Shown here: in pieces, positions 1-64,000 of the stretch | Layout: each line of letters opens with the position of its first letter | How positions within the stretch are numbered: position 1 is the stretch's first letter | From: Stenotrophomonas maltophilia | Lineage (GTDB): Bacteria > Pseudomonadota > Gammaproteobacteria > Xanthomonadales > Xanthomonadaceae | Direction of reading: 5' to 3' | Assembly (NCBI RefSeq): GCF_006970445.1 | Contig: NZ_CP033877.1 | Coordinates: forward strand, 1,062,750 to 1,126,749 | DNA: 64,000 nt | Program-made: the position numbers and the translations under genes | The notes under the pieces: generated by a model | What the model was told of the DNA's origin: nothing | What the model saw: only the letters and a program-made list of their open reading frames with translations | Database searches by the model: none

Positions 1-553
1 CCAGCAGGAACACGTAGGCCGGCCCGCTGCCGGACACGGCGGTGACCGAATCCATCAGTGCCTCGCGTTCGATCCACACCGTGCGCCCGGCGCTGGCCAG
101 CACCTGTTCGGCCTGCGCGTGCTGCTGCGCGTCCACCGACGGCGTGGCGTACAGGCCGGTCACGCCGGCGCCGAGCAGGGCCGGCGTGTTGGGCATTGCA
201 CGCACCACCGGCAGGTTGCCTCCCAGCCAGCGTTCCAGCTGCGCACTGGTGATGCCGGCGGCGATCGACACCACCAGCGGCCGGTTTGCCTGGGCCAGTG
301 CCTGCAGCGACTGGCAGACCTCGCGCAGCACCTGCGGTTTCACCGCGAGCAGCCAGGTGCCGCCCTGTGCGGCGGCATCGGTTGCGTTGTCGTGCACCTG
401 CACGCCGAAGTCGGCAGCCAGCGACTCGCGCAACGCTGCAACCGGTTCGGCCACGTGGATGTGCGTGGCGGGCACGCCCTGGCGGATCAGGCCGGCGATC
501 AGGCTGCGCGCCATGTTGCCGCCGCCGATGAAGGTGATGGAATCAGCTGCCAT
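1..553 (-). CDS. proC: Pyrroline-5-carboxylate reductase, C-terminus cut by the window edge
   Basis: Last step of proline synthesis: NAD(P)H-dependent reduction of pyrroline-5-carboxylate to proline in the cytosol. About 184 N-terminal codons are visible. The Rossmann dinucleotide motif GGGNMA is at residues 10-15, and the ProC signature region with SGSGPAY lies just before the left edge. The family is usually about 270 residues, so roughly a third is missing. The ATG is 18 bases after the stop of yggS, so the two are probably cotranscribed. This yggS-proC pair beside pilT is common in gammaproteobacteria. Confidence 0.95.
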   Translation of the reverse strand, partial: MAADSITFIGGGNMARSLIAGLIRQGVPATHIHVAEPVAALRESLAADFGVQVHDNATDAAAQGGTWLLAVKPQVLREVCQSLQALAQANRPLVVSIAAGITSAQLERWLGGNLPVVRAMPNTPALLGAGVTGLYATPSVDAQQHAQAEQVLASAGRTVWIEREALMDSVTAVSGSGPAYVFLL

Positions 554-571
554 GGGAGTCTCCTTGGTAAA

Positions 572-1249
572 TCAGGCCGGGCGCGGGCGCGCGCCGAACA
601 GGGCGGTGCCGATGCGCACCAGGGTGGCGCCCTCGGCGATGGCTTCGGCGTAGTCGCTGCTCATGCCCATCGACAGCGTGTCGACCTGCGCGTGCTGGGC
701 GGCCAGCGACTGGAAAAGTGTGCGCATGCGCACGAACGCATCCCGACGGCGCTCGGCCTCGGGCCACGGCGCGGGAATCGCCATCAGGCCACGCAGGCGC
801 AGGGTAGGCTCGGCGGCAATCGCAGCGGCCAGTGCGTCCACTTCTTCCGGAGCACAGCCGTGCTTGCTGGATTCATCGTCGATGTTGACCTGGATCAGCA
901 CATTCAGCGGGCCGCGTGTGGCCGGGCGATGGCGCGCCAGCGCCGTCACCAGCTTGGGCCGGTCCACGCTCTGCACCCAATCGAAGTGGGTGGCCACGGC
1001 CTCGGCCTTGTTCGACTGCAGGTGGCCGATCAGGTGCCACTCCAGCGCCAGGTGCTGCAGCGCCTGCATCTTGGCCAGCGCTTCCTGCACATAGTTCTCG
1101 CCGAAGGCATGCTGGCCCTGTGCAGCCAGCGCGGCCACGGCCTCGGCCGGTTGGGTCTTGGAAACAGCCAGCAGGCGCGGATCGGGCCGGCCGACGGCCT
1201 CGGCGGCGGCATGCAGGTTGCTCAGGATCTGGGGCAGGGGAGTGGCCAC
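572..1249 (-). CDS. yggS: YggS/PROSC-family pyridoxal-phosphate homeostasis protein
   Basis: Single-domain PLP-binding protein with the fold of alanine racemase barrels. The family buffers free pyridoxal phosphate and affects amino-acid and vitamin B6 balance, with no known catalytic reaction. The predicted Schiff-base lysine is K31 in LLAVSKTQP. The family segment GHLQSNK (about 75-81) and the late SMGMSSDY phosphate-binding segment are present. The length of 225 residues is normal. It is divergent from pilT and lies directly upstream of proC, the usual partner. Confidence 0.95.
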   Translation of the reverse strand: MATPLPQILSNLHAAAEAVGRPDPRLLAVSKTQPAEAVAALAAQGQHAFGENYVQEALAKMQALQHLALEWHLIGHLQSNKAEAVATHFDWVQSVDRPKLVTALARHRPATRGPLNVLIQVNIDDESSKHGCAPEEVDALAAAIAAEPTLRLRGLMAIPAPWPEAERRRDAFVRMRTLFQSLAAQHAQVDTLSMGMSSDYAEAIAEGATLVRIGTALFGARPRPA

Positions 1250-1336
1250 GTAACGCGTTCCGTTGAATCAGGAGGCTATACTGCCGCCCGGGGAAAGATC
1301 CTTCCAGTCGAAGCCGTTATTGGGGAGTAGCCGCTC

Positions 1337-2374
1337 ATGGATATCGCCGAACTGCTGGCGTTTTCCGTAAAGAACAAAGCGTCCGACCTGCACCTGTCCG
1401 CAGGCCTGCCGCCGATGATCCGCGTGGACGGCGATGTTCGCCGGATCAACATCCCAGCCCTGGACCACAAGCAGGTCCATGCGCTGGTGTACGACATCAT
1501 GTCCGACAAGCAGCGCCGCGATTACGAGGAATTCCTCGAAGTGGACTTCTCCTTCGAGATCCCGTCGCTGGCGCGCTTCCGTGTGAACGCGTTCAACCAG
1601 AACCGCGGCGCCGGTGCGGTGTTCCGTACCATTCCCTCCGAGGTGCTCACCCTCGAGGACCTGGCCTGCCCGCCGTTGTTCCGCGAGGTGATCCAGCAGC
1701 CGCAGGGCCTGATCCTGGTGACCGGCCCGACCGGCTCGGGCAAGTCGACCACGCTGGCGGCGATGATCGACTACATCAACAAGAACGAATACGGCCACAT
1801 CCTCACCGTCGAGGATCCGATCGAATTCGTGCACACCTCGCAGAAGTGCCTGATCAACCAGCGCGAAGTGCACCGTGACACGCATGGCTTCAATGAAGCG
1901 CTGCGCTCGGCTCTGCGTGAGGACCCGGACATCATCCTGGTCGGCGAACTTCGCGACCTGGAAACCATCCGCCTGGCGCTGACCGCCGCGGAGACCGGTC
2001 ACCTGGTGTTCGGCACCCTGCACACCAGCTCGGCGGCCAAGACCATCGACCGCATCATCGACGTGTTCCCGGCCGGTGAAAAGCCGATGGTGCGCTCGAT
2101 GCTGTCCGAATCGCTGCGTGCGGTGATCTCGCAGGCCCTGTTGAAGAAGGTCGGTGGCGGTCGTACCGCAGCGTGGGAAATCATGGTTGGCACCCCGGCC
2201 ATCCGCAACCTGATCCGCGAGGACAAGGTGGCGCAGATGTACTCGGCCATCCAGACCGGCCAGCAGTACGGCATGATGACCCTGGACCAGCACCTGCAGG
2301 ACCTGGTCAAGCGCAGCCTGATCACCCGCAACCAGGCCCGCGAGTACGCCAAGGACAAGCGCCTGTTCGAGTAA
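1337..2374 (+). CDS. pilT: Type IV pilus retraction ATPase PilT
   Basis: Hexameric cytoplasmic motor that depolymerises type IV pili and drives twitching motility and DNA uptake. The 345 residues are the normal length. Walker A GPTGSGKST is at about 130-138, followed by Asp-box and His-box segments. The PilT signature AIRNLIRE is near residue 290. ATG 1337 is preceded by GGGGAG. The gene faces yggS across an 87-base gap that must carry both promoters; a TATACT hexamer at 1277-1282 could be a -10 element, with no clear -35. pilU follows directly. Confidence 0.97.
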   Translation: MDIAELLAFSVKNKASDLHLSAGLPPMIRVDGDVRRINIPALDHKQVHALVYDIMSDKQRRDYEEFLEVDFSFEIPSLARFRVNAFNQNRGAGAVFRTIPSEVLTLEDLACPPLFREVIQQPQGLILVTGPTGSGKSTTLAAMIDYINKNEYGHILTVEDPIEFVHTSQKCLINQREVHRDTHGFNEALRSALREDPDIILVGELRDLETIRLALTAAETGHLVFGTLHTSSAAKTIDRIIDVFPAGEKPMVRSMLSESLRAVISQALLKKVGGGRTAAWEIMVGTPAIRNLIREDKVAQMYSAIQTGQQYGMMTLDQHLQDLVKRSLITRNQAREYAKDKRLFE

Positions 2375-2474
2375 GGCGGGGCAGCAGCGGGGCGGCGTGC
2401 GCCAGTGCGCCGCCGTTCCCGCGCCGTTTCCTCCACCGACCGTTTCCTGGTACATGCCCCATTGGGAGCCCGCC

Positions 2475-3617
2475 GTGAACACCACCGCGACCACCATCGA
2501 TTTCACTTCGTTCCTCAAGCTGATGGCGCACCAGCGCGCCTCGGACCTGTTCATCACCGCCGGCATGCCGCCGGCGATGAAGGTCAACGGCAAGATCTCG
2601 CCGATCACGCAGACCCCGCTCACGCCGCAGCAGAGCCGCGACCTGGTCCTCAACGTGATGACCCCGGCACAGCGCGAGGAATTCGAGAAGACCCACGAAT
2701 GCAACTTCGCCATCGGCCTGTCCGGTGTCGGCCGCTTCCGTGTCAGCTGTTTCTACCAGCGCAACCAGGTCGGCATGGTGCTGCGTCGCATCGAGACGCG
2801 CATTCCGACCGTGGAAGAACTGAGCCTGCCGCCGATCATCAAGACGCTGGCAATGACCAAGCGCGGCATCATCCTGTTCGTCGGCGCCACCGGCACCGGT
2901 AAATCGACGTCGCTGGCGGCGATGATCGGTTACCGCAACCAGAACTCGACCGGCCACATCATCACCATCGAAGACCCGATCGAATTCGTGCACAAGCACG
3001 AGGGCTGCATCATCACCCAGCGCGAAGTCGGCATCGATACCGACAGCTGGGAAGCCGCGCTGAAGAACACCCTGCGCCAGGCGCCGGACGTGATCATGAT
3101 CGGCGAGGTGCGTACCCGCGAAGGCATGGACCACGCCATCGCGTTCGCCGAAACCGGCCACCTGGTGCTGTGCACCCTGCATGCCAACAACGCCAACCAG
3201 GCGATGGACCGCATCGTCAACTTCTTCCCGGAAGATCGCCGCAACCAGCTGCTGATGGACCTGTCGCTGAACCTCAAGGGCGTGGTCGCGCAGCAGCTGG
3301 TGCCGTCGCCCGATGGCCGCTCGCGCAAGGTGGCGATGGAGATCCTGCTGGGCACGCCGCTGGTGCAGGACTACATCCGCGACGGCGAGATCCACAAGCT
3401 GAAGGAAGTGATGAAGGACTCGGTCCAGCTGGGCATGAAGACCTTCGACCAGAGCCTGTTCGAGCTGTACCAGGCCGGCGAGATCAGCTATGAGGACGCG
3501 CTGCGCTACGCCGATTCGCAGAACGAGGTGCGCCTGCGCATCAAGCTCAGCCAGGGCGGCGACGCGCGTACCCTGTCGCAGGGGCTGGACGGCGTGGAGA
3601 TCTCCGAGATCCGGTGA
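2475..3617 (+). CDS. pilU: PilT-dependent type IV pilus ATPase PilU
   Basis: Accessory retraction ATPase that works with PilT. The reading frame is open further upstream, but I chose GTG 2475: GGGAG lies six bases before it, and homology to xanthomonad PilU begins just after it at TIDFTSFLKLMAHQRASD. ATG 2454 is an alternative start. Walker A GATGTGKST is at about 137-145 and an arginine-rich IGEVRTREGMDHA segment follows. The length of about 380 residues fits the family. It is 100 bases from pilT, so one transcript is likely. Confidence 0.95.
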   Translation: MNTTATTIDFTSFLKLMAHQRASDLFITAGMPPAMKVNGKISPITQTPLTPQQSRDLVLNVMTPAQREEFEKTHECNFAIGLSGVGRFRVSCFYQRNQVGMVLRRIETRIPTVEELSLPPIIKTLAMTKRGIILFVGATGTGKSTSLAAMIGYRNQNSTGHIITIEDPIEFVHKHEGCIITQREVGIDTDSWEAALKNTLRQAPDVIMIGEVRTREGMDHAIAFAETGHLVLCTLHANNANQAMDRIVNFFPEDRRNQLLMDLSLNLKGVVAQQLVPSPDGRSRKVAMEILLGTPLVQDYIRDGEIHKLKEVMKDSVQLGMKTFDQSLFELYQAGEISYEDALRYADSQNEVRLRIKLSQGGDARTLSQGLDGVEISEIR

Positions 3618-3629
3618 CCCGGCCGGCAT

Positions 3630-4722
<1,093 letters not shown>

Positions 4723-4769
4723 CCATCAGGCGGGTACGGACCGCCGGTAGGTGCGGACGTTGGTGGTGG

Positions 4770-4790
4770 GTGCGGACCGTTGGTCCGCAC
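4770..4790. repeat. REP-like palindrome between the aldo/keto reductase and lysR
   Basis: The sequence GTGCGGACC-GTT-GGTCCGCAC is a perfect palindrome. It belongs to the same loose family as the GTGCCAACC..GGTTGGCAC and GTGACGACC..GGTCGTCAC copies elsewhere in the window, each preceded by GGTGG or GTAG. It lies between convergent genes and could also stall both transcripts. Confidence 0.7.
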
Positions 4791-4800
4791 TCCTTAACCC

Positions 4801-5697
4801 TCACCCCATCGGCTCGCGCAGCGCATCAAGCACCGTGCGCATCGCCACGGTGACGTGGCGGCGCGACGGGTAGTACGCGTAGTAGCCATCGAAGTGCGGG
4901 CACCAGTCGTCCAGCACCGACTGCAGGCGGCCATCGTCCAGCATCGGCTGCACCTGGTCTTCCGGCAGCCAGGCCAGTCCGCTGCCGGCCAGCGCAGCGG
5001 CGCGGGTCATGCCCATGGTGTTGAAGGTCCACTGGCCGGACACGCGCACACTGAGTTCGTTGCCGTCCTGGCCGAAATCCCACGGCATCAGTCCCCCATG
5101 CGTGGGCAGGCGCAGGGTCACGCAGTTGTGCCCGGCCAGGTCGTCCGGATGTCGTGGCACCACGTGCTGGCGGAAGTAGCTGGGCGCGCCGACCACGCGC
5201 ATGCGCAGCGGCGGGCTGATCGGCACCGCGACCATGTCGCGCGCAAGGCGCTCGCCGAGGCGGATGCCGATGTCGTAGCGCTCGGCGACGATGTCGGCCA
5301 GGCCGTAGTCGGTGGTCAGTTCCACCTTCAGGTCCGGATAGCGTTGCAGCAGTGGGGCCAGCCGCGGCCAGGCCAGGTACTCGGCAGCATGGCCGGTGGC
5401 GTTGATGCGGATGGTGCCGGCCGGGCGCTCGCGGTACTCGGCCAGCGCGGCCAGTTCGTCCTCGATCTCGGCCAGGCGTGGGGCGAGGGTCTCGAGCAGG
5501 CGGGCGCCAGCTTCGGTGGTGGACACGCTGCGGGTGGTGCGGGTCAGCAGGCGCACGCCGAGGCGCTGTTCCAGGCCGCGCATGGCATGGCTGAGCGCGG
5601 ACTGGGACACGCCCAGCTGGGCGGCGGCCTTGGTGAAGCTGCCTTCGCGGGCAACGTGCACGAAGGCCTGCAGGTCGTTGAGATTTTCACGGGGCAT
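4801..5697 (-). CDS. LysR-family transcriptional regulator
   Basis: A 298-residue DNA-binding regulator. The N-terminal helix-turn-helix (about 5-62, with FTKAAAQLGVSQSALSHAMRG) is followed by a type 2 periplasmic-binding-like effector domain (about 90-292). The start ATG 5697 gives the standard MPRENLNDLQAF beginning of YafC/DmlR-like regulators; a longer open frame upstream is not conserved in style. The effector is unknown. LysR regulators often act on divergent neighbours, here the DUF4287 gene. Confidence 0.9.
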   Translation of the reverse strand: MPRENLNDLQAFVHVAREGSFTKAAAQLGVSQSALSHAMRGLEQRLGVRLLTRTTRSVSTTEAGARLLETLAPRLAEIEDELAALAEYRERPAGTIRINATGHAAEYLAWPRLAPLLQRYPDLKVELTTDYGLADIVAERYDIGIRLGERLARDMVAVPISPPLRMRVVGAPSYFRQHVVPRHPDDLAGHNCVTLRLPTHGGLMPWDFGQDGNELSVRVSGQWTFNTMGMTRAAALAGSGLAWLPEDQVQPMLDDGRLQSVLDDWCPHFDGYYAYYPSRRHVTVAMRTVLDALREPMG

Positions 5698-5790
5698 GAC
5701 CGGATGATACGGCTCCCGGATTGAACGGATCTGTCGATTTCCGGCTCCCCGGTTCGTCGTACCGGTACATCCAACGCAAGGAGCTTCCGC

Positions 5791-6003
5791 ATGAGCACTG
5801 ACACCAAGCCGAAAGGCCCGGCCTCGTATTTCCCCTCCATCGAGAAGACCTACGGTCAGCCGGTGGCGCACTGGTTCGGCCTGCTGGCGAAGCAGCCTGG
5901 GCTGAAGCACATGGAACTGGTCAGCTTCCCTAAAAGCGAGCATGGGCTGGGCCATGGCCACGCCAACGCGCTGGTGGCGCACCATCTGGCCGAGAAGGGA
6001 TGA
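5791..6003 (+). CDS. DUF4287 domain protein
   Basis: A 70-residue soluble protein. The arrangement SIEKTYGQPVAHWFGLL followed by GHANALVAHH is typical of the DUF4287 family, which has no established function. There is no signal peptide or membrane segment. AAGGAG lies before the ATG. It is divergent from the LysR regulator with a 93-base shared upstream region, which makes it a candidate target of that regulator. Confidence 0.85.
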   Translation: MSTDTKPKGPASYFPSIEKTYGQPVAHWFGLLAKQPGLKHMELVSFPKSEHGLGHGHANALVAHHLAEKG

Positions 6004-6099
6004 GGCAGGCAACGCTGCGCTGAACGGTCGTGTGGGGCCTGGCCACACGGCATCCAGAGTCAGGCAGACTGGGCGTTCATCCCGAGGCAGGACGCCCAT

Positions 6100-6549
6100 A
6101 TGCAGGTCACGTTGGACGCGATCACCGTCGACAACTACGAAGCCGTGTGCGACCTCGAGGTCAGTGAGGCGCAGCAGGATTTCGTCGCCGGCAACACCTG
6201 GTCGCTGGTGCAGGCCGCATTCCATCCCGGCTACCAGACCCGTGCCATCCAGGCCAATGGCGAGCTGGTCGGGTTCTTCATGTGGGTGCCGGAGACGCCG
6301 CAGCGCATCTCGATCTGGCGCTTCATGGTCGACCAGCGCTGGCAGGGGCGAGGCATCGGGCGCCGCGCGCTGGAACTGGCGCTGGCGCAGATCCGGGCCA
6401 CGCCCGGGCTGGCCGAGATCGAGATCTGCTACAACCCCCGCAATCCGGTGGCCGGCGCCTTCTACGGCAGCTTCGGGTTCGTCGAGACCGGCATGGACGA
6501 CGATGGCGAGGACATGCTGGCCGTGCTGCCGGTGACGCCTCCGAAATAA
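6100..6549 (+). CDS. GNAT-family N-acetyltransferase, SpeG/BltD-like
   Basis: A 149-residue single GNAT domain. The acetyl-CoA pyrophosphate loop is QRWQGRGIGRRAL at about 79-91 and the late strand-helix is GAFYGSFGFVETG. The region YEAVCDLEVSEAQQDFV resembles polyamine acetyltransferases of the BltD/PaiA type, so a polyamine or other amine substrate is possible but not shown. It stands alone on its strand between two unrelated genes. Confidence 0.85.
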   Translation: MQVTLDAITVDNYEAVCDLEVSEAQQDFVAGNTWSLVQAAFHPGYQTRAIQANGELVGFFMWVPETPQRISIWRFMVDQRWQGRGIGRRALELALAQIRATPGLAEIEICYNPRNPVAGAFYGSFGFVETGMDDDGEDMLAVLPVTPPK

Positions 6550-6642
6550 TCTGAATGGGCGAGCGCAGCTGAACGATTTCATCTGCAACTGTCATGCAGA
6601 TCGTGTCTAATATCGCTCCCCACCTGCTGTTCCCCCACCCGT

Positions 6643-7350
6643 ATGTCTCTTCCCGCCCATGGCTCCGCGCCGTGCGACGACGCTGACGGCCACCTGGTCA
6701 CCGCTGGTCCGCTGACCCCACCGCCCGACAGCGCCGGCACCACCGCTGACGAAAAAGCGCTGCGCCACTCGATTGCCGAAGACGTGCAGGGCATGGTGCT
6801 GGCCACGATGGTGGCCTCGCTGGGCCTGGCCATCTTCGCCAAGGGTGGGCTGATGATCGGCGGCATGGCGGGCATGGCGTTCCTGCTGCACTACGCGATG
6901 GGCTGGAACTTCGGCCTGGTGTTCGTGCTGGTCAACCTGCCGTTCTACTGGGTGGCGCTGCGGCGCATGGGCTGGGAATTCACCCTGAAGACCTTCGCCG
7001 CGGTCACCGCCTGTGGCGTGCTGACCGACCTGCTGCCGCGCTGGATCGACTTCTCGCACATCAACCCGCTGTATTCGGCGATCGTCGGCGGTGCGTTGTC
7101 CGGCCTGGGCATCCTGTTCTTCATCCGCCACCGCGCCAGCCTGGGTGGCATCGGCATTCTGGCGGTGTACCTGCAGCGCACCCGTGGCTGGAGCGCGGGC
7201 AAGGTGCAGATGTCCTACGACGCCTGCCTGATGGTGGCCGCGTTCTTCGTGCTGTCGCCGTCGAAGGTGCTGTACTCGGCCATCGGCGCGGTGGTGCTCA
7301 GCCTGGTGCTGATGTTCAACCACCGCCCCGGCCGCTACATGGGCGTTTGA
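6643..7350 (+). CDS. YitT-family integral membrane protein
   Basis: A 235-residue inner-membrane protein of unknown function. A soluble N-terminal stretch of about 45 residues precedes five or six hydrophobic segments, for example VLATMVASLGLAIFAKGGLM and a paired segment around residues 150-165. The GG-rich segment GLMIGGMAGMAFLLHYAMGW is typical of YitT (formerly DUF161). It is monocistronic, with a REP palindrome directly after its stop. Confidence 0.8.
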   Translation: MSLPAHGSAPCDDADGHLVTAGPLTPPPDSAGTTADEKALRHSIAEDVQGMVLATMVASLGLAIFAKGGLMIGGMAGMAFLLHYAMGWNFGLVFVLVNLPFYWVALRRMGWEFTLKTFAAVTACGVLTDLLPRWIDFSHINPLYSAIVGGALSGLGILFFIRHRASLGGIGILAVYLQRTRGWSAGKVQMSYDACLMVAAFFVLSPSKVLYSAIGAVVLSLVLMFNHRPGRYMGV

Positions 7351-7365
7351 CCGTTCAACGGGATT

Positions 7366-7388
7366 GCCGGCCAGCGGCCGGCACTACC
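7366..7388. repeat. SMAG-type REP palindrome
   Basis: GCCGGCCAGCGGCCGGC followed by ACTACC is the reverse form of the GTAG-headed palindromes known from Stenotrophomonas maltophilia. Near-identical copies occur at 18268-18290, 48647-48668 and 63809-63869. It lies between convergent yitT and tag. Confidence 0.85.
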
Positions 7389-7433
7389 GGAACCCACGCG
7401 TGGTAACGCCGAGCCATGCCCGGCGGATATCCA

Positions 7434-7979
7434 TCAACCGCCGGCGGCCTGCATCCACGGTGGCGACAGCTTCAGCAGCCGCGCATGCACCGGGCAATCC
7501 TCGGCGTGCGCGCCGGGCAGGTAGCCCAGGCTCATCAGGAACTCGCCGGTGATCTCGCCGCCGGTGAAGCGGAACGTCTTCTTGAACAGCTTCACCCAGT
7601 CGGCCTTGCTGCGCGGGTGATGCGCATCCAGCCACGCCGCGAAGCTGCCATCGCTGGCCCGCAGCTGCTGGATCACCTGCGCGTTGTGGATCGCCGCCAG
7701 CACCTTCAGCCGGTTGCGGATGATGCCCGCGTCCGACAGCAGGCGTTCGATGTCCTGTTCGGCATACGCTGCCACGCGGTCCACATCGAAGCCGTCATAG
7801 GCCGCGCGGAAGCCCTCGCGCTTCTTCAGGATCGTTTCCCAGCTCAGGCCGGCCTGGTTGATTTCCAGCACCAGCCGCTCGAACAACTCGCGCTCGTCAC
7901 GCTGCGGGAAGCCGTACTCGTTGGCGTGATAGTAGTCGTGCACCGGATGGCCCGGGGCGATGAGGCAGTAACCGCTCAT
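7434..7979 (-). CDS. tag: DNA-3-methyladenine glycosylase I
   Basis: Base-excision repair enzyme that removes 3-methyladenine from alkylated DNA. The 181 residues match the family. Candidate zinc ligands are C5 near the start, H17, and the late EDCPVH pair. The segment NEYGFPQRDERELFERLVLEINQAGLSW is the strongly conserved Tag core. Its ATG overlaps the stop of the upstream DUF4153 gene by four bases (ATGA), so translation is probably coupled. Confidence 0.95.
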   Translation of the reverse strand: MSGYCLIAPGHPVHDYYHANEYGFPQRDERELFERLVLEINQAGLSWETILKKREGFRAAYDGFDVDRVAAYAEQDIERLLSDAGIIRNRLKVLAAIHNAQVIQQLRASDGSFAAWLDAHHPRSKADWVKLFKKTFRFTGGEITGEFLMSLGYLPGAHAEDCPVHARLLKLSPPWMQAAGG

Positions 7980-9763
7980 GGGGAGGACTCGTTGGATTCG
8001 GGTTCGGGATCGATGGCCAGCGCAGGGCGCCCGCCGATGGACAGCATCGGCCAGCGCGGCGGTTCGAGAGTGAGCTCGCCATCACACAGGGCCTGGTTGA
8101 TGGCTTCGGCCTGGCCGCTGACAGTGCCGAACAGCGAACCGGCCCGGCGCCAGTGGGCATCCCTGCCACGTGCATACAGCACGCAGTCCGGCCCACGGTG
8201 GGTGTACAGCTCGCACAGCAGCACTTCGCCGGTGCCATCGCCGTCCAGGTCGCGGTGCACGATCAGGCAGTCGCGCTCGCTCTGGGCGCAGGATTCGCCA
8301 TTGATCGCGCGGGTGGCCAATGCCTGCCACCAGTCGTCCGGTGGCGAGCTGGATCCCTTGGCCAGCTTCAGCGCGCGCTGCAGGGCAGCGACATCCTGCG
8401 GCCCCTTGTCGAGGCGGTGGCCGTCGTCCCAGCGTGAGGTACGTGCCAGTGCTGCAGCGATCACCTGTGGCGCGTTGGCATCGGTGGTGATGGCTGGATC
8501 ACGCTGCAACTCGCGCAGCGCCTGCACGCCACGGCGCCCAAGATCGAAGCGCAGCACGTTGACGTCGCTACTGGTGATCGCCGGCGGATCCGCACGCAGG
8601 CGCGCCAGCTGGCTGGACAGGGTCAGCCGCACCGGATCCAGCAGCGGCGAGTTGCCCAGCAATGCCAGTGCCAGCACCGCCCAGCACATCCAGCGGTTGA
8701 CCGGCTCCAGCATCTGCAACCAGCGGCTCTGCCGGCGCAGCACCGCCAGCGCATAGCCCACGGCATAGCCGGCCACGGCCAATGCGACGAGTACCGCCCA
8801 GAACCGGTCCACGGTCCAGCCGTACTGCGTCACGCGCAGGCCCAATGCATACAGCGCCAACGCGGCGTACACCGGCAGTGTCAGCAGGCTGGCCTCGACC
8901 AGCCTTCGCAGTACCAGAGGGTAGGGTGCACTGTCTTCCCCCTGCTGGTAGACCGCATTGGTGAACGTCACCAGCAGCAGCGACACCACCACCAGCAGGC
9001 TGGCGGCGGAACGGGTCTTCCACAGCGGCTCCAGCCCGGTAAGCGGCAGGCTCAGCACGAACAATACGGCGATGAACGAGAGCAGCGGCAGCAGCCCGCG
9101 GCAGATCGCGAACAGCACCTGGCGGGTGATCTGGATCGCGCGGTGCTGGGTGCGCCCGATCAGCACGCCGAAGCCGGCCAGGCTGCCGGTGGCCAGCGCG
9201 ATGAATGCATCCTGGCGGAACAGATCGCGGAAGACATTCACTTCCAGCAGTTGGAACAGTGCCGCCCACAGCCACAACAGCAGCCAGGTCAACCCGGTGA
9301 ACAGCGTCGCCAGCGCCAGGGTCAGGCCGTTCTGCCAGGCGCGCTCGAACAGCTCGGGATAGCTGGCGCGCCAGTGCCCATGCTGCAGCTGGAACTGCCA
9401 CCAGGGCAGGGCCACGAACACCGCCACGGCAATGCCCAGGGTCAACGGAACCTGCAACGCGCCCGATTCCAGTGCGGTCTCGCCATTGAGGTTCCAGCCG
9501 ATCCAGGCGGCCAGCGCCAGCACCACCGCCGAGCCGAGCACGGCCTGCAGCCACAGTCGGCGCTGGCCCAGCTCGACCAGGCTCAGCGCCACCGCGCTCG
9601 GAATGGCCAGCGCCCAGGCATACCAACAGTAGCGCCAGCCGATATCGCGGAACGGCCACGCGTCGGACAGCTCCTGCGCGGCATACAGCATGAGACCCTG
9701 CAGCAGGGCAAGCAGGACGATGGCGCTGCGTGCCGGCAGGGTCAGGGGCGATGAAGACTGCAT
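7976..9763 (-). CDS. DUF4153 domain membrane protein
   Basis: A 595-residue protein with about 10 hydrophobic helices in the first 400 residues (the DUF4153 domain) and a soluble, probably periplasmic, C-terminal part of about 190 residues. The tail contains a segment with HRDLDGDGTGEVLLCE, which resembles a calcium-binding or FG-GAP-like loop. I chose ATG 9763 because GGAAGG precedes it; the frame is open further upstream. The function is unknown. It overlaps tag by four bases. Confidence 0.85.
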   Translation of the reverse strand: MQSSSPLTLPARSAIVLLALLQGLMLYAAQELSDAWPFRDIGWRYCWYAWALAIPSAVALSLVELGQRRLWLQAVLGSAVVLALAAWIGWNLNGETALESGALQVPLTLGIAVAVFVALPWWQFQLQHGHWRASYPELFERAWQNGLTLALATLFTGLTWLLLWLWAALFQLLEVNVFRDLFRQDAFIALATGSLAGFGVLIGRTQHRAIQITRQVLFAICRGLLPLLSFIAVLFVLSLPLTGLEPLWKTRSAASLLVVVSLLLVTFTNAVYQQGEDSAPYPLVLRRLVEASLLTLPVYAALALYALGLRVTQYGWTVDRFWAVLVALAVAGYAVGYALAVLRRQSRWLQMLEPVNRWMCWAVLALALLGNSPLLDPVRLTLSSQLARLRADPPAITSSDVNVLRFDLGRRGVQALRELQRDPAITTDANAPQVIAAALARTSRWDDGHRLDKGPQDVAALQRALKLAKGSSSPPDDWWQALATRAINGESCAQSERDCLIVHRDLDGDGTGEVLLCELYTHRGPDCVLYARGRDAHWRRAGSLFGTVSGQAEAINQALCDGELTLEPPRWPMLSIGGRPALAIDPEPESNESSP

Positions 9764-9854
9764 CGAAGACCTTCCATGGCAAAGCGCCATCCTAGCCCAT
9801 CGCCGTTCGGCGCCATCGCGCGACCATCCCGCGCCCAGCAGGTAGAATGGGCGC

Positions 9855-10421
9855 ATGCCTGTAACGCCGACCTCCCTTGCCGATCACCTGCTCGTCGCGC
9901 TGCCGTCGCTGCTCGACGCGACTTTTGCCCGCAGCGTCGCGCTGATCTGCCAGCACGACGAGAACGGGGCGATGGGCGTACTGGTCAACCAGCCTTCCGA
10001 ATACACGCTGGGTGAAGTGCTCGCGCAGATGGACATCACCACCGGCGATGGCGACCTGCAGGCGCGCATGGTGCTCAATGGCGGCCCGGTGCATCCCGAG
10101 CGCGGCTTCGTCATCCATGACGACGCGCGCGCATGGGATTCCAGCCTGACCGTGGGCGACGGCCTGTACCTGACCACCTCGCGCGACATCCTCGAAGCGA
10201 TGGCGCGTGGCGAAGGCCCGGCCAATGCCGTGGTCACCCTCGGCTGTGCAGGGTGGGGCGCAGGGCAGCTGGAAAGCGAGCTGTCCGAGAACAGCTGGCT
10301 GACCGTGCCGGCCGATGCCGAACTGGTGTTCCAGCTGCCGCTGGAGCAACGCTGGCAGGGTGCGGCCTCGCGCATCGGCGTGGACCTGTTCCGGCTGACC
10401 GACTACAGCGGCCATGTCTGA
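9855..10421 (+). CDS. YqgE/AlgH family protein
   Basis: A 188-residue cytosolic protein of the UPF0301 (DUF179) family. Family hallmarks are the opening [41 protein letters not shown] and a late [14 protein letters not shown]. Its biochemical role is not settled. It is almost always next to ruvX, as here, where the two frames overlap by eight bases, so translational coupling is likely. Confidence 0.95.
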
Positions 10422-10908
10422 GCCCATCACGCCCGCGCCGGATCCTGCTGCCCCGGCCATCCGTCGTGACGGCACGGTCCTGGGTTTCGATGTCGGCTCG
10501 CGGCGGATCGGCGTGGCCATCGGCAGTGCCTTCGCCGCGCATGCGCGCGCGGTGGCCGTGGTCGATGTGCACGGCAATGGCCCGGACTGGACCGCGATCG
10601 AACGCCTGCTCAAGGAATGGAAGCCCGACGGTCTGGTGGTCGGCGACCCGCTGACCCTGGACGGCCAGGACCAGCCCAACCGCAAGCGCGCGCAGGGCTT
10701 CGCCCGCCAGCTGCGGGAACGCTTCAAGCTGCCGGTGGTGATGATCGACGAGCGTTCCAGCTCGGTCGAGGCTGCCCGCCGCTTCGCTGTCGAGCGCGCC
10801 GAAGGGCGCAAGCGCCGCCGTGATGCGGCCGCCCTCGATGCCGTGGCCGCGGCGGTGATCATCGACCGCTGGCTGTCGTCGCCGGACGACGCCACCCCCA
10901 TTCCCTGA
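10414..10908 (+). CDS. ruvX: RuvX/YqgF-type pre-16S rRNA nuclease
   Basis: RNase H-fold nuclease that helps mature the 5-prime end of 16S rRNA and was first described as a putative Holliday junction resolvase. Acidic active-site positions are visible in [14 protein letters not shown] (about 24-37), in the central MIDERSSS segment and in [10 protein letters not shown] near the end. The length is 164 residues, slightly longer than usual because of a proline-rich N-terminal extension of about 20. pyrB follows after 16 bases. Confidence 0.95.
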
Positions 10909-10924
10909 CTGCCCGACTCCCGCC

Positions 10925-11875
10925 ATGACTGCACAGCAAATCGATGCCTCCGGACGCCTGCGCCACCTGCTGACCCTGGAGGGCCTGCCACGCGAAACCC
11001 TGCTGCAGCTGCTTGACCGGGCGGGGCAGATCCGCGATGCCGCGGTCGGCCGCGTTGGCAACAAGCGCCACGTGCTGGCCGGTTCGGCGGTGTGCACGCT
11101 GTTCTTCGAACCGTCCACGCGCACCCGCAGTTCGTTCCAGTTGGCCGCGCAGCGCCTGGGCGCCGACGTGCTGAACTTCGATGCCTCGACCTCGTCCACG
11201 CGCAAGGGCGAAACCGCCTGCGACACGCTGCGCAACCTGGAAGCAATGGGCGTGCGCGGCTTCGTGGTGCGCCACCCGGATGATGGCGCCGTGGCCGCGC
11301 TGGCCGACGCCGCGGGTGAGGGCACCGCACTGATCAACGCCGGCGACGGCCGCAGCTCGCACCCGACCCAGGGCCTGCTGGACATGCTGACCCTGCGCCA
11401 GGCCAAGGGCCCGGATTTCTCGAAGCTGAAGGTGGTGATCGTCGGCGATGTGAAGCACTCGCGCGTAGCCCGCACCGACCTGCATGCGCTGCGCACGCTG
11501 GGCGTGGGCGAGATCCGCGTGTGCGGCCCGCAGTCGCTGCTGCCGGACGACGAGACCCTGAAGGGCTGCGTGGTCGGCGATGACTTCGACGCGATGCTGG
11601 AAGGCGTCGACGCGCTGATGATGCTGCGCCTGCAGCGCGAGCGCATGGAAGAAGGCCTGGTGCCGTCGCTGGAGCAGTACCACGCCCAGTACGGACTGAC
11701 CAACGAACGCCTGGCCCGCGCCGGCAAGGATGCCGCGGTGCTGCACCCGGGTCCGATCAACCGTGGCGTGGAAGTGACCGACGACGTGGCCGACGGCCCG
11801 CAGTCGTGGGTGCTGCGCCAGGTCGCCAACGGCGTCGCCGTGCGCATGGCTGTACTGGAAACTCTGCTGGGCTGA
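10925..11875 (+). CDS. pyrB: Aspartate carbamoyltransferase catalytic chain
   Basis: Commits carbamoyl phosphate and aspartate to pyrimidine synthesis. The carbamoyl-phosphate loop FFEPSTRTRSSF is at about 60-71, SSHPTQGLLD is in the middle and the aspartate-side HPGPINRGVE near residue 280. The 316 residues are normal for the catalytic chain. No pyrI regulatory chain and no dihydroorotase-like pseudo-subunit is adjacent. It forms the end of a compact yqgE-ruvX-pyrB unit. Confidence 0.96.
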   Translation: MTAQQIDASGRLRHLLTLEGLPRETLLQLLDRAGQIRDAAVGRVGNKRHVLAGSAVCTLFFEPSTRTRSSFQLAAQRLGADVLNFDASTSSTRKGETACDTLRNLEAMGVRGFVVRHPDDGAVAALADAAGEGTALINAGDGRSSHPTQGLLDMLTLRQAKGPDFSKLKVVIVGDVKHSRVARTDLHALRTLGVGEIRVCGPQSLLPDDETLKGCVVGDDFDAMLEGVDALMMLRLQRERMEEGLVPSLEQYHAQYGLTNERLARAGKDAAVLHPGPINRGVEVTDDVADGPQSWVLRQVANGVAVRMAVLETLLG

Positions 11876-11944
11876 CCGCCCTGGTGGGTGCAAATCTTGG
11901 GTGACACGCTCACCGCTCGGCTTGTCCGCGCACCGCTCTGGTAG

Positions 11945-11963
11945 ATGCCAACCTTGGTTGGCA
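11945..11963. repeat. REP palindrome on the 3-prime side of the RAYT gene
   Basis: TGCCAACC-TT-GGTTGGCA headed by GTAGA. It abuts the stop codon of the transposase remnant. It is the inverted counterpart of the copies at 12521-12538 and 12556-12573, so the remnant sits between cognate REPs. Confidence 0.85.
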
Positions 11964-12454
11964 CTATCCATCCGCGCCCATGTCGTCGAACCGATCACAC
12001 AAGGCTTCGAGCTCCCATTCGCACCATGCATGGGGAAATTGCCCCAACCGCGTCGTCAGCCCGGCCCTGATCGGATTTCCCAACAGGTACATCGCATGCC
12101 GGTGCAACGATTCGTCAGAGCGGATCGCATGATCGTGATAGCAGGCCTGCCAGAAGCGCCCGGCTCGCCCCAGCAGCCGGTTTGCCTGCTGGGCTGTTCG
12201 CGACTTGAAACGCTTCATGACGGTTTCCCGTGACCGGCGCGCAGTTCGGCCAGCCAGTGGATGTGGTCTGGCATGACCACGTAGGCAATCGAGCGGGTGA
12301 AGCCTTCCTGATCAAGTCGCTGGAACTCCCGCGCTACGAGGGCGGCGACATCGTCGCTGGCGAGCAGCGGCGCGCGGCCTGTCACCACCGTAGTGAGGAT
12401 GTAGCTGAGCCCAACGCTGGAGCGGCGACCGATCAGGAGTCTGGTGTTCTGCAT
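11964..12454 (-). pseudogene. REP-associated tyrosine transposase (RAYT), frameshifted
   Basis: A Y1/HUH-type transposase family that is thought to mobilise REP palindromes. The first part (from ATG 12454, 79 codons) carries the HUH pair H64 and H66 in MPDHIHWL. It ends in TGA at 12215-12217. The rest is open in the other frame from ATG 12218 (84 codons), with the likely catalytic tyrosine in FWQACYHDH and the family tail YLLGNPIRAGL. A one-base loss near GGGAAACC explains the break. The ATGA overlap could allow coupled translation, but both catalytic halves would then be separate proteins. REPs flank both sides. Confidence 0.85.
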
Positions 12455-12520
12455 GGAGCAAGCATGTGCGTGCCTTCTTGCCGTGAACATCAGGAAATGG
12501 TCTGGATTCGGGTAGGCCAG

Positions 12521-12638
12521 TGCCAACCAAGGTTGGCAGCTACCAGAGCAGTCAATGCCAACCAAGGTTGGCACTCACCGAAAGCAGGTTCCAACCTTAG
12601 TGGGTACCTACCCAAACCAGGCTCCAACCTTGGTGGGC
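12521..12638. repeat. Cluster of REP palindromes upstream of RAYT
   Basis: Two perfect copies of TGCCAACCAAGGTTGGCA (12521-12538 and 12556-12573) are followed by decayed copies with TCCAACCTTAGTGGG and TCCAACCTTGGTGGG up to about 12638. Together with 11945-11963 they bracket the transposase remnant. The remaining bases of this 200-base gap show nothing else. Confidence 0.85.
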
Positions 12639-12656
12639 AACCAGCGGACGCTAGGG

Positions 12657-13454
12657 TCAGCGCTTCTGCGCGAACAGCCATTCCCACATCGCCGGGTCCG
12701 CATACGTGGCATCCCAGGCATTGTGGTTGCCTTCCGGGAACTCGGTGTAGCGCACGTCACGCGCGTTGGCGCTCTGGAATGCGGCATGCAGCCTGCGGTC
12801 GTCGTCCGGCGGCACCACGTCATCCAGCGCACCGTGGAAGATCCAGATGGGGGTGTGCTGAAGGCGTTTGGCGATCACGGCATACGGATCGGATTCCTGG
12901 GCCACCTGTTCGACGAACAGGGTCGGCCGCTTCGCGCGCGGTGCGAACACGGCACCGCACACCGGCACGAGCGCGGCAAAGCGGTGCGGGTTATCCAGCG
13001 CAATGTTCCAGCTGCCGTAGCCGCCCATCGACATGCCGGTCAGGTACTGGCGCGTCGGGTCGGCACCGAACTCGGCAATGGTCGCGTCCAACGCGGCCAC
13101 CGCCATGCGGTTGTTGCGGCCGCTCCATTCCGAATGGCGCGGTGCCTGCGGGAACACCACCAGGGCAGGGAAGTTGGGATGCTCGCGCAGGTAGGGGCCC
13201 AGCCCGGCGTGCGTCTGCTTGACGCCATCGCCGCCGCGCTCACCGGAGCCGTGCAGGAACAGGATGACCGGGAGGTTGGTGGGAGCGCCGGCCTGCACGC
13301 CGGCCGGAATGAACACCTGATAGTAGGCGGTCTCTCCGTCCACCTTCACGGCACGGCCTTCAAAGCGACCACGTGCGCTGTCCGGCATCGAGGCGCAGCC
13401 GGTCATCATCAGGACCGCCAGCAAGGGCAGCCAGCGCGAAATCGAACGGAGCAT
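12657..13454 (-). CDS. Lipoprotein alpha/beta hydrolase (esterase/peptidase type)
   Basis: A 265-residue secreted lipoprotein. The signal peptide ends in the lipobox MMTGC with acylation at C20. The hydrolase fold follows: oxyanion segment LFLHGSGERGG at about 65-75, nucleophile S142 in GMSMGG, likely acid D211 or D212 in HGALDD, and H244 in EGNHNAW. It resembles PHB-depolymerase or LpqC-like and prolyl-oligopeptidase-like esterases, which cleave polyester or aryl-ester bonds. The substrate is unknown. There is no obvious operon partner. Confidence 0.85.
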   Translation of the reverse strand: MLRSISRWLPLLAVLMMTGCASMPDSARGRFEGRAVKVDGETAYYQVFIPAGVQAGAPTNLPVILFLHGSGERGGDGVKQTHAGLGPYLREHPNFPALVVFPQAPRHSEWSGRNNRMAVAALDATIAEFGADPTRQYLTGMSMGGYGSWNIALDNPHRFAALVPVCGAVFAPRAKRPTLFVEQVAQESDPYAVIAKRLQHTPIWIFHGALDDVVPPDDDRRLHAAFQSANARDVRYTEFPEGNHNAWDATYADPAMWEWLFAQKR

Positions 13455-13525
13455 GGCGTGTCCCAGGGCAGCGAGGTCAGCTGCATCCTAGTCCGCCGCA
13501 GGTCAACGCGGCATCATGCGCCGCA

Positions 13526-13792
13526 TCACTGCGGGCGCGGGAAACTGGCAATGATGTCCAGCTGCTCCTGTGCTTCGGCATTGCCTTCGGCGGCCGCGGC
13601 CTGCACCTGTGCCATGTCCGGGTGCAGCACCACCAGCAACGGGTTTTCGCAGACCGGGCAGTCGTACTCGGTGGCGTCCTCGTCCAGCTCCATCACCATG
13701 GCGCGCGAGCAGCCCTTCCATTCGCAGGCCGGGCAGGTGTGCTGCTGGTCGCGCCAGCCGGGCTGGAAGTAGTTTTCGATCGTTGTTGCCAT
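13526..13792 (-). CDS. Small zinc-ribbon protein
   Basis: An 88-residue soluble protein with a four-cysteine ribbon, C20-x2-C23 and C45-x2-C48 (CPAC and CPVC), an acidic linker between them and an Ala/Glu-rich helical tail. I do not recognise a named family. The start is ATG 13792; a longer frame from 13807 has no better ribosome site. Metal binding is inferred from the spacing. Confidence 0.7.
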   Translation of the reverse strand: MATTIENYFQPGWRDQQHTCPACEWKGCSRAMVMELDEDATEYDCPVCENPLLVVLHPDMAQVQAAAAEGNAEAQEQLDIIASFPRPQ

Positions 13793-13815
13793 GGGATGTT
13801 CCAGCAAGGGAAGCG

Positions 13816-13842
13816 GATCAGAGCCCCGCGTGGCGGGGATCC
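13816..13842. repeat. Palindrome after mgtE (GGATC-type)
   Basis: CCCCGC-GTG-GCGGGG within a wider GGATCa...gGATCC frame, 14 bases beyond the mgtE stop. It resembles the GGATC(C/T)-type repeats at 15332 and 17909 and may act as a transcript end. Confidence 0.55.
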
Positions 13843-13855
13843 GACCCTGCGGGGA

Positions 13856-15217
13856 TCAGTGCAGCAGCACCAGGGTGGCCAGGCCGAGGAAGGTGAAGAA
13901 GCCCATCGAGTCGGTCACGGCAGTCAGGAAGATGCCGCTGGCCAGCGCCGGGTCGAAGCCGAAGCGTTTCAGGGTCAGTGGCACCAGCACGCCGGCCAGT
14001 GCCGCAAACAGCAGATTGCAGGTCAGTGCGATGGCGATCACCGCCGACAGCCCGGGCGAGTGGAACCAGGCCAGCACGATCAGGCCCAGGATCGAGCCGA
14101 GCAGCAGGCCATTGAGCGCGGCCACCCGCACTTCCTTCCACAGCAGCGTGCGCGCGTTGGAGGCACCCACCTGGCCCAGTGCCAGGCCGCGCACCATCAG
14201 CGCCAGTACCTGGGTGCCGGCATTGCCACCCAGGCCAGCCACGATCGGCATCAGCACCGCCAGCGCCACCAGCTTGTCGATCGTGCCCTCGAAGTGGCCG
14301 ACCACGCTGGAGGCCAGGAAGGCCGTGCACAGGTTCACTGACAGCCACATCAGGCGGCGGCGCATGGCGCGCCAGACCGGGCTGAACAGGTCCTCGTCCT
14401 CGTCCAGGCCGGCGGCGCCCAGCGCCTGGTGCTCGGCCTGGCCACGGATGATGTCGACCACGTCATCGATGGTGATGCGACCGACCAGGATGTTGTTCTC
14501 ATCCACCACCGGGGCGGAGATCCAGTCATGGTCGGAGAACTGGCGGGCGACTTCCTGGTCGCTCTCGCCGACGTCGATGGCCGGCTGCTCGTCGTCGATC
14601 AGGCGGTTGATCGGGGTGGTGTCCTCGTGGGTCACCAGTGCCGCCAGCGACACCCGGCCGAGGTACTGATGGCGCCGGCTGACCACGAACAGGTGGTCGG
14701 TGTGGTCCGGCAGTTCGCCGCGCAGGCGCAGGTAGCGCAGCACCACGTCGACGTTGACGTCGGCGCGCACGGTTACCACGTCCGGGTTCATCAGGCGGCC
14801 GGCGCTGTCCTCGGGATAGGACAGCACCTGTTCCAGGCGCTCGCGGTTCTCGCGGTCCATCGACTTGAGGACTTCGTCGATGACCGTATCCGGCAGGTCT
14901 TCGACCAGATCTGCCAGATCGTCGATGTCCAGGTCTTCGACCGCGGCGATGATCTCGTCCGGGTCCATGTCCGCGAGCAGGCTTTCGCGCACGTCTTCGC
15001 CGACGTGGACCAGAACCTCGCCGTCATCTTCCGGATCAACCAGGCCCCACACCACCTCGCGCTTGCCCGGCGGCAGCGATTCAAGCAGGTTGCCGATCTC
15101 GGCCGGGGCCAGGGTATTGACCAGGCGACGCACCGGGCCCAGCCGGCCGCTGTCCAGTGCATCGGACAACATCCGCAGTTGGCGCGCAGTCTTGTCGTGG
15201 CGTACAGCTTCAGCCAT
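13856..15217 (-). CDS. mgtE: MgtE-type magnesium transporter
   Basis: Mg2+-gated channel in the inner membrane. The 453 residues contain the acidic N domain (about 25-130, with DIDDLADLVEDLP), a CBS pair (about 140-260) and five transmembrane helices (about 285-453). The pore motif PIVAGLGGNAGTQ is present. ATG 15217 follows GGGAGC; an upstream in-frame start is less likely. It ends the regulatory PTS gene row, the usual xanthomonad arrangement. Confidence 0.95.
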   Translation of the reverse strand: MAEAVRHDKTARQLRMLSDALDSGRLGPVRRLVNTLAPAEIGNLLESLPPGKREVVWGLVDPEDDGEVLVHVGEDVRESLLADMDPDEIIAAVEDLDIDDLADLVEDLPDTVIDEVLKSMDRENRERLEQVLSYPEDSAGRLMNPDVVTVRADVNVDVVLRYLRLRGELPDHTDHLFVVSRRHQYLGRVSLAALVTHEDTTPINRLIDDEQPAIDVGESDQEVARQFSDHDWISAPVVDENNILVGRITIDDVVDIIRGQAEHQALGAAGLDEDEDLFSPVWRAMRRRLMWLSVNLCTAFLASSVVGHFEGTIDKLVALAVLMPIVAGLGGNAGTQVLALMVRGLALGQVGASNARTLLWKEVRVAALNGLLLGSILGLIVLAWFHSPGLSAVIAIALTCNLLFAALAGVLVPLTLKRFGFDPALASGIFLTAVTDSMGFFTFLGLATLVLLH

Positions 15218-15331
15218 CGCAGCTCCCGCGGGATGAGAAAAGCCGCGATCCCGGCAAGGATGCGGCAACAGGGGTGTTCAGCGCGTCATTATCGCAAGGG
15301 GATGTTGCAACGCATACCCCGACGGGAGGCT

Positions 15332-15372
15332 GGGGCCAGATCCCTTTTCCACAGGAAAAGGGATCTGGCCCC
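15332..15372. repeat. Perfect 19-base inverted repeat (GGATCTGGCCCC family)
   Basis: The left arm begins GGGGCCAGATCCC and the right arm ends GGGATCTGGCCCC. The arms are perfectly complementary around a 3-base loop. It lies between the EI stop and the mgtE start. A second copy with sequence changes lies at 17909-17949. On the minus strand it could end the PTS transcript, though no clear U-run follows. Confidence 0.8.
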
Positions 15373-15404
15373 GCGCGTGCATGCCCGGCGAATCAGCAGG
15401 GCGC

Positions 15405-17174
15405 TCAGGGTGTATCGGCCACCAGCGCCAGCCAGCGTTCGATGGCGCGGCGGTCGCGCGCGGCCAGCAGCTTCGGTGCGCGGGCACGCAGCACGGACAG
15501 GTCGGCTTCGCGGATCGCGCGGCGCACCTCCAGCAACGTGCCGGGGTGCAGGCTGAACTCGCTCAGGCCAAGCGCCAGCAGCAGCGGGGTCATCCGGGCA
15601 TCACCGGCCATCTCGCCGCAGACCGCCACCGGGATGCGGTGGCGTGCGCCGGTCTCGATCACCATCTGCAACAGCCGCAGCACCGCCGGGTGCAACGGCG
15701 AATACAGTTCCCCCAGCGCCTCGTTGTTGCGGTCGGCGGCCAGCAGGTACTGCACCAGGTCATTGGTGCCGATCGACAGGAAGTCGACCAGGTCGATGAA
15801 GCTTTCCAGTGCCAGTGCCGCCGCCGGGACTTCGATCATCGCGCCCAGCGGCACGTGCTCGGACACCATGTGGCCTTCGCCGCGCAGCTGTTCACCCAGC
15901 TTGAGCATGCGCCGGCGCACCGCCAGCAGTTCCTCGCGGGTGCTGACCATCGGTACCAGCACGCGCAGCTTGCCGTAGGCCGAGGCGCGCAGGATCGCGC
16001 GCAGCTGGGTGTCGGCCACCTTGGGCCGTGCCAGCGACAGGCGCACGCCGCGCAGGCCCAGTGCCGGGTTTTCTTCGTTGCTCAGGGTCAGGCCGGTGCG
16101 ATCGGCCTTGTCGGCACCCAGGTCGAGCGTGCGGATGGTCACCGGCCGACCGCTCATGCCCAGCGCGGCATCGCGATAGGTCTGGAACTGTTCTTCTTCG
16201 TCCGGCAGTTCGTTGCGCTGCAGGAACAGGAATTCGGTGCGGTACAGGCCCAGTCCCTGCGCACCCAGCGCATGCGCCTGGGTGACGTCCTCCAGCGATT
16301 CGGCGTTGGCCAGCAGGGCGATGTCGACCTGGTCGCGGGTACGGCTGGGCTTGCTGCGCAGGCGGCCAAGCTCGCGCTGCTCGCGCGCGTGCTCTTTCAG
16401 GCGCGCGCGGTAGTCACGCAGGTTGTCGGCCAGCGGGTTGGCGGTGATGCTGCCGTCGGCACCATCGATGATCAGCACGTCGCCGTCGGCAACGCGGCTG
16501 AGCAACTGCGGCACGTTGACGATCAGGGGCAGGTGCAGGCTGCGCGCCAGAATCGCGCTGTGCGACAGCGCGCTGCCGGCGGCAGTGACGATGCCGACCA
16601 CGCCCTGCGCCTGCAGCTGTGCCAGTTCGGATGGAGCGATGTTGTCGCAGACCAGGATCTCGCCGGCCAGGCCCTTCATCACTGGAGGGCGTTCGGGTTG
16701 CAGGAAGGCGTGGATGCGCCCGATCACATGGTCGAGATCGTCCATGCGGCTCTTCAGGTAGGCATCGTCCATGCCATCGAAGACCTTGGCCAGGCGGTCA
16801 CGCTGCAGGCGCAGCGCGTAGCCGGCACTGTACGGGCCGCTGCGGATCAGTTCGTCCAGGCCATACAGCAGCTCGGGGTCGTCCAGCAGCAACGCGTGCA
16901 GGTCGAGGAACTCGCCCACTTCCTGGTTCAGTGCGCCATGCAGGCGCTGACGCAGTTCGTGCATTTCCGTACGCGCGGCATCCAGCGCACGGTGCAGGCG
17001 GGCCAGTTCGGCCTCGACCTGATGGGCGGCCACGCGCTGCTCGGCCACTTCCAGTGCATGCGGCAGTCGCACGCGTGCCCGGCCCATCGCCGTTCCGCGC
17101 GCGGCGCCGTGGCCGGCCAACAGCTGTACCGGCCGTTGGCCGGAGGGGAGCTGGCCGGCGCGTGCGCGTGGCAC
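15405..17174 (-). CDS. ptsI: Phosphoenolpyruvate-protein phosphotransferase (EI)
   Basis: Starts the phosphorelay by moving phosphate from PEP to HPr. The start is GTG and the length is 589 residues. Phospho-histidine H205 is in GSALSHSAILARSLHLP and the active-site cysteine is in AVCGEMAGD near residue 518. There is no N-terminal GAF domain, so it is not PtsP. HPr is just two bases upstream. No sugar-specific permease is nearby, so with HprK and the two EIIA proteins it probably forms a regulatory PTS. Confidence 0.92.
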   Translation of the reverse strand: MPRARAGQLPSGQRPVQLLAGHGAARGTAMGRARVRLPHALEVAEQRVAAHQVEAELARLHRALDAARTEMHELRQRLHGALNQEVGEFLDLHALLLDDPELLYGLDELIRSGPYSAGYALRLQRDRLAKVFDGMDDAYLKSRMDDLDHVIGRIHAFLQPERPPVMKGLAGEILVCDNIAPSELAQLQAQGVVGIVTAAGSALSHSAILARSLHLPLIVNVPQLLSRVADGDVLIIDGADGSITANPLADNLRDYRARLKEHAREQRELGRLRSKPSRTRDQVDIALLANAESLEDVTQAHALGAQGLGLYRTEFLFLQRNELPDEEEQFQTYRDAALGMSGRPVTIRTLDLGADKADRTGLTLSNEENPALGLRGVRLSLARPKVADTQLRAILRASAYGKLRVLVPMVSTREELLAVRRRMLKLGEQLRGEGHMVSEHVPLGAMIEVPAAALALESFIDLVDFLSIGTNDLVQYLLAADRNNEALGELYSPLHPAVLRLLQMVIETGARHRIPVAVCGEMAGDARMTPLLLALGLSEFSLHPGTLLEVRRAIREADLSVLRARAPKLLAARDRRAIERWLALVADTP

Positions 17175-17176
17175 GC

Positions 17177-17446
17177 TCAGCTGTCCTCGTCGAAGCGGCG
17201 TTCGAACAGGCCGACTACCGCCTCCATGGCAGCGGCTTCATCTTCGCCGTTGATGCGCACGGTGACCGGGGTGCCCTGGCCGGCGGCCAGCAGCATCACG
17301 CCCATGATGCTCTTGGCGTTGATCTCACGGCCCTTGGCGGCCATGGTCACGTTGCAGCGGAACGGCGCCAGGGTCTGCACCAGCTTGGCGGTGGCCCGGG
17401 CATGCAGGCCCAGGCGGTTGCTGACGGTGAGTTCTCGTTCAAGCAT
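17177..17446 (-). CDS. ptsH: Phosphocarrier protein HPr
   Basis: An 89-residue phosphocarrier. The EI-phosphorylated histidine is H15 in NRLGLHARATAK. The regulatory serine is S46 in INAKSIMGVM, the target expected for HPr kinase, whose gene lies 1.8 kb upstream on the same strand. Its start overlaps the end of the EIIA gene by eight bases. Confidence 0.96.
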   Translation of the reverse strand: MLERELTVSNRLGLHARATAKLVQTLAPFRCNVTMAAKGREINAKSIMGVMLLAAGQGTPVTVRINGEDEAAAMEAVVGLFERRFDEDS

Positions 17447-17831
17447 CGTCGACTATCGCTCCATTACGGGTACCCGCCGCGGCTGTGGCGGGCAGTTGAT
17501 CCAGTCCCTGTTCCGGATAATTCATCACCCGCAGCAACATCGGCAGGCTCAGCGCCGACACCCGGCGAACCGGGGTCCCCAGCCGGGCCAGCTGCCCGGC
17601 AAGGTTGGCGGGGCTGGCGCCGTACAGGTCGGTCAGGATCAGCACGCCCTCACCACTGTCGACCCGCCGCAGAGCGGCCGAGGCGAGCGGGAGCAGGGCG
17701 TCCATGTCTGCGTCGAACGGTACTTCGAAAGCTTCGGTTTTCAGCGGCAATTGCCGCAGGAGCCGGGTCGCCACGTCAAGCAGGGCGGTCCCGACCCCGG
17801 GATGTGTTACGAGGAGAATGCCACAGGTCAT
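17439..17831 (-). CDS. EIIA protein of the mannose-type PTS
   Basis: A 130-residue stand-alone EIIA-Man domain. The phosphorylatable histidine is H10 in GILLVTHPGVG, and the family segment ILTDLYGASPANLA is present. No IIB, IIC or IID partner is found, so transport is unlikely. The protein probably takes phosphate from HPr for signalling, as in other proteobacteria with HprK. It is cotranscribed with ptsH. Confidence 0.93.
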   Translation of the reverse strand: MTCGILLVTHPGVGTALLDVATRLLRQLPLKTEAFEVPFDADMDALLPLASAALRRVDSGEGVLILTDLYGASPANLAGQLARLGTPVRRVSALSLPMLLRVMNYPEQGLDQLPATAAAGTRNGAIVDDA

Positions 17832-17908
17832 TACTGCACGTTAACAGGTCAAGGTGAATCGGCGATAGCAGCAGATGAGGGGTACTGTGTCCCGTATTCA
17901 GCGTTACC

Positions 17909-17949
17909 GGGGTCAGGGCCCTTTTCCCCTGGAAAAGGGATCCGACCCC
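17909..17949. repeat. Inverted repeat, diverged copy of the 15332 element
   Basis: Arms start GGGGTCAGGGCCC and end GGGATCCGACCCC around TTTTCCCCTGGAAAA. Several positions differ between arms, unlike the perfect copy at 15332-15372. Confidence 0.7.
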
Positions 17950-17978
17950 ATGCGTTTTTCGATGCCTGACCGGGATTC

Positions 17979-18022
17979 ATCCACGCATGGCGTGGATCTA
18001 CTGTGTCGACCAAGGTCGACAC
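17979..18022. repeat. Two adjacent REP palindromes
   Basis: ATCCACGCATGGCGTGGAT followed by CTAC (17979-18001) is directly followed by GTGTCGACCAAGGTCGACAC (18003-18022). They belong to two different GTAG-headed families, each found elsewhere in the window. Confidence 0.85.
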
Positions 18023-18050
18023 CCACCAACAGCACACGGAATCTGTCAGA

Positions 18051-18234
18051 GGCGGGGCGGTGTGGGTGGGCAGGACCGTTGGCGCCATGGATGGCGCCAT
18101 CGAGCCCCCAGGGGTGAGGGCGCTTTGCTTGCGAAGCACTGCTTCGCAAGCGCCCGAACGCACAGCCGCCAGCGGCTGGGCCGGACCGCGGAGCGGGGTT
18201 TACGGCGTGTCCTGCCTACCCACACCGCCTCGCC
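18051..18234. repeat. Large conserved-core hairpin, copy A (long variant)
   Basis: Outer arms of 26 bases (18051-18076 and 18209-18234) match at 24 positions; both differences would be G-U pairs in RNA. The inner core starts with GTTGGCGCCATGGATGGCGC followed by CATCGAG, as in the copy at 36498. Unlike the other two copies it has an internal hairpin at 18118-18155 (GCTTGCGAAGC/GCTTCGCAAGC). CTGTCAGA precedes the left arm, as at 36491. Confidence 0.75.
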
Positions 18235-18267
18235 ATCCCTCGGAATGCCGCTTTTGCTGTTGCTGTT

Positions 18268-18290
18268 GCCGGCCAGCGGCCGGCACTACC
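18268..18290. repeat. SMAG-type REP palindrome
   Basis: GCCGGCCAGCGGCCGGC followed by ACTACC, the same as at 7366-7388. It is preceded by a GCTTTTGCTGTTGCTGTT stretch and lies just beyond the rapZ stop. Confidence 0.85.
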
Positions 18291-18323
18291 AGCGGGTGCC
18301 GGGCGCAGCCCGGCCGACCACCT

Positions 18324-19208
18324 TCAATCCTGTTCGCGGTGGTAGGTCGCCACGTCTTCCCAGCCCATCTCGCGGGCATGCCGGGCCATGCGCTCGGCCA
18401 GGAACACCGAGCGATGCTTGCCGCCGGTGCAGCCGAATGCCACGGTCACGTAGCTGCGGGTGCCGTCGCCCAGTTTCGGCAGCCAGGTATCGAGGAAATC
18501 CATCAGCTGGGTCAGGTAGCGCTGCACGTCCGGCTGCGCCTCCAGGTAATCGCGTACGCCCGGTTCGCGGCCGCTGAGCGCACGCAGGTCCGGGTCCCAG
18601 TGTGGATTGGGCAGCACGCGGGCGTCGAACACGAAGTCCGCCTCGGCGGGCACGCCACGCTTGTAGGCGAACGATTCGAACAGCAGCGACAGGCCGGTGG
18701 CATGGTCCATCGCGAACTCGGTGATGATCCGCCGCCGCAGCTGATGCACGTTGAGGTTGCTGGTATCGATCACCGCATCGGCCTCTCGGCGCAACGGCGC
18801 GGTCAGCTCGCGCTCGCGGGCGATCGCTTCGGGCAACGACAGGCCCAGCTGGCTCAGTGGATGGCGACGACGGGTGTCGGCGTAGCGCTTGAGCACCGTT
18901 TCATCGCTGGCCTCGAAGAACAGCACTTTCACTTCCACGCCGGCATCGGCGGCCAGCTGCCGCCAGTCGCCCAATTGGCTCAGGTCGGCCTGGCCGCGCA
19001 CGTCGATGCCCACCGCCAGCCGGCGCGGCGCGCTGCCGTCATGGTTGGCCAGCAGGCTGCGCACGAAGTCCGGCAGCAGGTGGATCGGCAGGTTGTCCGA
19101 GCAGTAGTAGTCCTGGTCCTCGAAGGTCTTCAGGGCGACGGATTTACCCGAGCCGGACAGGCCGCTGACGATGATCAGGGTCGGGGCGGTGGGGGTTGCG
19201 GTGCTCAT
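18324..19208 (-). CDS. rapZ: RNase adapter / nucleotide-binding protein RapZ
   Basis: A 294-residue protein with an N-terminal Walker A GLSGSGKS (about 16-23) and a C-terminal domain with the conserved [13 protein letters not shown] segment. In enterobacteria RapZ guides RNase E to the GlmZ small RNA and so tunes glucosamine-6-phosphate synthesis. Whether that holds here is unknown. It sits 27 bases after hprK, the typical PTS-Ntr neighbourhood. Confidence 0.95.
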
Positions 19209-19235
19209 GGACAGGCTCTTCGAGGGGCAGGGGAA

Positions 19236-20186
19236 TCAGGGTGTTCGCCGTTCCAGCAGATTGCTGTGGCGGGCGATGAACATGGCCGCCGGGTCAATGC
19301 CCTTGGTGCGCAGGATGTGCAGGCGGGTGGCGGCCTCGGTCAGCACGGCCAGGTTGCGGCCAGGCATCACCGGCAGGGTGATCAGCGGAACGTCCAGGTC
19401 CAGCACATGGCGGGTGCCCGAGTCGCCGGTCAGGCGCTCGTAGCCATGCGGGGTGGGTTCGGTCATCGGCTTGGTCAGGTGGACGATCAGCCGAAGGTAC
19501 TTGTTCTTCTTTACAGCCGTGTCGCCGAACATCTCGCGCACGTTCAGCACGCCCAGGCCGCGCACTTCCAGCAGGTCCTGCAGCAGTTCGGGGCAGGTGC
19601 CGTCGAGCACGTCCGGGGCGATCTGGGTGAACTCGGGGGCGTCGTCGGCGACCAGGCGGTGACCACGGCTGAGCAGTTCCAGTGCCAGCTCGCTCTTGCC
19701 CGACCCGGCCTCACCGGTGATCAGCACGCCGATGGAATAGATCTCCATGAACACGCCGTGCAGGATCACCCGCGGCGCCAGCGTACGCGCCAGATGGTAG
19801 GACAGGTGGTTGAGCAGTTCGTGGCCGCGCTTGGGCGACAGCCACAGCGGTGTGCCGGATTCGTCCGCGGCGGCGCGCAGGTCTTCCGGGCACGCCTGGT
19901 TGCGGGTCAGCACCAGCGCCAGCGGATGCGACTGCATGATCTTTTCGATGGTCTCCCAACGCTGGCGCGGTTCCAGTGCATCCAGCCAGGACAGTTCCTC
20001 GGTGCCCAGGATCTGCACCTTGTTGGGATAGATGGCGTTGAGGTAGCCGGCCAGCGAGGGGCGCCGCGAGACCGTGTTGCCGGCCTCCAGCTCGCGCTTC
20101 TCTCCGGATTTGCCGGCGGCCCAGCGCAGCCCCAGCCGCTCGCGCTGCTGTTCGAACAGTTCACGGGCGGTGATGCTGGTATTCAT
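19236..20186 (-). CDS. hprK: HPr kinase/phosphorylase
   Basis: Bifunctional enzyme that phosphorylates and dephosphorylates the regulatory serine of HPr. The 316 residues contain the variable N-terminal domain and the catalytic domain with P-loop GEAGSGKS at about 158-165, followed by the HprK signature segment around [14 protein letters not shown]. It overlaps ptsN by four bases. HprK is missing from enterics but common in xanthomonads. Confidence 0.96.
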
Positions 20187-20635
20187 GCGGCACTCGCAGG
20201 TGGGGTCATGTCCAGCGCCTCGCGCAGGGCCCGGGCATCGCCCGCCTCGCGCAGGGCCTGGCGGATGTCGGGCGCGGAGAACAGCTCGGCCAGCTCGGAC
20301 AGCAGCATCAGGTGCTGGTGGGTGTAGTGGGCGGGGACGGCCATCGCGAACACCAGGTCCACCGGCTCATCGCCGCCGAAATCGACCGGGGTCGCCAGAC
20401 GCAGCAAGGCGCCACGGGGGCGGTCCAGGGTCGGCGCGCGGCCGTGGGGGATGGCAATACCGTGGCCGATCGCGGTGCTGCCCAGGGCTTCGCGCTGGCA
20501 CAGGTTCAGATAGATCTGTTCGGCGTTGGCCTGGCGGCAGGCCAGCAACCCGGCGGCGGCCTGCAGGACGCTGTCACGGTCGGTGGCCGTGCAGAGCTGG
20601 GTCTGCACGGCCGCCAGGAGGTCAGTCAGGGGCAT
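20183..20635 (-). CDS. ptsN: Nitrogen-related EIIA protein
   Basis: A 150-residue EIIA of the fructose/mannitol fold. The phosphorylated histidine is H64 in [12 protein letters not shown]. PtsN couples phosphorelay state to potassium, nitrogen and envelope stress responses in other proteobacteria. It lies between hpf and hprK in the normal rpoN-linked order. Confidence 0.95.
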
Positions 20636-20656
20636 GTCTGCGGGGAACGGTGGCGA

Positions 20657-20974
20657 TCAGCCACCATTGTCGCCCACCGGCAGCGGTGCGTGCTGCTGTT
20701 TTTTCTCCTTGTGCTTGATGACCAGGCGGTCAAGCTTGTCCGCAAGCAGGTCGATCGCGGCATACATGGTCTGGCCGCCGGCCTCGGCGTGCAGGGTCTG
20801 CCCCGGAATGTTGAGGCTGGCGTCGACGTGGTGTTCGGTCTTCTGCAGCTTGAGGGTCACCCGCGCTTCGCAGTGCTGGTCGAAGTGTTTTCCGATCCGG
20901 GCCAGCTTCTCCTCTACATAGGACTGCAGGGCCGGGGTGACTTCGACGTCTTTGCCAAACGTTTCGATGCGCAT
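20657..20974 (-). CDS. hpf: Ribosome hibernation-promoting factor
   Basis: A 105-residue protein of the YfiA/HPF group, which binds the 30S decoding region and stores ribosomes in stationary phase. The conserved opening MRIETFGKDVEVTPALQSYV and the middle HVDASLNIPGQTLHAEA fit the family. It is the short form without the dimerising C-terminal domain. It follows rpoN by 58 bases. Confidence 0.95.
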   Translation of the reverse strand: MRIETFGKDVEVTPALQSYVEEKLARIGKHFDQHCEARVTLKLQKTEHHVDASLNIPGQTLHAEAGGQTMYAAIDLLADKLDRLVIKHKEKKQQHAPLPVGDNGG

Positions 20975-21032
20975 CGGGTTTCTCCTGTGTTCGGATGTGC
21001 CAATGAACCTCTCCGCCGGGCGCGGCGGCGCG

Positions 21033-22454
21033 TCAAGCGATTCTGACCCTTTCGTGCGAGGCGGAGATGTTCATGGCTTCACGATACTTCGCCACGGTGC
21101 GCCGCGCTACTGGAATTCCCGACGATTTGAGCAGGTCAGCCAGCTTGGCGTCAGAAAGCGGCTTGCGCGGGTTCTCATCGTCGATCAGGCGCCGGATCAT
21201 CGCCTGGATGGCCGTGCTGGACGCCTCGCCACCGCCCTCGGTATCGATGCCCGAGGCGAAGAAGGCGCGCAGCGGCAGGGTGCCGCGCGGCGTACGCACG
21301 TGCTTGCGGGCGATCGCGCGCGACACCGTGGATTCGTGCAGGCCCAGCTCGGCGGCGATCTCGCGCAGGGTCAGCGGGCGCAGCGCCTGCTCGCCGAATT
21401 CGAGGAAGCCTGCCTGTTGCAGGATCAGGCTGCGCACCACCCGCAGCAGGGTTTCGCCGCGCTGCTGCAGGCCCTTCAGCAGCCAGCGCGCCTCCTGCAG
21501 CTGGCCGCGCAGGTAGCCGGCGTCGGCCTCGCCACAGCGGCGGATCAGCTGTTCGTAGCCCCGGTGGATCACCACCTTCGGCCCGGCGTGGGCCGCCAGC
21601 GCCGCGCGCCAGATGCCGTTCTGCCGCCACACCACCACGTCGGGCACCACGTAGGTGTCCTGCGAAAGCGGCGCGATCTGCGTGCCCGGGCGCGGGTCCA
21701 GCGAGCGCAGCAGGGCGACCGCCGTGTCGACCTCGTCCAGTGGCTGTTTCAGTTCATGGGCCAGCCCGGCGACGCCACTGCGCGGCAGCCGTTCCAGCGG
21801 CCCTGCGGCAATCTGTCGCGCCAGCGCCAGCCCCGGCGTGTCGGCAGGCAACACGTCCAGCTGCAGCTGCAGGCACTCGCCGAGCGTGCGCGCGGCAACG
21901 CCGACCGGGTCGAAGCGCTGGATGCGATGCAGCACTGCAAGGATTTCAGCCTCATCGGCATGGACCGACGGCAGCAGGGTTTCGGCGATGGTGGCCAGCG
22001 GTTCGCGCAGGTAGCCGTCGTCGTCCAAGGCATCGATCAGCGCAGCGCCGATGCTGCGGTCATGCATGGAAAGATGCGACAGGTGCAGCTGCCACAGCAG
22101 GTGGTCGGCCAGCGTCTCGGTTTCGGCCACGCGCTCGGCGGCGCTGCCGGTGTCATCGTCATCATCGAAGCTGCCGCCACTGCCGGCGGCGCTCCAGTCG
22201 AGTTCGGCCGGTGCCCAGTCGTCGCCGCTGTCGGTGCGTTCGGCGGAGGCGTCGGCATCCGTGCTGTCGACGCCTTCATTGGCGGCACTGCTGTCGTTGC
22301 TGTCGGCCCAGTCCAGCAGTGGATTGCTTTCCACGGCCTGGGCGATTTCAAGCTCCAGCTCGGTCGTGGACATCTGCAGCAGCTTGATCGCCTGCTGCAG
22401 CTGGGGCGTGAGCACCAGCTGCTGTCCCAACGATGTCTGCAGCCGAGTCTTCAT
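21033..22454 (-). CDS. rpoN: RNA polymerase sigma-54 factor
   Basis: Sigma factor for -24/-12 promoters that need enhancer-binding activators, such as those for pili, flagella and nitrogen genes. The 473 residues open with the glutamine-rich region I (MKTRLQTSLGQQLVLTPQLQ). An acidic linker lies at about 60-115, a helix-turn-helix near 360-400 and the RpoN box ARRTVAKYRE near 450. ATG 22454 was chosen because homology begins there. Confidence 0.97.
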   Translation of the reverse strand: MKTRLQTSLGQQLVLTPQLQQAIKLLQMSTTELELEIAQAVESNPLLDWADSNDSSAANEGVDSTDADASAERTDSGDDWAPAELDWSAAGSGGSFDDDDDTGSAAERVAETETLADHLLWQLHLSHLSMHDRSIGAALIDALDDDGYLREPLATIAETLLPSVHADEAEILAVLHRIQRFDPVGVAARTLGECLQLQLDVLPADTPGLALARQIAAGPLERLPRSGVAGLAHELKQPLDEVDTAVALLRSLDPRPGTQIAPLSQDTYVVPDVVVWRQNGIWRAALAAHAGPKVVIHRGYEQLIRRCGEADAGYLRGQLQEARWLLKGLQQRGETLLRVVRSLILQQAGFLEFGEQALRPLTLREIAAELGLHESTVSRAIARKHVRTPRGTLPLRAFFASGIDTEGGGEASSTAIQAMIRRLIDDENPRKPLSDAKLADLLKSSGIPVARRTVAKYREAMNISASHERVRIA

Positions 22455-22494
22455 GCCTGTGCCGAACGGAAGGAAAGGGACCCGGCGCCAGCGG

Positions 22495-23213
<719 letters not shown>

Positions 23214-23214
<1 letters not shown>

Positions 23215-23780
23215 TACTTCTTGCTCCCGGCCGGCTTGGCCGGCGTGCTGGCCGGAGCCGTCGCCTTGGGCGCGGCCGCCGGCTGTGCCGCCGGGTTCTT
23301 GTTCTTCGGCGGAATGACGGTGCGCACGCGGCTGCCATCGCCGCCGGAGTTCATCTCGCCGCTGCGGGTGTTGTAGACCATGCGCTGGCCGGCATTGGTG
23401 CCGCGCGCGCTGGTGACCTTGTAGTTGCCGGTCAGGGTGATGATCTCGGTCTTGATGTCGTAGTCGATGCGATCGGCCACCGCGTCCATCCAGGTACCGT
23501 CGTCGAGCTGCTGCTTCATCGTGGCCTGCTTGCCGGTGAACACCGCACGCACGGCCTCGCCGTCCTTCAGGTAGATCTCGGCTTCGGACGAGCGGATGTC
23601 CAGCGAGCCCTGGGTGACGGTCACGCCCTGCGAGAGCACGGTCTTGCCATCGCCGGTGAGCACGCCGGACTGGGCGCCGGAGTCGATGTTCATGTTCTCG
23701 TTGCGGTCGGTGGACTTGGCAAAGGCAGCGCTGGGAACAAGGAGACCGAGCGCGAGTACGGCTGCAAAGGGAATCTTCAT
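23214..23780 (-). CDS. lptA: LPS transport periplasmic protein LptA
   Basis: Builds the periplasmic bridge carrying lipopolysaccharide to the outer membrane. The 188 residues start with a signal peptide (cleavage after about AFA, residue 21) and the OstA-like beta-jellyroll (about 28-150). An unusual Ala/Pro/Lys-rich tail of about 30 residues ends in GSKK. It overlaps lptB by one base. Confidence 0.93.
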
Positions 23781-23881
23781 CGGGGTCCGTTCTACCGGTG
23801 GGGCCGCCCGGAAAACCGGGGGCGGGTGGGTGGGCTGCCTGCCTTGCGCCTGTCCGGGGACGTCGCAGGAGGGCGGCGGAA

Positions 23882-24457
23882 TCAGCGTCGGGGCGTGTAA
23901 CGGCCCTTGGACTGGCTGAGGAAATGATACGTGTTGTTCTTCGAATCCACCTCGAAGCCAACGCCGGACTGTTCCATGCCGGGGCGGGTCATCGTGACCA
24001 GCGCATCGGTGCGGGCACGGTTCTCCTTCGGGAACACGTCCAGGTGGTCGGTGCGGAAGGTGGTCGGCACCACGCCCGGATCGGCCGGGCTGTCGCCGGC
24101 GACATTGCCGCGCAGCTTCATCTCGTCGCCCTTGGCGCTGAGCCAGCCGGTCTCGGCACGCAGGGTCCAGTGCTTGCCATCCTTGTCGGGCATCTCGAAC
24201 AGCGGGGTGGCGATGTTGATGGTCTGGTCGCCACGCTGGCGTTCCAGCAACGGCGCGCGCAGGGTCGTCGATTCCTTGCCGTGCTCATCCAGCGCGACGA
24301 TCTGGAAGTCGTGCAGGATGTAGTCCACGCCGACTTCCTGGCCGGCAGTGGCCGGGCCCTTGTCGCGGTTGCGCAGGGCGGCCCAGCTGCTGAGGAGGGC
24401 CGCCAACAGCAGGCCGATGCCGAGCACGGTGCGCCAGTTCAGGGTCGGCAGGTTCAT
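23882..24457 (-). CDS. lptC: LPS export protein LptC
   Basis: A 191-residue single-pass membrane anchor with the transmembrane segment [19 protein letters not shown] (about 10-28) and a periplasmic jellyroll that hands LPS from LptBFG to LptA. Its start overlaps the kdsC end by four bases. A 101-base gap without a visible signal separates it from lptA. Confidence 0.93.
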
Positions 24458-25002
24458 GCGCCGAACCTCGCCAGCACCGCATCCACATGGCCCTGGGCGG
24501 CCAGCAGGATGTCGCACAGCTCACGGGCTGCGCCACGTCCGCCATCGGCACGGGTCTGCCAGTGCACGCGCTCGGCGATCCACGGGTGGGCGTTGGCCGG
24601 CGCCACCGCCAGCCCGACCGCGCCAAGCGGCGCCAGGTCCGGCAGGTCGTCGCCCATGAAGGCCACCTGCTCCAGGCCGATGCCGTGCTGCGCACACAGC
24701 GCCTGCACGCTGGCCAGCTTGTCGCCCACGGCGATCTGGGTATCGATGCCGAGGTCGGCGCCGCGCTTGAGCGCGGACTGGCTGTTGCGCGCGGTGATCA
24801 GCACGGGGTGGATGCCGTGCTGCTGCAGCAGTTTCAGGCCCAGGCCGTCCTGCACGAAGTATGCCTTGCTCTCGTTGCCGTCCTTGTCGTAGTACAGCCG
24901 ACCGTCGGTGAGGGTGCCGTCCACGTCAAAGCAGGCCAGGCGGACGCGGGCCGCGGCGGCATGCAGGTGGGCGGGAAAGGCGGGCAGGGGGGACCAGGGC
25001 AT
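24454..25002 (-). CDS. kdsC: 3-deoxy-D-manno-octulosonate 8-phosphate phosphatase
   Basis: HAD-family phosphatase that releases KDO for LPS inner-core synthesis. The nucleophile and acid are D26 and D28 in CFDVDGTLTDG. ITARNSQ and a late GDDLPDLAPL give the other HAD motifs. The length of 182 residues is normal for the cap-less KdsC tetramer. kdsD is 65 bases upstream. Confidence 0.95.
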   Translation of the reverse strand: MPWSPLPAFPAHLHAAAARVRLACFDVDGTLTDGRLYYDKDGNESKAYFVQDGLGLKLLQQHGIHPVLITARNSQSALKRGADLGIDTQIAVGDKLASVQALCAQHGIGLEQVAFMGDDLPDLAPLGAVGLAVAPANAHPWIAERVHWQTRADGGRGAARELCDILLAAQGHVDAVLARFGA

Positions 25003-25067
25003 CAGGGCGGCAGGCTCGATAGGTTCGGGTGGGCAGTACAGACTGAATGGGGTCTACGGACTGTCGG

Positions 25068-26069
25068 TTAAACCACCCGGGCCCGCAACAGGTCATGAAT
25101 GTTCAGGGCGCCGACCGCACGACCCTGGCCGTCGACCACGATCAGGCCGGTGATCTTGTGGGTCTCCATCAGCCGGGCGGCCTCAACGGCCAGCTGGTCG
25201 GCACCGATGGTGCGCGGGTTGCGGGTCATCACATCGGCGATCTTCGCAGTCCGTACGTCCAGCGCACTGTCCAGCGCGCGGCGCAGGTCGCCGTCGGTGA
25301 ACAGGCCGATCAGCACGCCGTCGGCGTCGACCACGGCGGTCATGCCCAGCCGTTTGCGGCTCATTTCCATCAGCGCTTCGCTGAGGCTGGCGTCGGCACC
25401 TACGCTGGGCAGGTCTTCGCCGGTGTGCATGACGTCGGTGATGTGCAGCAGCAGGCGGCGGCCGAGGCTGCCGGCCGGGTGCGAGCGGGCGAAGTCGTCG
25501 GCGGTGAAGCCGCGCGCGTCAAGCAGGGCCACGGCCAGCGCATCGCCCATCGCCAGCGAGGCGGTGGTGCTGGAGGTCGGCGCCAGCGCCAGCGGGCAGG
25601 CCTCGGCCGGCACGCTCACGTCCAGGTGGATGTCGGCGGCGGTGGCCAGGCTCGACTGCGGGCGGCCGGTCATGGAGATCAGCACGTTGCCCTGGCGCTT
25701 GAGCACCGGCAGCAGCATCAGCACCTCGTCGGACTCACCGGAATAGGACAGGGCCAGCACCACGTCGTCCTCGGTGATCATGCCCAGGTCGCCGTGGCCG
25801 GCTTCGCCGGGGTGCACGTAGAACGCCGGCGTACCGGTGGAAGCCAGGGTGGCGGCGATCTTGCGGGCGATATGCCCGGACTTGCCCATGCCGGTGGCGA
25901 CCACCCGCCCGCGGCTGGCCAGGATCGCCTGGCAGGCCTGCTGGAAGGCCTCGCCGAGGCGATCGGCCACGGCATCCAGCGCCTGCCGCTCGATCTCGAA
26001 GACGCGGCGGCCGCTGGCGACCAGGCCGGCAGGGTCGACGGAACGGGGGGGCAACAGGGATTCGGCCAT
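25068..26069 (-). CDS. kdsD: D-arabinose-5-phosphate isomerase
   Basis: Turns ribulose-5-phosphate into arabinose-5-phosphate, the first committed step of KDO synthesis. The SIS domain (about 40-180) carries ATGMGKSGHIARK and SYSGESDE, followed by a CBS pair (about 205-333). The start ATG 26069 gives 333 residues; a longer open frame upstream has no family similarity. It is divergent from ibaG/murA. Confidence 0.96.
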   Translation of the reverse strand: MAESLLPPRSVDPAGLVASGRRVFEIERQALDAVADRLGEAFQQACQAILASRGRVVATGMGKSGHIARKIAATLASTGTPAFYVHPGEAGHGDLGMITEDDVVLALSYSGESDEVLMLLPVLKRQGNVLISMTGRPQSSLATAADIHLDVSVPAEACPLALAPTSSTTASLAMGDALAVALLDARGFTADDFARSHPAGSLGRRLLLHITDVMHTGEDLPSVGADASLSEALMEMSRKRLGMTAVVDADGVLIGLFTDGDLRRALDSALDVRTAKIADVMTRNPRTIGADQLAVEAARLMETHKITGLIVVDGQGRAVGALNIHDLLRARVV

Positions 26070-26123
26070 GCGGACGCCACGCAGCGGAAGTAGAATGGAG
26101 GCACATTTTATTAGGAAAGCCCG

Positions 26124-26354
26124 TTGGACGCCGACACCATCCGCAACCTGATCGAAACCGGCCTGCCCGGCGCCCGCGCCGACGTGCAGGGCGACGATGG
26201 CGTGCATTTCGAAGCGACCGTGGTCTGCGAGGCCTTTGCCGGCAAGATGCCGCTGGCCCGCCATCGGATGGTCTATGCCACCCTGGGCGACCTGATGGGC
26301 GGCGCGATCCACGCGCTGGCGCTGAAAACCGTGACCCCGGCCGAAGCCGGCTGA
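26124..26354 (+). CDS. ibaG: BolA/IbaG-family iron metabolism protein
   Basis: A 76-residue stand-alone BolA-like domain, starting with TTG behind AGGAAAG. The conserved core FAGKMPLARHRMVYATLGDLM holds the histidine used by family members to bind a [2Fe-2S] cluster with monothiol glutaredoxins. It is directly upstream of murA, which is the usual setting of ibaG (yrbA). Confidence 0.92.
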   Translation: MDADTIRNLIETGLPGARADVQGDDGVHFEATVVCEAFAGKMPLARHRMVYATLGDLMGGAIHALALKTVTPAEAG

Positions 26355-27970
<1,616 letters not shown>

Positions 27971-28000
27971 GAAAACGCCCGCGCAAGCGGGCGTTTTCTT
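27971..28000 (+). terminator. Rho-independent terminator of ibaG-murA-EF-hand
   Basis: AAAACGCCCGC-GCAA-GCGGGCGTTTT immediately after the stop codon, with an A-run before and a T-run after, so it could work in both directions. Confidence 0.9.
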
Positions 28001-28012
28001 TGGGGTACACCC

Positions 28013-28070
28013 ATCCACGCATGGCGTGGATCTACTTCAGGTTTCCAGTAGATCCACGCCATGCGTGGAT
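28013..28070. repeat. Inverted pair of GTAGATCCACGC-type REPs
   Basis: ATCCACGCATGGCGTGGAT followed by CTAC (28013-28035) faces GTAGATCCACGCC-ATGCGTGGAT (28048-28070) across 12 bases. Paired head-to-head REPs of this family also lie at 43653-43737. Confidence 0.85.
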
Positions 28071-28085
28071 GACGTGGATCTCCGG

Positions 28086-28769
28086 TCAGTTCATCGCCTT
28101 GATGGTCAGGTCCAGCGCATCGCGGTCGTTTTCCCGCTGCAGCATGCGTGCCGGCACCGGGAACTCCGGCACGATCCACGCGATCAGTTCCTTGTTGCCA
28201 TCGGCACGCGAGACCTTGGTGGCTTCGTAGCTCTTGCCGCCCACGGTGATCGACTCCTTGCCGATCACGCGGTAGGTCATGTTCTTGATGCGGCCTTCGT
28301 CGACCATGCGATAGGTCAGCGGCTTGCCGGCGGCCAGGTCGCGGGCGATCGCCAGGTTGATCAGCAGTGCATCCATGTCACCGGATTTCAGTGCGATCGG
28401 GCCGGCGCGGTCCGGCTTGATGTCACCGGTCCAGGTGGCCTGGTTGCTGGACCAGTTGTAGTTGGCCTGCACATTGCGCTTCTTCACCAGCAGCGCCGAA
28501 CGGTCCTGGCTGCTGAGCGGGCGCAGCTGGCCGCGCACCTCTTCGAACACGGTGCTCTGGCTCAGGTCGGCCAGCTGGTTCTTCACCTGCAGCGTGTAGC
28601 GCCACTTGTTGGCGCCCTCGCTGCTCAGCGTCATGCTGCCATTGGCCTGCATGCCCATGTAGCTGGCCAGGTAATCGGCCTTGAACGGCTGCAGGGCCAT
28701 GGCCGGCAGGCTGGCCACCGACAGCGCGGCTGCAGCGATCCAGGTGAGGGGGCGGGTCAGGGTGCTCAT
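28086..28769 (-). CDS. DUF3108 domain periplasmic protein (copy 2)
   Basis: A 227-residue protein with a signal peptide cleaved after about residue 25 (PAMA-LQPF). The DUF3108 fold is a beta-rich domain of unknown role. It is a clear paralogue of the gene upstream: both share QSTVFEE and ALLINLAI with similar spacing, and both end in a RILQRE/RMLQRE-type segment. The genes are two bases apart, so a tandem duplication in one transcript is likely. Confidence 0.82.
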   Translation of the reverse strand: MSTLTRPLTWIAAAALSVASLPAMALQPFKADYLASYMGMQANGSMTLSSEGANKWRYTLQVKNQLADLSQSTVFEEVRGQLRPLSSQDRSALLVKKRNVQANYNWSSNQATWTGDIKPDRAGPIALKSGDMDALLINLAIARDLAAGKPLTYRMVDEGRIKNMTYRVIGKESITVGGKSYEATKVSRADGNKELIAWIVPEFPVPARMLQRENDRDALDLTIKAMN

Positions 28770-28771
28770 GC

Positions 28772-29593
28772 TCAGACTCCTTGGTATTCGATCAGGCGCA
28801 GATCGACGCGGTCTTCGCCGTCTTCGCGTTGCAGGATGCGCACCGGGGTGGGGACACCGTTGGCGATCCAGAGGATGGTTTCGTTGTTGCCGCCGTTGGT
28901 CCGGTAGACCCGCAGCGCGTTGTAGGACAGGTCGCCGACCTCGACGTTCTCGGTCTGCGGCGCGGCCTGGTAGTCGTGCTGGCGGACCTTGCCCATGTCC
29001 ACGTAGCGGTAGTGCATGGTGGCGCCCGGGCGGGCATCACGCATGATCGCCAGATTGATCAGCAGGGCGCTCTGGTCGCCCGGCTGCAGCGGGATCGGCT
29101 GCGCACGGTCCTTCTTGACGTCGCCACTCCACTGCGCGGTGCCGGCCTGCCAGTTGTAGGTGCCGACCGCCTTCTTGCCCAGGAACAGGCCCTTGCGCAC
29201 CGTGCTCTGGCTGAGCGGTGCATAGACGCCGCTGCGCTCCTCGAACACCGTGCTCTGTTCGATGTTCAGGCCCAGCACGCTGGCGAAGCCGCGGCGGCCG
29301 ACCACCTGCATGTCCACCCGCCATTGGTTGCCGCCGGTGTGGGTGACCTGCATGCTGGCGTCGCCGGCCTCCTTGCTCTTGTAAAAGGCCTGGTAGGTGG
29401 CGGTGAACGGCTGCAGCGGCGGCGGCTCCCAGGCCAGCGCCGGAGGCATCGGCACGGCCGGTTCCGCGGGCGGCTGTACAACGGGCACCGGCTGCGCAGG
29501 GGCCGCAGGCGCTTGCGCCTGGCCCCAGCCCACGCCGGGAAGCACGGCCAGCGACAACAGCAGTGAAGTGGACAGCAGGGTCGTGGTCTTCAT
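28772..29593 (-). CDS. DUF3108 domain periplasmic protein (copy 1)
   Basis: A 273-residue protein with a signal peptide (cleavage near GWG-QAQ, about residue 24) and a Pro/Ala-rich linker of about 30 residues before the DUF3108 domain. It is the longer of two adjacent paralogues. DUF3108 proteins often lie downstream of purN, as here, but no function is established. An outer-membrane or lipid-related role would be speculation. Confidence 0.82.
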   Translation of the reverse strand: MKTTTLLSTSLLLSLAVLPGVGWGQAQAPAAPAQPVPVVQPPAEPAVPMPPALAWEPPPLQPFTATYQAFYKSKEAGDASMQVTHTGGNQWRVDMQVVGRRGFASVLGLNIEQSTVFEERSGVYAPLSQSTVRKGLFLGKKAVGTYNWQAGTAQWSGDVKKDRAQPIPLQPGDQSALLINLAIMRDARPGATMHYRYVDMGKVRQHDYQAAPQTENVEVGDLSYNALRVYRTNGGNNETILWIANGVPTPVRILQREDGEDRVDLRLIEYQGV

Positions 29594-29627
29594 GAAGGAC
29601 AGGGACCGCAGGAGGGGGCAGGATGCC

Positions 29628-29646
29628 AGCCCCGCAGTCAGCGGGG
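29628..29646 (-). terminator. Hairpin between purN and the DUF3108 pair
   Basis: GCCCCGC-AGTCA-GCGGGGC, 14 bases after the purN stop on the minus strand. No T-run follows, so it may only weaken read-through into the DUF3108 genes. Confidence 0.4.
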
Positions 29647-29660
29647 CGTGTGCAAGGGGG

Positions 29661-30320
29661 TTACCGGTTCAGGTTCCCGGCGGAATCTAGAGCCAGCGGG
29701 CTAAACAGGGGGTGACCGTCCAGTTGCGGCTGGCCGTCCCGTTCAGCCAGGCGGCCGCTGCACAACAACTGCAGGGTGGCGATCAGCAGCGGATGCTCCA
29801 CCGCCAGCACGCGTGCAGCCAGGCTGTTCGCGTCATCGCCGGGCAGCACCGGCACCCGCACCTGGGCCAGCACGGCGCCAGCGTCCAGCTCGGGCACGAC
29901 CAGGTGCACGCTGGCACCGTGCTCGGCATCGCCGGCGTCCAGCGCCCGCGCATGCGTGTCCAGCCCCTTGTGCGCCGGCAGCAGCGACGGGTGGATGTTG
30001 ACCAGGCGGCCGTCGAAGCGCTGCACGAAGGCGGCGCCGAGGATGCGCATGTAGCCGGCGCAGATGATCCAGTCCGGTGCGACCGCGGCCAGCGCGTCGC
30101 CCAGTGCCTGCTCGTAGGCGGCGCGGTCGACGAATTCCTTCGGTGCGTGTGCCCAGCGCAGGCCAGCGGAGACCCGCTGCAGCGCGGCGGCGGTCGGGCG
30201 GTCGGAAAACACGCCGACCACCGTGGCGGGCAGGCGGCCCGCTGCGATGGCATCGAGGATGGCCTGCAGGTTGCTGCCGCGCCCGGAAGCAAGTACGGCA
30301 ATGCGGGTGGGCGCGGTCAT
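29661..30320 (-). CDS. purN: Phosphoribosylglycinamide formyltransferase
   Basis: Adds the formyl group from 10-formyl-tetrahydrofolate to GAR in purine synthesis. The 219 residues carry the phosphate loop SGRGSNLQ (about 12-19) and the catalytic asparagine and histidine in NIHPSLLP. The start overlaps the stop of the DUF2238 gene by four bases. It lies 1.6 kb from purM instead of adjacent. Confidence 0.95.
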   Translation of the reverse strand: MTAPTRIAVLASGRGSNLQAILDAIAAGRLPATVVGVFSDRPTAAALQRVSAGLRWAHAPKEFVDRAAYEQALGDALAAVAPDWIICAGYMRILGAAFVQRFDGRLVNIHPSLLPAHKGLDTHARALDAGDAEHGASVHLVVPELDAGAVLAQVRVPVLPGDDANSLAARVLAVEHPLLIATLQLLCSGRLAERDGQPQLDGHPLFSPLALDSAGNLNR

Positions 30321-30979
30321 TGCTGGACGCTCCGGCGGACCAACGGCCAGGTCAGCAGGCTGCCTACGGTAGCCATCAGCATGTCGGCATGCGCGTCCCA
30401 CATGTCGCCCTGCTGCCCGTTGTAGGCTTCGGCGGCATCCGGCGACAGGGCAAGCGCGATGGCCCACTCGAACCACTCGTAGACCAGGCTGGCGCACATT
30501 ACGGTCATCACCGCCAGGGTGAAGGCCTGGCCACGGCGCAGCGCCGGCCAGGCATGGCGTGCCAGCTGCAGCAGCGCCGGAGTGAAGCAGACGCCGAACA
30601 GGAAGTGGATGAGGCGGTCGAAATGATTGCGCTGCCAGCCGAACGCCGCATTCGGCGACCAGCCGGTCAGCGCCTGCGCCCATGCATCGTAGGGCACGTT
30701 CGAGTACAGCCAGCGCGCAGCCACGCAGTGCAGGGCGATGAAGCCGCAGATCGCGATGAAGGCACTGTTGCCCAGCCAGCCACCCCGGCGGTCGACCCAC
30801 AGCAGGGCAGCCAGCCCGATCACGGTCAGGGTGCTGTGCAGGGCCTGCTCGGTGGGCCACAGCGGGTGGACCCAGCTGATCGCGAACACCGCCAGCACGG
30901 CGGCGAAGGCCAGCTTCTTGGGGCCCGAGAAACGGGAGGCGGTGGGCGAGGCGGTCGTCGGGAAGGCAGGCGCGGACAT
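30317..30979 (-). CDS. DUF2238/YjdF-like membrane protein
   Basis: About 220 residues with six predicted transmembrane helices. The segment HFDRLIHFLFGVCFTPALLQ and the late MWDAHADMLMATVGSLL are typical of the YjdF (DUF2238) family. Conserved His and Asp residues inside the membrane suggest an intramembrane enzyme, but this is only inference. ATG 30979 lacks a clear ribosome site; TTG 31018 is an alternative. It is coupled to purN by ATGA. Confidence 0.8.
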   Translation of the reverse strand: MSAPAFPTTASPTASRFSGPKKLAFAAVLAVFAISWVHPLWPTEQALHSTLTVIGLAALLWVDRRGGWLGNSAFIAICGFIALHCVAARWLYSNVPYDAWAQALTGWSPNAAFGWQRNHFDRLIHFLFGVCFTPALLQLARHAWPALRRGQAFTLAVMTVMCASLVYEWFEWAIALALSPDAAEAYNGQQGDMWDAHADMLMATVGSLLTWPLVRRSVQQ

Positions 30980-31020
30980 GGGGAGTCGATCAGGGAAGGG
31001 CGGGGCGTCTGCCGGCAAGC

Positions 31021-31443
31021 TCAGACGCTGAGATGGTCGCCGCGGTCGAACAGTGCGGCCATGTCAGGCTTGGAAAGGAACACCCAGGCATAGGCGGTCA
31101 GGGCCATGCCCAGCGGTCCGGCCAGCACCGCCAGCCAGGCCGCGCGCTGGCACCAGGCCAGCCCGGTGCGACGTGACAGCAGGCGCGCGGTGTGCAGCTG
31201 CACGAAGCCAAGCGCGGCAGCCAGCAGTGAAATGACGCCATACACCGTGGCCAGCACCGCGCCATCGTCCAGCCCGCGCGAGCTGGCGACCAGACCGATG
31301 AAACCGAGGAAGGCCAACGCGGCCACCCAGTGGAAAACCGCCAGCGCGTAGAACAGCACCTTCAGCGTCTGCAGGTGGCTGGCCAGCTGCAGGTGCGCCA
31401 GGGTCTGGCGCGGCAGCGGCGGAGGTGCGCCCCGGCTCGTCAT
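31021..31443 (-). CDS. Small membrane protein of unknown family
   Basis: A 140-residue protein with four hydrophobic helices (about 28-48, 60-80 and two after 95). I do not recognise a family. Its ATG overlaps the stop of the next upstream gene (ATGA at 31440-31443), so it is translated together with that membrane protein. It is the second of three membrane-protein genes between purM and purN. Confidence 0.7.
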   Translation of the reverse strand: MTSRGAPPPLPRQTLAHLQLASHLQTLKVLFYALAVFHWVAALAFLGFIGLVASSRGLDDGAVLATVYGVISLLAAALGFVQLHTARLLSRRTGLAWCQRAAWLAVLAGPLGMALTAYAWVFLSKPDMAALFDRGDHLSV

Positions 31444-31928
31444 GCAGCGGTGCCCGCGGTGTCGAACGCGGCCTTGACCTGCGGACGCAGCAGCGTGATC
31501 AGGCTGAACACCCCCAGCACGGTACCGATCGGCGTGAACAGGCAGGCCAGGCCGGCCATGATCAGGCACAGCAGGTAGCGGCGTCTCTGGGCCAGGCAGC
31601 GGCCGGCATAGGCGACGAACGCGCCCAGGGTGACGCCACCGAATACGGCGACGCAACCGATGAGGGTGAACATCCAGCCGAACAGGCGCTGTTCGGCCGG
31701 CGAGGAGGGCTGATCGCCGGAGTTCATCGGCAGATTGCCGGTGAGGGCGGTGATGCCCAGCACGATGTGGACGATGAAGATCATCGAGAACAGCGCGATC
31801 AGGCCACCGACCACGTAGTGCGCGATGGACAGCATGCGCAGGTGGTCAGCATCCTGGGGGCTGAACGCCGGTACCGCGGTCGTTGGCGGCGGCACGGGGA
31901 CGGGGGGCAGGGGGGGCGTTGCGTCCAT
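31440..31928 (-). CDS. Four-helix membrane protein of unknown family
   Basis: A 162-residue protein with a proline-rich cytosolic start of about 28 residues. It then has four predicted transmembrane segments, including IAHYVVGGLIALFSMIFIVH. The arrangement resembles DUF4870-like or SMP-like small membrane proteins but is not diagnostic. It begins 21 bases after purM ends, so it is probably part of the purM transcript. Confidence 0.72.
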   Translation of the reverse strand: MDATPPLPPVPVPPPTTAVPAFSPQDADHLRMLSIAHYVVGGLIALFSMIFIVHIVLGITALTGNLPMNSGDQPSSPAEQRLFGWMFTLIGCVAVFGGVTLGAFVAYAGRCLAQRRRYLLCLIMAGLACLFTPIGTVLGVFSLITLLRPQVKAAFDTAGTAA

Positions 31929-31949
31929 GCGGGCTCCTCGGGGTCGGGT

Positions 31950-33008
31950 TCAGCCGATGTGGACGCGCTCGGCGCCTTCAGCGGTGACCACCTGGCCGAT
32001 GGTCCAGTGATCCAGGCCCTGTGCCTTGACTGCCTCGGACACGGCGGTGACCTGGTCCGCTGCCACGATCAGCACGAAGCCGATGCCGCAGTTGAAGGTG
32101 CGCCACATCTCGCTGTCGGCCACGGCGCCTTCCTTCTGCAGCCACTGGAACACCGGCGGCAGGGCCCAGGACGAGGCCTGGATGTCCAGGCCGAGGCCGT
32201 CGGGCACCACGCGGATGATGTTCTCGGTCAGGCCGCCACCGGTGATGTGGGCCATGCCGTGGATGGCGCCGCCGTGCGACTTCAGCAGCGACAGGATCGG
32301 CTTCACATACAGGCGGGTCGGTGCCATCAGCGCATCGACCAGCTTCACGCCACCTTCCAGTTCCAGGTCGGCCGGGCGGCCGGCGCGGTCGTAGATGCGG
32401 CGCACCAGCGAGTAGCCATTGGAATGCGGGCCGGACGAGGCGATGCCGATCAGCACGTCGCCGGCGGCTACGCTGGCGCCGTCCTTCAGCTCGCTCTTCT
32501 CGACCGCGGCGACCGTGAAGCCGGCCAGGTCGTACTCGCCCGGGGCGTACATGTCGGGCATTTCAGCGGTTTCACCGCCGATCAGCGCGCAGCCGGCCTC
32601 GGTGCAGCCGTTGGCAATGCCGCCCACGACCGCCGCGGCGGTGTCGATGTCCAGCTTGCCGGTGGCGAAGTAGTCCAGGAAGAACAGCGGTTCGGCGCCC
32701 TGCACCAGCACGTCGTTCACGCACATCGCGACCAGGTCGATGCCGATCGTATCGTGGCGGTTCAGCTGGTGGGCCAGCTTCAGCTTGGTGCCCACGCCGT
32801 CGGTACCCGACACCAGCACCGGCTCGCGGTACTTGTTGGACAGGTCGAACAGGGCGCCGAAGCCACCGAGTCCGCCCATCACTTCCGGGCGGAAGCTGCG
32901 CTTGACCAGGGGCTTGATCCGCTCGACCAGCTCGTTGCCGGCGTCGATGTCGACACCCGCGTCACGGTAGGTGAGGGGGGAGGGGGCGGAAGACGGGGTG
33001 TTGGTCAC
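31950..33008 (-). CDS. purM: Phosphoribosylformylglycinamidine cyclo-ligase
   Basis: ATP-dependent ring closure to AIR in purine synthesis. I chose GTG 33008, which gives 352 residues and the family opening [22 protein letters not shown]. Conserved blocks are [30 protein letters not shown] and [11 protein letters not shown]. It is divergent from the DUF2066 gene, with about 100 bases between them. Confidence 0.95.
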
Positions 33009-33107
33009 GGGCGTCGGCGCTGGCAGGGGTTGAACGAGCGATTTTAACAGGCCGCATTGGCGCAAAGGCCGTATTCGGGCAACAATTCCCCCGGATTCGT
33101 CGAGCCA

Positions 33108-34247
33108 ATGGATGTCCTGATGCGCCGCAGCCTGATTCTGACCCTGCTCCTTGCACTGAGCCTGCCGGTGGCCACGATGGCCCAGAGCGGCCTGCGCACC
33201 GAGGGAGATGTCGCCACCGCCTCGGGTGCGTACGAGGCCGAAGTGCCCGTCAACAGCCAGGCCGAAGCTGATCGCAACGGCGCCCTGGCCCGTGCCCTGA
33301 GCGTGGTGCTGGGCAAACTGTCCGGCGACCGCAACGTGATGTCCCGCCCCGGCGTGGTGCAGGCGCTGCGCAATGCCAAGGACTACGTGGCCAGCTACGA
33401 CTACAAGCAGGACCAGAGCGTGGGCGCCAGCGGCGCACCGAGCTTCAGGACCCTGCTGGTGGCCCGCTTCCGCGAGGATGATGTCGATTCGCTGGTCTCG
33501 GCGCTGGGCCTGCCGCTGTGGCCGCAGCCGCGACCGAAGCCGGTGCTGTGGCTGGCCGTCGACGACGGCAGTGGCCCGCGCCTGGTCAGCGTGCAGCAGG
33601 CCAATGCCGCCCGCCCGCTGCTGAACCGCGCCATCGAGCGGGGTTACAAGCTGGGCCTGCCCAGCGGCGGCGCTGCCGAACAGGCCCTGGCCGGTGCCAT
33701 CTGGCGCCAGGACAGCGCCGCCGTGGCCCGTGCCTCCTCGCGCTATTCGCCGCCGATGCAGCTGATCGGAAAGCTGTACCGTGCCAATGGCGGCTGGCAG
33801 GCGGACTGGGTGTTCGTCGACAACGGCCGTGAACTGAACAAGTGGACCAGCAAGGATGCCAACGCCATGCGCGCGATGGCCGCCGGTGCCGATGGCGCCG
33901 CCGATGCGCTGGTCAAGCGATACGCCAAGGCCGGCGTTGCCACCGGCCAGGCCGGCACCTACCGCGTGGTGGTGACCGGCATCAACAGCGCTGATGACTA
34001 CCTGCGCCTGGCCGCCGGCCTGCGCGAGGTGCCGGTGGTGCGCAATGTCACCCCGCTGCACGCCTCGGCTGGCCAGCTGGAGTTGAGCGTGGAGATGACC
34101 ACCGGCCTGGCCGGCTTCAACCGCATGCTCGGCGACAACGGCGTGCTGGTGCCCAGCGCGCCGCTGCCGGCCCTGCCGACCCCGATCGATGACACCACCG
34201 GTGCCCCGGTGGCCGCGCCGGTCAGCAACGAGTACCGGCTGCGATGA
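33108..34247 (+). CDS. DUF2066 domain exported protein
   Basis: About 379 residues with a signal peptide ([21 protein letters not shown]). The DUF2066 domain covers about 30-290. The gene pair purM / DUF2066 is conserved in gammaproteobacteria, but the function is unknown. ATG 33108 and ATG 33120 are both possible; neither has a strong ribosome site. Its stop overlaps the start of the permease gene (ATGA). Confidence 0.85.
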
Positions 34248-35413
34248 CCCTGACCCCGGAAGCTGAAATCGCGCAGTTCCTGCGCCGGCTGAAGTACATC
34301 CTGTTCGCCGGCCTGATCGGCTGGGTGGTGTGGCTGCTGGCGCCGATCCTGACCCCGTTCGTGCTGGCACTGGCGCTGGCCTGGCTGGGTGACCCGCTGG
34401 TGGACCGCATCGAGGCCACCGGCCGCTCGCGCATGACCGGCGTGGTGCTGGTGTTCGCAGCGATGGTGCTGGTGATCGTGGCGCTGCTGCTGGTGCTGGT
34501 GCCGATGATCGAGCGCCAGATCACCACGCTGATCGCGGTTGCACCGCAGGCGCAGGCGTGGCTGATGGAAAAGGGCATTCCCTGGTTCGAGCACAAGACC
34601 GGCCTGGAAGTGATGCAGTGGATGGATCCGGACCGCCTGATCGAATGGGTGCGCAGCCATTGGCAGCAGGCCGGCGGCTTCGCCACCACGTTCATGGGCT
34701 ACGTCTCGCGTTCGGGCTTTGCGATGGTGACCTGGGTGGTCAACATCCTGCTGCTGCCGATCCTGGCGTTCTACTTCCTGCGCGACTGGGACAAGCTGGT
34801 CGAGCGGGTGGCCTCGGTGATCCCGCGCAACCAGATCGGCACCATCAGTGCGCTGGCCCGCGAGTCCAACGAGGTGCTGGGGGCGTTCATCCGCGGCCAG
34901 TTCCTGGTGATGCTGGCGCTGGGCGTGATCTACGCCGGCGGCCTGTCGCTGGTCGGCCTCAAGCTGGGGCTGCTGATCGGCCTGATTGCCGGCCTGATCA
35001 GCTTCATCCCGTACCTGGGCGCGACCACCGGCATCCTGATGGCCATCGTGGCTGCGCTGGTGCAGGCACAGGGTTTCGACCTGAAGCTGCTGATCCTGGT
35101 CGGCGTGGTGTTCACCGTGGGCCAGCTGCTGGAAAGCTACGTGCTGACCCCGCGCATCGTCGGCGACAAGATCGGCCTGCACCCGGTGGCGGTGATCTTC
35201 GCGGTGATGGCCGGCGGCCAGCTGTTCGGCTTCCTCGGCATGCTGCTGGCGCTGCCAGTGGCGGCGGTGACCAACGTGCTGCTGCGTTATGCCCACCAGC
35301 GTTACCGCCAGAGCGAGCTGTACGTGGGCGAGAAGCCGGCGATCGTGCTTGATGGCGTGGTCGACGCCCCCCATATCATCGTTCCGAACGACAAGGGCCC
35401 CGACCTGAAGTGA
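34244..35413 (+). CDS. AI-2E family transporter (PerM/TqsA type)
   Basis: A 389-residue inner-membrane protein with seven or eight helices and a long periplasmic helical stretch (about 85-160). The family block [19 protein letters not shown] is at about 248-266. Members export or move autoinducer-2, sodium ions or other small molecules; the substrate here is not known. Genes on both sides overlap it by one to four bases. Confidence 0.88.
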
Positions 35414-36120
35414 TGGGTGTGCCGCAACTGCCGCTGGCCCTGCATTACCCGCGGGACCAGCGCCTGGAGACCTTCATCGGCGCGCCGGATGGCGCGCTGG
35501 CGCAGCTGCGCGCGATCGCGGTTGGCGCCAGCCACGACTGGGTCTACCTGGAAGGTGCGGCGGGAACCGGCAAGACCCACCAGGCGCTGGCGATGTGCTC
35601 CAGCGCCGAGCAGGCCGGACGCCTGCCGACGTACGTGCCGCTGGCCAGTGCCGCCGGCTGCGTTCGTGCAGCGCTCGATGGGCTGGAAGCCCGCGAACTG
35701 GTGGCGCTGGATGGCCTGGACGAGGTCGCCGGCAACCGGGAGGACGAGATCGCGCTGTTTGATTTCCACAATCGCGCGCGCGCTGCAGGTGTGACCGTGC
35801 TCTACACCGCGCAGAAGGCACCGGGCGAGCTGGGCCTGGTGCTGCCGGATCTGCGCTCGCGGCTGGGCCAGTGCGTGCGCGTGCTGCTGCAGCCGCTGGA
35901 TGAGGAAGGGCGAGCAGCGGTGCTGCGCGAGCGTGCACTGCGACGCGGGCTGGCCATCGACGAGGCGGCCATCGAGTGGCTGCTGTCGCACACCGGTCGT
36001 GAGCTGGGTGGATTGATCACGCTGCTGGACTGGCTGGACCGCGAGTCGCTGGCGGCGAAGCGGCGGATCACCGTGCCGTTCCTGCGCCAGGTGCTGGAAG
36101 AAGGCCGGCCCCGCTACTGA
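35413..36120 (+). CDS. hda: DnaA regulatory inactivator Hda
   Basis: AAA+ protein that, with the DNA sliding clamp, converts DnaA-ATP to DnaA-ADP to stop re-initiation. The 235 residues contain the clamp-binding start QLPLAL, Walker A GAAGTGKTH (about 48-56) and LVALDGLDEV as the Walker B region. ATG 35413 overlaps the upstream stop (TGATG); GTG 35410 is the alternative. Confidence 0.92.
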   Translation: MGVPQLPLALHYPRDQRLETFIGAPDGALAQLRAIAVGASHDWVYLEGAAGTGKTHQALAMCSSAEQAGRLPTYVPLASAAGCVRAALDGLEARELVALDGLDEVAGNREDEIALFDFHNRARAAGVTVLYTAQKAPGELGLVLPDLRSRLGQCVRVLLQPLDEEGRAAVLRERALRRGLAIDEAAIEWLLSHTGRELGGLITLLDWLDRESLAAKRRITVPFLRQVLEEGRPRY

Positions 36121-36204
36121 GGGTGGGGTTTGTTTGCAGGGCTGCGCCCTGCACCCGCCGAAGCCGAAGCAACGTCAACGTCAGAAGCTGGCTTTCTGAG
36201 GGGA

Positions 36205-36306
36205 GGCGGGGTGGCTCAGGTTGCGGCGGACGGCGCAAGTACGTCCATGTAGCCTCGGTCGCGCCATCCATGGCGCTCACGCCCCCGCAACCTGAGCCAC
36301 CCCGCC
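36205..36306 (-). repeat. Large conserved-core hairpin, copy B
   Basis: Perfect 22-base arms (36205-36226 and 36285-36306; the left arm starts GGCGGGGTGGCTCAGG). Read on the minus strand, the inside shows GCGCCATGGATGGCGC, then CGAGGCTACATGGACGTACT and TGCGCCGTCC. This core matches copy C closely while the arms do not. CTGTCGA flanks it on the minus-strand left side. Confidence 0.78.
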
Positions 36307-36359
36307 TTCGACAGGTTCCCGCGATCTGCCGGAACTGCGTATTGCACTGCTGCTGGTGG

Positions 36360-36418
36360 GTGTCGACCTTGGTCGACACGTGTCTTGCTTGTGGTGGGTG
36401 ACGACCGTTGGTCGTCAC
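36360..36418. repeat. Two REP palindromes of different families
   Basis: GTGTCGACCTTGGTCGACAC (36360-36379) and GTGACGACC-GTT-GGTCGTCAC (36398-36418), each preceded by GGTGG. They lie between hairpin copies B and C. Confidence 0.8.
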
Positions 36419-36497
36419 CAGAGCAAGCGCAGCGAAGCAACCCGCTTTTGCTTTTCTTTCTTTCTTCCGTGGCTGGACGCCCACGGAAACTGTCAGA

Positions 36498-36601
36498 GGC
36501 CGGGCGGGTGGGCCATGCAGGGGCGTTGGCGCCATGGATGGCGCCATCGAGCTTACAGGGACGTACTTGCAGCGTCCCCTGCATGGCCCACCCGCCCGGC
36601 C
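36498..36601 (+). repeat. Large conserved-core hairpin, copy C
   Basis: Perfect 26-base arms (36498-36523 and 36576-36601; the left arm starts GGCCGGGCGGGTGGGCC). The inside reads GGCGCCATGGATGGCGCC, then ATCGAGCTTACAGGGACGTA and CTTGCAGCGTCC. CTGTCAGA precedes it. The core is shared with copies A and B and the arms differ. Confidence 0.8.
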
Positions 36602-36640
36602 AAACGCGCGATTCGCTCTACGCGACCAGCCACGAGGGGC

Positions 36641-37351
36641 TCAGCCGTTCGCCGCCAACTCAACATCCAGCGCGCGCAGGCGATCCACGGTGCCGACATC
36701 GGTCCAGCGCCCCCGATGGTGCTGCCCCGTCATCAATCCCTGCGCCATGAAATGCTTCTGCAGCGGCACCACCGAGAACTTCGGCGGCAGCCGCTCGCTG
36801 CCCGGCGCATCACCAATCACCGCGCGCCAGTCGGCCACGATCGAAGGACGGTACACGCCGATCCCGGCATAGGTCAGGCACGGTCCTGCGCGGTCGTGGT
36901 GCAGCAGGCCCTGTGCATCCAGGCGGTAGTCACCGTTCGGGTGCTGAACCGGATTGTCGACCAGCACCAGGTGTGCCTGGCCCTGCGGCTCGCGCGGCAG
37001 CGTGGCGAAATCGAAATCGGTCCAGATATCGCCGTTTACCACCAGGAACGGGGCGTCACCCAGCACCGGCAGTGCGTTGAGGATGCCGCCGCCGGTTTCC
37101 AGCGGGGTCTGTCCTTCGTACATGAAATGCAGGCGCAGGCCCCACTGGCTGCCATCGCCCAGCGTCGCCGGGAACTGTTCGGCCAGCCACGCGGTGTTGA
37201 CCACTACCTCGCGCACGCCGAGCGCGGACAGTCGCTCCAGATGCCAGACAATCAGTGGCTTGCCAGCCACTTCCAGCAGCGGCTTGGGCGTGTGCAGGGT
37301 CAGCGGGCGCATGCGCTCGCCCAGGCCAGCGGCAAAGACCAGCGCCTTCAT
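36641..37351 (-). CDS. murU: N-acetylmuramate alpha-1-phosphate uridylyltransferase
   Basis: Nucleotidyltransferase of the cell-wall recycling route that makes UDP-MurNAc and bypasses de novo, fosfomycin-sensitive synthesis. The 236 residues carry the signature FAAGLGERMRPLT (about 6-18), VVNGDIWTDFDF and a late GRWTDVGT. It overlaps amgK by four bases, and the two act in sequence. Confidence 0.93.
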   Translation of the reverse strand: MKALVFAAGLGERMRPLTLHTPKPLLEVAGKPLIVWHLERLSALGVREVVVNTAWLAEQFPATLGDGSQWGLRLHFMYEGQTPLETGGGILNALPVLGDAPFLVVNGDIWTDFDFATLPREPQGQAHLVLVDNPVQHPNGDYRLDAQGLLHHDRAGPCLTYAGIGVYRPSIVADWRAVIGDAPGSERLPPKFSVVPLQKHFMAQGLMTGQHHRGRWTDVGTVDRLRALDVELAANG

Positions 37352-38373
37352 CGGGCCACGCGCATCGGTGCGGCCAGTTCGGCCAGCGCCGGTTTGATGC
37401 GGTCGTCCAGCAGCTGCTGCAGCGGTGCCAGTTCGCGGTAGCGCGGCAGTACTTCATCCAGGTAGTTGATGAAGCGCGGTGCGTCGTCCAGGTAATGGCC
37501 CTTGTTGTCGCGGTAGCGCAGGCGGCAGAACAGGCCGAGGATCTTCACGTGGCGCTGGATGCCCATCCAGTCGGCATCGCGCAGGAAGGTGGCGCGGTCG
37601 GGCACCGGCAGGCCAGCATCGCGCGCACGCTCGTGGTACTGCGCCAGCCACTCGTCCACGCGCTGCAGCGGCCAGCTCAGGAAGGCGTCCTTGAACAGGC
37701 TCACCGCGTCGTAGGCGATCGGGCCACGCACCAGGTCCTGGAAATCCAGCACCGCGGGGCCGTCGTCGACCGGCATCAGGTTGCGCGGCATGTAGTCGCG
37801 GTGGGTCATCAGCTGAGTCTGGCCCAGCGCGTTGTCCATCAACCGGCGATGCACCAGCTGCAGCCCTTCAATCTCGCCGCAGTCCAGTTCCAGGTTCAGG
37901 TGGCGCTGCAGGAACCACTCATCGAACAGCCCGGCATCGCGTTGCAGCAGCGCTTCACCGAACTGGCCGAAGTCGGGCGGCACCGGGATCGCCTGCAGGC
38001 GAAGCAGCTGCTCGATCGAACGGCCGAACCATTCATCGGCATTGCGCTCGTCGAGGATCTTCGCCAGGGTCGGGCCGCCGAGATCTTCCAGCAGCAGGAA
38101 GCCGGCCTTCAGGTCCTGCGCCAGCAATGCGGGCACGCGCAGGCCGTTGTCGTGCAGCAGGCCGCGCATGCGCAGCCACGGCCGCGGATCTTCCAGCCCC
38201 GGCGGGGCGTCCATCACGATGTGGCTGCCGCGCGTGCTGGTGGTGCGCCAGTAGCTGCGCATGCCGGCGTCAACCGAAGCGCGTTCGACCACCGCGTTGG
38301 CATCATCGAGCTGGGTACGGGCCCACTGCAGGCGCTGCGCGCTGCGCTGGGGATCGGAGGCGGGTTCGGTCAT
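37348..38373 (-). CDS. amgK: N-acetylmuramate/N-acetylglucosamine anomeric kinase
   Basis: Phosphorylates C1 of recovered MurNAc, producing the substrate of MurU. The 341-residue aminoglycoside-phosphotransferase fold shows the catalytic loop MTHRDYMPRNLM and the metal-binding AVLDFQDLVRGP. amgK-murU pairs are known from Pseudomonas. The translation overlap (ATGA) supports one transcript. Confidence 0.93.
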   Translation of the reverse strand: MTEPASDPQRSAQRLQWARTQLDDANAVVERASVDAGMRSYWRTTSTRGSHIVMDAPPGLEDPRPWLRMRGLLHDNGLRVPALLAQDLKAGFLLLEDLGGPTLAKILDERNADEWFGRSIEQLLRLQAIPVPPDFGQFGEALLQRDAGLFDEWFLQRHLNLELDCGEIEGLQLVHRRLMDNALGQTQLMTHRDYMPRNLMPVDDGPAVLDFQDLVRGPIAYDAVSLFKDAFLSWPLQRVDEWLAQYHERARDAGLPVPDRATFLRDADWMGIQRHVKILGLFCRLRYRDNKGHYLDDAPRFINYLDEVLPRYRELAPLQQLLDDRIKPALAELAAPMRVAR

Positions 38374-38436
38374 GCGGGCATATCCGGGCGCGCCGGGCGC
38401 GCCAACGTCGGGAACAGGAAGGGAAGGGGGACGAGG

Positions 38437-38706
38437 TCAGCGGCGGCCGCTGAACAGGCGCAGGACGGCCAGCACGGCCACCGCGCCCACCACCGCACCG
38501 AGGAAACCGGCCGGTTCGCCGGGCGCGTACCAGCCCATGTACTGGCCGAACCAACCGGCCAACAAGGCACCGAGGACGCCCAGCACGATGGTCAGCAGGC
38601 AGCCCATGCGGTTGTTGCCGGGCATGAAGAAACGCCCGAGCAGGCCGACGAAGAAGCCGACCAGCAGGATGTACAGCCAGCTGCTGCTGCCGAACAGACC
38701 ATTCAT
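38437..38706 (-). CDS. GlsB/YeaQ/YmgE-type small membrane protein
   Basis: An 89-residue protein with three hydrophobic stretches and glycine-rich helices (VGFFVGLLGRFFMPGNN and GALLAGWFGQYMGWY). It is related to the transglycosylase-associated family found in stress-induced membrane proteins. The enzymatic name is historical and not supported by a mechanism. The start is ATG 38706, with a longer frame rejected. Confidence 0.75.
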   Translation of the reverse strand: MNGLFGSSSWLYILLVGFFVGLLGRFFMPGNNRMGCLLTIVLGVLGALLAGWFGQYMGWYAPGEPAGFLGAVVGAVAVLAVLRLFSGRR

Positions 38707-38775
38707 GCGCGCGGATTCCGCTTGAGTGTGGACGCAGCCTAGCAAGGCCAGGCTGCGTCCGTCACGAGTGCCGGA

Positions 38776-40287
38776 TCAGCAGCAGCCGTGGTCGCCGTGG
38801 CGGGTGCCGCTGTCGGCAGCCACCGGCGAACCGCTGGTCTCGCCACGCAGGCTGGCGGCGTAGTGCTCGCTGATCACCTTGGACACGCAGGCAGTGACCT
38901 TCTTGCCCATCGGGATGTGCAGGAACTCGTTCGGGCCGTGCGCATTGGAGTGCGGGCCGAGCACGCCGGTGATCATGAACTGCGCACCCGGGAATTTCTC
39001 ACCGAGCATGCCCATGAACGGAATCGAGCCGCCTTCGCCCATGTACATCGCCGGCTTGCCGAAGAAGGCCTGGCTGGCATCGTCGATGGCCTGGGTCAGC
39101 CACGGCGCCATCGCCGGGGCGTTCCAGCCGGTGGAGGCCTTTTCCAGGTCCAGGGTAACCTGCGCGCCGTTCGGCGGATCGCGCAGCAGCGCTTCCTTCA
39201 GCAGCTCGCCGCAGGTCTTGCCATCGGCGGTCGGCGGCAGGCGCAGCGACAGCTTCACCGAGGTCTGCGGGCGCAGCACGTTGCCGGCCGATTCCAGCGC
39301 CGGCATGCCACCGACGCCGGTGACCGACAGCGCCGGGCGCCAGGTGCGGTTGAGCACCAGCTCGGTCAGGTCCTCGTTCATCGGGCGCAGGCCGTCGACC
39401 ATCGGGAACTTCTCGAAGATCTCGGTATCGACCACTTCGGCGGCACGCTTGGCCTGCGCCTGGCGCTCGGCCGGGATTTCCACGTTCATGCCGTCGATCA
39501 GGATGCGGCCGGTGTCCTGGTCCTCGATGCGCGACAGCAGCTGGCGCAGCAGGCGGAAGCTGGACGGCACCACGCCGGAGGCATCGCCGGAGTGCACGCC
39601 TTCGTTGAGCACCTTCACGGTGAAGTTGCCGCCGGTCAGGCCGCGCAGCGAGGTGGTGCACCACAGCTGGTCGTAGTTGGCGCAGCCCGAATCCAGGCAC
39701 ACCACCAGCGACGGCTTGCCGATGCGGTCGGCCAGGTGGTCGACGTAGGCCGGCAGGTCGTAGCTGCCCGATTCTTCACAGGCTTCGATCAGCACCACGC
39801 AGCGGGCGTGCGGCAGGCCCTGGGCCTGCAGCGCCAGCACCGCGGCCAGCGAGCCGAAGATGGCGTAGCCGTCGTCCGCACCGCCGCGGCCATACAGCTT
39901 GTCGCCGCGCAGGACCGGGGTCCACGGGCCGAGGTCGTCATCCCAGCCGGTCATTTCCGGCTGCTTGTCCAGGTGGCCGTAGAGCAGGATGGTGTCGTCG
40001 CCGGTTTCGGCGCCGGTAGCCGGAATTTCCAGGAAGATCAGCGGGGTACGGCCTTCCAGGCGCACCACTTCAACCTTCAGGCCGGGCAGCTGCTGGGCCT
40101 TGGCCCAGTTCTCCATCAGCGTGACCGCCTGTTCCATGTAGCCGTTCTGCACCCAATTGGCGTCGAACATCGGCGACTTGTTGGGAATGCGGATGTAGTC
40201 GACCAACTGCGGGACGATTTCGCTGTCCCACTTGTCATTGACGAATTGGCCGAGCTTGGCGCTGTCCATCTGAAACTCCGGTTGCAT
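38776..40287 (-). CDS. M20-family metallo-dipeptidase
   Basis: Zinc-dependent peptidase resembling carnosine/Xaa-His dipeptidases, 503 residues. Metal-binding positions are suggested by LLYGHLDKQPE (about 101-111), GRGGADDG, the catalytic EACEES and late H residues in LGPHSNAHGPNEF. A lid/dimerisation domain lies at about 215-370. The tail ends HGDHGCC, an added Cys/His cluster. ATG 40287 and ATG 40269 both have ribosome sites. Confidence 0.88.
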   Translation of the reverse strand: MQPEFQMDSAKLGQFVNDKWDSEIVPQLVDYIRIPNKSPMFDANWVQNGYMEQAVTLMENWAKAQQLPGLKVEVVRLEGRTPLIFLEIPATGAETGDDTILLYGHLDKQPEMTGWDDDLGPWTPVLRGDKLYGRGGADDGYAIFGSLAAVLALQAQGLPHARCVVLIEACEESGSYDLPAYVDHLADRIGKPSLVVCLDSGCANYDQLWCTTSLRGLTGGNFTVKVLNEGVHSGDASGVVPSSFRLLRQLLSRIEDQDTGRILIDGMNVEIPAERQAQAKRAAEVVDTEIFEKFPMVDGLRPMNEDLTELVLNRTWRPALSVTGVGGMPALESAGNVLRPQTSVKLSLRLPPTADGKTCGELLKEALLRDPPNGAQVTLDLEKASTGWNAPAMAPWLTQAIDDASQAFFGKPAMYMGEGGSIPFMGMLGEKFPGAQFMITGVLGPHSNAHGPNEFLHIPMGKKVTACVSKVISEHYAASLRGETSGSPVAADSGTRHGDHGCC

Positions 40288-40468
40288 GGGCTGATCCTTC
40301 CATTCTACGCCTGTGCCGTGGGTAGGGTTTTTCCTACATCACGTCGGGTATTTGGCTGGCTTACGAAAATCCGGGAAACCGATAGGCTGTGCACATGTGG
40401 TGACGGACACTGTTCCTACCGACGGGATTGCCGGTCGGGACGGCCAGAATCACAGGGAGATACACGTT

Positions 40469-40795
40469 GTGCCTTGGTTTGTCGTGTTGAGGGCACTGGT
40501 GCTGGTCGTGTGGATCGCTGGGGCGCATGCCGCCGAACCGATCGACATCAACCGCGCCGATGCCCAGGCGCTGCAGCAGGGATTGACGATGGTCGGAGCC
40601 GCCAAGGCCGAGGCGATCGTCGAGCACCGGCGCAGACACGGCCCGTTTCACCGCGTCGAGGACCTGACGCAGGTGAAGGGAATAGGGAAAGCGATCGTCG
40701 AACGGAATCGACAGCGGATCACCGTAGGCAACAGGCTGTTGCCAGCGGATCCGGTACCCGGATCGGTACCGGTGCGAACCGTACCAAGGCGCTGA
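40469..40795 (+). CDS. ComEA-like helix-hairpin-helix DNA-binding protein
   Basis: A 108-residue secreted protein. The GTG start follows AGGGAGA. A signal peptide (residues 1 to about 22, ending AHAA) is followed by two helix-hairpin-helix motifs with DINRADAQALQQGL and LTQVKGIGKAIVERNR. ComEA-type proteins pull DNA into the periplasm in natural transformation, together with type IV pili such as those retracted by PilT here. The tail is Pro/Val-rich. Confidence 0.85.
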   Translation: MPWFVVLRALVLVVWIAGAHAAEPIDINRADAQALQQGLTMVGAAKAEAIVEHRRRHGPFHRVEDLTQVKGIGKAIVERNRQRITVGNRLLPADPVPGSVPVRTVPRR

Positions 40796-41146
40796 CAGCA
40801 GGAATCGTCGGAACCGGCAGGAGGCTGGTTCACCGGTCACGGACAGGACGCCCGTGACCACCGACCGCCGCAGGACGCGGCACCAATCACCAGGATGGTG
40901 GCATCACAGACCTGTGGAAGGGGCTGAGATACAAACAGGACAGACGCGGCCGCGTGCAGGATGCAACGCTACCCCCACAGCGCAGGATGCGAGGGGGCGG
41001 CAGCAGGCCGACAAGGACGTAACGATTGCCCGGTACGACACATGGCTGTGTCGCCGGGCAGTTTCATTTCCGGCGCCTGGTTTTGCCGCGGCCACCACGG
41101 GCCGATGGTGTACGGTGGCCGCTCCGCATGGAAAGGACCCCGCTGG
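40796..41146. other. 351-base gap between comEA-like gene and L,D-transpeptidase
   Basis: Two palindromes are the only structure I see: GGTCACGG-ACAGGACGC-CCGTGACC (about 40835-40860) and the strong hairpin at 41027-41060. An open frame continues upstream of the transpeptidase start to 40961 but has no ribosome site or signal peptide of its own. Confidence 0.6.
41027..41060 (+). terminator. Strong hairpin upstream of the L,D-transpeptidase
   Basis: TGCCCGG, a TA bulge, CGACACA, loop TGGC, TGTGTCG and CCGGGCA, followed by GTTTCATTT. It may end the comEA-like transcript or be a 5-prime leader structure, since it lies only 87 bases before ATG 41147. Confidence 0.55.
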
Positions 41147-42244
41147 ATGCTTCCGCACCGCCCTACGACCCTGATGCTTGCCCTTGCCCTTGCCCTTGCA
41201 CTCGCGCTGCCGCTGATGGCCCATGCGGCTGCGCCGACGACGGCAGCCAAACCCTCGGCTGCGGCTGCCACCACCGCCGACGTGCGTGGGCCGACCGACC
41301 TCAAGCCTGGCGAATATCTGTGGCATCCGGAAATTTCGCCGACCGGCCCGATCGTGCTGGTGGTCAGCCTCGATGAGCAGCGGGCCTATGTCTACCGCAA
41401 CGGCATTGCCATCGGCCTGACCACGATCAGCTCGGGCAAGGCCGGGCACGAAACACCAACTGGCGTCTTCACCATCCTGCAGAAGGACAAGGACCACAAG
41501 TCCAATCTCTACAACAGCGCGCCGATGCCGTACATGCAGCGGCTGACCTGGGACGGCATCGCCCTGCATGGCGGCAGCCTGCCCGGGCATCCGGCCTCGC
41601 ATGGCTGCGTGCGCCTGCCACAGGCCTTCGCGCAGAAGCTGTTCAGCGAAACCCAGCGCGGCGATACCGTGGTCGTGGCCGACGCCAAGAGCTCGCCGAT
41701 GACCCTGGCCTATCCGTCGGTGCTGGCGCCGGTGAACGCGCGCGGCCAGGCCCTGCCGGAGACGGAGGGCGGAGTCCCGGCACAGGCCTGGTGGGATGAC
41801 GCTGCGGCACCGGCCGGGCAGGTCGGCATCCTGGTCAGCCTGCACGACCAGCGCCTGTACGTGCTGCGCGATGGCGTGATGATCGGCGAGTCGCCGCTGA
41901 AGGCCGACGCCCTGCCGGCCTTCCAGGGCACCACGCTGTTCGTGATGGGGCAGGGTTACAGCAATACCCCCAGCCCGCTGGACGTGAACCAGCGCCTGCA
42001 CCAGTGGACGGCCTATCCGCTGCTGGGCCAGGACCGTGCCCAGGCCACGCCGGATCTGCTGGCCACGCCTTCGCTGCCGATGGCGCTGCCGGCCGATTTC
42101 GCCCGCCAGCTGTACCAGGTGCTGGTGCCGGGCACGACCCTGCTGGTGACCTCGTTGCCGGCGGTCCGCCCAAGCCCGGCTGAATCCGGAATGCAACCGG
42201 TCTTGGAATCCGAGCCGCCAGGGTCCACCCTCAAGGGCAACTGA
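41147..42244 (+). CDS. L,D-transpeptidase with a second, degenerate half
   Basis: A 365-residue exported protein that likely makes 3-3 peptidoglycan cross-links or attaches proteins to the wall. The signal peptide holds a leucine/alanine run coded by a six-base repeat. The YkuD domain is at about 66-182, with the catalytic H141-x12-SHGC ending at C154 (HPASHGCVRL). A second block at about 224-253 (VSLHDQRLYVLRDGVMIG) copies the start of the YkuD domain (VSLDEQRAYVYRNGIAIG) but has no HGC motif. Confidence 0.88.
   Translation: MLPHRPTTLMLALALALALALPLMAHAAAPTTAAKPSAAAATTADVRGPTDLKPGEYLWHPEISPTGPIVLVVSLDEQRAYVYRNGIAIGLTTISSGKAGHETPTGVFTILQKDKDHKSNLYNSAPMPYMQRLTWDGIALHGGSLPGHPASHGCVRLPQAFAQKLFSETQRGDTVVVADAKSSPMTLAYPSVLAPVNARGQALPETEGGVPAQAWWDDAAAPAGQVGILVSLHDQRLYVLRDGVMIGESPLKADALPAFQGTTLFVMGQGYSNTPSPLDVNQRLHQWTAYPLLGQDRAQATPDLLATPSLPMALPADFARQLYQVLVPGTTLLVTSLPAVRPSPAESGMQPVLESEPPGSTLKGN
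41177..41206 (+). repeat. Hexanucleotide tandem repeat in the signal peptide
   Basis: Three perfect CTTGCC units followed by CTTGCA and CTCGCG, coding Leu-Ala repeats. Changes in copy number would keep the frame and only alter the length of the hydrophobic core. Confidence 0.8.
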
Positions 42245-42261
42245 GTCCCCCTGTTGTGCCC

Positions 42262-42987
42262 ATGACTGCATCCCGCCTGTGCCGGCTGGCCGCGTTCGGC
42301 CTGCTGGCGACCTCGGCCAGCGCCCCGGCGCTGGCACAGACGCCCGCCCTTGCCACCAGCGCCGATGATCTGGCTGCCTTGCTGTCGCGCAGTGCGCCCA
42401 AGGCCGATCGCCACGTGTTGCAGCTGGCGGCGCACGCCATGCGCTGTGCACTGCAGCGGCCGGAGCTGGGCATCAACGGTGATCGGCTCAGCGTGATCGA
42501 TTATTCGCGGCCGTCCACCGAGCCGCGTCTTTGGGTGTTCGACCTGGCCCACCAGCGCCTGCTGTTCGAGGAATGGGTGGCGCATGGCCGCAACAGCGGC
42601 GAGAACCGCACCGAACACTTCTCCAATCGCGATGGCAGTTTCATGTCCAGTCTCGGCGCGTTCACCGCGCAGGAGACCTACATGGGCGGTAACGGTTACT
42701 CGCTGCGCCTGGCCGGGCTGGAGCCCGGCTTCAACGACCGTGCGCGCGAACGCGCGATCGTCATCCACGGTGCGCCGTACGTGAACCCGGCTACCGCGCA
42801 GCTGCAGGGGCGGCTGGGCCGCAGCCTGGGTTGCCCGGCGGTGCGGCTGTCGGTGGCCAAGCCGCTGATCGATGCGTTGCGTGGCGGCACGATGGTGTTC
42901 GCCTATTACCCGGACCAGGACTGGCTGAAGCACTCGCAGCTGCTGGGCGGCGAATGTGGTGGCCAGGGTACGCTCGCCACGCGGTGA
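42262..42987 (+). CDS. Murein L,D-transpeptidase catalytic-domain family protein
   Basis: A 241-residue exported protein of the PF13645 (YkuD-related) type. A signal peptide ends near ALAQ. The catalytic pair is H in IVIHGAPYVNP and C in GRSLGCPAVRL. The family is distinct from classical YkuD, so the two neighbouring genes give two kinds of wall transpeptidase. ATG 42262 was taken; GTG 42256 is possible. It starts 17 bases after the previous stop. Confidence 0.87.
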   Translation: MTASRLCRLAAFGLLATSASAPALAQTPALATSADDLAALLSRSAPKADRHVLQLAAHAMRCALQRPELGINGDRLSVIDYSRPSTEPRLWVFDLAHQRLLFEEWVAHGRNSGENRTEHFSNRDGSFMSSLGAFTAQETYMGGNGYSLRLAGLEPGFNDRARERAIVIHGAPYVNPATAQLQGRLGRSLGCPAVRLSVAKPLIDALRGGTMVFAYYPDQDWLKHSQLLGGECGGQGTLATR

Positions 42988-43021
42988 TGCACGACGGCGC
43001 GCGGCGTGATGCAATGCGCCG

Positions 43022-43630
43022 ATGAACGTCGACTCTCTGTTGCACACTCCGAGCCAGGTGATCTCCCACCTGGACTATCGCCGCGAACGCTGGCGCAACG
43101 GCCTGGGCTGGACCCGCGAGATCCTGCGCCTGCCCGTACAGGGTGATGACTGGGCGCTGCGCCTGTCGGTGGCCGAGATCGAACAGGACGCCGCGTTCTC
43201 CGCCTTCCCCGGCGTGGAGCGCGAACTGGTGTTGCTGCAGGGCAATGGCGTGCACCTGCGCTTCGACGATGGCCGCGTGGCCGAAGTCCTGCCGCCGCAT
43301 GGACGCGTACGCTTTGCGGGTGAGGAAGCACTGCACGGCGAACTGGTCGATGGCACCACCCACGACTTCAACCTGATGTGGAAGCGCGAACTGCTGCAGG
43401 CCGAACTGCTGCACCGGCCGCTGGTGGGCGCGATGTTCTTCTTCTGCGAGCCGGGCGTTGCATGGGCGTTGCACCTGCTGGCCGGTCAGGCCGAGTTCGG
43501 TGCCGACAGTGGCCTGCCGCCGCTGCAGGCCGGCGATACCGCGTGGCTGTCAGCGGGTGAACGGCAGCGGCACGCGTTGCAGGGCGGGGGCGAGTTGTTG
43601 GCTATCCGGGTGAGTGCGGCGGCGGGATGA
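43022..43630 (+). CDS. hutD: HutD-family protein
   Basis: A 202-residue double-stranded beta-helix (cupin-like) protein. The opening HLDYRRERWRNGLGWTREI and SVAEIEQDAAFSAFPGVERELVLLQG are typical of HutD, a suspected regulator or buffer of histidine breakdown. No hut genes are adjacent, so its link to histidine use is by family only. It follows the transpeptidase by 34 bases. Confidence 0.88.
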   Translation: MNVDSLLHTPSQVISHLDYRRERWRNGLGWTREILRLPVQGDDWALRLSVAEIEQDAAFSAFPGVERELVLLQGNGVHLRFDDGRVAEVLPPHGRVRFAGEEALHGELVDGTTHDFNLMWKRELLQAELLHRPLVGAMFFFCEPGVAWALHLLAGQAEFGADSGLPPLQAGDTAWLSAGERQRHALQGGGELLAIRVSAAAG

Positions 43631-43652
43631 TTCCTGGGCGCCGGTCGGCACT

Positions 43653-43737
43653 ATCCACGCATGGCGTGGATCTACTTGCAGTGCGGTTGCCACCCTGCCT
43701 GGACACGCCGTTCAGTAGATCCACGCCATGCGTGGAT
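43653..43737. repeat. Inverted pair of GTAGATCCACGC-type REPs
   Basis: Two copies of the ATCCACGC(C)ATG(G)CGTGGAT palindrome face each other 39 bases apart, between convergent hutD and the flavoprotein gene. The same pairing is seen at 28013-28070. Confidence 0.85.
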
Positions 43738-43746
43738 GGGGCGACC

Positions 43747-45351
43747 TCAATACACATCGCGCCGGTAACGACCGGCCAGCAACAGCGCTTCCTTGCCCGC
43801 AGTACCCAGCACCTGCTCGATCACTGCATCCACCGCCGGGGCCATGCCCTGCAGGCTGCCGCAGACCAGGATCGTCGCGCCTTCATCGATCCATTGCCGT
43901 AGTGTTGCCGCTTCGGCCAGCAGGCGGTCCTGCACATAGCGATGCGCACCGCCATCGCGGCTGAATATTGCATCCAGCCGTGCCAGCGTGCCGTCTTCCA
44001 GCATCGCCTGCAGCTCGTCGCCGAAATGGAAGTCGTGCGCGGCGGTGCGCTCACCGAACAGCAACCAGGTACGACGCGCGCCACGCTGGGCACGTTCGTG
44101 CAGGTGCGCGCGCAGACCGGCAATGCCGGTGCCGTTGCCGATCAGCAGCAGGGGTACATCGGCGGCGACGCCGTGGAAATTGTCGTTGCGGCGCAGGCGC
44201 AGCTGCACCGGTTCGCCAAGTGCGGCGTGGTCGCACAGCCAGCCGCTGCCGATGCCGGGTGTTCCGTCAGCGCGCAGCTGGCGGCGCAGCAGCAGCTCAA
44301 CCGCACCGTCGGCCATGACCGAGGCGATGGAATACTCGCGATGCGGCAGCGGTTGCAGGGTCGCCAGCAAGGCAGGCAGATCACCCGGGGGAACCAATGA
44401 GGGCAGGTGCGAGCGCGCGACGCGTGCCAGCAACGTCTGCCCGTCATCCAGCACGGTATCCGCGTCGAAGCGTTGTGCATCCAGCCAGGCACGCACGGTG
44501 TGCGATGCGTGCTGCGGGCCGATCTCGGCGATGTCGCCGGCCTGCCACTGCGCATCTGCGTCGGCCGGTGGCTGCAGGCGCAACCAATACACGGGGCCGC
44601 CAGGGCTGCCCGGGTTCAGATGCTCGCGTTGCAGCAGCGTCCACGGCTGGTATTCGGCCGGGCTCCAGTCAGGCAGTTCACTGGCGCCACCGCCGAGTTG
44701 TCCCAGCAGTTGTTGCCAATGACGCAGCGCTGCCGGATCGGCGTTGTCGACCTCGATCGCATCGAACAGCGGATGCGCACCGTGCTGGCGCAGCCACTGG
44801 TCAAGCTGGTGGCCGAATCCGCAGAAGTGGCCATAGCTGCGGTCGCCCAGTGCGAGCACGCCGTAGTGCAGGTGCTGCAGCGAAGGCGGCGTGGCCATCA
44901 CGCCGCGCAGGAACGGCAGGGCGTGGTCGGGTGGATCGCCTTCGCCGGTGGTGCTGGCAATGAACAGTGCGCGCAGGCTGCCGGCCAGCAGCGCGCCATC
45001 CACCTCATGCAGGCCACGCACGCGCACTGGCACGCCCGCGCCGCGCAGGGCCTCGGCGCTGCGCTCGGCGAGTTCGCGGGCGAAGCCGGTCTGGCTGGAC
45101 CAGACCAGCAGGATTGGCGCGGTGTCACCGGATGCGGCATCGTCGCGCGGACGCCCGCGCCACCACAGTGCAGCACAGGCCAGCGCGTACAGCGCCGTGG
45201 CGATGCCCGCAATCTGCGACTGCCGCGCCGGTGGCGCGCCCTGCCACCAGGCTTCACCGAGGTGCAAGCGCAGCAGCGCCCAGCTGATCAGCGCCAGCAG
45301 AAGCAGGACCAGGGCGTTGCCGAGCCACGCGCGCGACGGCCGAGTGCTCAT
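43747..45351 (-). CDS. Membrane-anchored flavodoxin/FNR reductase (sulfite reductase flavoprotein type)
   Basis: A 534-residue protein. Two N-terminal helices (about 8-26 and 46-65) anchor a flavodoxin domain (about 78-215, FMN loops WSSQTGFA and STTGEGDPPDH) and a ferredoxin-NADP reductase domain (about 225-534, FAD segment HREYSIASV, NADPH segment GNGTGIAGL). It should pass electrons from NADPH through FAD and FMN to a membrane partner. The usual fused PepSY-TM part is a separate gene at 47810 in the same operon. It overlaps apbE by four bases. Confidence 0.85.
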   Translation of the reverse strand: MSTRPSRAWLGNALVLLLLALISWALLRLHLGEAWWQGAPPARQSQIAGIATALYALACAALWWRGRPRDDAASGDTAPILLVWSSQTGFARELAERSAEALRGAGVPVRVRGLHEVDGALLAGSLRALFIASTTGEGDPPDHALPFLRGVMATPPSLQHLHYGVLALGDRSYGHFCGFGHQLDQWLRQHGAHPLFDAIEVDNADPAALRHWQQLLGQLGGGASELPDWSPAEYQPWTLLQREHLNPGSPGGPVYWLRLQPPADADAQWQAGDIAEIGPQHASHTVRAWLDAQRFDADTVLDDGQTLLARVARSHLPSLVPPGDLPALLATLQPLPHREYSIASVMADGAVELLLRRQLRADGTPGIGSGWLCDHAALGEPVQLRLRRNDNFHGVAADVPLLLIGNGTGIAGLRAHLHERAQRGARRTWLLFGERTAAHDFHFGDELQAMLEDGTLARLDAIFSRDGGAHRYVQDRLLAEAATLRQWIDEGATILVCGSLQGMAPAVDAVIEQVLGTAGKEALLLAGRYRRDVY

Positions 45352-46319
45352 GCGTCCTGCTCGTCGAGCAGGCGCTGGAAGGCGCTACTGAGGAATTCCC
45401 GCGGGCCGTCTGCTGCACGCTGCAGGTAGCGTGCAGCCAGGCTTTCGCGTTCGGCCAGCGCCATGCCCTGTTCGCGACCCAGCACGGTCAGTGCGGTGGC
45501 CCAGGCATCGGCGTGCATGGCATCGTCGGCCACCACGGTGACCGCTGCGGCGACCTGCCGCACCGGGCTGCCCGTACGTGGATCAAGACTGTGGCTGTAG
45601 GCCTCGCCATCGGCCTGGTACTGGTGCCAGCGATCGCCGGAGGTGGCCACCGCCTTGCCCTGCAGTGCCAGCACCCGTGGCGGAGTATCGGTGTGCGCAT
45701 CCTCTTCCGGTGCGGACTCCACCAGCACGCGCCACGGCTGGCCGTCCGGTTTGCGGCCGTAGCCGGCCAGTTCGCCACCCACTTCGATCAGCGCTGCAGT
45801 AATGCCTTGACCACGCAACCAGGCGGCCACGTGATCGACACCGAAGCCCTTGGCGATCGCCGACAGGTCCAGCTCCAGCCCGCCCGGTTGCAGCAGCGCA
45901 TCGTCCTGCCACTGCAGGCGCTGCCAGCCGCAGCGATCGCGCGTGGCCTGCAGGAGGTCGGCATCGGGTTGGCGGCGCTCACCGGCGTGCGCTCCGAAAC
46001 CCCACAGCGCCACCAAGGGGCCGAGGGTGGGGTCGAAGGCGCCGTCACTGGCGGCGGCGATCGCCTGTGCGCAGGCCAAGACGCGGCGCGTTTCGACGGG
46101 CAGCACGCACCATTGGCCGGCGTCAGCGCGGTTGTAGCGGCTCAGGTCCGAGCCGGGTTCCCAGGTGCTCATCTGCGCGACCACGTCGTCCAGCCGTGCC
46201 TGGATGCCGGCATGCAGCGGGTGCAGGTCGCGCTGGCGTGGCGCGACCAGCGACACGCTCCAGGTGGTGCCCATGGTGGTGCCACCGAGGCGGGCGATGT
46301 CGAGCAGGGAATCGGTCAT
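45348..46319 (-). CDS. apbE: FAD:protein FMN transferase
   Basis: Attaches FMN covalently to a serine or threonine of exported flavoproteins. The 323 residues include FAD- and Mg-binding blocks with ELDLSAIAKGFGVDHVA, GGELAGYG and a late DAMHADAWATALTVLG. No clear signal peptide is seen from ATG 46319, which raises the question of where it acts. Its likely target is within this operon (see DUF2271). Confidence 0.92.
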   Translation of the reverse strand: MTDSLLDIARLGGTTMGTTWSVSLVAPRQRDLHPLHAGIQARLDDVVAQMSTWEPGSDLSRYNRADAGQWCVLPVETRRVLACAQAIAAASDGAFDPTLGPLVALWGFGAHAGERRQPDADLLQATRDRCGWQRLQWQDDALLQPGGLELDLSAIAKGFGVDHVAAWLRGQGITAALIEVGGELAGYGRKPDGQPWRVLVESAPEEDAHTDTPPRVLALQGKAVATSGDRWHQYQADGEAYSHSLDPRTGSPVRQVAAAVTVVADDAMHADAWATALTVLGREQGMALAERESLAARYLQRAADGPREFLSSAFQRLLDEQDA

Positions 46320-46371
46320 GGTGATGCGTTGCGGCGGCGATGCCGGGGAATGCCCGGCATCGCGGCCCACA

Positions 46372-47175
46372 TTACTGCGGCAGCACTTCCAGCGTGGCGA
46401 CGTAGCTCAGGCGGCGCTTCGCGGCCTGCTTCACCGAGGTCTTGTTGTCTTCGATGCCGGTCTCCAGCCAGTACATGCCGGCTTCCGGCCAGGTCACCTT
46501 GATCTCACCCTTGGCATCGCTGGTGACCTTCAGCTCGTCCTGCGCGTTGCGGTAGCGGGTGGCGCCACGCACGATCTCGAACTCCAGCCCGGCGGTCGGC
46601 TTGCCGTCGACCAGCACGCGGAAGGTGGCTTCCTCGCCGGCGAACAGATCGTTCGGGTGGCCGACGGCGACCAGCTCGATGCCACGGTTGGTCGGCTTCA
46701 GCGCGGTGTCGTTCGGCGCACCGTTGGTGACGAAGGTCTCCACGCGGCCGACCGACTGGCTCACTTCCAGCTTCTTCGCGTCCTTCGGCAGTTCACCGAA
46801 GGTAGCCACGCTGCCGCGCCAGCGCTTGCGCTCGCCGTTCTGCTCGTAGGTGGCGAACAGGCCGTCATTGACCGAGGCAATGCGGTAGGTGCCGGGCTGC
46901 TTCAGTTCGATGTCGAACACGCTGCGGTACTTGCCGGTGGCGGCGTTCTGCGGTTGTACGGTGCTGCCATCCGGGGCGGTGATCACCACCGACTCCAGGC
47001 GCAGCGGCACGTGGTTGAAGTAGAACAGGTCGTTGGAGACCGCACCGTCGACGGTGATCCACGGCGCGTTGCCGGCGATCACGGTCTGCGAGGGCAGCAG
47101 CCAGGCCTTGTGGGCCAGGGCGGAGAAGGGAAGGGCAGCGGCCAGGGCGGCGGCGAGGACGAGCATGCGCTTCAT
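46372..47175 (-). CDS. DUF4198 domain exported protein
   Basis: A 267-residue periplasmic protein with a signal peptide (cut near SALA-HKAW, about residue 21) so that the mature protein starts with a histidine. The DUF4198 fold has carbohydrate- and metal-binding-like beta domains (NikM-like) and often accompanies metal uptake. Conserved HKAWLLPS is the family opening. ATG 47175 follows GGAG. It is operon gene three of five. Confidence 0.85.
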
Positions 47176-47250
47176 GCGGAAGACTCCAGTGGATGCGGGG
47201 TGATGCGGCAAGGAGAAGGGGATTACGACTTAATCCCCTCCGTCCCCTTT

Positions 47251-47769
47251 TCAGGGTTTGACGGCGAGGGTGACCTGGCCGAGTTCGGTGGCGCCCTGCG
47301 CCTTGCCGTTCTGCGCGGCGGTGGCCGGCCAGGTGAAGGGGATCTTCAGCAGTTCACGGCCACCGACTTCGCGCACCGCTTCGACCACCAGGGTGTAGTT
47401 GCCCGGGGCCAGCTGCTTCAGTGCCGGCTGCTTGTCGTTGAACGACAGCGCGTGCTTGCCGGCCGGGCGGGTCGGGCCGGTCACGCCGTCCACCGGCACT
47501 TGCAGGGTGCGGCCGCTCTTGCGCCACCACTGGCGCAGGTCGGGCAGCCACTTGGTGCCATGGCCTTCGCTGTTGCTGGTCTGCTGATACCAGACCGACA
47601 GGTTGGCCGCGACCTTCTGGTCGGCGCCTTCCAGCCACACTGCCACGTACGGGCGGTGGTACTCGGCCACGTTGAGCTTGGGCACTTCGACGTTGATGTC
47701 GAGGGTGGTGGCATAGGCCGGCGAGGTGGCCAGCAGGCCGCTGAGGGCGATGGTCAGGGTGACGCGCAT
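47251..47769 (-). CDS. DUF2271 domain exported protein, possible FMN carrier
   Basis: A 172-residue periplasmic protein with a signal peptide ending near AYA (residue 20). The DUF2271 domain fills the rest. VDGVTGPT (93-100) resembles the D-x-x-(S/T)-G-A-(S/T) site that ApbE modifies, with proline instead of alanine, so T100 is a candidate FMN attachment site. This is inference. It lies between the PepSY-TM and DUF4198 genes. Confidence 0.82.
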   Translation of the reverse strand: MRVTLTIALSGLLATSPAYATTLDINVEVPKLNVAEYHRPYVAVWLEGADQKVAANLSVWYQQTSNSEGHGTKWLPDLRQWWRKSGRTLQVPVDGVTGPTRPAGKHALSFNDKQPALKQLAPGNYTLVVEAVREVGGRELLKIPFTWPATAAQNGKAQGATELGQVTLAVKP

Positions 47770-47809
47770 GGGGCGGCTCCGGGGAAACGGATGGAATTCA
47801 TGGGGGACG

Positions 47810-48448
47810 TCAGTGGATCAGCAGCAGGGCGATCAGCAGCGGAATCATCAGGCCGAGGCCGACCAGCGGCCAGGTCATGCGCCGCTGCCGTGCATGCAGG
47901 TGCAGCAGGAACAGGCCGGTGATGCAGAACACCAGGCAGGCCACGGCGAAGAGGTCCAGGAACCAGCCCCACGCCGGGCCGGCATTGCGGCCCTTGTGCA
48001 GGTCGTTGAGGTAGGACACCGCGCCGCGCGATGTTGATTCGTACTCCACCGCGCCGGTCTCGCGATCGATGCTCAGCCAGGCGTCGCCGCCGGGGCGCGG
48101 CAGCGACAGGTAGATCTCTTCGGCCGACCACTCGGCCGGGCGCCCGCCGATGGCGATGCCCAGCTGCGTGTCCAGCCATTGCCGGGCCGGGCGCGGAATC
48201 GGCGCGTTGCCGTCCTCGCGCGTGCCCAGTTGGCCCAGCAGCGCGGCCGGCAGTTCCAGGTGCTGGTTCTGCACCTCGGGCTTGGCCTCGATCTTCGCGG
48301 CATGGTTGAGGGTCAGGCCGGTCACCGCGAACAGCAGCATGCCGATCAGGCACACCGCCGAGCTGATCCAGTGCCACTGGTGCAGCGTCCGCAGCCAGAA
48401 GCCACGGTTCTGTTGCTGCTGCACGGTGGAGGAGGCAGGACGGCTCAC
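47810..48448 (-). CDS. PepSY-associated transmembrane protein
   Basis: A 212-residue inner-membrane protein with helices at about 28-48, 160-182 and 190-211. A periplasmic PepSY-like domain lies between the first two. Conserved histidines HQWHW (N-terminal) and DLHKG, and a late [10 protein letters not shown], suit heme or electron-transfer roles known for PepSY-TM ferric reductases. It is the first gene of the five-gene operon, 44 bases after a Fur-box-like site. Confidence 0.85.
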
Positions 48449-48491
48449 GGCACGGTTCGAGGCGGACGAAGACTGCCCATTACATCATTGA

Positions 48492-48506
48492 TGAGAATAG
48501 CTCGCA
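48492..48506 (-). promoter_or_regulatory. Fur-box-like site before the PepSY-TM operon
   Basis: TGAGAAT-A-GCTCGCA matches the 7-1-7 Fur consensus TGATAAT-N-ATTATCA at 10 of 14 positions and sits 44 bases upstream of the first ATG. Iron repression of the whole operon is inferred. Confidence 0.55.
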
Positions 48507-48540
48507 ATTGCGTGTCGTTCTGTATCCCTGGAGGGGGAAT

Positions 48541-48668
48541 TGCCGGCCGTTGCCCAGCGGCCGGCATCGTCGCTGATCAGTAGATCCACGCCATGCGTGG
48601 ATGAAGCGGTGCCGACCAAGGTCGGCACCCGTCGGGGCAGGGCAATGCCGGCCAGCGGCCGGCACTGC
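48541..48668. repeat. Cluster of four REP palindromes
   Basis: In order: TGCCGGCC-GTTGCCCA-GCGGCCGGCA-type (48541-48567), GTAGATCCACGCCATGCGTGGAT-type (48580-48602), GGTGCCGACCAAGGTCGGCACC-type (48608-48629) and GCCGGCCAGCGGCCGGCACT (48647-48668). Three families are packed in about 130 bases just after the TonB-receptor stop. Confidence 0.85.
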
Positions 48669-48681
48669 CGGTGCGCGGCGA

Positions 48682-51102
48682 TCAGAACTTCGCGTTGAGC
48701 GAGATCCAGTAGCTGCGGCGCTGGTCCTTGGTCGCATAGTCGTCCACACAGTTGAACTCGCTCTGGCTGATCAGCAGGCACGACTGCGAGACGAAGTCCT
48801 TGTCGAACAGGTTGTTGACCCGTGCGTTCACCGTCAGCCATGGCGTGGCCTTCCAGCTGCCACCGAGATGGAAGATCGTGTAGTCCTCGTAGTAGCGGGT
48901 GTGGCTGGCGCCGTTGGCGTCCAGCAGCGTGTCGCGGTAGCGGTCGTAGCGGCCCTCGCCGATCAGCGACAGGCTGATCGCTTCGTTGACCTGCCAGTTG
49001 AGGCTGGCGTTGGCCATGTGCCTGGCCGGCATGGTGCCGCTGATCGGCAGGCCCTTCTGCGCGCCGCTGGTCTGCTCGCTCTTGGTCCTGGTGTAGTTGC
49101 CGCGCAGCTGCAGGCTGTCGAGCAGGTCGACATGCGCGGCCAGTTCGGCACCGCGGGTCTCGGCCTTGTCGATGTTCACGCTCTGGGTGAAGGTGCTGTA
49201 GCCCAGCGCCGCCCAGCCTGGGCCGATGTCCACGCAGTAGCCGCTGCCGGCGCGGGCCACTTCGCAGTTCGGGAAGGTGCCGCCGCTGGCGATCTTGTCT
49301 TCGAACTTGTTGAAGAAGCCGGTGACGTTGAAGCCCCAGCGCTGGCCTTCGTAGTAGGCAGCCAGCTCGTAGTTGGTGCTGGTTTCAGGCTTGAGGTTCG
49401 GCGAACCGACCAGTGGCAGCACGCCCTGGCCACCGAAGCCGGTGATGCCCGGGAACAGCTGGTCCGGTCGCGGGGTCTTGTAGCCGGTGCTGACGCCACC
49501 CTTGAAGGTCCACGCGTCGCTGGCGTTCCACACCAGGTAGCCACGCGGACTGACATGGCTGCCGAACACGTTGTGGTCGTCGTAGCGCAGGCCGAAGGTG
49601 GCGGTGAGGGTATCGGTCAGCGCCCAGTTGTCCTCGGCGAACAGCGCCCACATGCGGTGTTTCTGCTTGACGTTGCTGCGGTAGCCGGCGCCGTCCATGC
49701 CGAACACACCGTCGACCATGTCGGTGTCGTTGTACTGGCCGCCCACGGTCAGCTTGTGCGCGCCGAAGTCCAGGTCGAGCATGGTGTCGAGCACGTAGCC
49801 TTCCAGCTCCATGGTGCGCAGCGGACGCGGCAGGAATGCCTGCAGGCGTGCCATCTCGCTCGGGTTGAGGGCGGTCAGTGCATTGCCACGGCCGGCCGCG
49901 CAGTTGTTGGCGGCACCGGTGCGGCGGCAGACGTCATTCCACAGTGTCTGCAGGTTGGCGCGCTCGTCCAGGGTCAGCGGCAGCGAGCGGCCGAGGTTGC
50001 TGCTCTTGCTGTGGGTCAGCGAGGTCTGCCAGGTGCCGAAGCTGTAGCGGCCCTGATGGGTCAGCGACAACTGATCGCGCTCGTAGCGTTGGTAGGCGGT
50101 GTAGCCCACGCGCGGCTGCACCACGCGACGGGTGACGGTGCCGCTGCCGTTAGGGTTGGGAATGATCGCATTGCCGACGCGCCACAGGCTGGCCAGGCTG
50201 TCGAGGGTGCCGGTCTGGCCTTCGCTGTTGTCGAACTTCTGCCGCGACACGTCATAGTCCAGCCACAGTTCGTGGTCGTCGTTGATGCGGAAGTCCAGCC
50301 GTACGCCGCTGTTCCAGTTGGTGTTGGCGACCGACTTGCCGCCACCGCCGAAGCCGATGCTGCGTTCCCACAGGGTGCCGTCGGGCAGGGACAACGCATC
50401 CCATTCCGGGTTGGAAGCCTTGGCGTCATAGTAACTGCCGCGTACTGCCAGGCTGAGGCGGTCCTTCAGCAGTGGGCCGCTGAGGTAGAGGTCGGTGGTG
50501 CGTGCATCGCCGAACTGGTCGTCCTGCTGCACGGTGAAGCCCTGGCTGACCGAGCCGTGCCAGCTGTCCTGGTTGCGGCGGGTGATGATGTTGATGACAC
50601 CGCCCATCGCGTCCGAGCCGTACAGTGTGGACATCGGCCCGCGCACGACTTCGATGCGTTCGATCGCCTCCAGCGGCGGCAGATAGGCGAACTGGCCGCC
50701 ACCGAAGTTGTTCGGGTAGATCTGGCCGACATTGCTCTGGCGACGGCCGTCGATCAGCACCAGGGTGTACTCGGATGGCAGGCCGCGCATCGACACGGTG
50801 GCGCGGCCGTTCTTGTCGGTGGCCTCCAGGCCGACATCGATGCCTTCGACGTCGCGCAGCGCGTCGACCAGGCTGGTATACGGGCGCTTGCTCAGTTCCT
50901 CGCGGCTGACCACGCTGATGCTGGCCGGGGCATCGATCACCTTCTGTTCGAAGCCGGAGGCAGTGACCACCACCTTGTCCAGCGTCTGCGGCGCGCCGGC
51001 GGCGTCACCGTGGGCGAAGGCGGGGCTGGCGAAAGCCGCCAGCACGGCGCTGGTCAGCAGGGTACGGGACAGGGACGAACGGACACGATGGCGCTGGGCC
51101 AT
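48682..51102 (-). CDS. TonB-dependent siderophore receptor (FepA/IrgA-like)
   Basis: An 806-residue outer-membrane importer. A signal peptide ends near AFA (about 30). The plug domain is at about 45-165, with SISVVSREEL in the TonB-box region, VRGPMSTLYGSDAMGGVINIITR and SMRGLPSEYTLVLIDG. A 22-strand barrel follows, ending with an aromatic-rich WISLNAKF. Similarity is nearest to catecholate receptors, but the ligand is not shown. It is read from the same direction as the reductase operon. Confidence 0.9.
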   Translation of the reverse strand: MAQRHRVRSSLSRTLLTSAVLAAFASPAFAHGDAAGAPQTLDKVVVTASGFEQKVIDAPASISVVSREELSKRPYTSLVDALRDVEGIDVGLEATDKNGRATVSMRGLPSEYTLVLIDGRRQSNVGQIYPNNFGGGQFAYLPPLEAIERIEVVRGPMSTLYGSDAMGGVINIITRRNQDSWHGSVSQGFTVQQDDQFGDARTTDLYLSGPLLKDRLSLAVRGSYYDAKASNPEWDALSLPDGTLWERSIGFGGGGKSVANTNWNSGVRLDFRINDDHELWLDYDVSRQKFDNSEGQTGTLDSLASLWRVGNAIIPNPNGSGTVTRRVVQPRVGYTAYQRYERDQLSLTHQGRYSFGTWQTSLTHSKSSNLGRSLPLTLDERANLQTLWNDVCRRTGAANNCAAGRGNALTALNPSEMARLQAFLPRPLRTMELEGYVLDTMLDLDFGAHKLTVGGQYNDTDMVDGVFGMDGAGYRSNVKQKHRMWALFAEDNWALTDTLTATFGLRYDDHNVFGSHVSPRGYLVWNASDAWTFKGGVSTGYKTPRPDQLFPGITGFGGQGVLPLVGSPNLKPETSTNYELAAYYEGQRWGFNVTGFFNKFEDKIASGGTFPNCEVARAGSGYCVDIGPGWAALGYSTFTQSVNIDKAETRGAELAAHVDLLDSLQLRGNYTRTKSEQTSGAQKGLPISGTMPARHMANASLNWQVNEAISLSLIGEGRYDRYRDTLLDANGASHTRYYEDYTIFHLGGSWKATPWLTVNARVNNLFDKDFVSQSCLLISQSEFNCVDDYATKDQRRSYWISLNAKF

Positions 51103-51247
51103 GGCAGTTACCTCGAAGGATGCAGGGTGGCGCGATGCCGTGCGCGAAGGGCGCGGCAGGCACGGAAGGCCCGGTCAGGGGCGGCAGGGATGAAGCAGGC
51201 AGCGGCGCGCAGGCGCGACCGCGCAGGCGGTCACGCCAGGCCGTGGA

Positions 51248-51649
51248 TCAGGCGAGCGGCGGCGCCTGGCCGCGTTGCTGGCGACGCCCGGGCGCATCGG
51301 CCCAGGGCGTGTCCGGAGCGGCCAGCGGCCAGTCCGGGCGCACGCCGGGCATGGCCGGCGTGGCGGGTACGAGTTCGAGTTCAGTGCGCAGCCATTGGCT
51401 GGCCAGCAGCAGTGGCGGACGTGCCTTCTCGGCCGACTTCACCGGAGCGGACGCGCAGCGGCGCAGCTTGGCTGGTGCCTCTTCCTGCAGGGGCGCCTCG
51501 CCGCCACGTTCTTCCAGTGGCATCTGCACGGCCATTCCGGCGTGGGCCTGTGGCAGCAGCGGCAGGGTGCCCAGCAGCAAGGCCAGCATCGCCACCCACG
51601 CCAGCAGGCTGGCCAGCGCAGGACGCTGACCGCGCATGGCGGTGCCCAT
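51248..51649 (-). CDS. Small exported hypothetical protein before the TonB receptor
   Basis: About 133 residues with one hydrophobic segment (LLAWVAMLALLLGTLPLLPQAHA), so exported or membrane-bound. The rest is Pro-, Ala- and Arg-rich without a recognised domain. It resembles short DUF2946-like proteins that accompany TonB receptors. ATG 51649 is tentative; ATG 51637 is also possible. A Fur-box-like site lies upstream and the receptor follows after 145 bases. Confidence 0.55.
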   Translation of the reverse strand: MGTAMRGQRPALASLLAWVAMLALLLGTLPLLPQAHAGMAVQMPLEERGGEAPLQEEAPAKLRRCASAPVKSAEKARPPLLLASQWLRTELELVPATPAMPGVRPDWPLAAPDTPWADAPGRRQQRGQAPPLA

Positions 51650-51771
51650 CTTGCGATGGATGAGTGGACGAGGGCGAAGCGGGCGCAGCAAGCGGGGGTC
51701 CCCAAGGGTCTGCCGGCAGCGGCCGGCATCAACGGGGCGTGATTGTAATGAGAGCTGTTAGCCGTTGCAAA

Positions 51772-51786
51772 TGAGAATGATTGCCA
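51772..51786 (-). promoter_or_regulatory. Fur-box-like site before the FepA-like receptor unit
   Basis: TGAGAAT-G-ATTGCCA matches the Fur consensus at 11 of 14 positions. It lies between the end of the PiuC gene and the start of the small exported protein, so it likely controls that protein and the receptor downstream. Confidence 0.6.
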
Positions 51787-51813
51787 AAATGTCGCAGGCC
51801 GACCCGACGGGGT

Positions 51814-52491
51814 TCAGACTTCGCTCCAGCGCCGCAGCAGGTTGTGGTACACGCCGGTCAGCTGCAGCACCGCCTCGGCGTCGCCGCCGGTCTGCCGCAG
51901 GCGCTCGATCGAGCCATCCATTTCCCACAGCAGGCGGCGCTGCACATCGTCGCGGATCATGCTCTGCACCCAGAAGAACGAAGCCACGCGCGCGCCGCGG
52001 GTGACCGGCCGCACCTGGTGCAGGCTGCTGGACGGATACACGATCAGGTCGCCGGCCGGCAGCTTTACCTCGTGCTCGCCGTAGGTATCGCTGATGATCA
52101 GCTCGCCGCCTTCGTACTCCTCGGGCGCGGACAGGAACAGGGTGCAGGAGATGTCCGAGCGCAGTTGCTCACCGTTGGCCAGGTTCATCACTGCACCATC
52201 GACGTGGAAGCCATAGGTGCCGCCCCCGCTGTAGCGGTTGAAGCGCGGCGGCAGGTACTTCAGCGGCAGCGCTGCGCTGAAGAACAGCGGGTGCCGGGCC
52301 AGCGCGACGAGGATGATCTCGCCCAGTTCGCGGCGCAGCGGCGAGGCCTCGGGCAGCTGCTGGTTATGCTTGGCCTGTGCGCCCAGATGCCCCACGGTTT
52401 CGCGGCCATCGGTCCAGTCGGCGGCGTCGAGGCGGCGGCGGAAGTCGGCCACCTGGTCGGCACTGAGAATATCGGGGATGTGCAGCAGCAT
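51814..52491 (-). CDS. piuC: Fe(II)/2-oxoglutarate-dependent hydroxylase PiuC/YbiX
   Basis: A 225-residue oxygenase. The facial triad is H96, D98 and H158 in GFHVDGAV and [15 protein letters not shown], and R168 binds 2-oxoglutarate. PiuC/YbiX genes lie beside Fiu/PiuA-type siderophore receptors across proteobacteria. Its substrate is unproven but may be a siderophore or part of the uptake route. Confidence 0.93.
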
Positions 52492-52501
52492 GCGGGACTC
52501 C

Positions 52502-53221
52502 TCAGAGGGACGGCGGCGCGACCAGGGCGCGCACCTGTGGATGCGGCGACGCGGCCAGTTCCGGCACGATGTGCGCCATGAACGCCGGGCTGCCGTGGGC
52601 CAGTGCGAGCCTTAGCCAGTGCACGGCCTGCTCGACCTGGCCGGCCTGCAGCAGGATCGAGGCGTAGTTGGCCTGGCCGCGGAAATCACCGGCTTCGGCC
52701 GCGCGCTGGTACCAGACCAGCGCTGCCTGCGGATCGGGTGCGGTATCCAGCCCGTCTTCGAGGTGGCGGGCCAGCAGGTTCATCGATTTGGCATGGCCCA
52801 GGTGTGCGGCACGGGTGTACAGGGCCAGTGCCTGCGCGCGGTCCTGTGTCACGCCGCGGCCGGTGGCCAGCAGGTTGGCCAGGTTGTACAGGCCCCAGTC
52901 CAGCCCGGTGTCGGCCGCGCGCCGGTACCACACGGCCGCCAGCGTCGGGTTGGCCGCGGTGCCGTGGCCCAGCTCATGGCAGCGGCCGAGCATGTTCATC
53001 GCCATCGGCGCGCCGTTGTTGGCGGCGGTTTCGTACCAGAGCAGCGCGGCCGAGGCGTCCTGCGCGGTGCCTTTGCCTTCCATGTGCATCTGCGCGAGCA
53101 GCAGTTGTGCATCGACCTGTCCAGCCTGCGCGGCGTCGCGCACGCGTGCGAACGCGGCCTGCGGATCGTGCTGCAGCAGCTCGGCCAGGGCGTCGCTGTC
53201 GATGGGAGTGCGGGTAACCAT
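52502..53221 (-). CDS. Sel1-like repeat protein of the piu cluster
   Basis: A 239-residue soluble protein with five or six Sel1 units of about 36 residues, for example [42 protein letters not shown] and [21 protein letters not shown]. Such repeats form a protein-binding solenoid. Sel1 protein, PiuC and receptor are a common trio. It is 10 bases upstream of piuC, but a strong terminator separates it from the receptor gene. Confidence 0.88.
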
Positions 53222-53241
53222 GGGGTGAGTATCGCCGGAAA

Positions 53242-53271
53242 CAAAAACGGCGGCAGGAGAGCCTGCCGCCG
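53242..53271 (-). terminator. Rho-independent terminator of the Fiu-like receptor gene
   Basis: On the minus strand CGGCGGCAGG-CTCT-CCTGCCGCCG followed by TTTTTG. It sits 18 bases after the receptor stop and 20 bases before the Sel1 start, so the Sel1-piuC pair needs read-through or its own promoter. Confidence 0.88.
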
Positions 53272-53289
53272 TGGTGGAGCGCAGTTACA

Positions 53290-55578
53290 TCAGAACTTCA
53301 CGTTCAGTGCCAGGGTGGCCGAGCGACCCGGGGCGATGCTCGCGTAGTGCGAGGCATAGGCCTTGGTGAAGTAGGTCTTGTCGGTCAGGTTCTGCACGTT
53401 GAGCTGCAGGCTGATGTTGTCCTGGATCGCGTAGCTGGCCATCGCGTCGAAGCGGGTGTAGCTCGGGATCCACTTGGTGTTGGCGACATCACCGTACTGC
53501 TTGTCCGAGTAGAACGCACCGGCGCCGATGGTCAGGCCGATCGGGAAGCGGTAGGTGGTCCACAGATTGGCGCTGTGCTTGGCGGTGTTCGGGAACACGT
53601 TGCCGTTGTACGGCGACGGCACGTAGACGTTGGACGGGCAGGTGCGGCCGGACACGGCGCACACAAAGCCGTTGTCCTTCAGTTCCGAGTCCAGGTAGGT
53701 GTAGCCGCCGTACAGGCTCCAGGCGTCGGTCAGCTGGCCGGTGAAGCCCAGCTCGAAACCGTTGATTTCCTTCTTGCCGGCGTTCTGGCTGGTGCCGTTG
53801 TCGACGGTCACGCGTGCGTTGTTCATCACGGTGTGGAAGATCGCGGCGGTCAGGTTCAGGCGCTTGTCGAACAGGTCCCACTTGGTGCCCAGTTCGAGGT
53901 TCTTGGTGTCCTGCGGCTTGAGGTCGGCCACGGCAGCGCTCAGGCCGTCCGAACCGTCACCACCGTCCATACCCGGCGGGGTCGAGGAGGTGCCCCACGA
54001 CAGGTAGATGCTGCCGTTCTCCAGCGGCTTGAAGACGACGCCAGCCTGGTAGTTCAGGAAGTCGTTGTCATTGCGCACGCGGGTCGGGGCTGCACCGGCC
54101 ACCGGAGTGGTCAGGGTGGTGCTGTAGTCGTCGTAGCGCAGGCCGACGTTGAAGCTCCACTGTGCGTTGAGCTCGATGGTGTCGAACAGATAAGCGGACT
54201 TGGTCTTGGTGCGCTGTTCGACGTCCAGTGCCTTGTCGCTGCGGTACACCGAATGAGTGGCCGCCCACGGATCACGCGGGTTCGGGTTGGCGAAGTCGGT
54301 GCAGTTGTAGCCGGTGGCCGCGCCCGTGGTCGGGCACTTGCTGTTGCCGGTCAGCGGGTTGCTGGTGCCCGGGGCGATCAGGTAGCTGCCGCGGGTCATC
54401 TTCTCGTCGCTGTATTCCACGCCAGCGCTGTAGCTGTGCTTGAGCGCGCCGGTCTGGAAGGCACCGGTCAGGCCCAGCTGGTCGGCGAAGCTCTTGACGT
54501 CGACGGCGCGGGCGTTGGTACGGCGCCACAAGGTGCCGTAGTTGTTCGGGTTGCCCTGGCTGTCATCCGGCTGGGTCCACAGGTAATCATTGCTGGTGTT
54601 GCCCAGGCGCGCGATGTTGCGCAGCTTGTGGCCGCCGAAGTCGTAGCTGGCATCCAGGGTGCTGATGTCGGCACGGGTGCGCTGGAAGTCACGATCGACC
54701 AGGCCGTAGTAGTTGTTGCGGTCCGGCACCATCGGGCGGCCGTCTACCCACTTCGAAGCCGGTGCACCGTTCGGGTTGCCATACGGGAAGCCACCCGCGT
54801 CCGGCAGGTCATCGCTCTGCATGTGGTAGTGGCTGGCGATCAGCTGCGCCGGGCCGTTCAGGCCGAACGCGATCGACGGTGCGATGCCCCAGCGGCTGAC
54901 ATTGGCAGCGTCACGGCCGGGGATGTCCGACTCGTGCTTCATCAGGTTCAGGCGGGCGGCGATGCCATCGCCCAGCACGTAGTTGGCATCCACGGTGCCG
55001 CGCGCGTAGCTGTCGGTGCCGATGCCCATGCTGGCGCTGGTCTCGTTCTTCAGCTTCGGCGTCTTGCTCACCAGGTTCAGGCTGCCACCACCGGAATCAC
55101 GGCCACCGTAGGCCGAGCTCGGGCCCTTGACCACTTCCACCTGTTCCAGGTCGAAGATTTCGCGGGTCTGCGAGCCGACGTCACGCAGGCCGTCGACGAA
55201 GATGTTGCTCTGCGAATCGAAGCCACGGATGAAGGGGCGGTCGCCGGTCGGGTTACCGCCTTCGCCGGCACCGAAGGTGATGCCCGGCACCATGCGCAGC
55301 GCATCCTGCAGGTTGGTCGCACCGGTTTCGGCGATCAGCTTCTCCGAGACGATCGACACCGACTTCGGGGTGTCCAGCAGCTCGGCGGTGAACTTCGGCG
55401 AGGACGGATTGAACCAGCTGCCGCGTACCTGGACCTTGTCCAGGTCGGTGGCCTTGCGGGAGGCAGCGTCGGCGCTGTCGGCAGCCTGCGCGGCCAGCGG
55501 CGCGAAGCCGGCGGCCAGGGTGGCGGTGGCGAGCAGGGAAACGCGCGGGGCGTGCTTGCGGGACGTGATGTGGGTCAT
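53290..55578 (-). CDS. TonB-dependent siderophore receptor (Fiu/PiuA-like)
   Basis: A 762-residue outer-membrane receptor. Signal peptide to about 32 (AAQA), plug at about 50-190 with TPKSVSIVSEKL, NLQDALRMVPGITFG and VEVVKGPSSAYGGRDSGGGS, then a 22-strand barrel that ends in ALNVKF. Linkage to Sel1 and PiuC genes marks it as the Fiu/PiuA group, which takes up monocatechol-type iron compounds in other bacteria. ATG 55578 fits the signal peptide. Confidence 0.92.
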   Translation of the reverse strand: MTHITSRKHAPRVSLLATATLAAGFAPLAAQAADSADAASRKATDLDKVQVRGSWFNPSSPKFTAELLDTPKSVSIVSEKLIAETGATNLQDALRMVPGITFGAGEGGNPTGDRPFIRGFDSQSNIFVDGLRDVGSQTREIFDLEQVEVVKGPSSAYGGRDSGGGSLNLVSKTPKLKNETSASMGIGTDSYARGTVDANYVLGDGIAARLNLMKHESDIPGRDAANVSRWGIAPSIAFGLNGPAQLIASHYHMQSDDLPDAGGFPYGNPNGAPASKWVDGRPMVPDRNNYYGLVDRDFQRTRADISTLDASYDFGGHKLRNIARLGNTSNDYLWTQPDDSQGNPNNYGTLWRRTNARAVDVKSFADQLGLTGAFQTGALKHSYSAGVEYSDEKMTRGSYLIAPGTSNPLTGNSKCPTTGAATGYNCTDFANPNPRDPWAATHSVYRSDKALDVEQRTKTKSAYLFDTIELNAQWSFNVGLRYDDYSTTLTTPVAGAAPTRVRNDNDFLNYQAGVVFKPLENGSIYLSWGTSSTPPGMDGGDGSDGLSAAVADLKPQDTKNLELGTKWDLFDKRLNLTAAIFHTVMNNARVTVDNGTSQNAGKKEINGFELGFTGQLTDAWSLYGGYTYLDSELKDNGFVCAVSGRTCPSNVYVPSPYNGNVFPNTAKHSANLWTTYRFPIGLTIGAGAFYSDKQYGDVANTKWIPSYTRFDAMASYAIQDNISLQLNVQNLTDKTYFTKAYASHYASIAPGRSATLALNVKF

Positions 55579-55665
55579 GGCTTGGGTGGTAGTGGCTGGG
55601 ATCGGGAAAGGGCGAGGGCCGAAGCGCAGACAGCGCGACGACACGTAGGGGGCTTCTTCTGTAGA

Positions 55666-55685
55666 GCCGAGCCGATGCTCGGCTG
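55666..55685. repeat. GTAGAGCCGAGC-type REP
   Basis: AGCCGAGC-CGAT-GCTCGGCT, headed by GTAG, between the His-rich protein gene and the Fiu-like receptor gene. Found inside what may otherwise be one transcript. Confidence 0.75.
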
Positions 55686-55728
55686 GCAGGAAACGCAATC
55701 AGGCACACGGCAACGGCCGCAGGGCGCC

Positions 55729-56133
55729 TCAGCTGGCGTGCGGTGCGGGCGGTGCGTGGCCGGGGTTCAACCGCAGTGCGGGATCGCGCAGCTGCCAGCG
55801 CAGCGCGTCGGAGCGCCACAGCGGGATATGCGCGACAAGGGTGGCGCGCGCGGGGGCCATGCCGGTGCAGGGCGAGGTGCCCTCGCCATCAAGCGGGGGT
55901 TCCGGTGCCGGTGCGGCGTGCTGCGGGCATTCGTCCGCCGGCGGGGCCGGCAACGGCATGGCCTGGTGAAGATCTTCGGCGTGTGCCTGCCAGCCGTGGG
56001 TGGCAGGCCCGTGGCCGCGTCCTTCGTGCAGGGCCGACCAGCCCAGCAGCAGCGTCAGCAGCACGGCCACGGCCAACGGCCACCCTTGGCGGGCGAGCTG
56101 GCACAACGTGGCAGTGGGCGCGGGCGAAGCCAT
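55729..56133 (-). CDS. Histidine-rich exported or membrane-anchored protein of the piu cluster
   Basis: A 134-residue protein of no recognised family. An N-terminal hydrophobic helix (WPLAVAVLLTLLLGWSAL) precedes a region with about ten histidines (for example LHEGRGHGPATHGWQAHAEDLH) and two cysteines, so metal binding in the periplasm is plausible. It is the first gene behind the Fur-box-like site at 56182, and the receptor gene follows after 150 bases. Confidence 0.6.
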   Translation of the reverse strand: MASPAPTATLCQLARQGWPLAVAVLLTLLLGWSALHEGRGHGPATHGWQAHAEDLHQAMPLPAPPADECPQHAAPAPEPPLDGEGTSPCTGMAPARATLVAHIPLWRSDALRWQLRDPALRLNPGHAPPAPHAS

Positions 56134-56158
56134 GGCGCAGGGGCGGAATCGTTACGAA

Positions 56159-56179
56159 GATGTTACGTAGAATAACATC
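56159..56179. promoter_or_regulatory. Palindrome next to the Fur box of the piu cluster
   Basis: GATGTTA-N7-TAACATC, a perfect 7-base inverted repeat between the Fur-like site and ATG 56133. It could be a second operator or part of the promoter. Confidence 0.4.
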
Positions 56180-56181
56180 AA

Positions 56182-56196
56182 CGATAATGATTCGCA
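56182..56196 (-). promoter_or_regulatory. Fur-box-like site before the piu cluster
   Basis: CGATAAT-G-ATTCGCA matches the Fur consensus at 11 of 14 positions, 49 bases upstream of the His-rich protein gene. Iron repression of the receptor unit is inferred. Confidence 0.6.
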
Positions 56197-56267
56197 TATG
56201 CGCAATCCGGCGGGTGATCCGGATGGCCCGGAAGGGCCCTGGGGCGCCGCTCAGGACGCTCTGGTGG

Positions 56268-56286
56268 ATCCACCCTTTGGGTGGAT
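56268..56286 (-). terminator. Hairpin after the Rieske-type ferredoxin gene
   Basis: ATCCACCC-TTT-GGGTGGAT, perfect 8-base arms, about 50 bases beyond the last gene of the suf row. It has no T-run. The rest of the 203-base gap is the Fur-regulated promoter region. Confidence 0.5.
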
Positions 56287-56336
56287 GCGCCTCGGCAGGG
56301 ATGCCCTGGGGCGATCCCTGCAGGCCGAGCGCCGCC

Positions 56337-56669
56337 TCAATCGCGGTCGTCGCGGGTCCAGACGGCGTCGTGTTCGCGCTTCACCGGGAACTTGGGTACC
56401 GGCGTATAGGCCGGGGCGCACAGGGCGCGGCCGTCACGCACGTCGAAGCGCGCGCCGTGCAGCACGCACTCCACGCTGCCCTCGGTGGTGTTGAACTCGC
56501 CCGAGGACAGCTCGAACTCTTCATGCGTGCACTGGTCTTCCAGGGCGTACAGCTCGCCGTCGAGGTTGAACACCACGATCGGCGTGCCGGTCACTTCGTC
56601 GAACACGCTCTTCATTTCACCTGGCAGCAGCTCGGTGCCGGCACAGACAAAGGTCCAGGTATCGCTCAC
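56337..56669 (-). CDS. Rieske-type [2Fe-2S] ferredoxin
   Basis: A 110-residue stand-alone Rieske domain of the oxygenase-ferredoxin type. The cluster ligands are C47, H49, C68 and H71 in CTHEEFELSSG and CVLHGARFD. GTG 56669 starts it and overlaps the end of the GNAT gene by four bases. No oxygenase is nearby. Placed at the end of the suf row, it may serve cluster assembly or a distant enzyme. Confidence 0.88.
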   Translation of the reverse strand: MSDTWTFVCAGTELLPGEMKSVFDEVTGTPIVVFNLDGELYALEDQCTHEEFELSSGEFNTTEGSVECVLHGARFDVRDGRALCAPAYTPVPKFPVKREHDAVWTRDDRD

Positions 56670-57205
56670 GCGGGGGCTCCGGCCAGCGGCTTTTCCAGGA
56701 CCTCGAAGCGCAGGTCGTCGCGCTTGGGGATGCCGAAACGTTCGTCGCCATACGGGAACGGCTTCTTGATGCCGGTGCGCTGGTAGCCACGACGCTCGTA
56801 GAAGGCGATCAGTTCGTCGCGCACGTCGATCACCGTCATCTGCATCACCGGCACGTTCCATTCGCGTGCGGCGTGCGCTTCGGCGGCGTCCATCAGCTGC
56901 TTGCCGACGCCGCCGCCCTGCTGGGCCGGATCGACCGAAAACATGCCGAAGTAGCCCTTGCCCTCAACGTCGGCAACGTGGGCGCAGGCCACAAGTAGGC
57001 CCTCGCGCTCGGCCAGCAGGATGGTGGAGCGGGGGCGGTCCAGGTCGGCCTGGATGCCTTCGGCGTCGATGCGGGCGCCATCCAGCAGGTCGGCTTCGGT
57101 GGTCCAGCCGACGCGGCTGGCGTCGCCACGGTAGGCCGAGGTGACGAGGGCGATCAGGGCGGGGATGTCGGCCGGCGTCGCGGCGCGGAAGGTCAGGGTG
57201 CTCAT
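56666..57205 (-). CDS. GNAT-family N-acetyltransferase
   Basis: A 179-residue GNAT domain with the acetyl-CoA loop AQQGGGVGKQLMDAAEAHA (about 98-116) and the late FYERRGYQRTG. The substrate is unknown. It is coupled to the Rieske-type ferredoxin by a four-base overlap. The sufS gene lies about 600 bases upstream with an oppositely oriented gene between, so the pair may have its own promoter. Confidence 0.85.
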   Translation of the reverse strand: MSTLTFRAATPADIPALIALVTSAYRGDASRVGWTTEADLLDGARIDAEGIQADLDRPRSTILLAEREGLLVACAHVADVEGKGYFGMFSVDPAQQGGGVGKQLMDAAEAHAAREWNVPVMQMTVIDVRDELIAFYERRGYQRTGIKKPFPYGDERFGIPKRDDLRFEVLEKPLAGAPA

Positions 57206-57312
57206 GGGGCCATTCTAGGTGGGGCGTGGGCGGGCGCAAATGGGGGAGGGCCCTCGGCGGTCCTGGCAACCGCTATGCTCGCGCTTCATCAAATGCCAGG
57301 CGGAGTGCAGGG

Positions 57313-57765
57313 GTGGGCATATCGAAGGGAATCGCGCTGGCAGCAACTGCCCTGCTTGTGGCTCTTCTGGCTTGCCTGCCGGCGCGCGAGGAGGGCGGTG
57401 GCATCGCGCCCAACGGCTTGGGGTGCCCGGGTTTCAGTGCGTCCCGTGCGTTGCCAGTGACGCTGGAGGCGCTGCGGGCCGATCCCATGCGCTATCACGG
57501 CAGACTGGTGCGCGTACGGGGTGCCTACGTTGAGAGCTTTGAAATGTCCGCGCTGCACCCGGGGCCGCCGGTGCAGGACCCATGGGCGGCCGAGGGCGTG
57601 TGGGTGAATGGAATTCCCGTCACGGCGCTGCCGTCGGAGCAGGCGGTTGAACTCACCGGAATCGTAGCGGCGGGCCGGCCCGCTTTCCCTTATGGCAAGG
57701 GGCACCTTGGGCAATGGCCTGCGGCGCTCTGCGTGTCTTCGATCCAGCCCTTGCCGACGCCATGA
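57313..57765 (+). CDS. Putative lipoprotein of unknown function
   Basis: A 150-residue protein starting with GTG 57313 behind GGAG (seven bases). The signal peptide ALAATALLVALLAC ends in a lipobox-like LLAC. The mature part has ADPMRYHGRLVRVRGAYVE, similar to small OB-fold export proteins but not assignable. A longer frame to 57226 lacks a ribosome site. It is transcribed against its neighbours. Confidence 0.6.
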   Translation: MGISKGIALAATALLVALLACLPAREEGGGIAPNGLGCPGFSASRALPVTLEALRADPMRYHGRLVRVRGAYVESFEMSALHPGPPVQDPWAAEGVWVNGIPVTALPSEQAVELTGIVAAGRPAFPYGKGHLGQWPAALCVSSIQPLPTP

Positions 57766-57767
57766 AA

Positions 57768-57795
57768 AACGCCGCGGTTTCCCGCGGCGTTTCCG
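57768..57795. terminator. Bidirectional terminator between the lipoprotein gene and sufS
   Basis: AACGCCGCGG-TTTC-CCGCGGCGTT with an A-run on one side and TTCC on the other. It can end the plus-strand lipoprotein gene and the minus-strand suf transcript. Confidence 0.85.
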
Positions 57796-57819
57796 TTGCT
57801 TCCGGCTGCGCTGGGAGTC

Positions 57820-59076
57820 TTACCCCAGCAGCTTGCGCACCTTGGTCAGCGCGGTCATGAAGCGCTCGATCTCGGCGTGCGTGTTGTAGAACGCCAGCGA
57901 GGCACGGCAGGTGGCCGCGACGCCGAAGTACTGCAGCAGCGGGTGTGCGCAGTGCTGGCCCGATCGCACGGCCACGCCTTCCAGGTCGAGCAGGGTGGCC
58001 AGGTCGTGCGCATGCGCACCGTCGATCAGGAACGAGACCACAGCCGCCTTCTCCGGTGCTTCGCCGATGATGCGCAGGCCGTCGACGCGGCGCAGCTCCT
58101 CGGTGAAATGCGCCAGCAGTTCGGCTTCGCGGGCTTCCACGTTCTCCTGGCCAAGCTGCTGCAGGTAGTCGGCGGCCACGCCCAGGCCGATGAAACCGGC
58201 GATGTTCGGGGTACCGGCTTCGAACTTGTGGGGAGCATCGTTGAACACGGTGCCGTCGAAGCTGACTTCCTTGATCATCTCGCCGCCGCCGAGGAACGGC
58301 GGCATCGCGTCCAGGTGCTCGCGGCGCGCCCACAGCGCGCCGGTGCCGGTCGGACCACACATCTTGTGGCCGGTGATCGCGTAGAAGTCGCAGCCGATCG
58401 CGGCGACGTCGACCTTGCGGTGCGGTACTGCCTGCGAGCCATCGACCACGGTGATGATGCCGCGCTTGCGCGCTTCACGGCAGATCTCGCGCACCGGATT
58501 GACCGTGCCCAGCACGTTGGAGACATGGGTGACCGCCAGCAGCTTGACCTCTGGGGTCATCGCCGCGCGCAGCGCGTCCAGGTCCAGCGCACCATCGGGG
58601 GTGATCTCGGCCACGCGGATGGTGGCGCCGGTACGTTGCGCCACCAGCTGCCACGGCACGATGTTGGCGTGGTGCTCCATGCGCGAGATCAGGATCACGT
58701 CGCCGGCTTTCAGTCGCGGCAGCGCCCACGAGTACGCCACCAGGTTGATGGCGAAGGTGGTGCCGCTGCACAGCACCAGGTCGCTGGCGCGCACGTTGAG
58801 GAAGCGCGCCAGCTTGTTGCGTGCGCCTTCGTAGGCGTCGGTGGCTTCGCTGCCCAGTGCATGCACCGCGCGGCTGACGTTGGCGTTGTAGCGGCGGTAG
58901 AACTCGTCCACCGCACCGATCACCTGCACCGGCTTCTGGCCGGTGTTGGCATTGTCGAAATAGACCAGCGGCTTGCCGTGCACTTCACGCATCAGCAGCG
59001 GGAAGTCGAGGCGGACGCGATCCCAGTCGGGAGCGCCGGTGCGTTCTTCGATCGGGCGCGGCGTGGACAGGTTCAT
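57820..59076 (-). CDS. sufS: Cysteine desulfurase SufS
   Basis: Takes sulfur from cysteine for iron-sulfur clusters. The 418 residues carry the PLP lysine K238 in ITGHKMCGPTG and the persulfide cysteine C376 in RSGQHCAHPLL, the class II arrangement. It overlaps sufD by four bases. SufS normally needs the sulfur acceptor SufE or SufU, which is not in the window. Confidence 0.96.
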   Translation of the reverse strand: MNLSTPRPIEERTGAPDWDRVRLDFPLLMREVHGKPLVYFDNANTGQKPVQVIGAVDEFYRRYNANVSRAVHALGSEATDAYEGARNKLARFLNVRASDLVLCSGTTFAINLVAYSWALPRLKAGDVILISRMEHHANIVPWQLVAQRTGATIRVAEITPDGALDLDALRAAMTPEVKLLAVTHVSNVLGTVNPVREICREARKRGIITVVDGSQAVPHRKVDVAAIGCDFYAITGHKMCGPTGTGALWARREHLDAMPPFLGGGEMIKEVSFDGTVFNDAPHKFEAGTPNIAGFIGLGVAADYLQQLGQENVEAREAELLAHFTEELRRVDGLRIIGEAPEKAAVVSFLIDGAHAHDLATLLDLEGVAVRSGQHCAHPLLQYFGVAATCRASLAFYNTHAEIERFMTALTKVRKLLG

Positions 59077-60335
59077 GCCACACCCGCCTCGGCAAGGGCC
59101 TTGTCCAGGCGACGTGCCAGCTGCGCACGCAACGCGTCGGGCAGGATCTTCAGCGGCTCGTGGCAGAACGCGGCGCTCAGCAACGCCTGTGCCTGGGCCT
59201 GCGGCAGGCCACGCGAGCGCAGGTAGAACAGCGCGTTGGCGTCGAGCTGGCCGACGGTCGCACCGTGTGCGGCCTTCACTTCATCGGCATCGATCACCAG
59301 CGTCGGCTGGGTGTCGATCTCGGCATCGGCCGACAGCAGCAGGTTCTTGTTGGACAGGTTCGCGTCGGTGCCATCGGCGCCTTCGCGGATCTGGATGCCA
59401 CCATGGAACACCACGCGGCTGCGGTTGGCGGCGACACCACGCCACAGCAGTTCGCAGCGGGTATCGCGTGCGATGTGGTCGATGCCCAAGCGGGTTTCGA
59501 CGTGGCGGCGGCCATTGCCAAGCAGCACGCCGTTGGCGGTCAGCTGGGCATTGTCGCCTTCCAGGCGCACGTTCAGTTCATGGCGGCTGAGCGCGGCGCC
59601 CAGTTCCAGGTCGACGCGGTGGTACTGCGCGTCGCGGGCCAGCACCGCGTCGGTGCGCAGGAAGCTGGTCTGGCGGGCGCTGCCGGCCTGGACGCGGGCG
59701 TGCTTGAGCACGCCATCGCGGGCGACGTGGGCATGCAGCACGGTGTTGTCCAGATGGGCGGAGTCACCCACGCTGAAGCGATGCTCGACCACGCCGAGGC
59801 TGGCGCCGGCACGCAGTTCGATCAGGTGGCGGTGGTGCCAGGCCAGGTCGGCTTCGCCGGCGACGCTGGTGAATACCAGCTGCAGCGGCGTTTCGACCTG
59901 CACGCCTTCATCCACGCGCAGCACCACGCCCTCATCGGCCAGCGCAGCGTTGAGGCGGGCGAAGATCTCTTCGCTGCGCTCGTAGCGACGGCCAAGGAAA
60001 CGCACGGCGTCTTCGCCGGCGGCCAGCGCGGCCGACAGCGGCTGCAGCTGCACGCCGGACGGCAGGGCCTGCACGTCGCTCAGCGCGGCATCCAGGCGAC
60101 CGTTGACGAACACCAGGCGCGGCGCCGGGATGTCGTCCAGCAGCGCGGCCTCCAATGCCGGGCCCTGCAGCGGTGCCGCAGCGAACGCACGGCGTTCCAG
60201 CTGGCGCAGCGAGGTGTACTTCCAGGCTTCGTTGCGGGCGGCGGGCAGGCCGTCGCGCAGGGCCGCATCCAGCACTTCGCGGCGCGCATCGCTGCCGCAG
60301 AAGGCCTGGGCCATCGAGTCGAGCAGGGCGCTCAT
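59073..60335 (-). CDS. sufD: Fe-S assembly scaffold protein SufD
   Basis: Forms the SufBC2D scaffold on which clusters are built. The 420 residues have the right-handed beta-helix core and a C-terminal SufB/D signature with GATVGQLDANALFYLRSRGL. The variable N-terminal region binds SufC only weakly by sequence. It overlaps sufC by one base and sufS by four. Confidence 0.95.
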   Translation of the reverse strand: MSALLDSMAQAFCGSDARREVLDAALRDGLPAARNEAWKYTSLRQLERRAFAAAPLQGPALEAALLDDIPAPRLVFVNGRLDAALSDVQALPSGVQLQPLSAALAAGEDAVRFLGRRYERSEEIFARLNAALADEGVVLRVDEGVQVETPLQLVFTSVAGEADLAWHHRHLIELRAGASLGVVEHRFSVGDSAHLDNTVLHAHVARDGVLKHARVQAGSARQTSFLRTDAVLARDAQYHRVDLELGAALSRHELNVRLEGDNAQLTANGVLLGNGRRHVETRLGIDHIARDTRCELLWRGVAANRSRVVFHGGIQIREGADGTDANLSNKNLLLSADAEIDTQPTLVIDADEVKAAHGATVGQLDANALFYLRSRGLPQAQAQALLSAAFCHEPLKILPDALRAQLARRLDKALAEAGVA

Positions 60336-61099
60336 CAGACCGCCGCCTCGGGCACGACCCGGTCCTTCAGGAAATCGTAGCCGTGCGCTTCCAGCTCCAG
60401 TGCCAGTTCCGGGCCGCCGCTCTTGACGATGCGGCCATCGGCCAGCACGTGCACCACGTCCGGCTTGATGTAGTCCAGCAGGCGCTGGTAGTGGGTGATG
60501 ACCAGGAACGAACGGTCGGCGCCGCGCAGCGCGTTGACGCCGTCGGCAACGCTCTTCAGCGCGTCGATGTCCAGGCCCGAGTCGGTCTCGTCCAGGATCG
60601 CCAGCTTCGGTTCCAGCACGGCCAGCTGGAAGATCTCGTTGCGCTTCTTCTCGCCACCGGAGAAGCCTTCGTTGACGCCACGGTGCAGCAGTTCGTCCTT
60701 CAGGTGCAGCACGGCCAGCTTCTGGCGCACCAGCTTGAGGAACTGCATCGAATCGAGTTCTTCCTCGCCGCGTGCCTTGCGCTGGGCGTTCAGTGCCGCG
60801 CGCAGGAAGTAGGTGTTGTTCACGCCCGGGATCTCCACCGGGTACTGGAACGCCAGGAACAGGCCGGCAGCGGCGCGCGCTTCCGGGTCCTGCTCCAGCA
60901 GGTCGAGGCCGTCGAACTGCACGCTGCCTTCGGTCACTTCGTAGCCGTCGCGGCCGGCCAGGACATTGCCCAGGGTGGACTTGCCGGCGCCGTTGGGGCC
61001 CATGATGGCGTGCACCTGGCCGGGCTTCACATCCAGCGACAGGCCCTTGAGGATTTCCTTGTCGCCGATGCGGGCGTGGAGGTTTTCGATCTTCAGCAT
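60335..61099 (-). CDS. sufC: Fe-S assembly ATPase SufC
   Basis: Cytosolic ABC ATPase of the scaffold complex. Walker A GPNGAGKST is at about 34-42, the signature FSGGEKKR near 150 and Walker B LAILDETDSGLD follows. The 254 residues are normal. It begins 74 bases after sufB ends; that gap holds a GCGGGCCGCGGCCCGC-type palindrome. Confidence 0.97.
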   Translation of the reverse strand: MLKIENLHARIGDKEILKGLSLDVKPGQVHAIMGPNGAGKSTLGNVLAGRDGYEVTEGSVQFDGLDLLEQDPEARAAAGLFLAFQYPVEIPGVNNTYFLRAALNAQRKARGEEELDSMQFLKLVRQKLAVLHLKDELLHRGVNEGFSGGEKKRNEIFQLAVLEPKLAILDETDSGLDIDALKSVADGVNALRGADRSFLVITHYQRLLDYIKPDVVHVLADGRIVKSGGPELALELEAHGYDFLKDRVVPEAAV

Positions 61100-61173
61100 G
61101 GTGGGGGTTTCCGTGGGGCGGGCCGCGGCCCGCCGGTAAAGAGAATGCGTTTGCGAGGGGCAGGGGCGGGCGG

Positions 61174-62649
<1,476 letters not shown>

Positions 62650-62666
62650 GGGGGGCTGCCTACGGA

Positions 62667-63122
62667 TCAGGAGACGACGTCGACAGCGATGGTGCGGCGC
62701 TGTTCGTCATCGGCAAGGGGGAGAGGGGGGAGAATCTGGGCGAGGGTGACATCGCGCAGGGCCTCGGAGACCACATCGTTGATCAGCCGCCAGCTGCTGC
62801 GCGCGCCGCACTTGGGCGCCATGCCGCACTGGTGGTGGTCGTGGCTGCATTCGGTCAGGGCCAGTGGCCCTTCCATCGCTTCGACCACTTCGAACAGCGA
62901 GATCTCGATGGCCGGGCGGGTCAGCCGGTAGCCGCCACGGACGCCACGCAGGCCTTCGACCAGGCCGGCCTGGGCCAGCGGCTTGAGCACCTTGCTGACG
63001 GTGGGCGGCTCCAGACCGGTGAATTCGGCCAGCTCGGTCGCGCTCAGCACTTCGCCCGGACGGGCGGCGAGCACGGTCAGCACGACGGTGGCGTAATCGG
63101 TGAGTTTGGTGACGCGCAACAT
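62667..63122 (-). CDS. SUF-system Rrf2-family regulator
   Basis: A 151-residue repressor of the IscR/SufR group. The helix-turn-helix (about 10-60) begins [18 protein letters not shown] and contains [20 protein letters not shown]. Three cysteines in [16 protein letters not shown] are the likely Fe-S ligands. It heads the suf operon and has an IscR type-1-like operator 19 bases before its start codon, so it probably represses its own operon when clusters are plentiful. Confidence 0.92.
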
Positions 63123-63141
63123 GGGGATGCGAGTGGTTCTT

Positions 63142-63166
63142 AAAGCGGACTGAAATTGTACGCTTT
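63142..63166 (-). promoter_or_regulatory. IscR type-1-like operator of the suf operon
   Basis: A 25-base site with outer AAAGCG / CGCTTT arms and an inner GGACTGAAATTGTAC. It fits the Escherichia coli type-1 IscR consensus, as I recall it, at about 19 of 25 positions. It covers the -10 element, so bound protein would block polymerase. Confidence 0.65.
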
Positions 63167-63183
63167 TATTCGCCACCATCCAA
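63155..63183 (-). promoter_or_regulatory. Sigma-70-type promoter of the suf operon
   Basis: On the minus strand TTGGAT (63178-63183), a 17-base spacer and TACAAT (63155-63160). The match and spacing are good, and it lies about 35 bases before the regulator ATG. Confidence 0.7.
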
Positions 63184-63330
63184 CCCGGGCATTCAGCCGG
63201 CGCTGGGGACGGGCCGGGAACACGCACCGGGCCGTTGCCTGGGCGCAATGCTGCGCCAACGGGGTGATTTTCGCAATCACCCGGAATGGGCGAGAATCCC
63301 CGTTCCATTCGCTGCAAACAGCCCGTGCCG

Positions 63331-63798
63331 ATGCCGAAGAAGATCCAAGCCCGCAAGTCCGCCATCCATGGCAACGGCGTGTTCGCCGTGGCCCCGATCA
63401 AGCAGGGCGAGCGCGTGATCCAGTACAAGGGCCTGCTGCGCAGCCACGGCGACGTCGATGCCGATGACAGCGGCGATGTCGAAAGCGGCCATACCTTCCT
63501 GTTCACCCTCAATGACGACTGGGTGATTGATGCCAACTACAAGGGCAACGACGCGCGCTGGATCAACCACAGCTGCGACCCCAACTGCGAGGCGGTGATC
63601 GAGGAAGACGAAGACGGCGACAGCCGTGGCGACAAGGTGTTCATCGAGGCCCTGCGCGATATCAAGGCGGGCGAAGAGCTGACCTACAACTACGGCATCA
63701 CCCTGGCCGAGCGCCACACGGCCAAGCTGAAGAAGATCTGGGAGTGCCGTTGCGGCTCGCCCAAGTGCACCGGCACGATGCTGCAGCCCAAGCGCTGA
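63331..63798 (+). CDS. SET-domain lysine methyltransferase
   Basis: A 155-residue protein that is almost only SET domain. Cofactor-binding NHSCDPNC is at about 86-93, catalytic GEELTYNYG at about 120-128 and a post-SET zinc cluster WECRCGSPKCTGTM at the end. It would use S-adenosylmethionine to methylate a lysine, but no bacterial target can be named. ATG 63331 was chosen; the open frame runs further upstream. It is divergent from the suf regulator. Confidence 0.9.
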   Translation: MPKKIQARKSAIHGNGVFAVAPIKQGERVIQYKGLLRSHGDVDADDSGDVESGHTFLFTLNDDWVIDANYKGNDARWINHSCDPNCEAVIEEDEDGDSRGDKVFIEALRDIKAGEELTYNYGITLAERHTAKLKKIWECRCGSPKCTGTMLQPKR

Positions 63799-63808
63799 TC
63801 CGCAGCGG

Positions 63809-63869
63809 GTAGTGCCGGCCGCTGGCCGGCACACATGTGAAAAGCGTGCCGGCCAGCGGCCGGCACTAA
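63809..63869. repeat. Inverted pair of SMAG REPs
   Basis: GTAGTGCCGGCC-GCT-GGCCGGCAC (63809-63832) faces GTGCCGGCC-AGC-GGCCGGCACTAA (63846-63869) across 13 bases, between convergent genes. The two form one larger cruciform. Confidence 0.9.
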
Positions 63870-63870
63870 C

Positions 63871-64000
63871 TTATTTACCCAGCACGCCTGCCGGCACCAG
63901 GTTGCCCAGGTTCTGGTTGAAGGTGACCACCAGCTTGCCGTTCTTCACCTGTGCCGACTGCACCTGCAGGGCGCCGAGCACCCCGGCCACGGCCGGGTCC
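63871..64000 (-). CDS. C-terminal end of an unidentified protein
   Basis: Only about 42 codons before TAA at 63871-63873 are visible. They read as beta-strand-rich with LQVQSAQVKNGKLVVTF and end VPAGVLGK. No family can be named. Codon use is like the neighbours, so the frame is probably real. Confidence 0.55.
   Translation of the reverse strand, partial: DPAVAGVLGALQVQSAQVKNGKLVVTFNQNLGNLVPAGVLGK

Follow-up and report, generated by a model that had tools for sequence, protein, structure and literature searches.

The three large hairpins in the window, a 64,000-nucleotide stretch of the Stenotrophomonas maltophilia genome, are copies of a dispersed palindromic repeat of the YPAL type, whose transcripts we judge, with modest confidence, to be two-site RsmA/CsrA ligands that together make up a distributed sponge. 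As RNA, the repeat would show two loops resembling docking sites for the global regulator RsmA/CsrA, and its intergenic copies may therefore act as a scattered sponge for this regulator. If the copies bind RsmA/CsrA, repeats regarded as intergenic filler become part of a global regulatory circuit.

Architecture of the repeat

The element consists of a variable outer stem of about 26 bp bearing two hairpins with ANGGAN loops, which form its head. GAGC joins hairpins 1 and 2, and TTTACGGCGT comes after hairpin 2. The whole spans about 104 bp or more, the long outer stem pairs perfectly on either strand, and the pair that closes the loop is mostly C-G in both hairpins. In the window, the copies are laid out as follows:

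18051-18234, plus strand: copy A, whole element; 26-bp outer stem, 18051-18076 with 18209-18234
18081-18098, plus strand: copy A hairpin 1, loop AUGGAU at 18087-18092
18110-18198 (approximate limits), plus strand: copy A hairpin 2, broken by a nested insert, canonical ANGGAN loop lost
36204-36307, minus strand: copy B, whole element; hairpin-1 loop AUGGAU at 36266-36271, hairpin-2 loop AUGGAC at 36243-36248
36308-36497, no strand: spacer of the divergent pair B (minus) and C (plus), whose 5′ sides face each other
36498-36601, plus strand: copy C, whole element; outer stem 36498-36523 with 36576-36601
36534-36539, plus strand: copy C hairpin-1 loop AUGGAU
36557-36562, plus strand: copy C hairpin-2 loop AGGGAC

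The initial annotation, made from the letters of the window, had described three hairpins with a shared core, and all of them were located, with RNA folding z-scores of -7.9 (A), -6.5 (B) and -8.6 (C) and none of 200 shuffles equally stable for any copy. The core, the CGAG segment, the CTGTC(A/G) ahead of the 5′ arm and the ACGTACTTG common to B and C are all present as reported. Under ungapped pairing, the arms of copy A form 24 Watson-Crick and 2 G-U pairs out of 26, in agreement with the G-U pairs proposed for its mismatches, while those of copy B form 25 pairs with one mismatch and those of copy C pair at 26/26 positions. Copy A is longer than B and C because the nested insert sits in the loop of its hairpin 2. 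The arms were also said to differ between copies, which is correct for A, B and C but does not extend to the genome, where subfamily arms are common to many copies.

Copy number and species range

The hairpin-2 pattern, allowing up to 2 mismatches, gives 132 matches in the genome against 1 for its reversed control, and a 24-base core pattern that tolerates as many as 3 mismatches gives 56 against 0; a chance origin of the copies was rejected on these controls. Further copies, the absence of which the initial annotation had named as grounds for doubt, are thus plentiful, and they also occur in other gammaproteobacteria. From the 132 matches, 114 elements were recovered in the sequence stretches retrieved and then analysed (107 with an outer stem above the cut), and 51 of the 56 core-pattern copies were aligned, the 5 that bear an insert being excluded. 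All 114 of the own-genome elements examined are intergenic, with gene calls made by custom codon-usage scripts. A protein-coding remnant, also raised earlier, was rejected, as 0/114 own and 0/128 cross-species elements lie inside called genes (32 of the 128 are too close to a contig end for context).

The element was detected in at least 78 of 370 sampled genomes. Up to 13 candidates were scored per genome, so that copy counts are minima and absences unreliable, including the zero count in this census for one genome of the same genus (G150). A scan of contigs found at least 119 stretches with the element, and 80 titles among the matches listed were read as gammaproteobacterial or unresolved Proteobacteria. 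These stretches yielded 121 distinct non-edge elements, of which 120 were folded and 88 have an outer stem above the cut; the search with model R1 covered 97 of the 119 loci.

Covariation and strand-specific pairing

Four of the five helices covary in the own-genome alignment, among them the outer stem and hairpin 2; hairpin 1 is invariant there because the copies had been found by hairpin 1. In the cross-species alignment, which was fitted to the structure, all five helices covary. Cells changed on both sides number 326 in the own genome, where shuffles give 97 and slid controls no more than 61, and 1022 across species (in the same structure-fitted alignment), where the two controls give 293 and no more than 254. 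In the outer stems, G.U pairs are much more frequent than A.C mismatches, at 69:18 in the own genome and 132:20 across species, and when similar arms are collapsed the ratio is 80:13 in 63 stems (38 stems against 6). Selection therefore acts on the pairing of a single strand, for which RNA is the simplest reading.

The initial annotation had proposed a structure under selection, acting either as RNA or as a DNA hairpin used in mobility. The covariation and the G.U excess bear out the selection and indicate a single-stranded form of one particular strand, RNA being the simplest candidate, with mobility DNA kept as a less favoured alternative (below). A count of G.U against A.C can reveal selection of one single strand from sequence alone, and narrows the RNA-or-DNA question for such repeats.

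Hairpin loops match the CsrA/RsmA consensus

Both hairpin loops fit the CsrA/RsmA consensus, with ANGGAN placed in the loop of a hairpin. RNAs bound by CsrA/RsmA usually carry more than one site of this kind. The published CsrA consensus, RUACARGGAUGU, has its GGA exposed in the loop of a hairpin (PMC4347634, in part). The fit of the two loops had gone unnoticed in the initial annotation. Each loop was assessed with copies retrieved by a pattern that does not include it. Hairpin 1, which lies outside the cross-species search pattern, carries GGA in its loop in 105/120 folds, against 68/600 with the region shuffled. Hairpin 2, which lies outside the 56-copy pattern, reads (C/T)ANGGANG in 51 of 56 copies, the other 5 holding an insert; within those 51 loops the A and the GGA are invariant and both N positions vary. 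Minimum-energy folds back the hairpin-1 loop better than the hairpin-2 loop, whose GGA is in the loop for 75/120 cross-species and 72/114 own elements. Copies that bear an insert, copy A among them, persist although their second loop is no longer canonical.

This genome has one csrA gene. Among the sampled genomes, csrA was found in 77/78 that are element-positive and in 247/292 others (Fisher p 1.8e-4, with kinship ignored and the lists matched by eye). In one genome (G178), 5 retrieved elements have ANGGAN loops and csrA was not found, possibly owing to an assembly gap. RsmA still bound the Xanthomonas RNA RsmU when all GGA were changed (PMC7694677, in part), so recognition by RsmA involves more than GGA.

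Transcription in the sense direction would let the long outer stem, whose sequence is free as long as it pairs, hold up the two-hairpin head, and each hairpin would then present an ANGGAN loop to RsmA/CsrA. The GGA motifs of hairpins 1 and 2 start 23 nt apart in copies B and C, a spacing that we take to suit a single RsmA/CsrA dimer, with one site on each of its two RNA-binding faces. Over a hundred copies per genome may jointly bind and buffer RsmA, while the outer stem would protect the RNA ends.

Genomic placement and alternative explanations

At orthologous sites, compared with anchors located in 28/30 loci for A and 19/30 for B/C, the element is present, absent or swapped between subfamilies while the flanking genes stay, and the copies have probably spread and been homogenised by transposition-like copying together with gene conversion. 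Such turnover would also be expected of a mobile palindromic DNA element of the YPAL or REP type, in which a mobility enzyme recognises folded single-stranded DNA and its loops and the match to the CsrA site is coincidental. The 132 copies and the minus-plus order of neighbouring elements (37/37 pairs in the genome) fit this explanation, published work describes YPAL as a mobile repeat that makes target duplications of 3-26 bp (PMC2229807, in part), and strand-specific single-stranded DNA would likewise favour G.T over A.C. However, variation in the loops is limited to positions that are free in the CsrA consensus, and the two readable element-free relatives of site A look like deletions at short repeats rather than clean empty sites. 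We therefore regard a purely mobile DNA element as rather unlikely.

The palindrome might instead merely shape RNA ends between genes, as an exonuclease block or termination aid that acts without RsmA. The long stem, perfect on both strands, would serve this role, and the element is found in more convergent than divergent intergenic regions, 25 against 10 in the own genome (where overlapping stretches may double-count a region) and 27 against 8 elements across species. Such a role is nonetheless quite improbable, as it leaves unexplained both the two conserved ANGGAN loops in variable stems and the strand-specific G.U excess, and T-runs of 4 within 40 nt past the 3′ arm occur in only 27/114 own and 12/114 cross-species flanks. 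Each copy might also act in cis, as an RsmA site in the 3′UTR of the gene immediately upstream, which it would control. This has a precedent in RsmU, a 3′UTR able to bind RsmA in Xanthomonas (PMC7694677, in part), and among the unpaired copies of the own genome that lie between co-directional genes, 16 are sense and 5 antisense. Across species, the copies between co-directional genes divide into 30 sense and 31 antisense, and many copies would therefore be transcribed antisense by their neighbours; together with the loss or exchange of copies beside unchanged genes, this makes cis control highly improbable.

Relation to known systems

A distributed RsmA/CsrA sponge thus remains our preferred reading, and it can be set against several catalogued families. 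The initial annotation had matched the hairpins to no named family, which does not hold: the core is that of YPAL/RU-2 and of the opposite strand of Ysr224, and the architecture is that of TwoAYGGAY. A match to a catalogued repeat had been foreseen as a refutation and does exist in part (YPAL/RU-2), but it does not undo the structure, because the arms covary.

YPAL/RU-2, a Yersinia palindromic sequence of about 168 bp, has the same core and the same order of hairpin 1, GAGC, hairpin 2 and TTTACGGCGT inside pairing arms, as compared by eye. The printed Y. pestis RU-2 reads hairpin 1 with loop AAGGAU, GAGC, hairpin 2 with loop AUGGAU and then UUUACGGCGU, inside pairing arms (PMC2759123 Table 1b, in part). 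Both repeats are high-copy and intergenic (PMC2759123, PMC2229807, each in part), whereas YPAL/RU-2 is described from Yersinia and Erwinia only (PMC2229807, in part). Among open-access papers searched for six core strings of the element, PMC2759123 alone contains one of them. The term CsrA occurs 0 times in the available portions of PMC2759123 and PMC2229807, and CsrA and YPAL were not found together in any open-access paper.

Other palindromes and GGA-bearing RNAs are more distant. REP and SMAG sequences (the latter name from PMC3733652, in part) are likewise high-copy intergenic palindromes, but REPs are described as 20-40 bp long and tagged with GTAG or CGTC, and the present element, at about 104 bp or more, bears two hairpins as its head and lacks GTAG at the foot of the stem (by eye in printed copies). 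SMAG-like palindromes, identified by eye, adjoin many copies. RsmU and RsmX/Y/Z-type RNAs share GGA hairpins with the element and are known to bind RsmA (for RsmU, PMC7694677, in part), whereas binding by the element is predicted. RsmU was rejected as a family member on position and sequence: it is placed 25 bp after comEA, and in three Xanthomonas genomes, searched with four loci as input, that stretch has other hairpins and no model match. Promoter-like sites upstream of the element show no enrichment over the other flank by crude consensus scoring, with alternative promoter types outside its scope; this distinguishes the element from RsmX/Y/Z-type RNA genes, and a stand-alone Rsm sRNA gene was rejected on the same basis. 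Sub-threshold Rfam matches, to microRNAs among others, were put down to chance, as any long stem would give them.

Ysr224 (Rfam RF02770, Yersinia sRNA 224) carries the core in its reverse complement, and so models the opposite strand. Its model scores a Yersinia proxima copy at 94 bits, against a gathering threshold of 70, and finds 20 loci in this genome at 19.5-38 bits; no match in the window reaches the gathering level. TwoAYGGAY (Rfam RF01731, clan CL00106) lies on the same strand as the element and shares its outer stem and two hairpins, with loops AUGGAU/AUGGAC in the alignment of copy L181. With 150 of 289 candidates scored, the best own-genome copy reaches 42.8 bits under this model, narrowly below the gathering score of 43, and all 15 matches at E<=1 in this genome fall on these elements. 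TwoAYGGAY has been catalogued from gut metagenome, gammaproteobacteria and Clostridiales (PMC2864571, in part) and is a proposed CsrA ligand (PMC4333381, in part); the portions available of its published accounts differ in making no mention of a high copy number. Three hitherto separate records, the Yersinia repeat YPAL/RU-2, the orphan Rfam motif TwoAYGGAY and the antisense-annotated sRNA Ysr224, are thereby joined as one gammaproteobacterial family with a concrete candidate ligand.

Results

The three large hairpins of the initial annotation are present at the positions reported there, with folds far more stable than those of shuffled sequence:

18051–18234, plus strand: copy A, with a nested insert at 18113–18195
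36204–36307, minus strand: copy B
36498–36601, plus strand: copy C

All three are members of a dispersed family. In the 4.55-Mb genome containing the window, a hairpin-1 pattern recovers 56 copies (reversed control, 0) and a hairpin-2 pattern gives 132 matches, 67 forward and 65 reverse (reversed control, 1). No Rfam family matches within the window at gathering score. From 5′ to 3′, the element comprises CTGTC(A/G) in most copies of this genome, a 5′ arm of ~26 nt, CGTT or CGTG, hairpin 1, a short linker, GAG, hairpin 2, GU and the 3′ arm. Hairpin 1 is GCGCC-AUGGAU-GGCGC or near it in the 56 copies, and hairpin 2 has a short stem, the loop ANGGAN and a one-sided bulge such as UUUAC, followed by GGC.

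Covariation extends through this structure. Among the 51 copies without an insert, 96.1% of predicted-structure cells hold standard pairs and both sides change at 29 of 38 pairs. Cells with changes on both sides number 326; shuffles give 97 and a slid partner no more than 61. Hairpin 1 is nearly invariant in this set because it was used to find the copies. We also aligned 134 matches, of which 132 are distinct, drawn from other genomes (97 contig loci). Pairs are changed on both sides in all five helices, with 93.4% paired and 1022 such cells (293 in shuffles, at most 254 slid); this alignment, having been fitted to the structure, is biased in its favour.

Both hairpins present a GGA motif. 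Although the cross-species search pattern lacked hairpin 1, the hairpin-1 loop there holds GGA in 105 of 120 minimum-energy folds, compared with 68 of 600 when the region is shuffled; the region contains A-N-GGA in 104 and GGA in 116 of 121 elements, and 92 of the 121 pass a stricter test demanding an unbroken stem and a six-base loop. Within this genome A-N-GGA is kept in hairpin 1 of 106 of 114 elements, and by our reading the remaining eight comprise five with a different hairpin and an AGGA loop, one with GAA and two that look damaged. The AGGA-loop hairpin (GCGC-AGGAYW-GCGC type) replaces hairpin 1 at 424131, 502722, 1978046, 2095125 and 3940998. A locus of Halopseudomonas pelagia (L100) has hairpin 1 reversed, with an unbroken stem and the loop AUCCCU instead of AGGGAU.

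Hairpin 2 contains (C/T)ANGGANG in 51 of the 56 copies found through hairpin 1; A and GGA are invariant there, and variation falls on both N positions. The other five carry an insert. The hairpin-2 GGA is looped in only 75 of 120 minimum-energy folds across species and 72 of 114 in this genome, so this hairpin leans on covariation more than on folding energy. The nested insert of copy A, of roughly 85–95 bp and with 14 matches in this genome, lies in the hairpin-2 loop directly after CANGG in all eight copies examined, whatever their arms or hairpin 1.

Orthologous sites record turnover. At the B/C site, 19 loci with both gene anchors hold, by pattern, two elements in six cases (this genome included), one in four and none in nine, and the subfamily (copies sharing arms and hairpins), where present, differs between relatives. 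At the A site, an element whose second hairpin is intact occurs in three of 28 anchored loci, in one case from another subfamily; the insert form, invisible to the pattern, occurs in our locus and two full-length matches. Two further A-site loci lack the element, one (L246) retaining part of a 3′ arm and one (L243) a stretch resembling one, a state that looks like deletion.

All 114 own-genome elements examined are intergenic, as judged with our gene caller. The regions holding them are convergent in 25 cases, divergent in 10 (convergent vs divergent, p 0.017) and co-directional in 43; the cross-species elements divide into 27 convergent, 8 divergent and 61 co-directional, with a further 32 near a contig end. 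In this genome, neighbouring elements less than 700 bp apart follow a minus-then-plus order in 37 of 37 cases, spaced 236–384 bp, and B and C (36204–36601) form one such pair. Several pairs combine two different subfamilies. Other palindromes adjoin the element (17978–18022, 36360–36420 and the 5′ flanks of many copies), among them GTGTCGACCAAGGTCGACAC and the SMAG-like ATCCACGC..GCGTGGAT, with GTAG at the end on the other strand. CTGTTG runs occur on the 3′ side of elements.

Scanning contigs with the hairpin-2 pattern yielded at least 119 stretches, and 80 titles among the matches listed were, by our reading, gammaproteobacterial or unresolved Proteobacteria. In a sample of the class, searched at capped sensitivity, matches occur in at least 78 of 370 genomes and 66 of 272 genera. 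csrA is found in 77 of 78 genomes with the element and in 247 of 292 in which no element was detected, in lists matched by eye and uncorrected for kinship. The sole exception (G178) keeps the ANGGAN loops in five fetched copies.

Discussion

When single-strand folding is selected, G·U pairs are tolerated and A·C mismatches are not, and on the opposite strand the two are swapped. Outer stems show G·U:A·C of 69:18 in this genome and 132:20 across species. With similar arms collapsed the ratio is 80:13 in 63 stems (G·U in excess in 38, fewer in 6), and under the strictest collapse 43:7 in 29 stems (17 vs 4). This excess places selection on the strand displaying the ANGGAN loops, and there is good support for a structured element under selection in single-stranded form. 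The simplest reading of that form is RNA; strand-specific single-stranded DNA is a less simple but tenable one. Promoter-like scores are not enriched upstream of elements, and only 27 of 114 own-genome and 12 of 114 cross-species flanks have T-runs after the 3′ arm. For elements lying between co-directional genes, sense and antisense orientations number 37 and 26 in this genome (16 and 5 for unpaired elements) and 30 and 31 across species. The element thus appears to rely on transcription from its surroundings. The sense and antisense counts, above all 30 vs 31 across species, do not support a general cis 3′UTR role.

The ANGGAN loops are the presumed docking sites of RsmA/CsrA, a global regulator encoded here by one csrA gene. 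Hairpin 2 in other species is commonly CUACANGGANGUA, which is close to the sequence bound by CsrA/RsmA, RUACARGGAUGU with the GGA placed in the loop of a hairpin (PMC4347634). RsmA would likely bind the element, and our preferred interpretation is of a two-site RsmA/CsrA ligand dispersed over the genome. We propose that the copies would act together as an RsmA/CsrA sponge.

Our verdict is that the element is a YPAL-type, TwoAYGGAY-like repeat. RU-2/YPAL of Y. pestis, as printed in Table 1b of PMC2759123, has the same core and order. Published work describes YPAL as a mobile, intergenic sequence that may affect transcripts upstream of it (PMC2229807) and most Yersinia species as rich in it (PMC2847712); we found no paper linking CsrA with YPAL in the open-access literature. 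Rfam Ysr224 (RF02770) models the strand opposite to the element and seems to describe the antisense strand of a YPAL repeat; this may explain the high counts of Ysr224 in a survey (PMC9029176). Rfam TwoAYGGAY shares its architecture with the element. At E ≤ 1 its model matches at least 15 places in this genome. Every one of them lies on one of these elements, and the best among those scored reaches 42.8 bits (threshold 43). CsrA sequestration has been proposed for TwoAYGGAY (PMC4333381).
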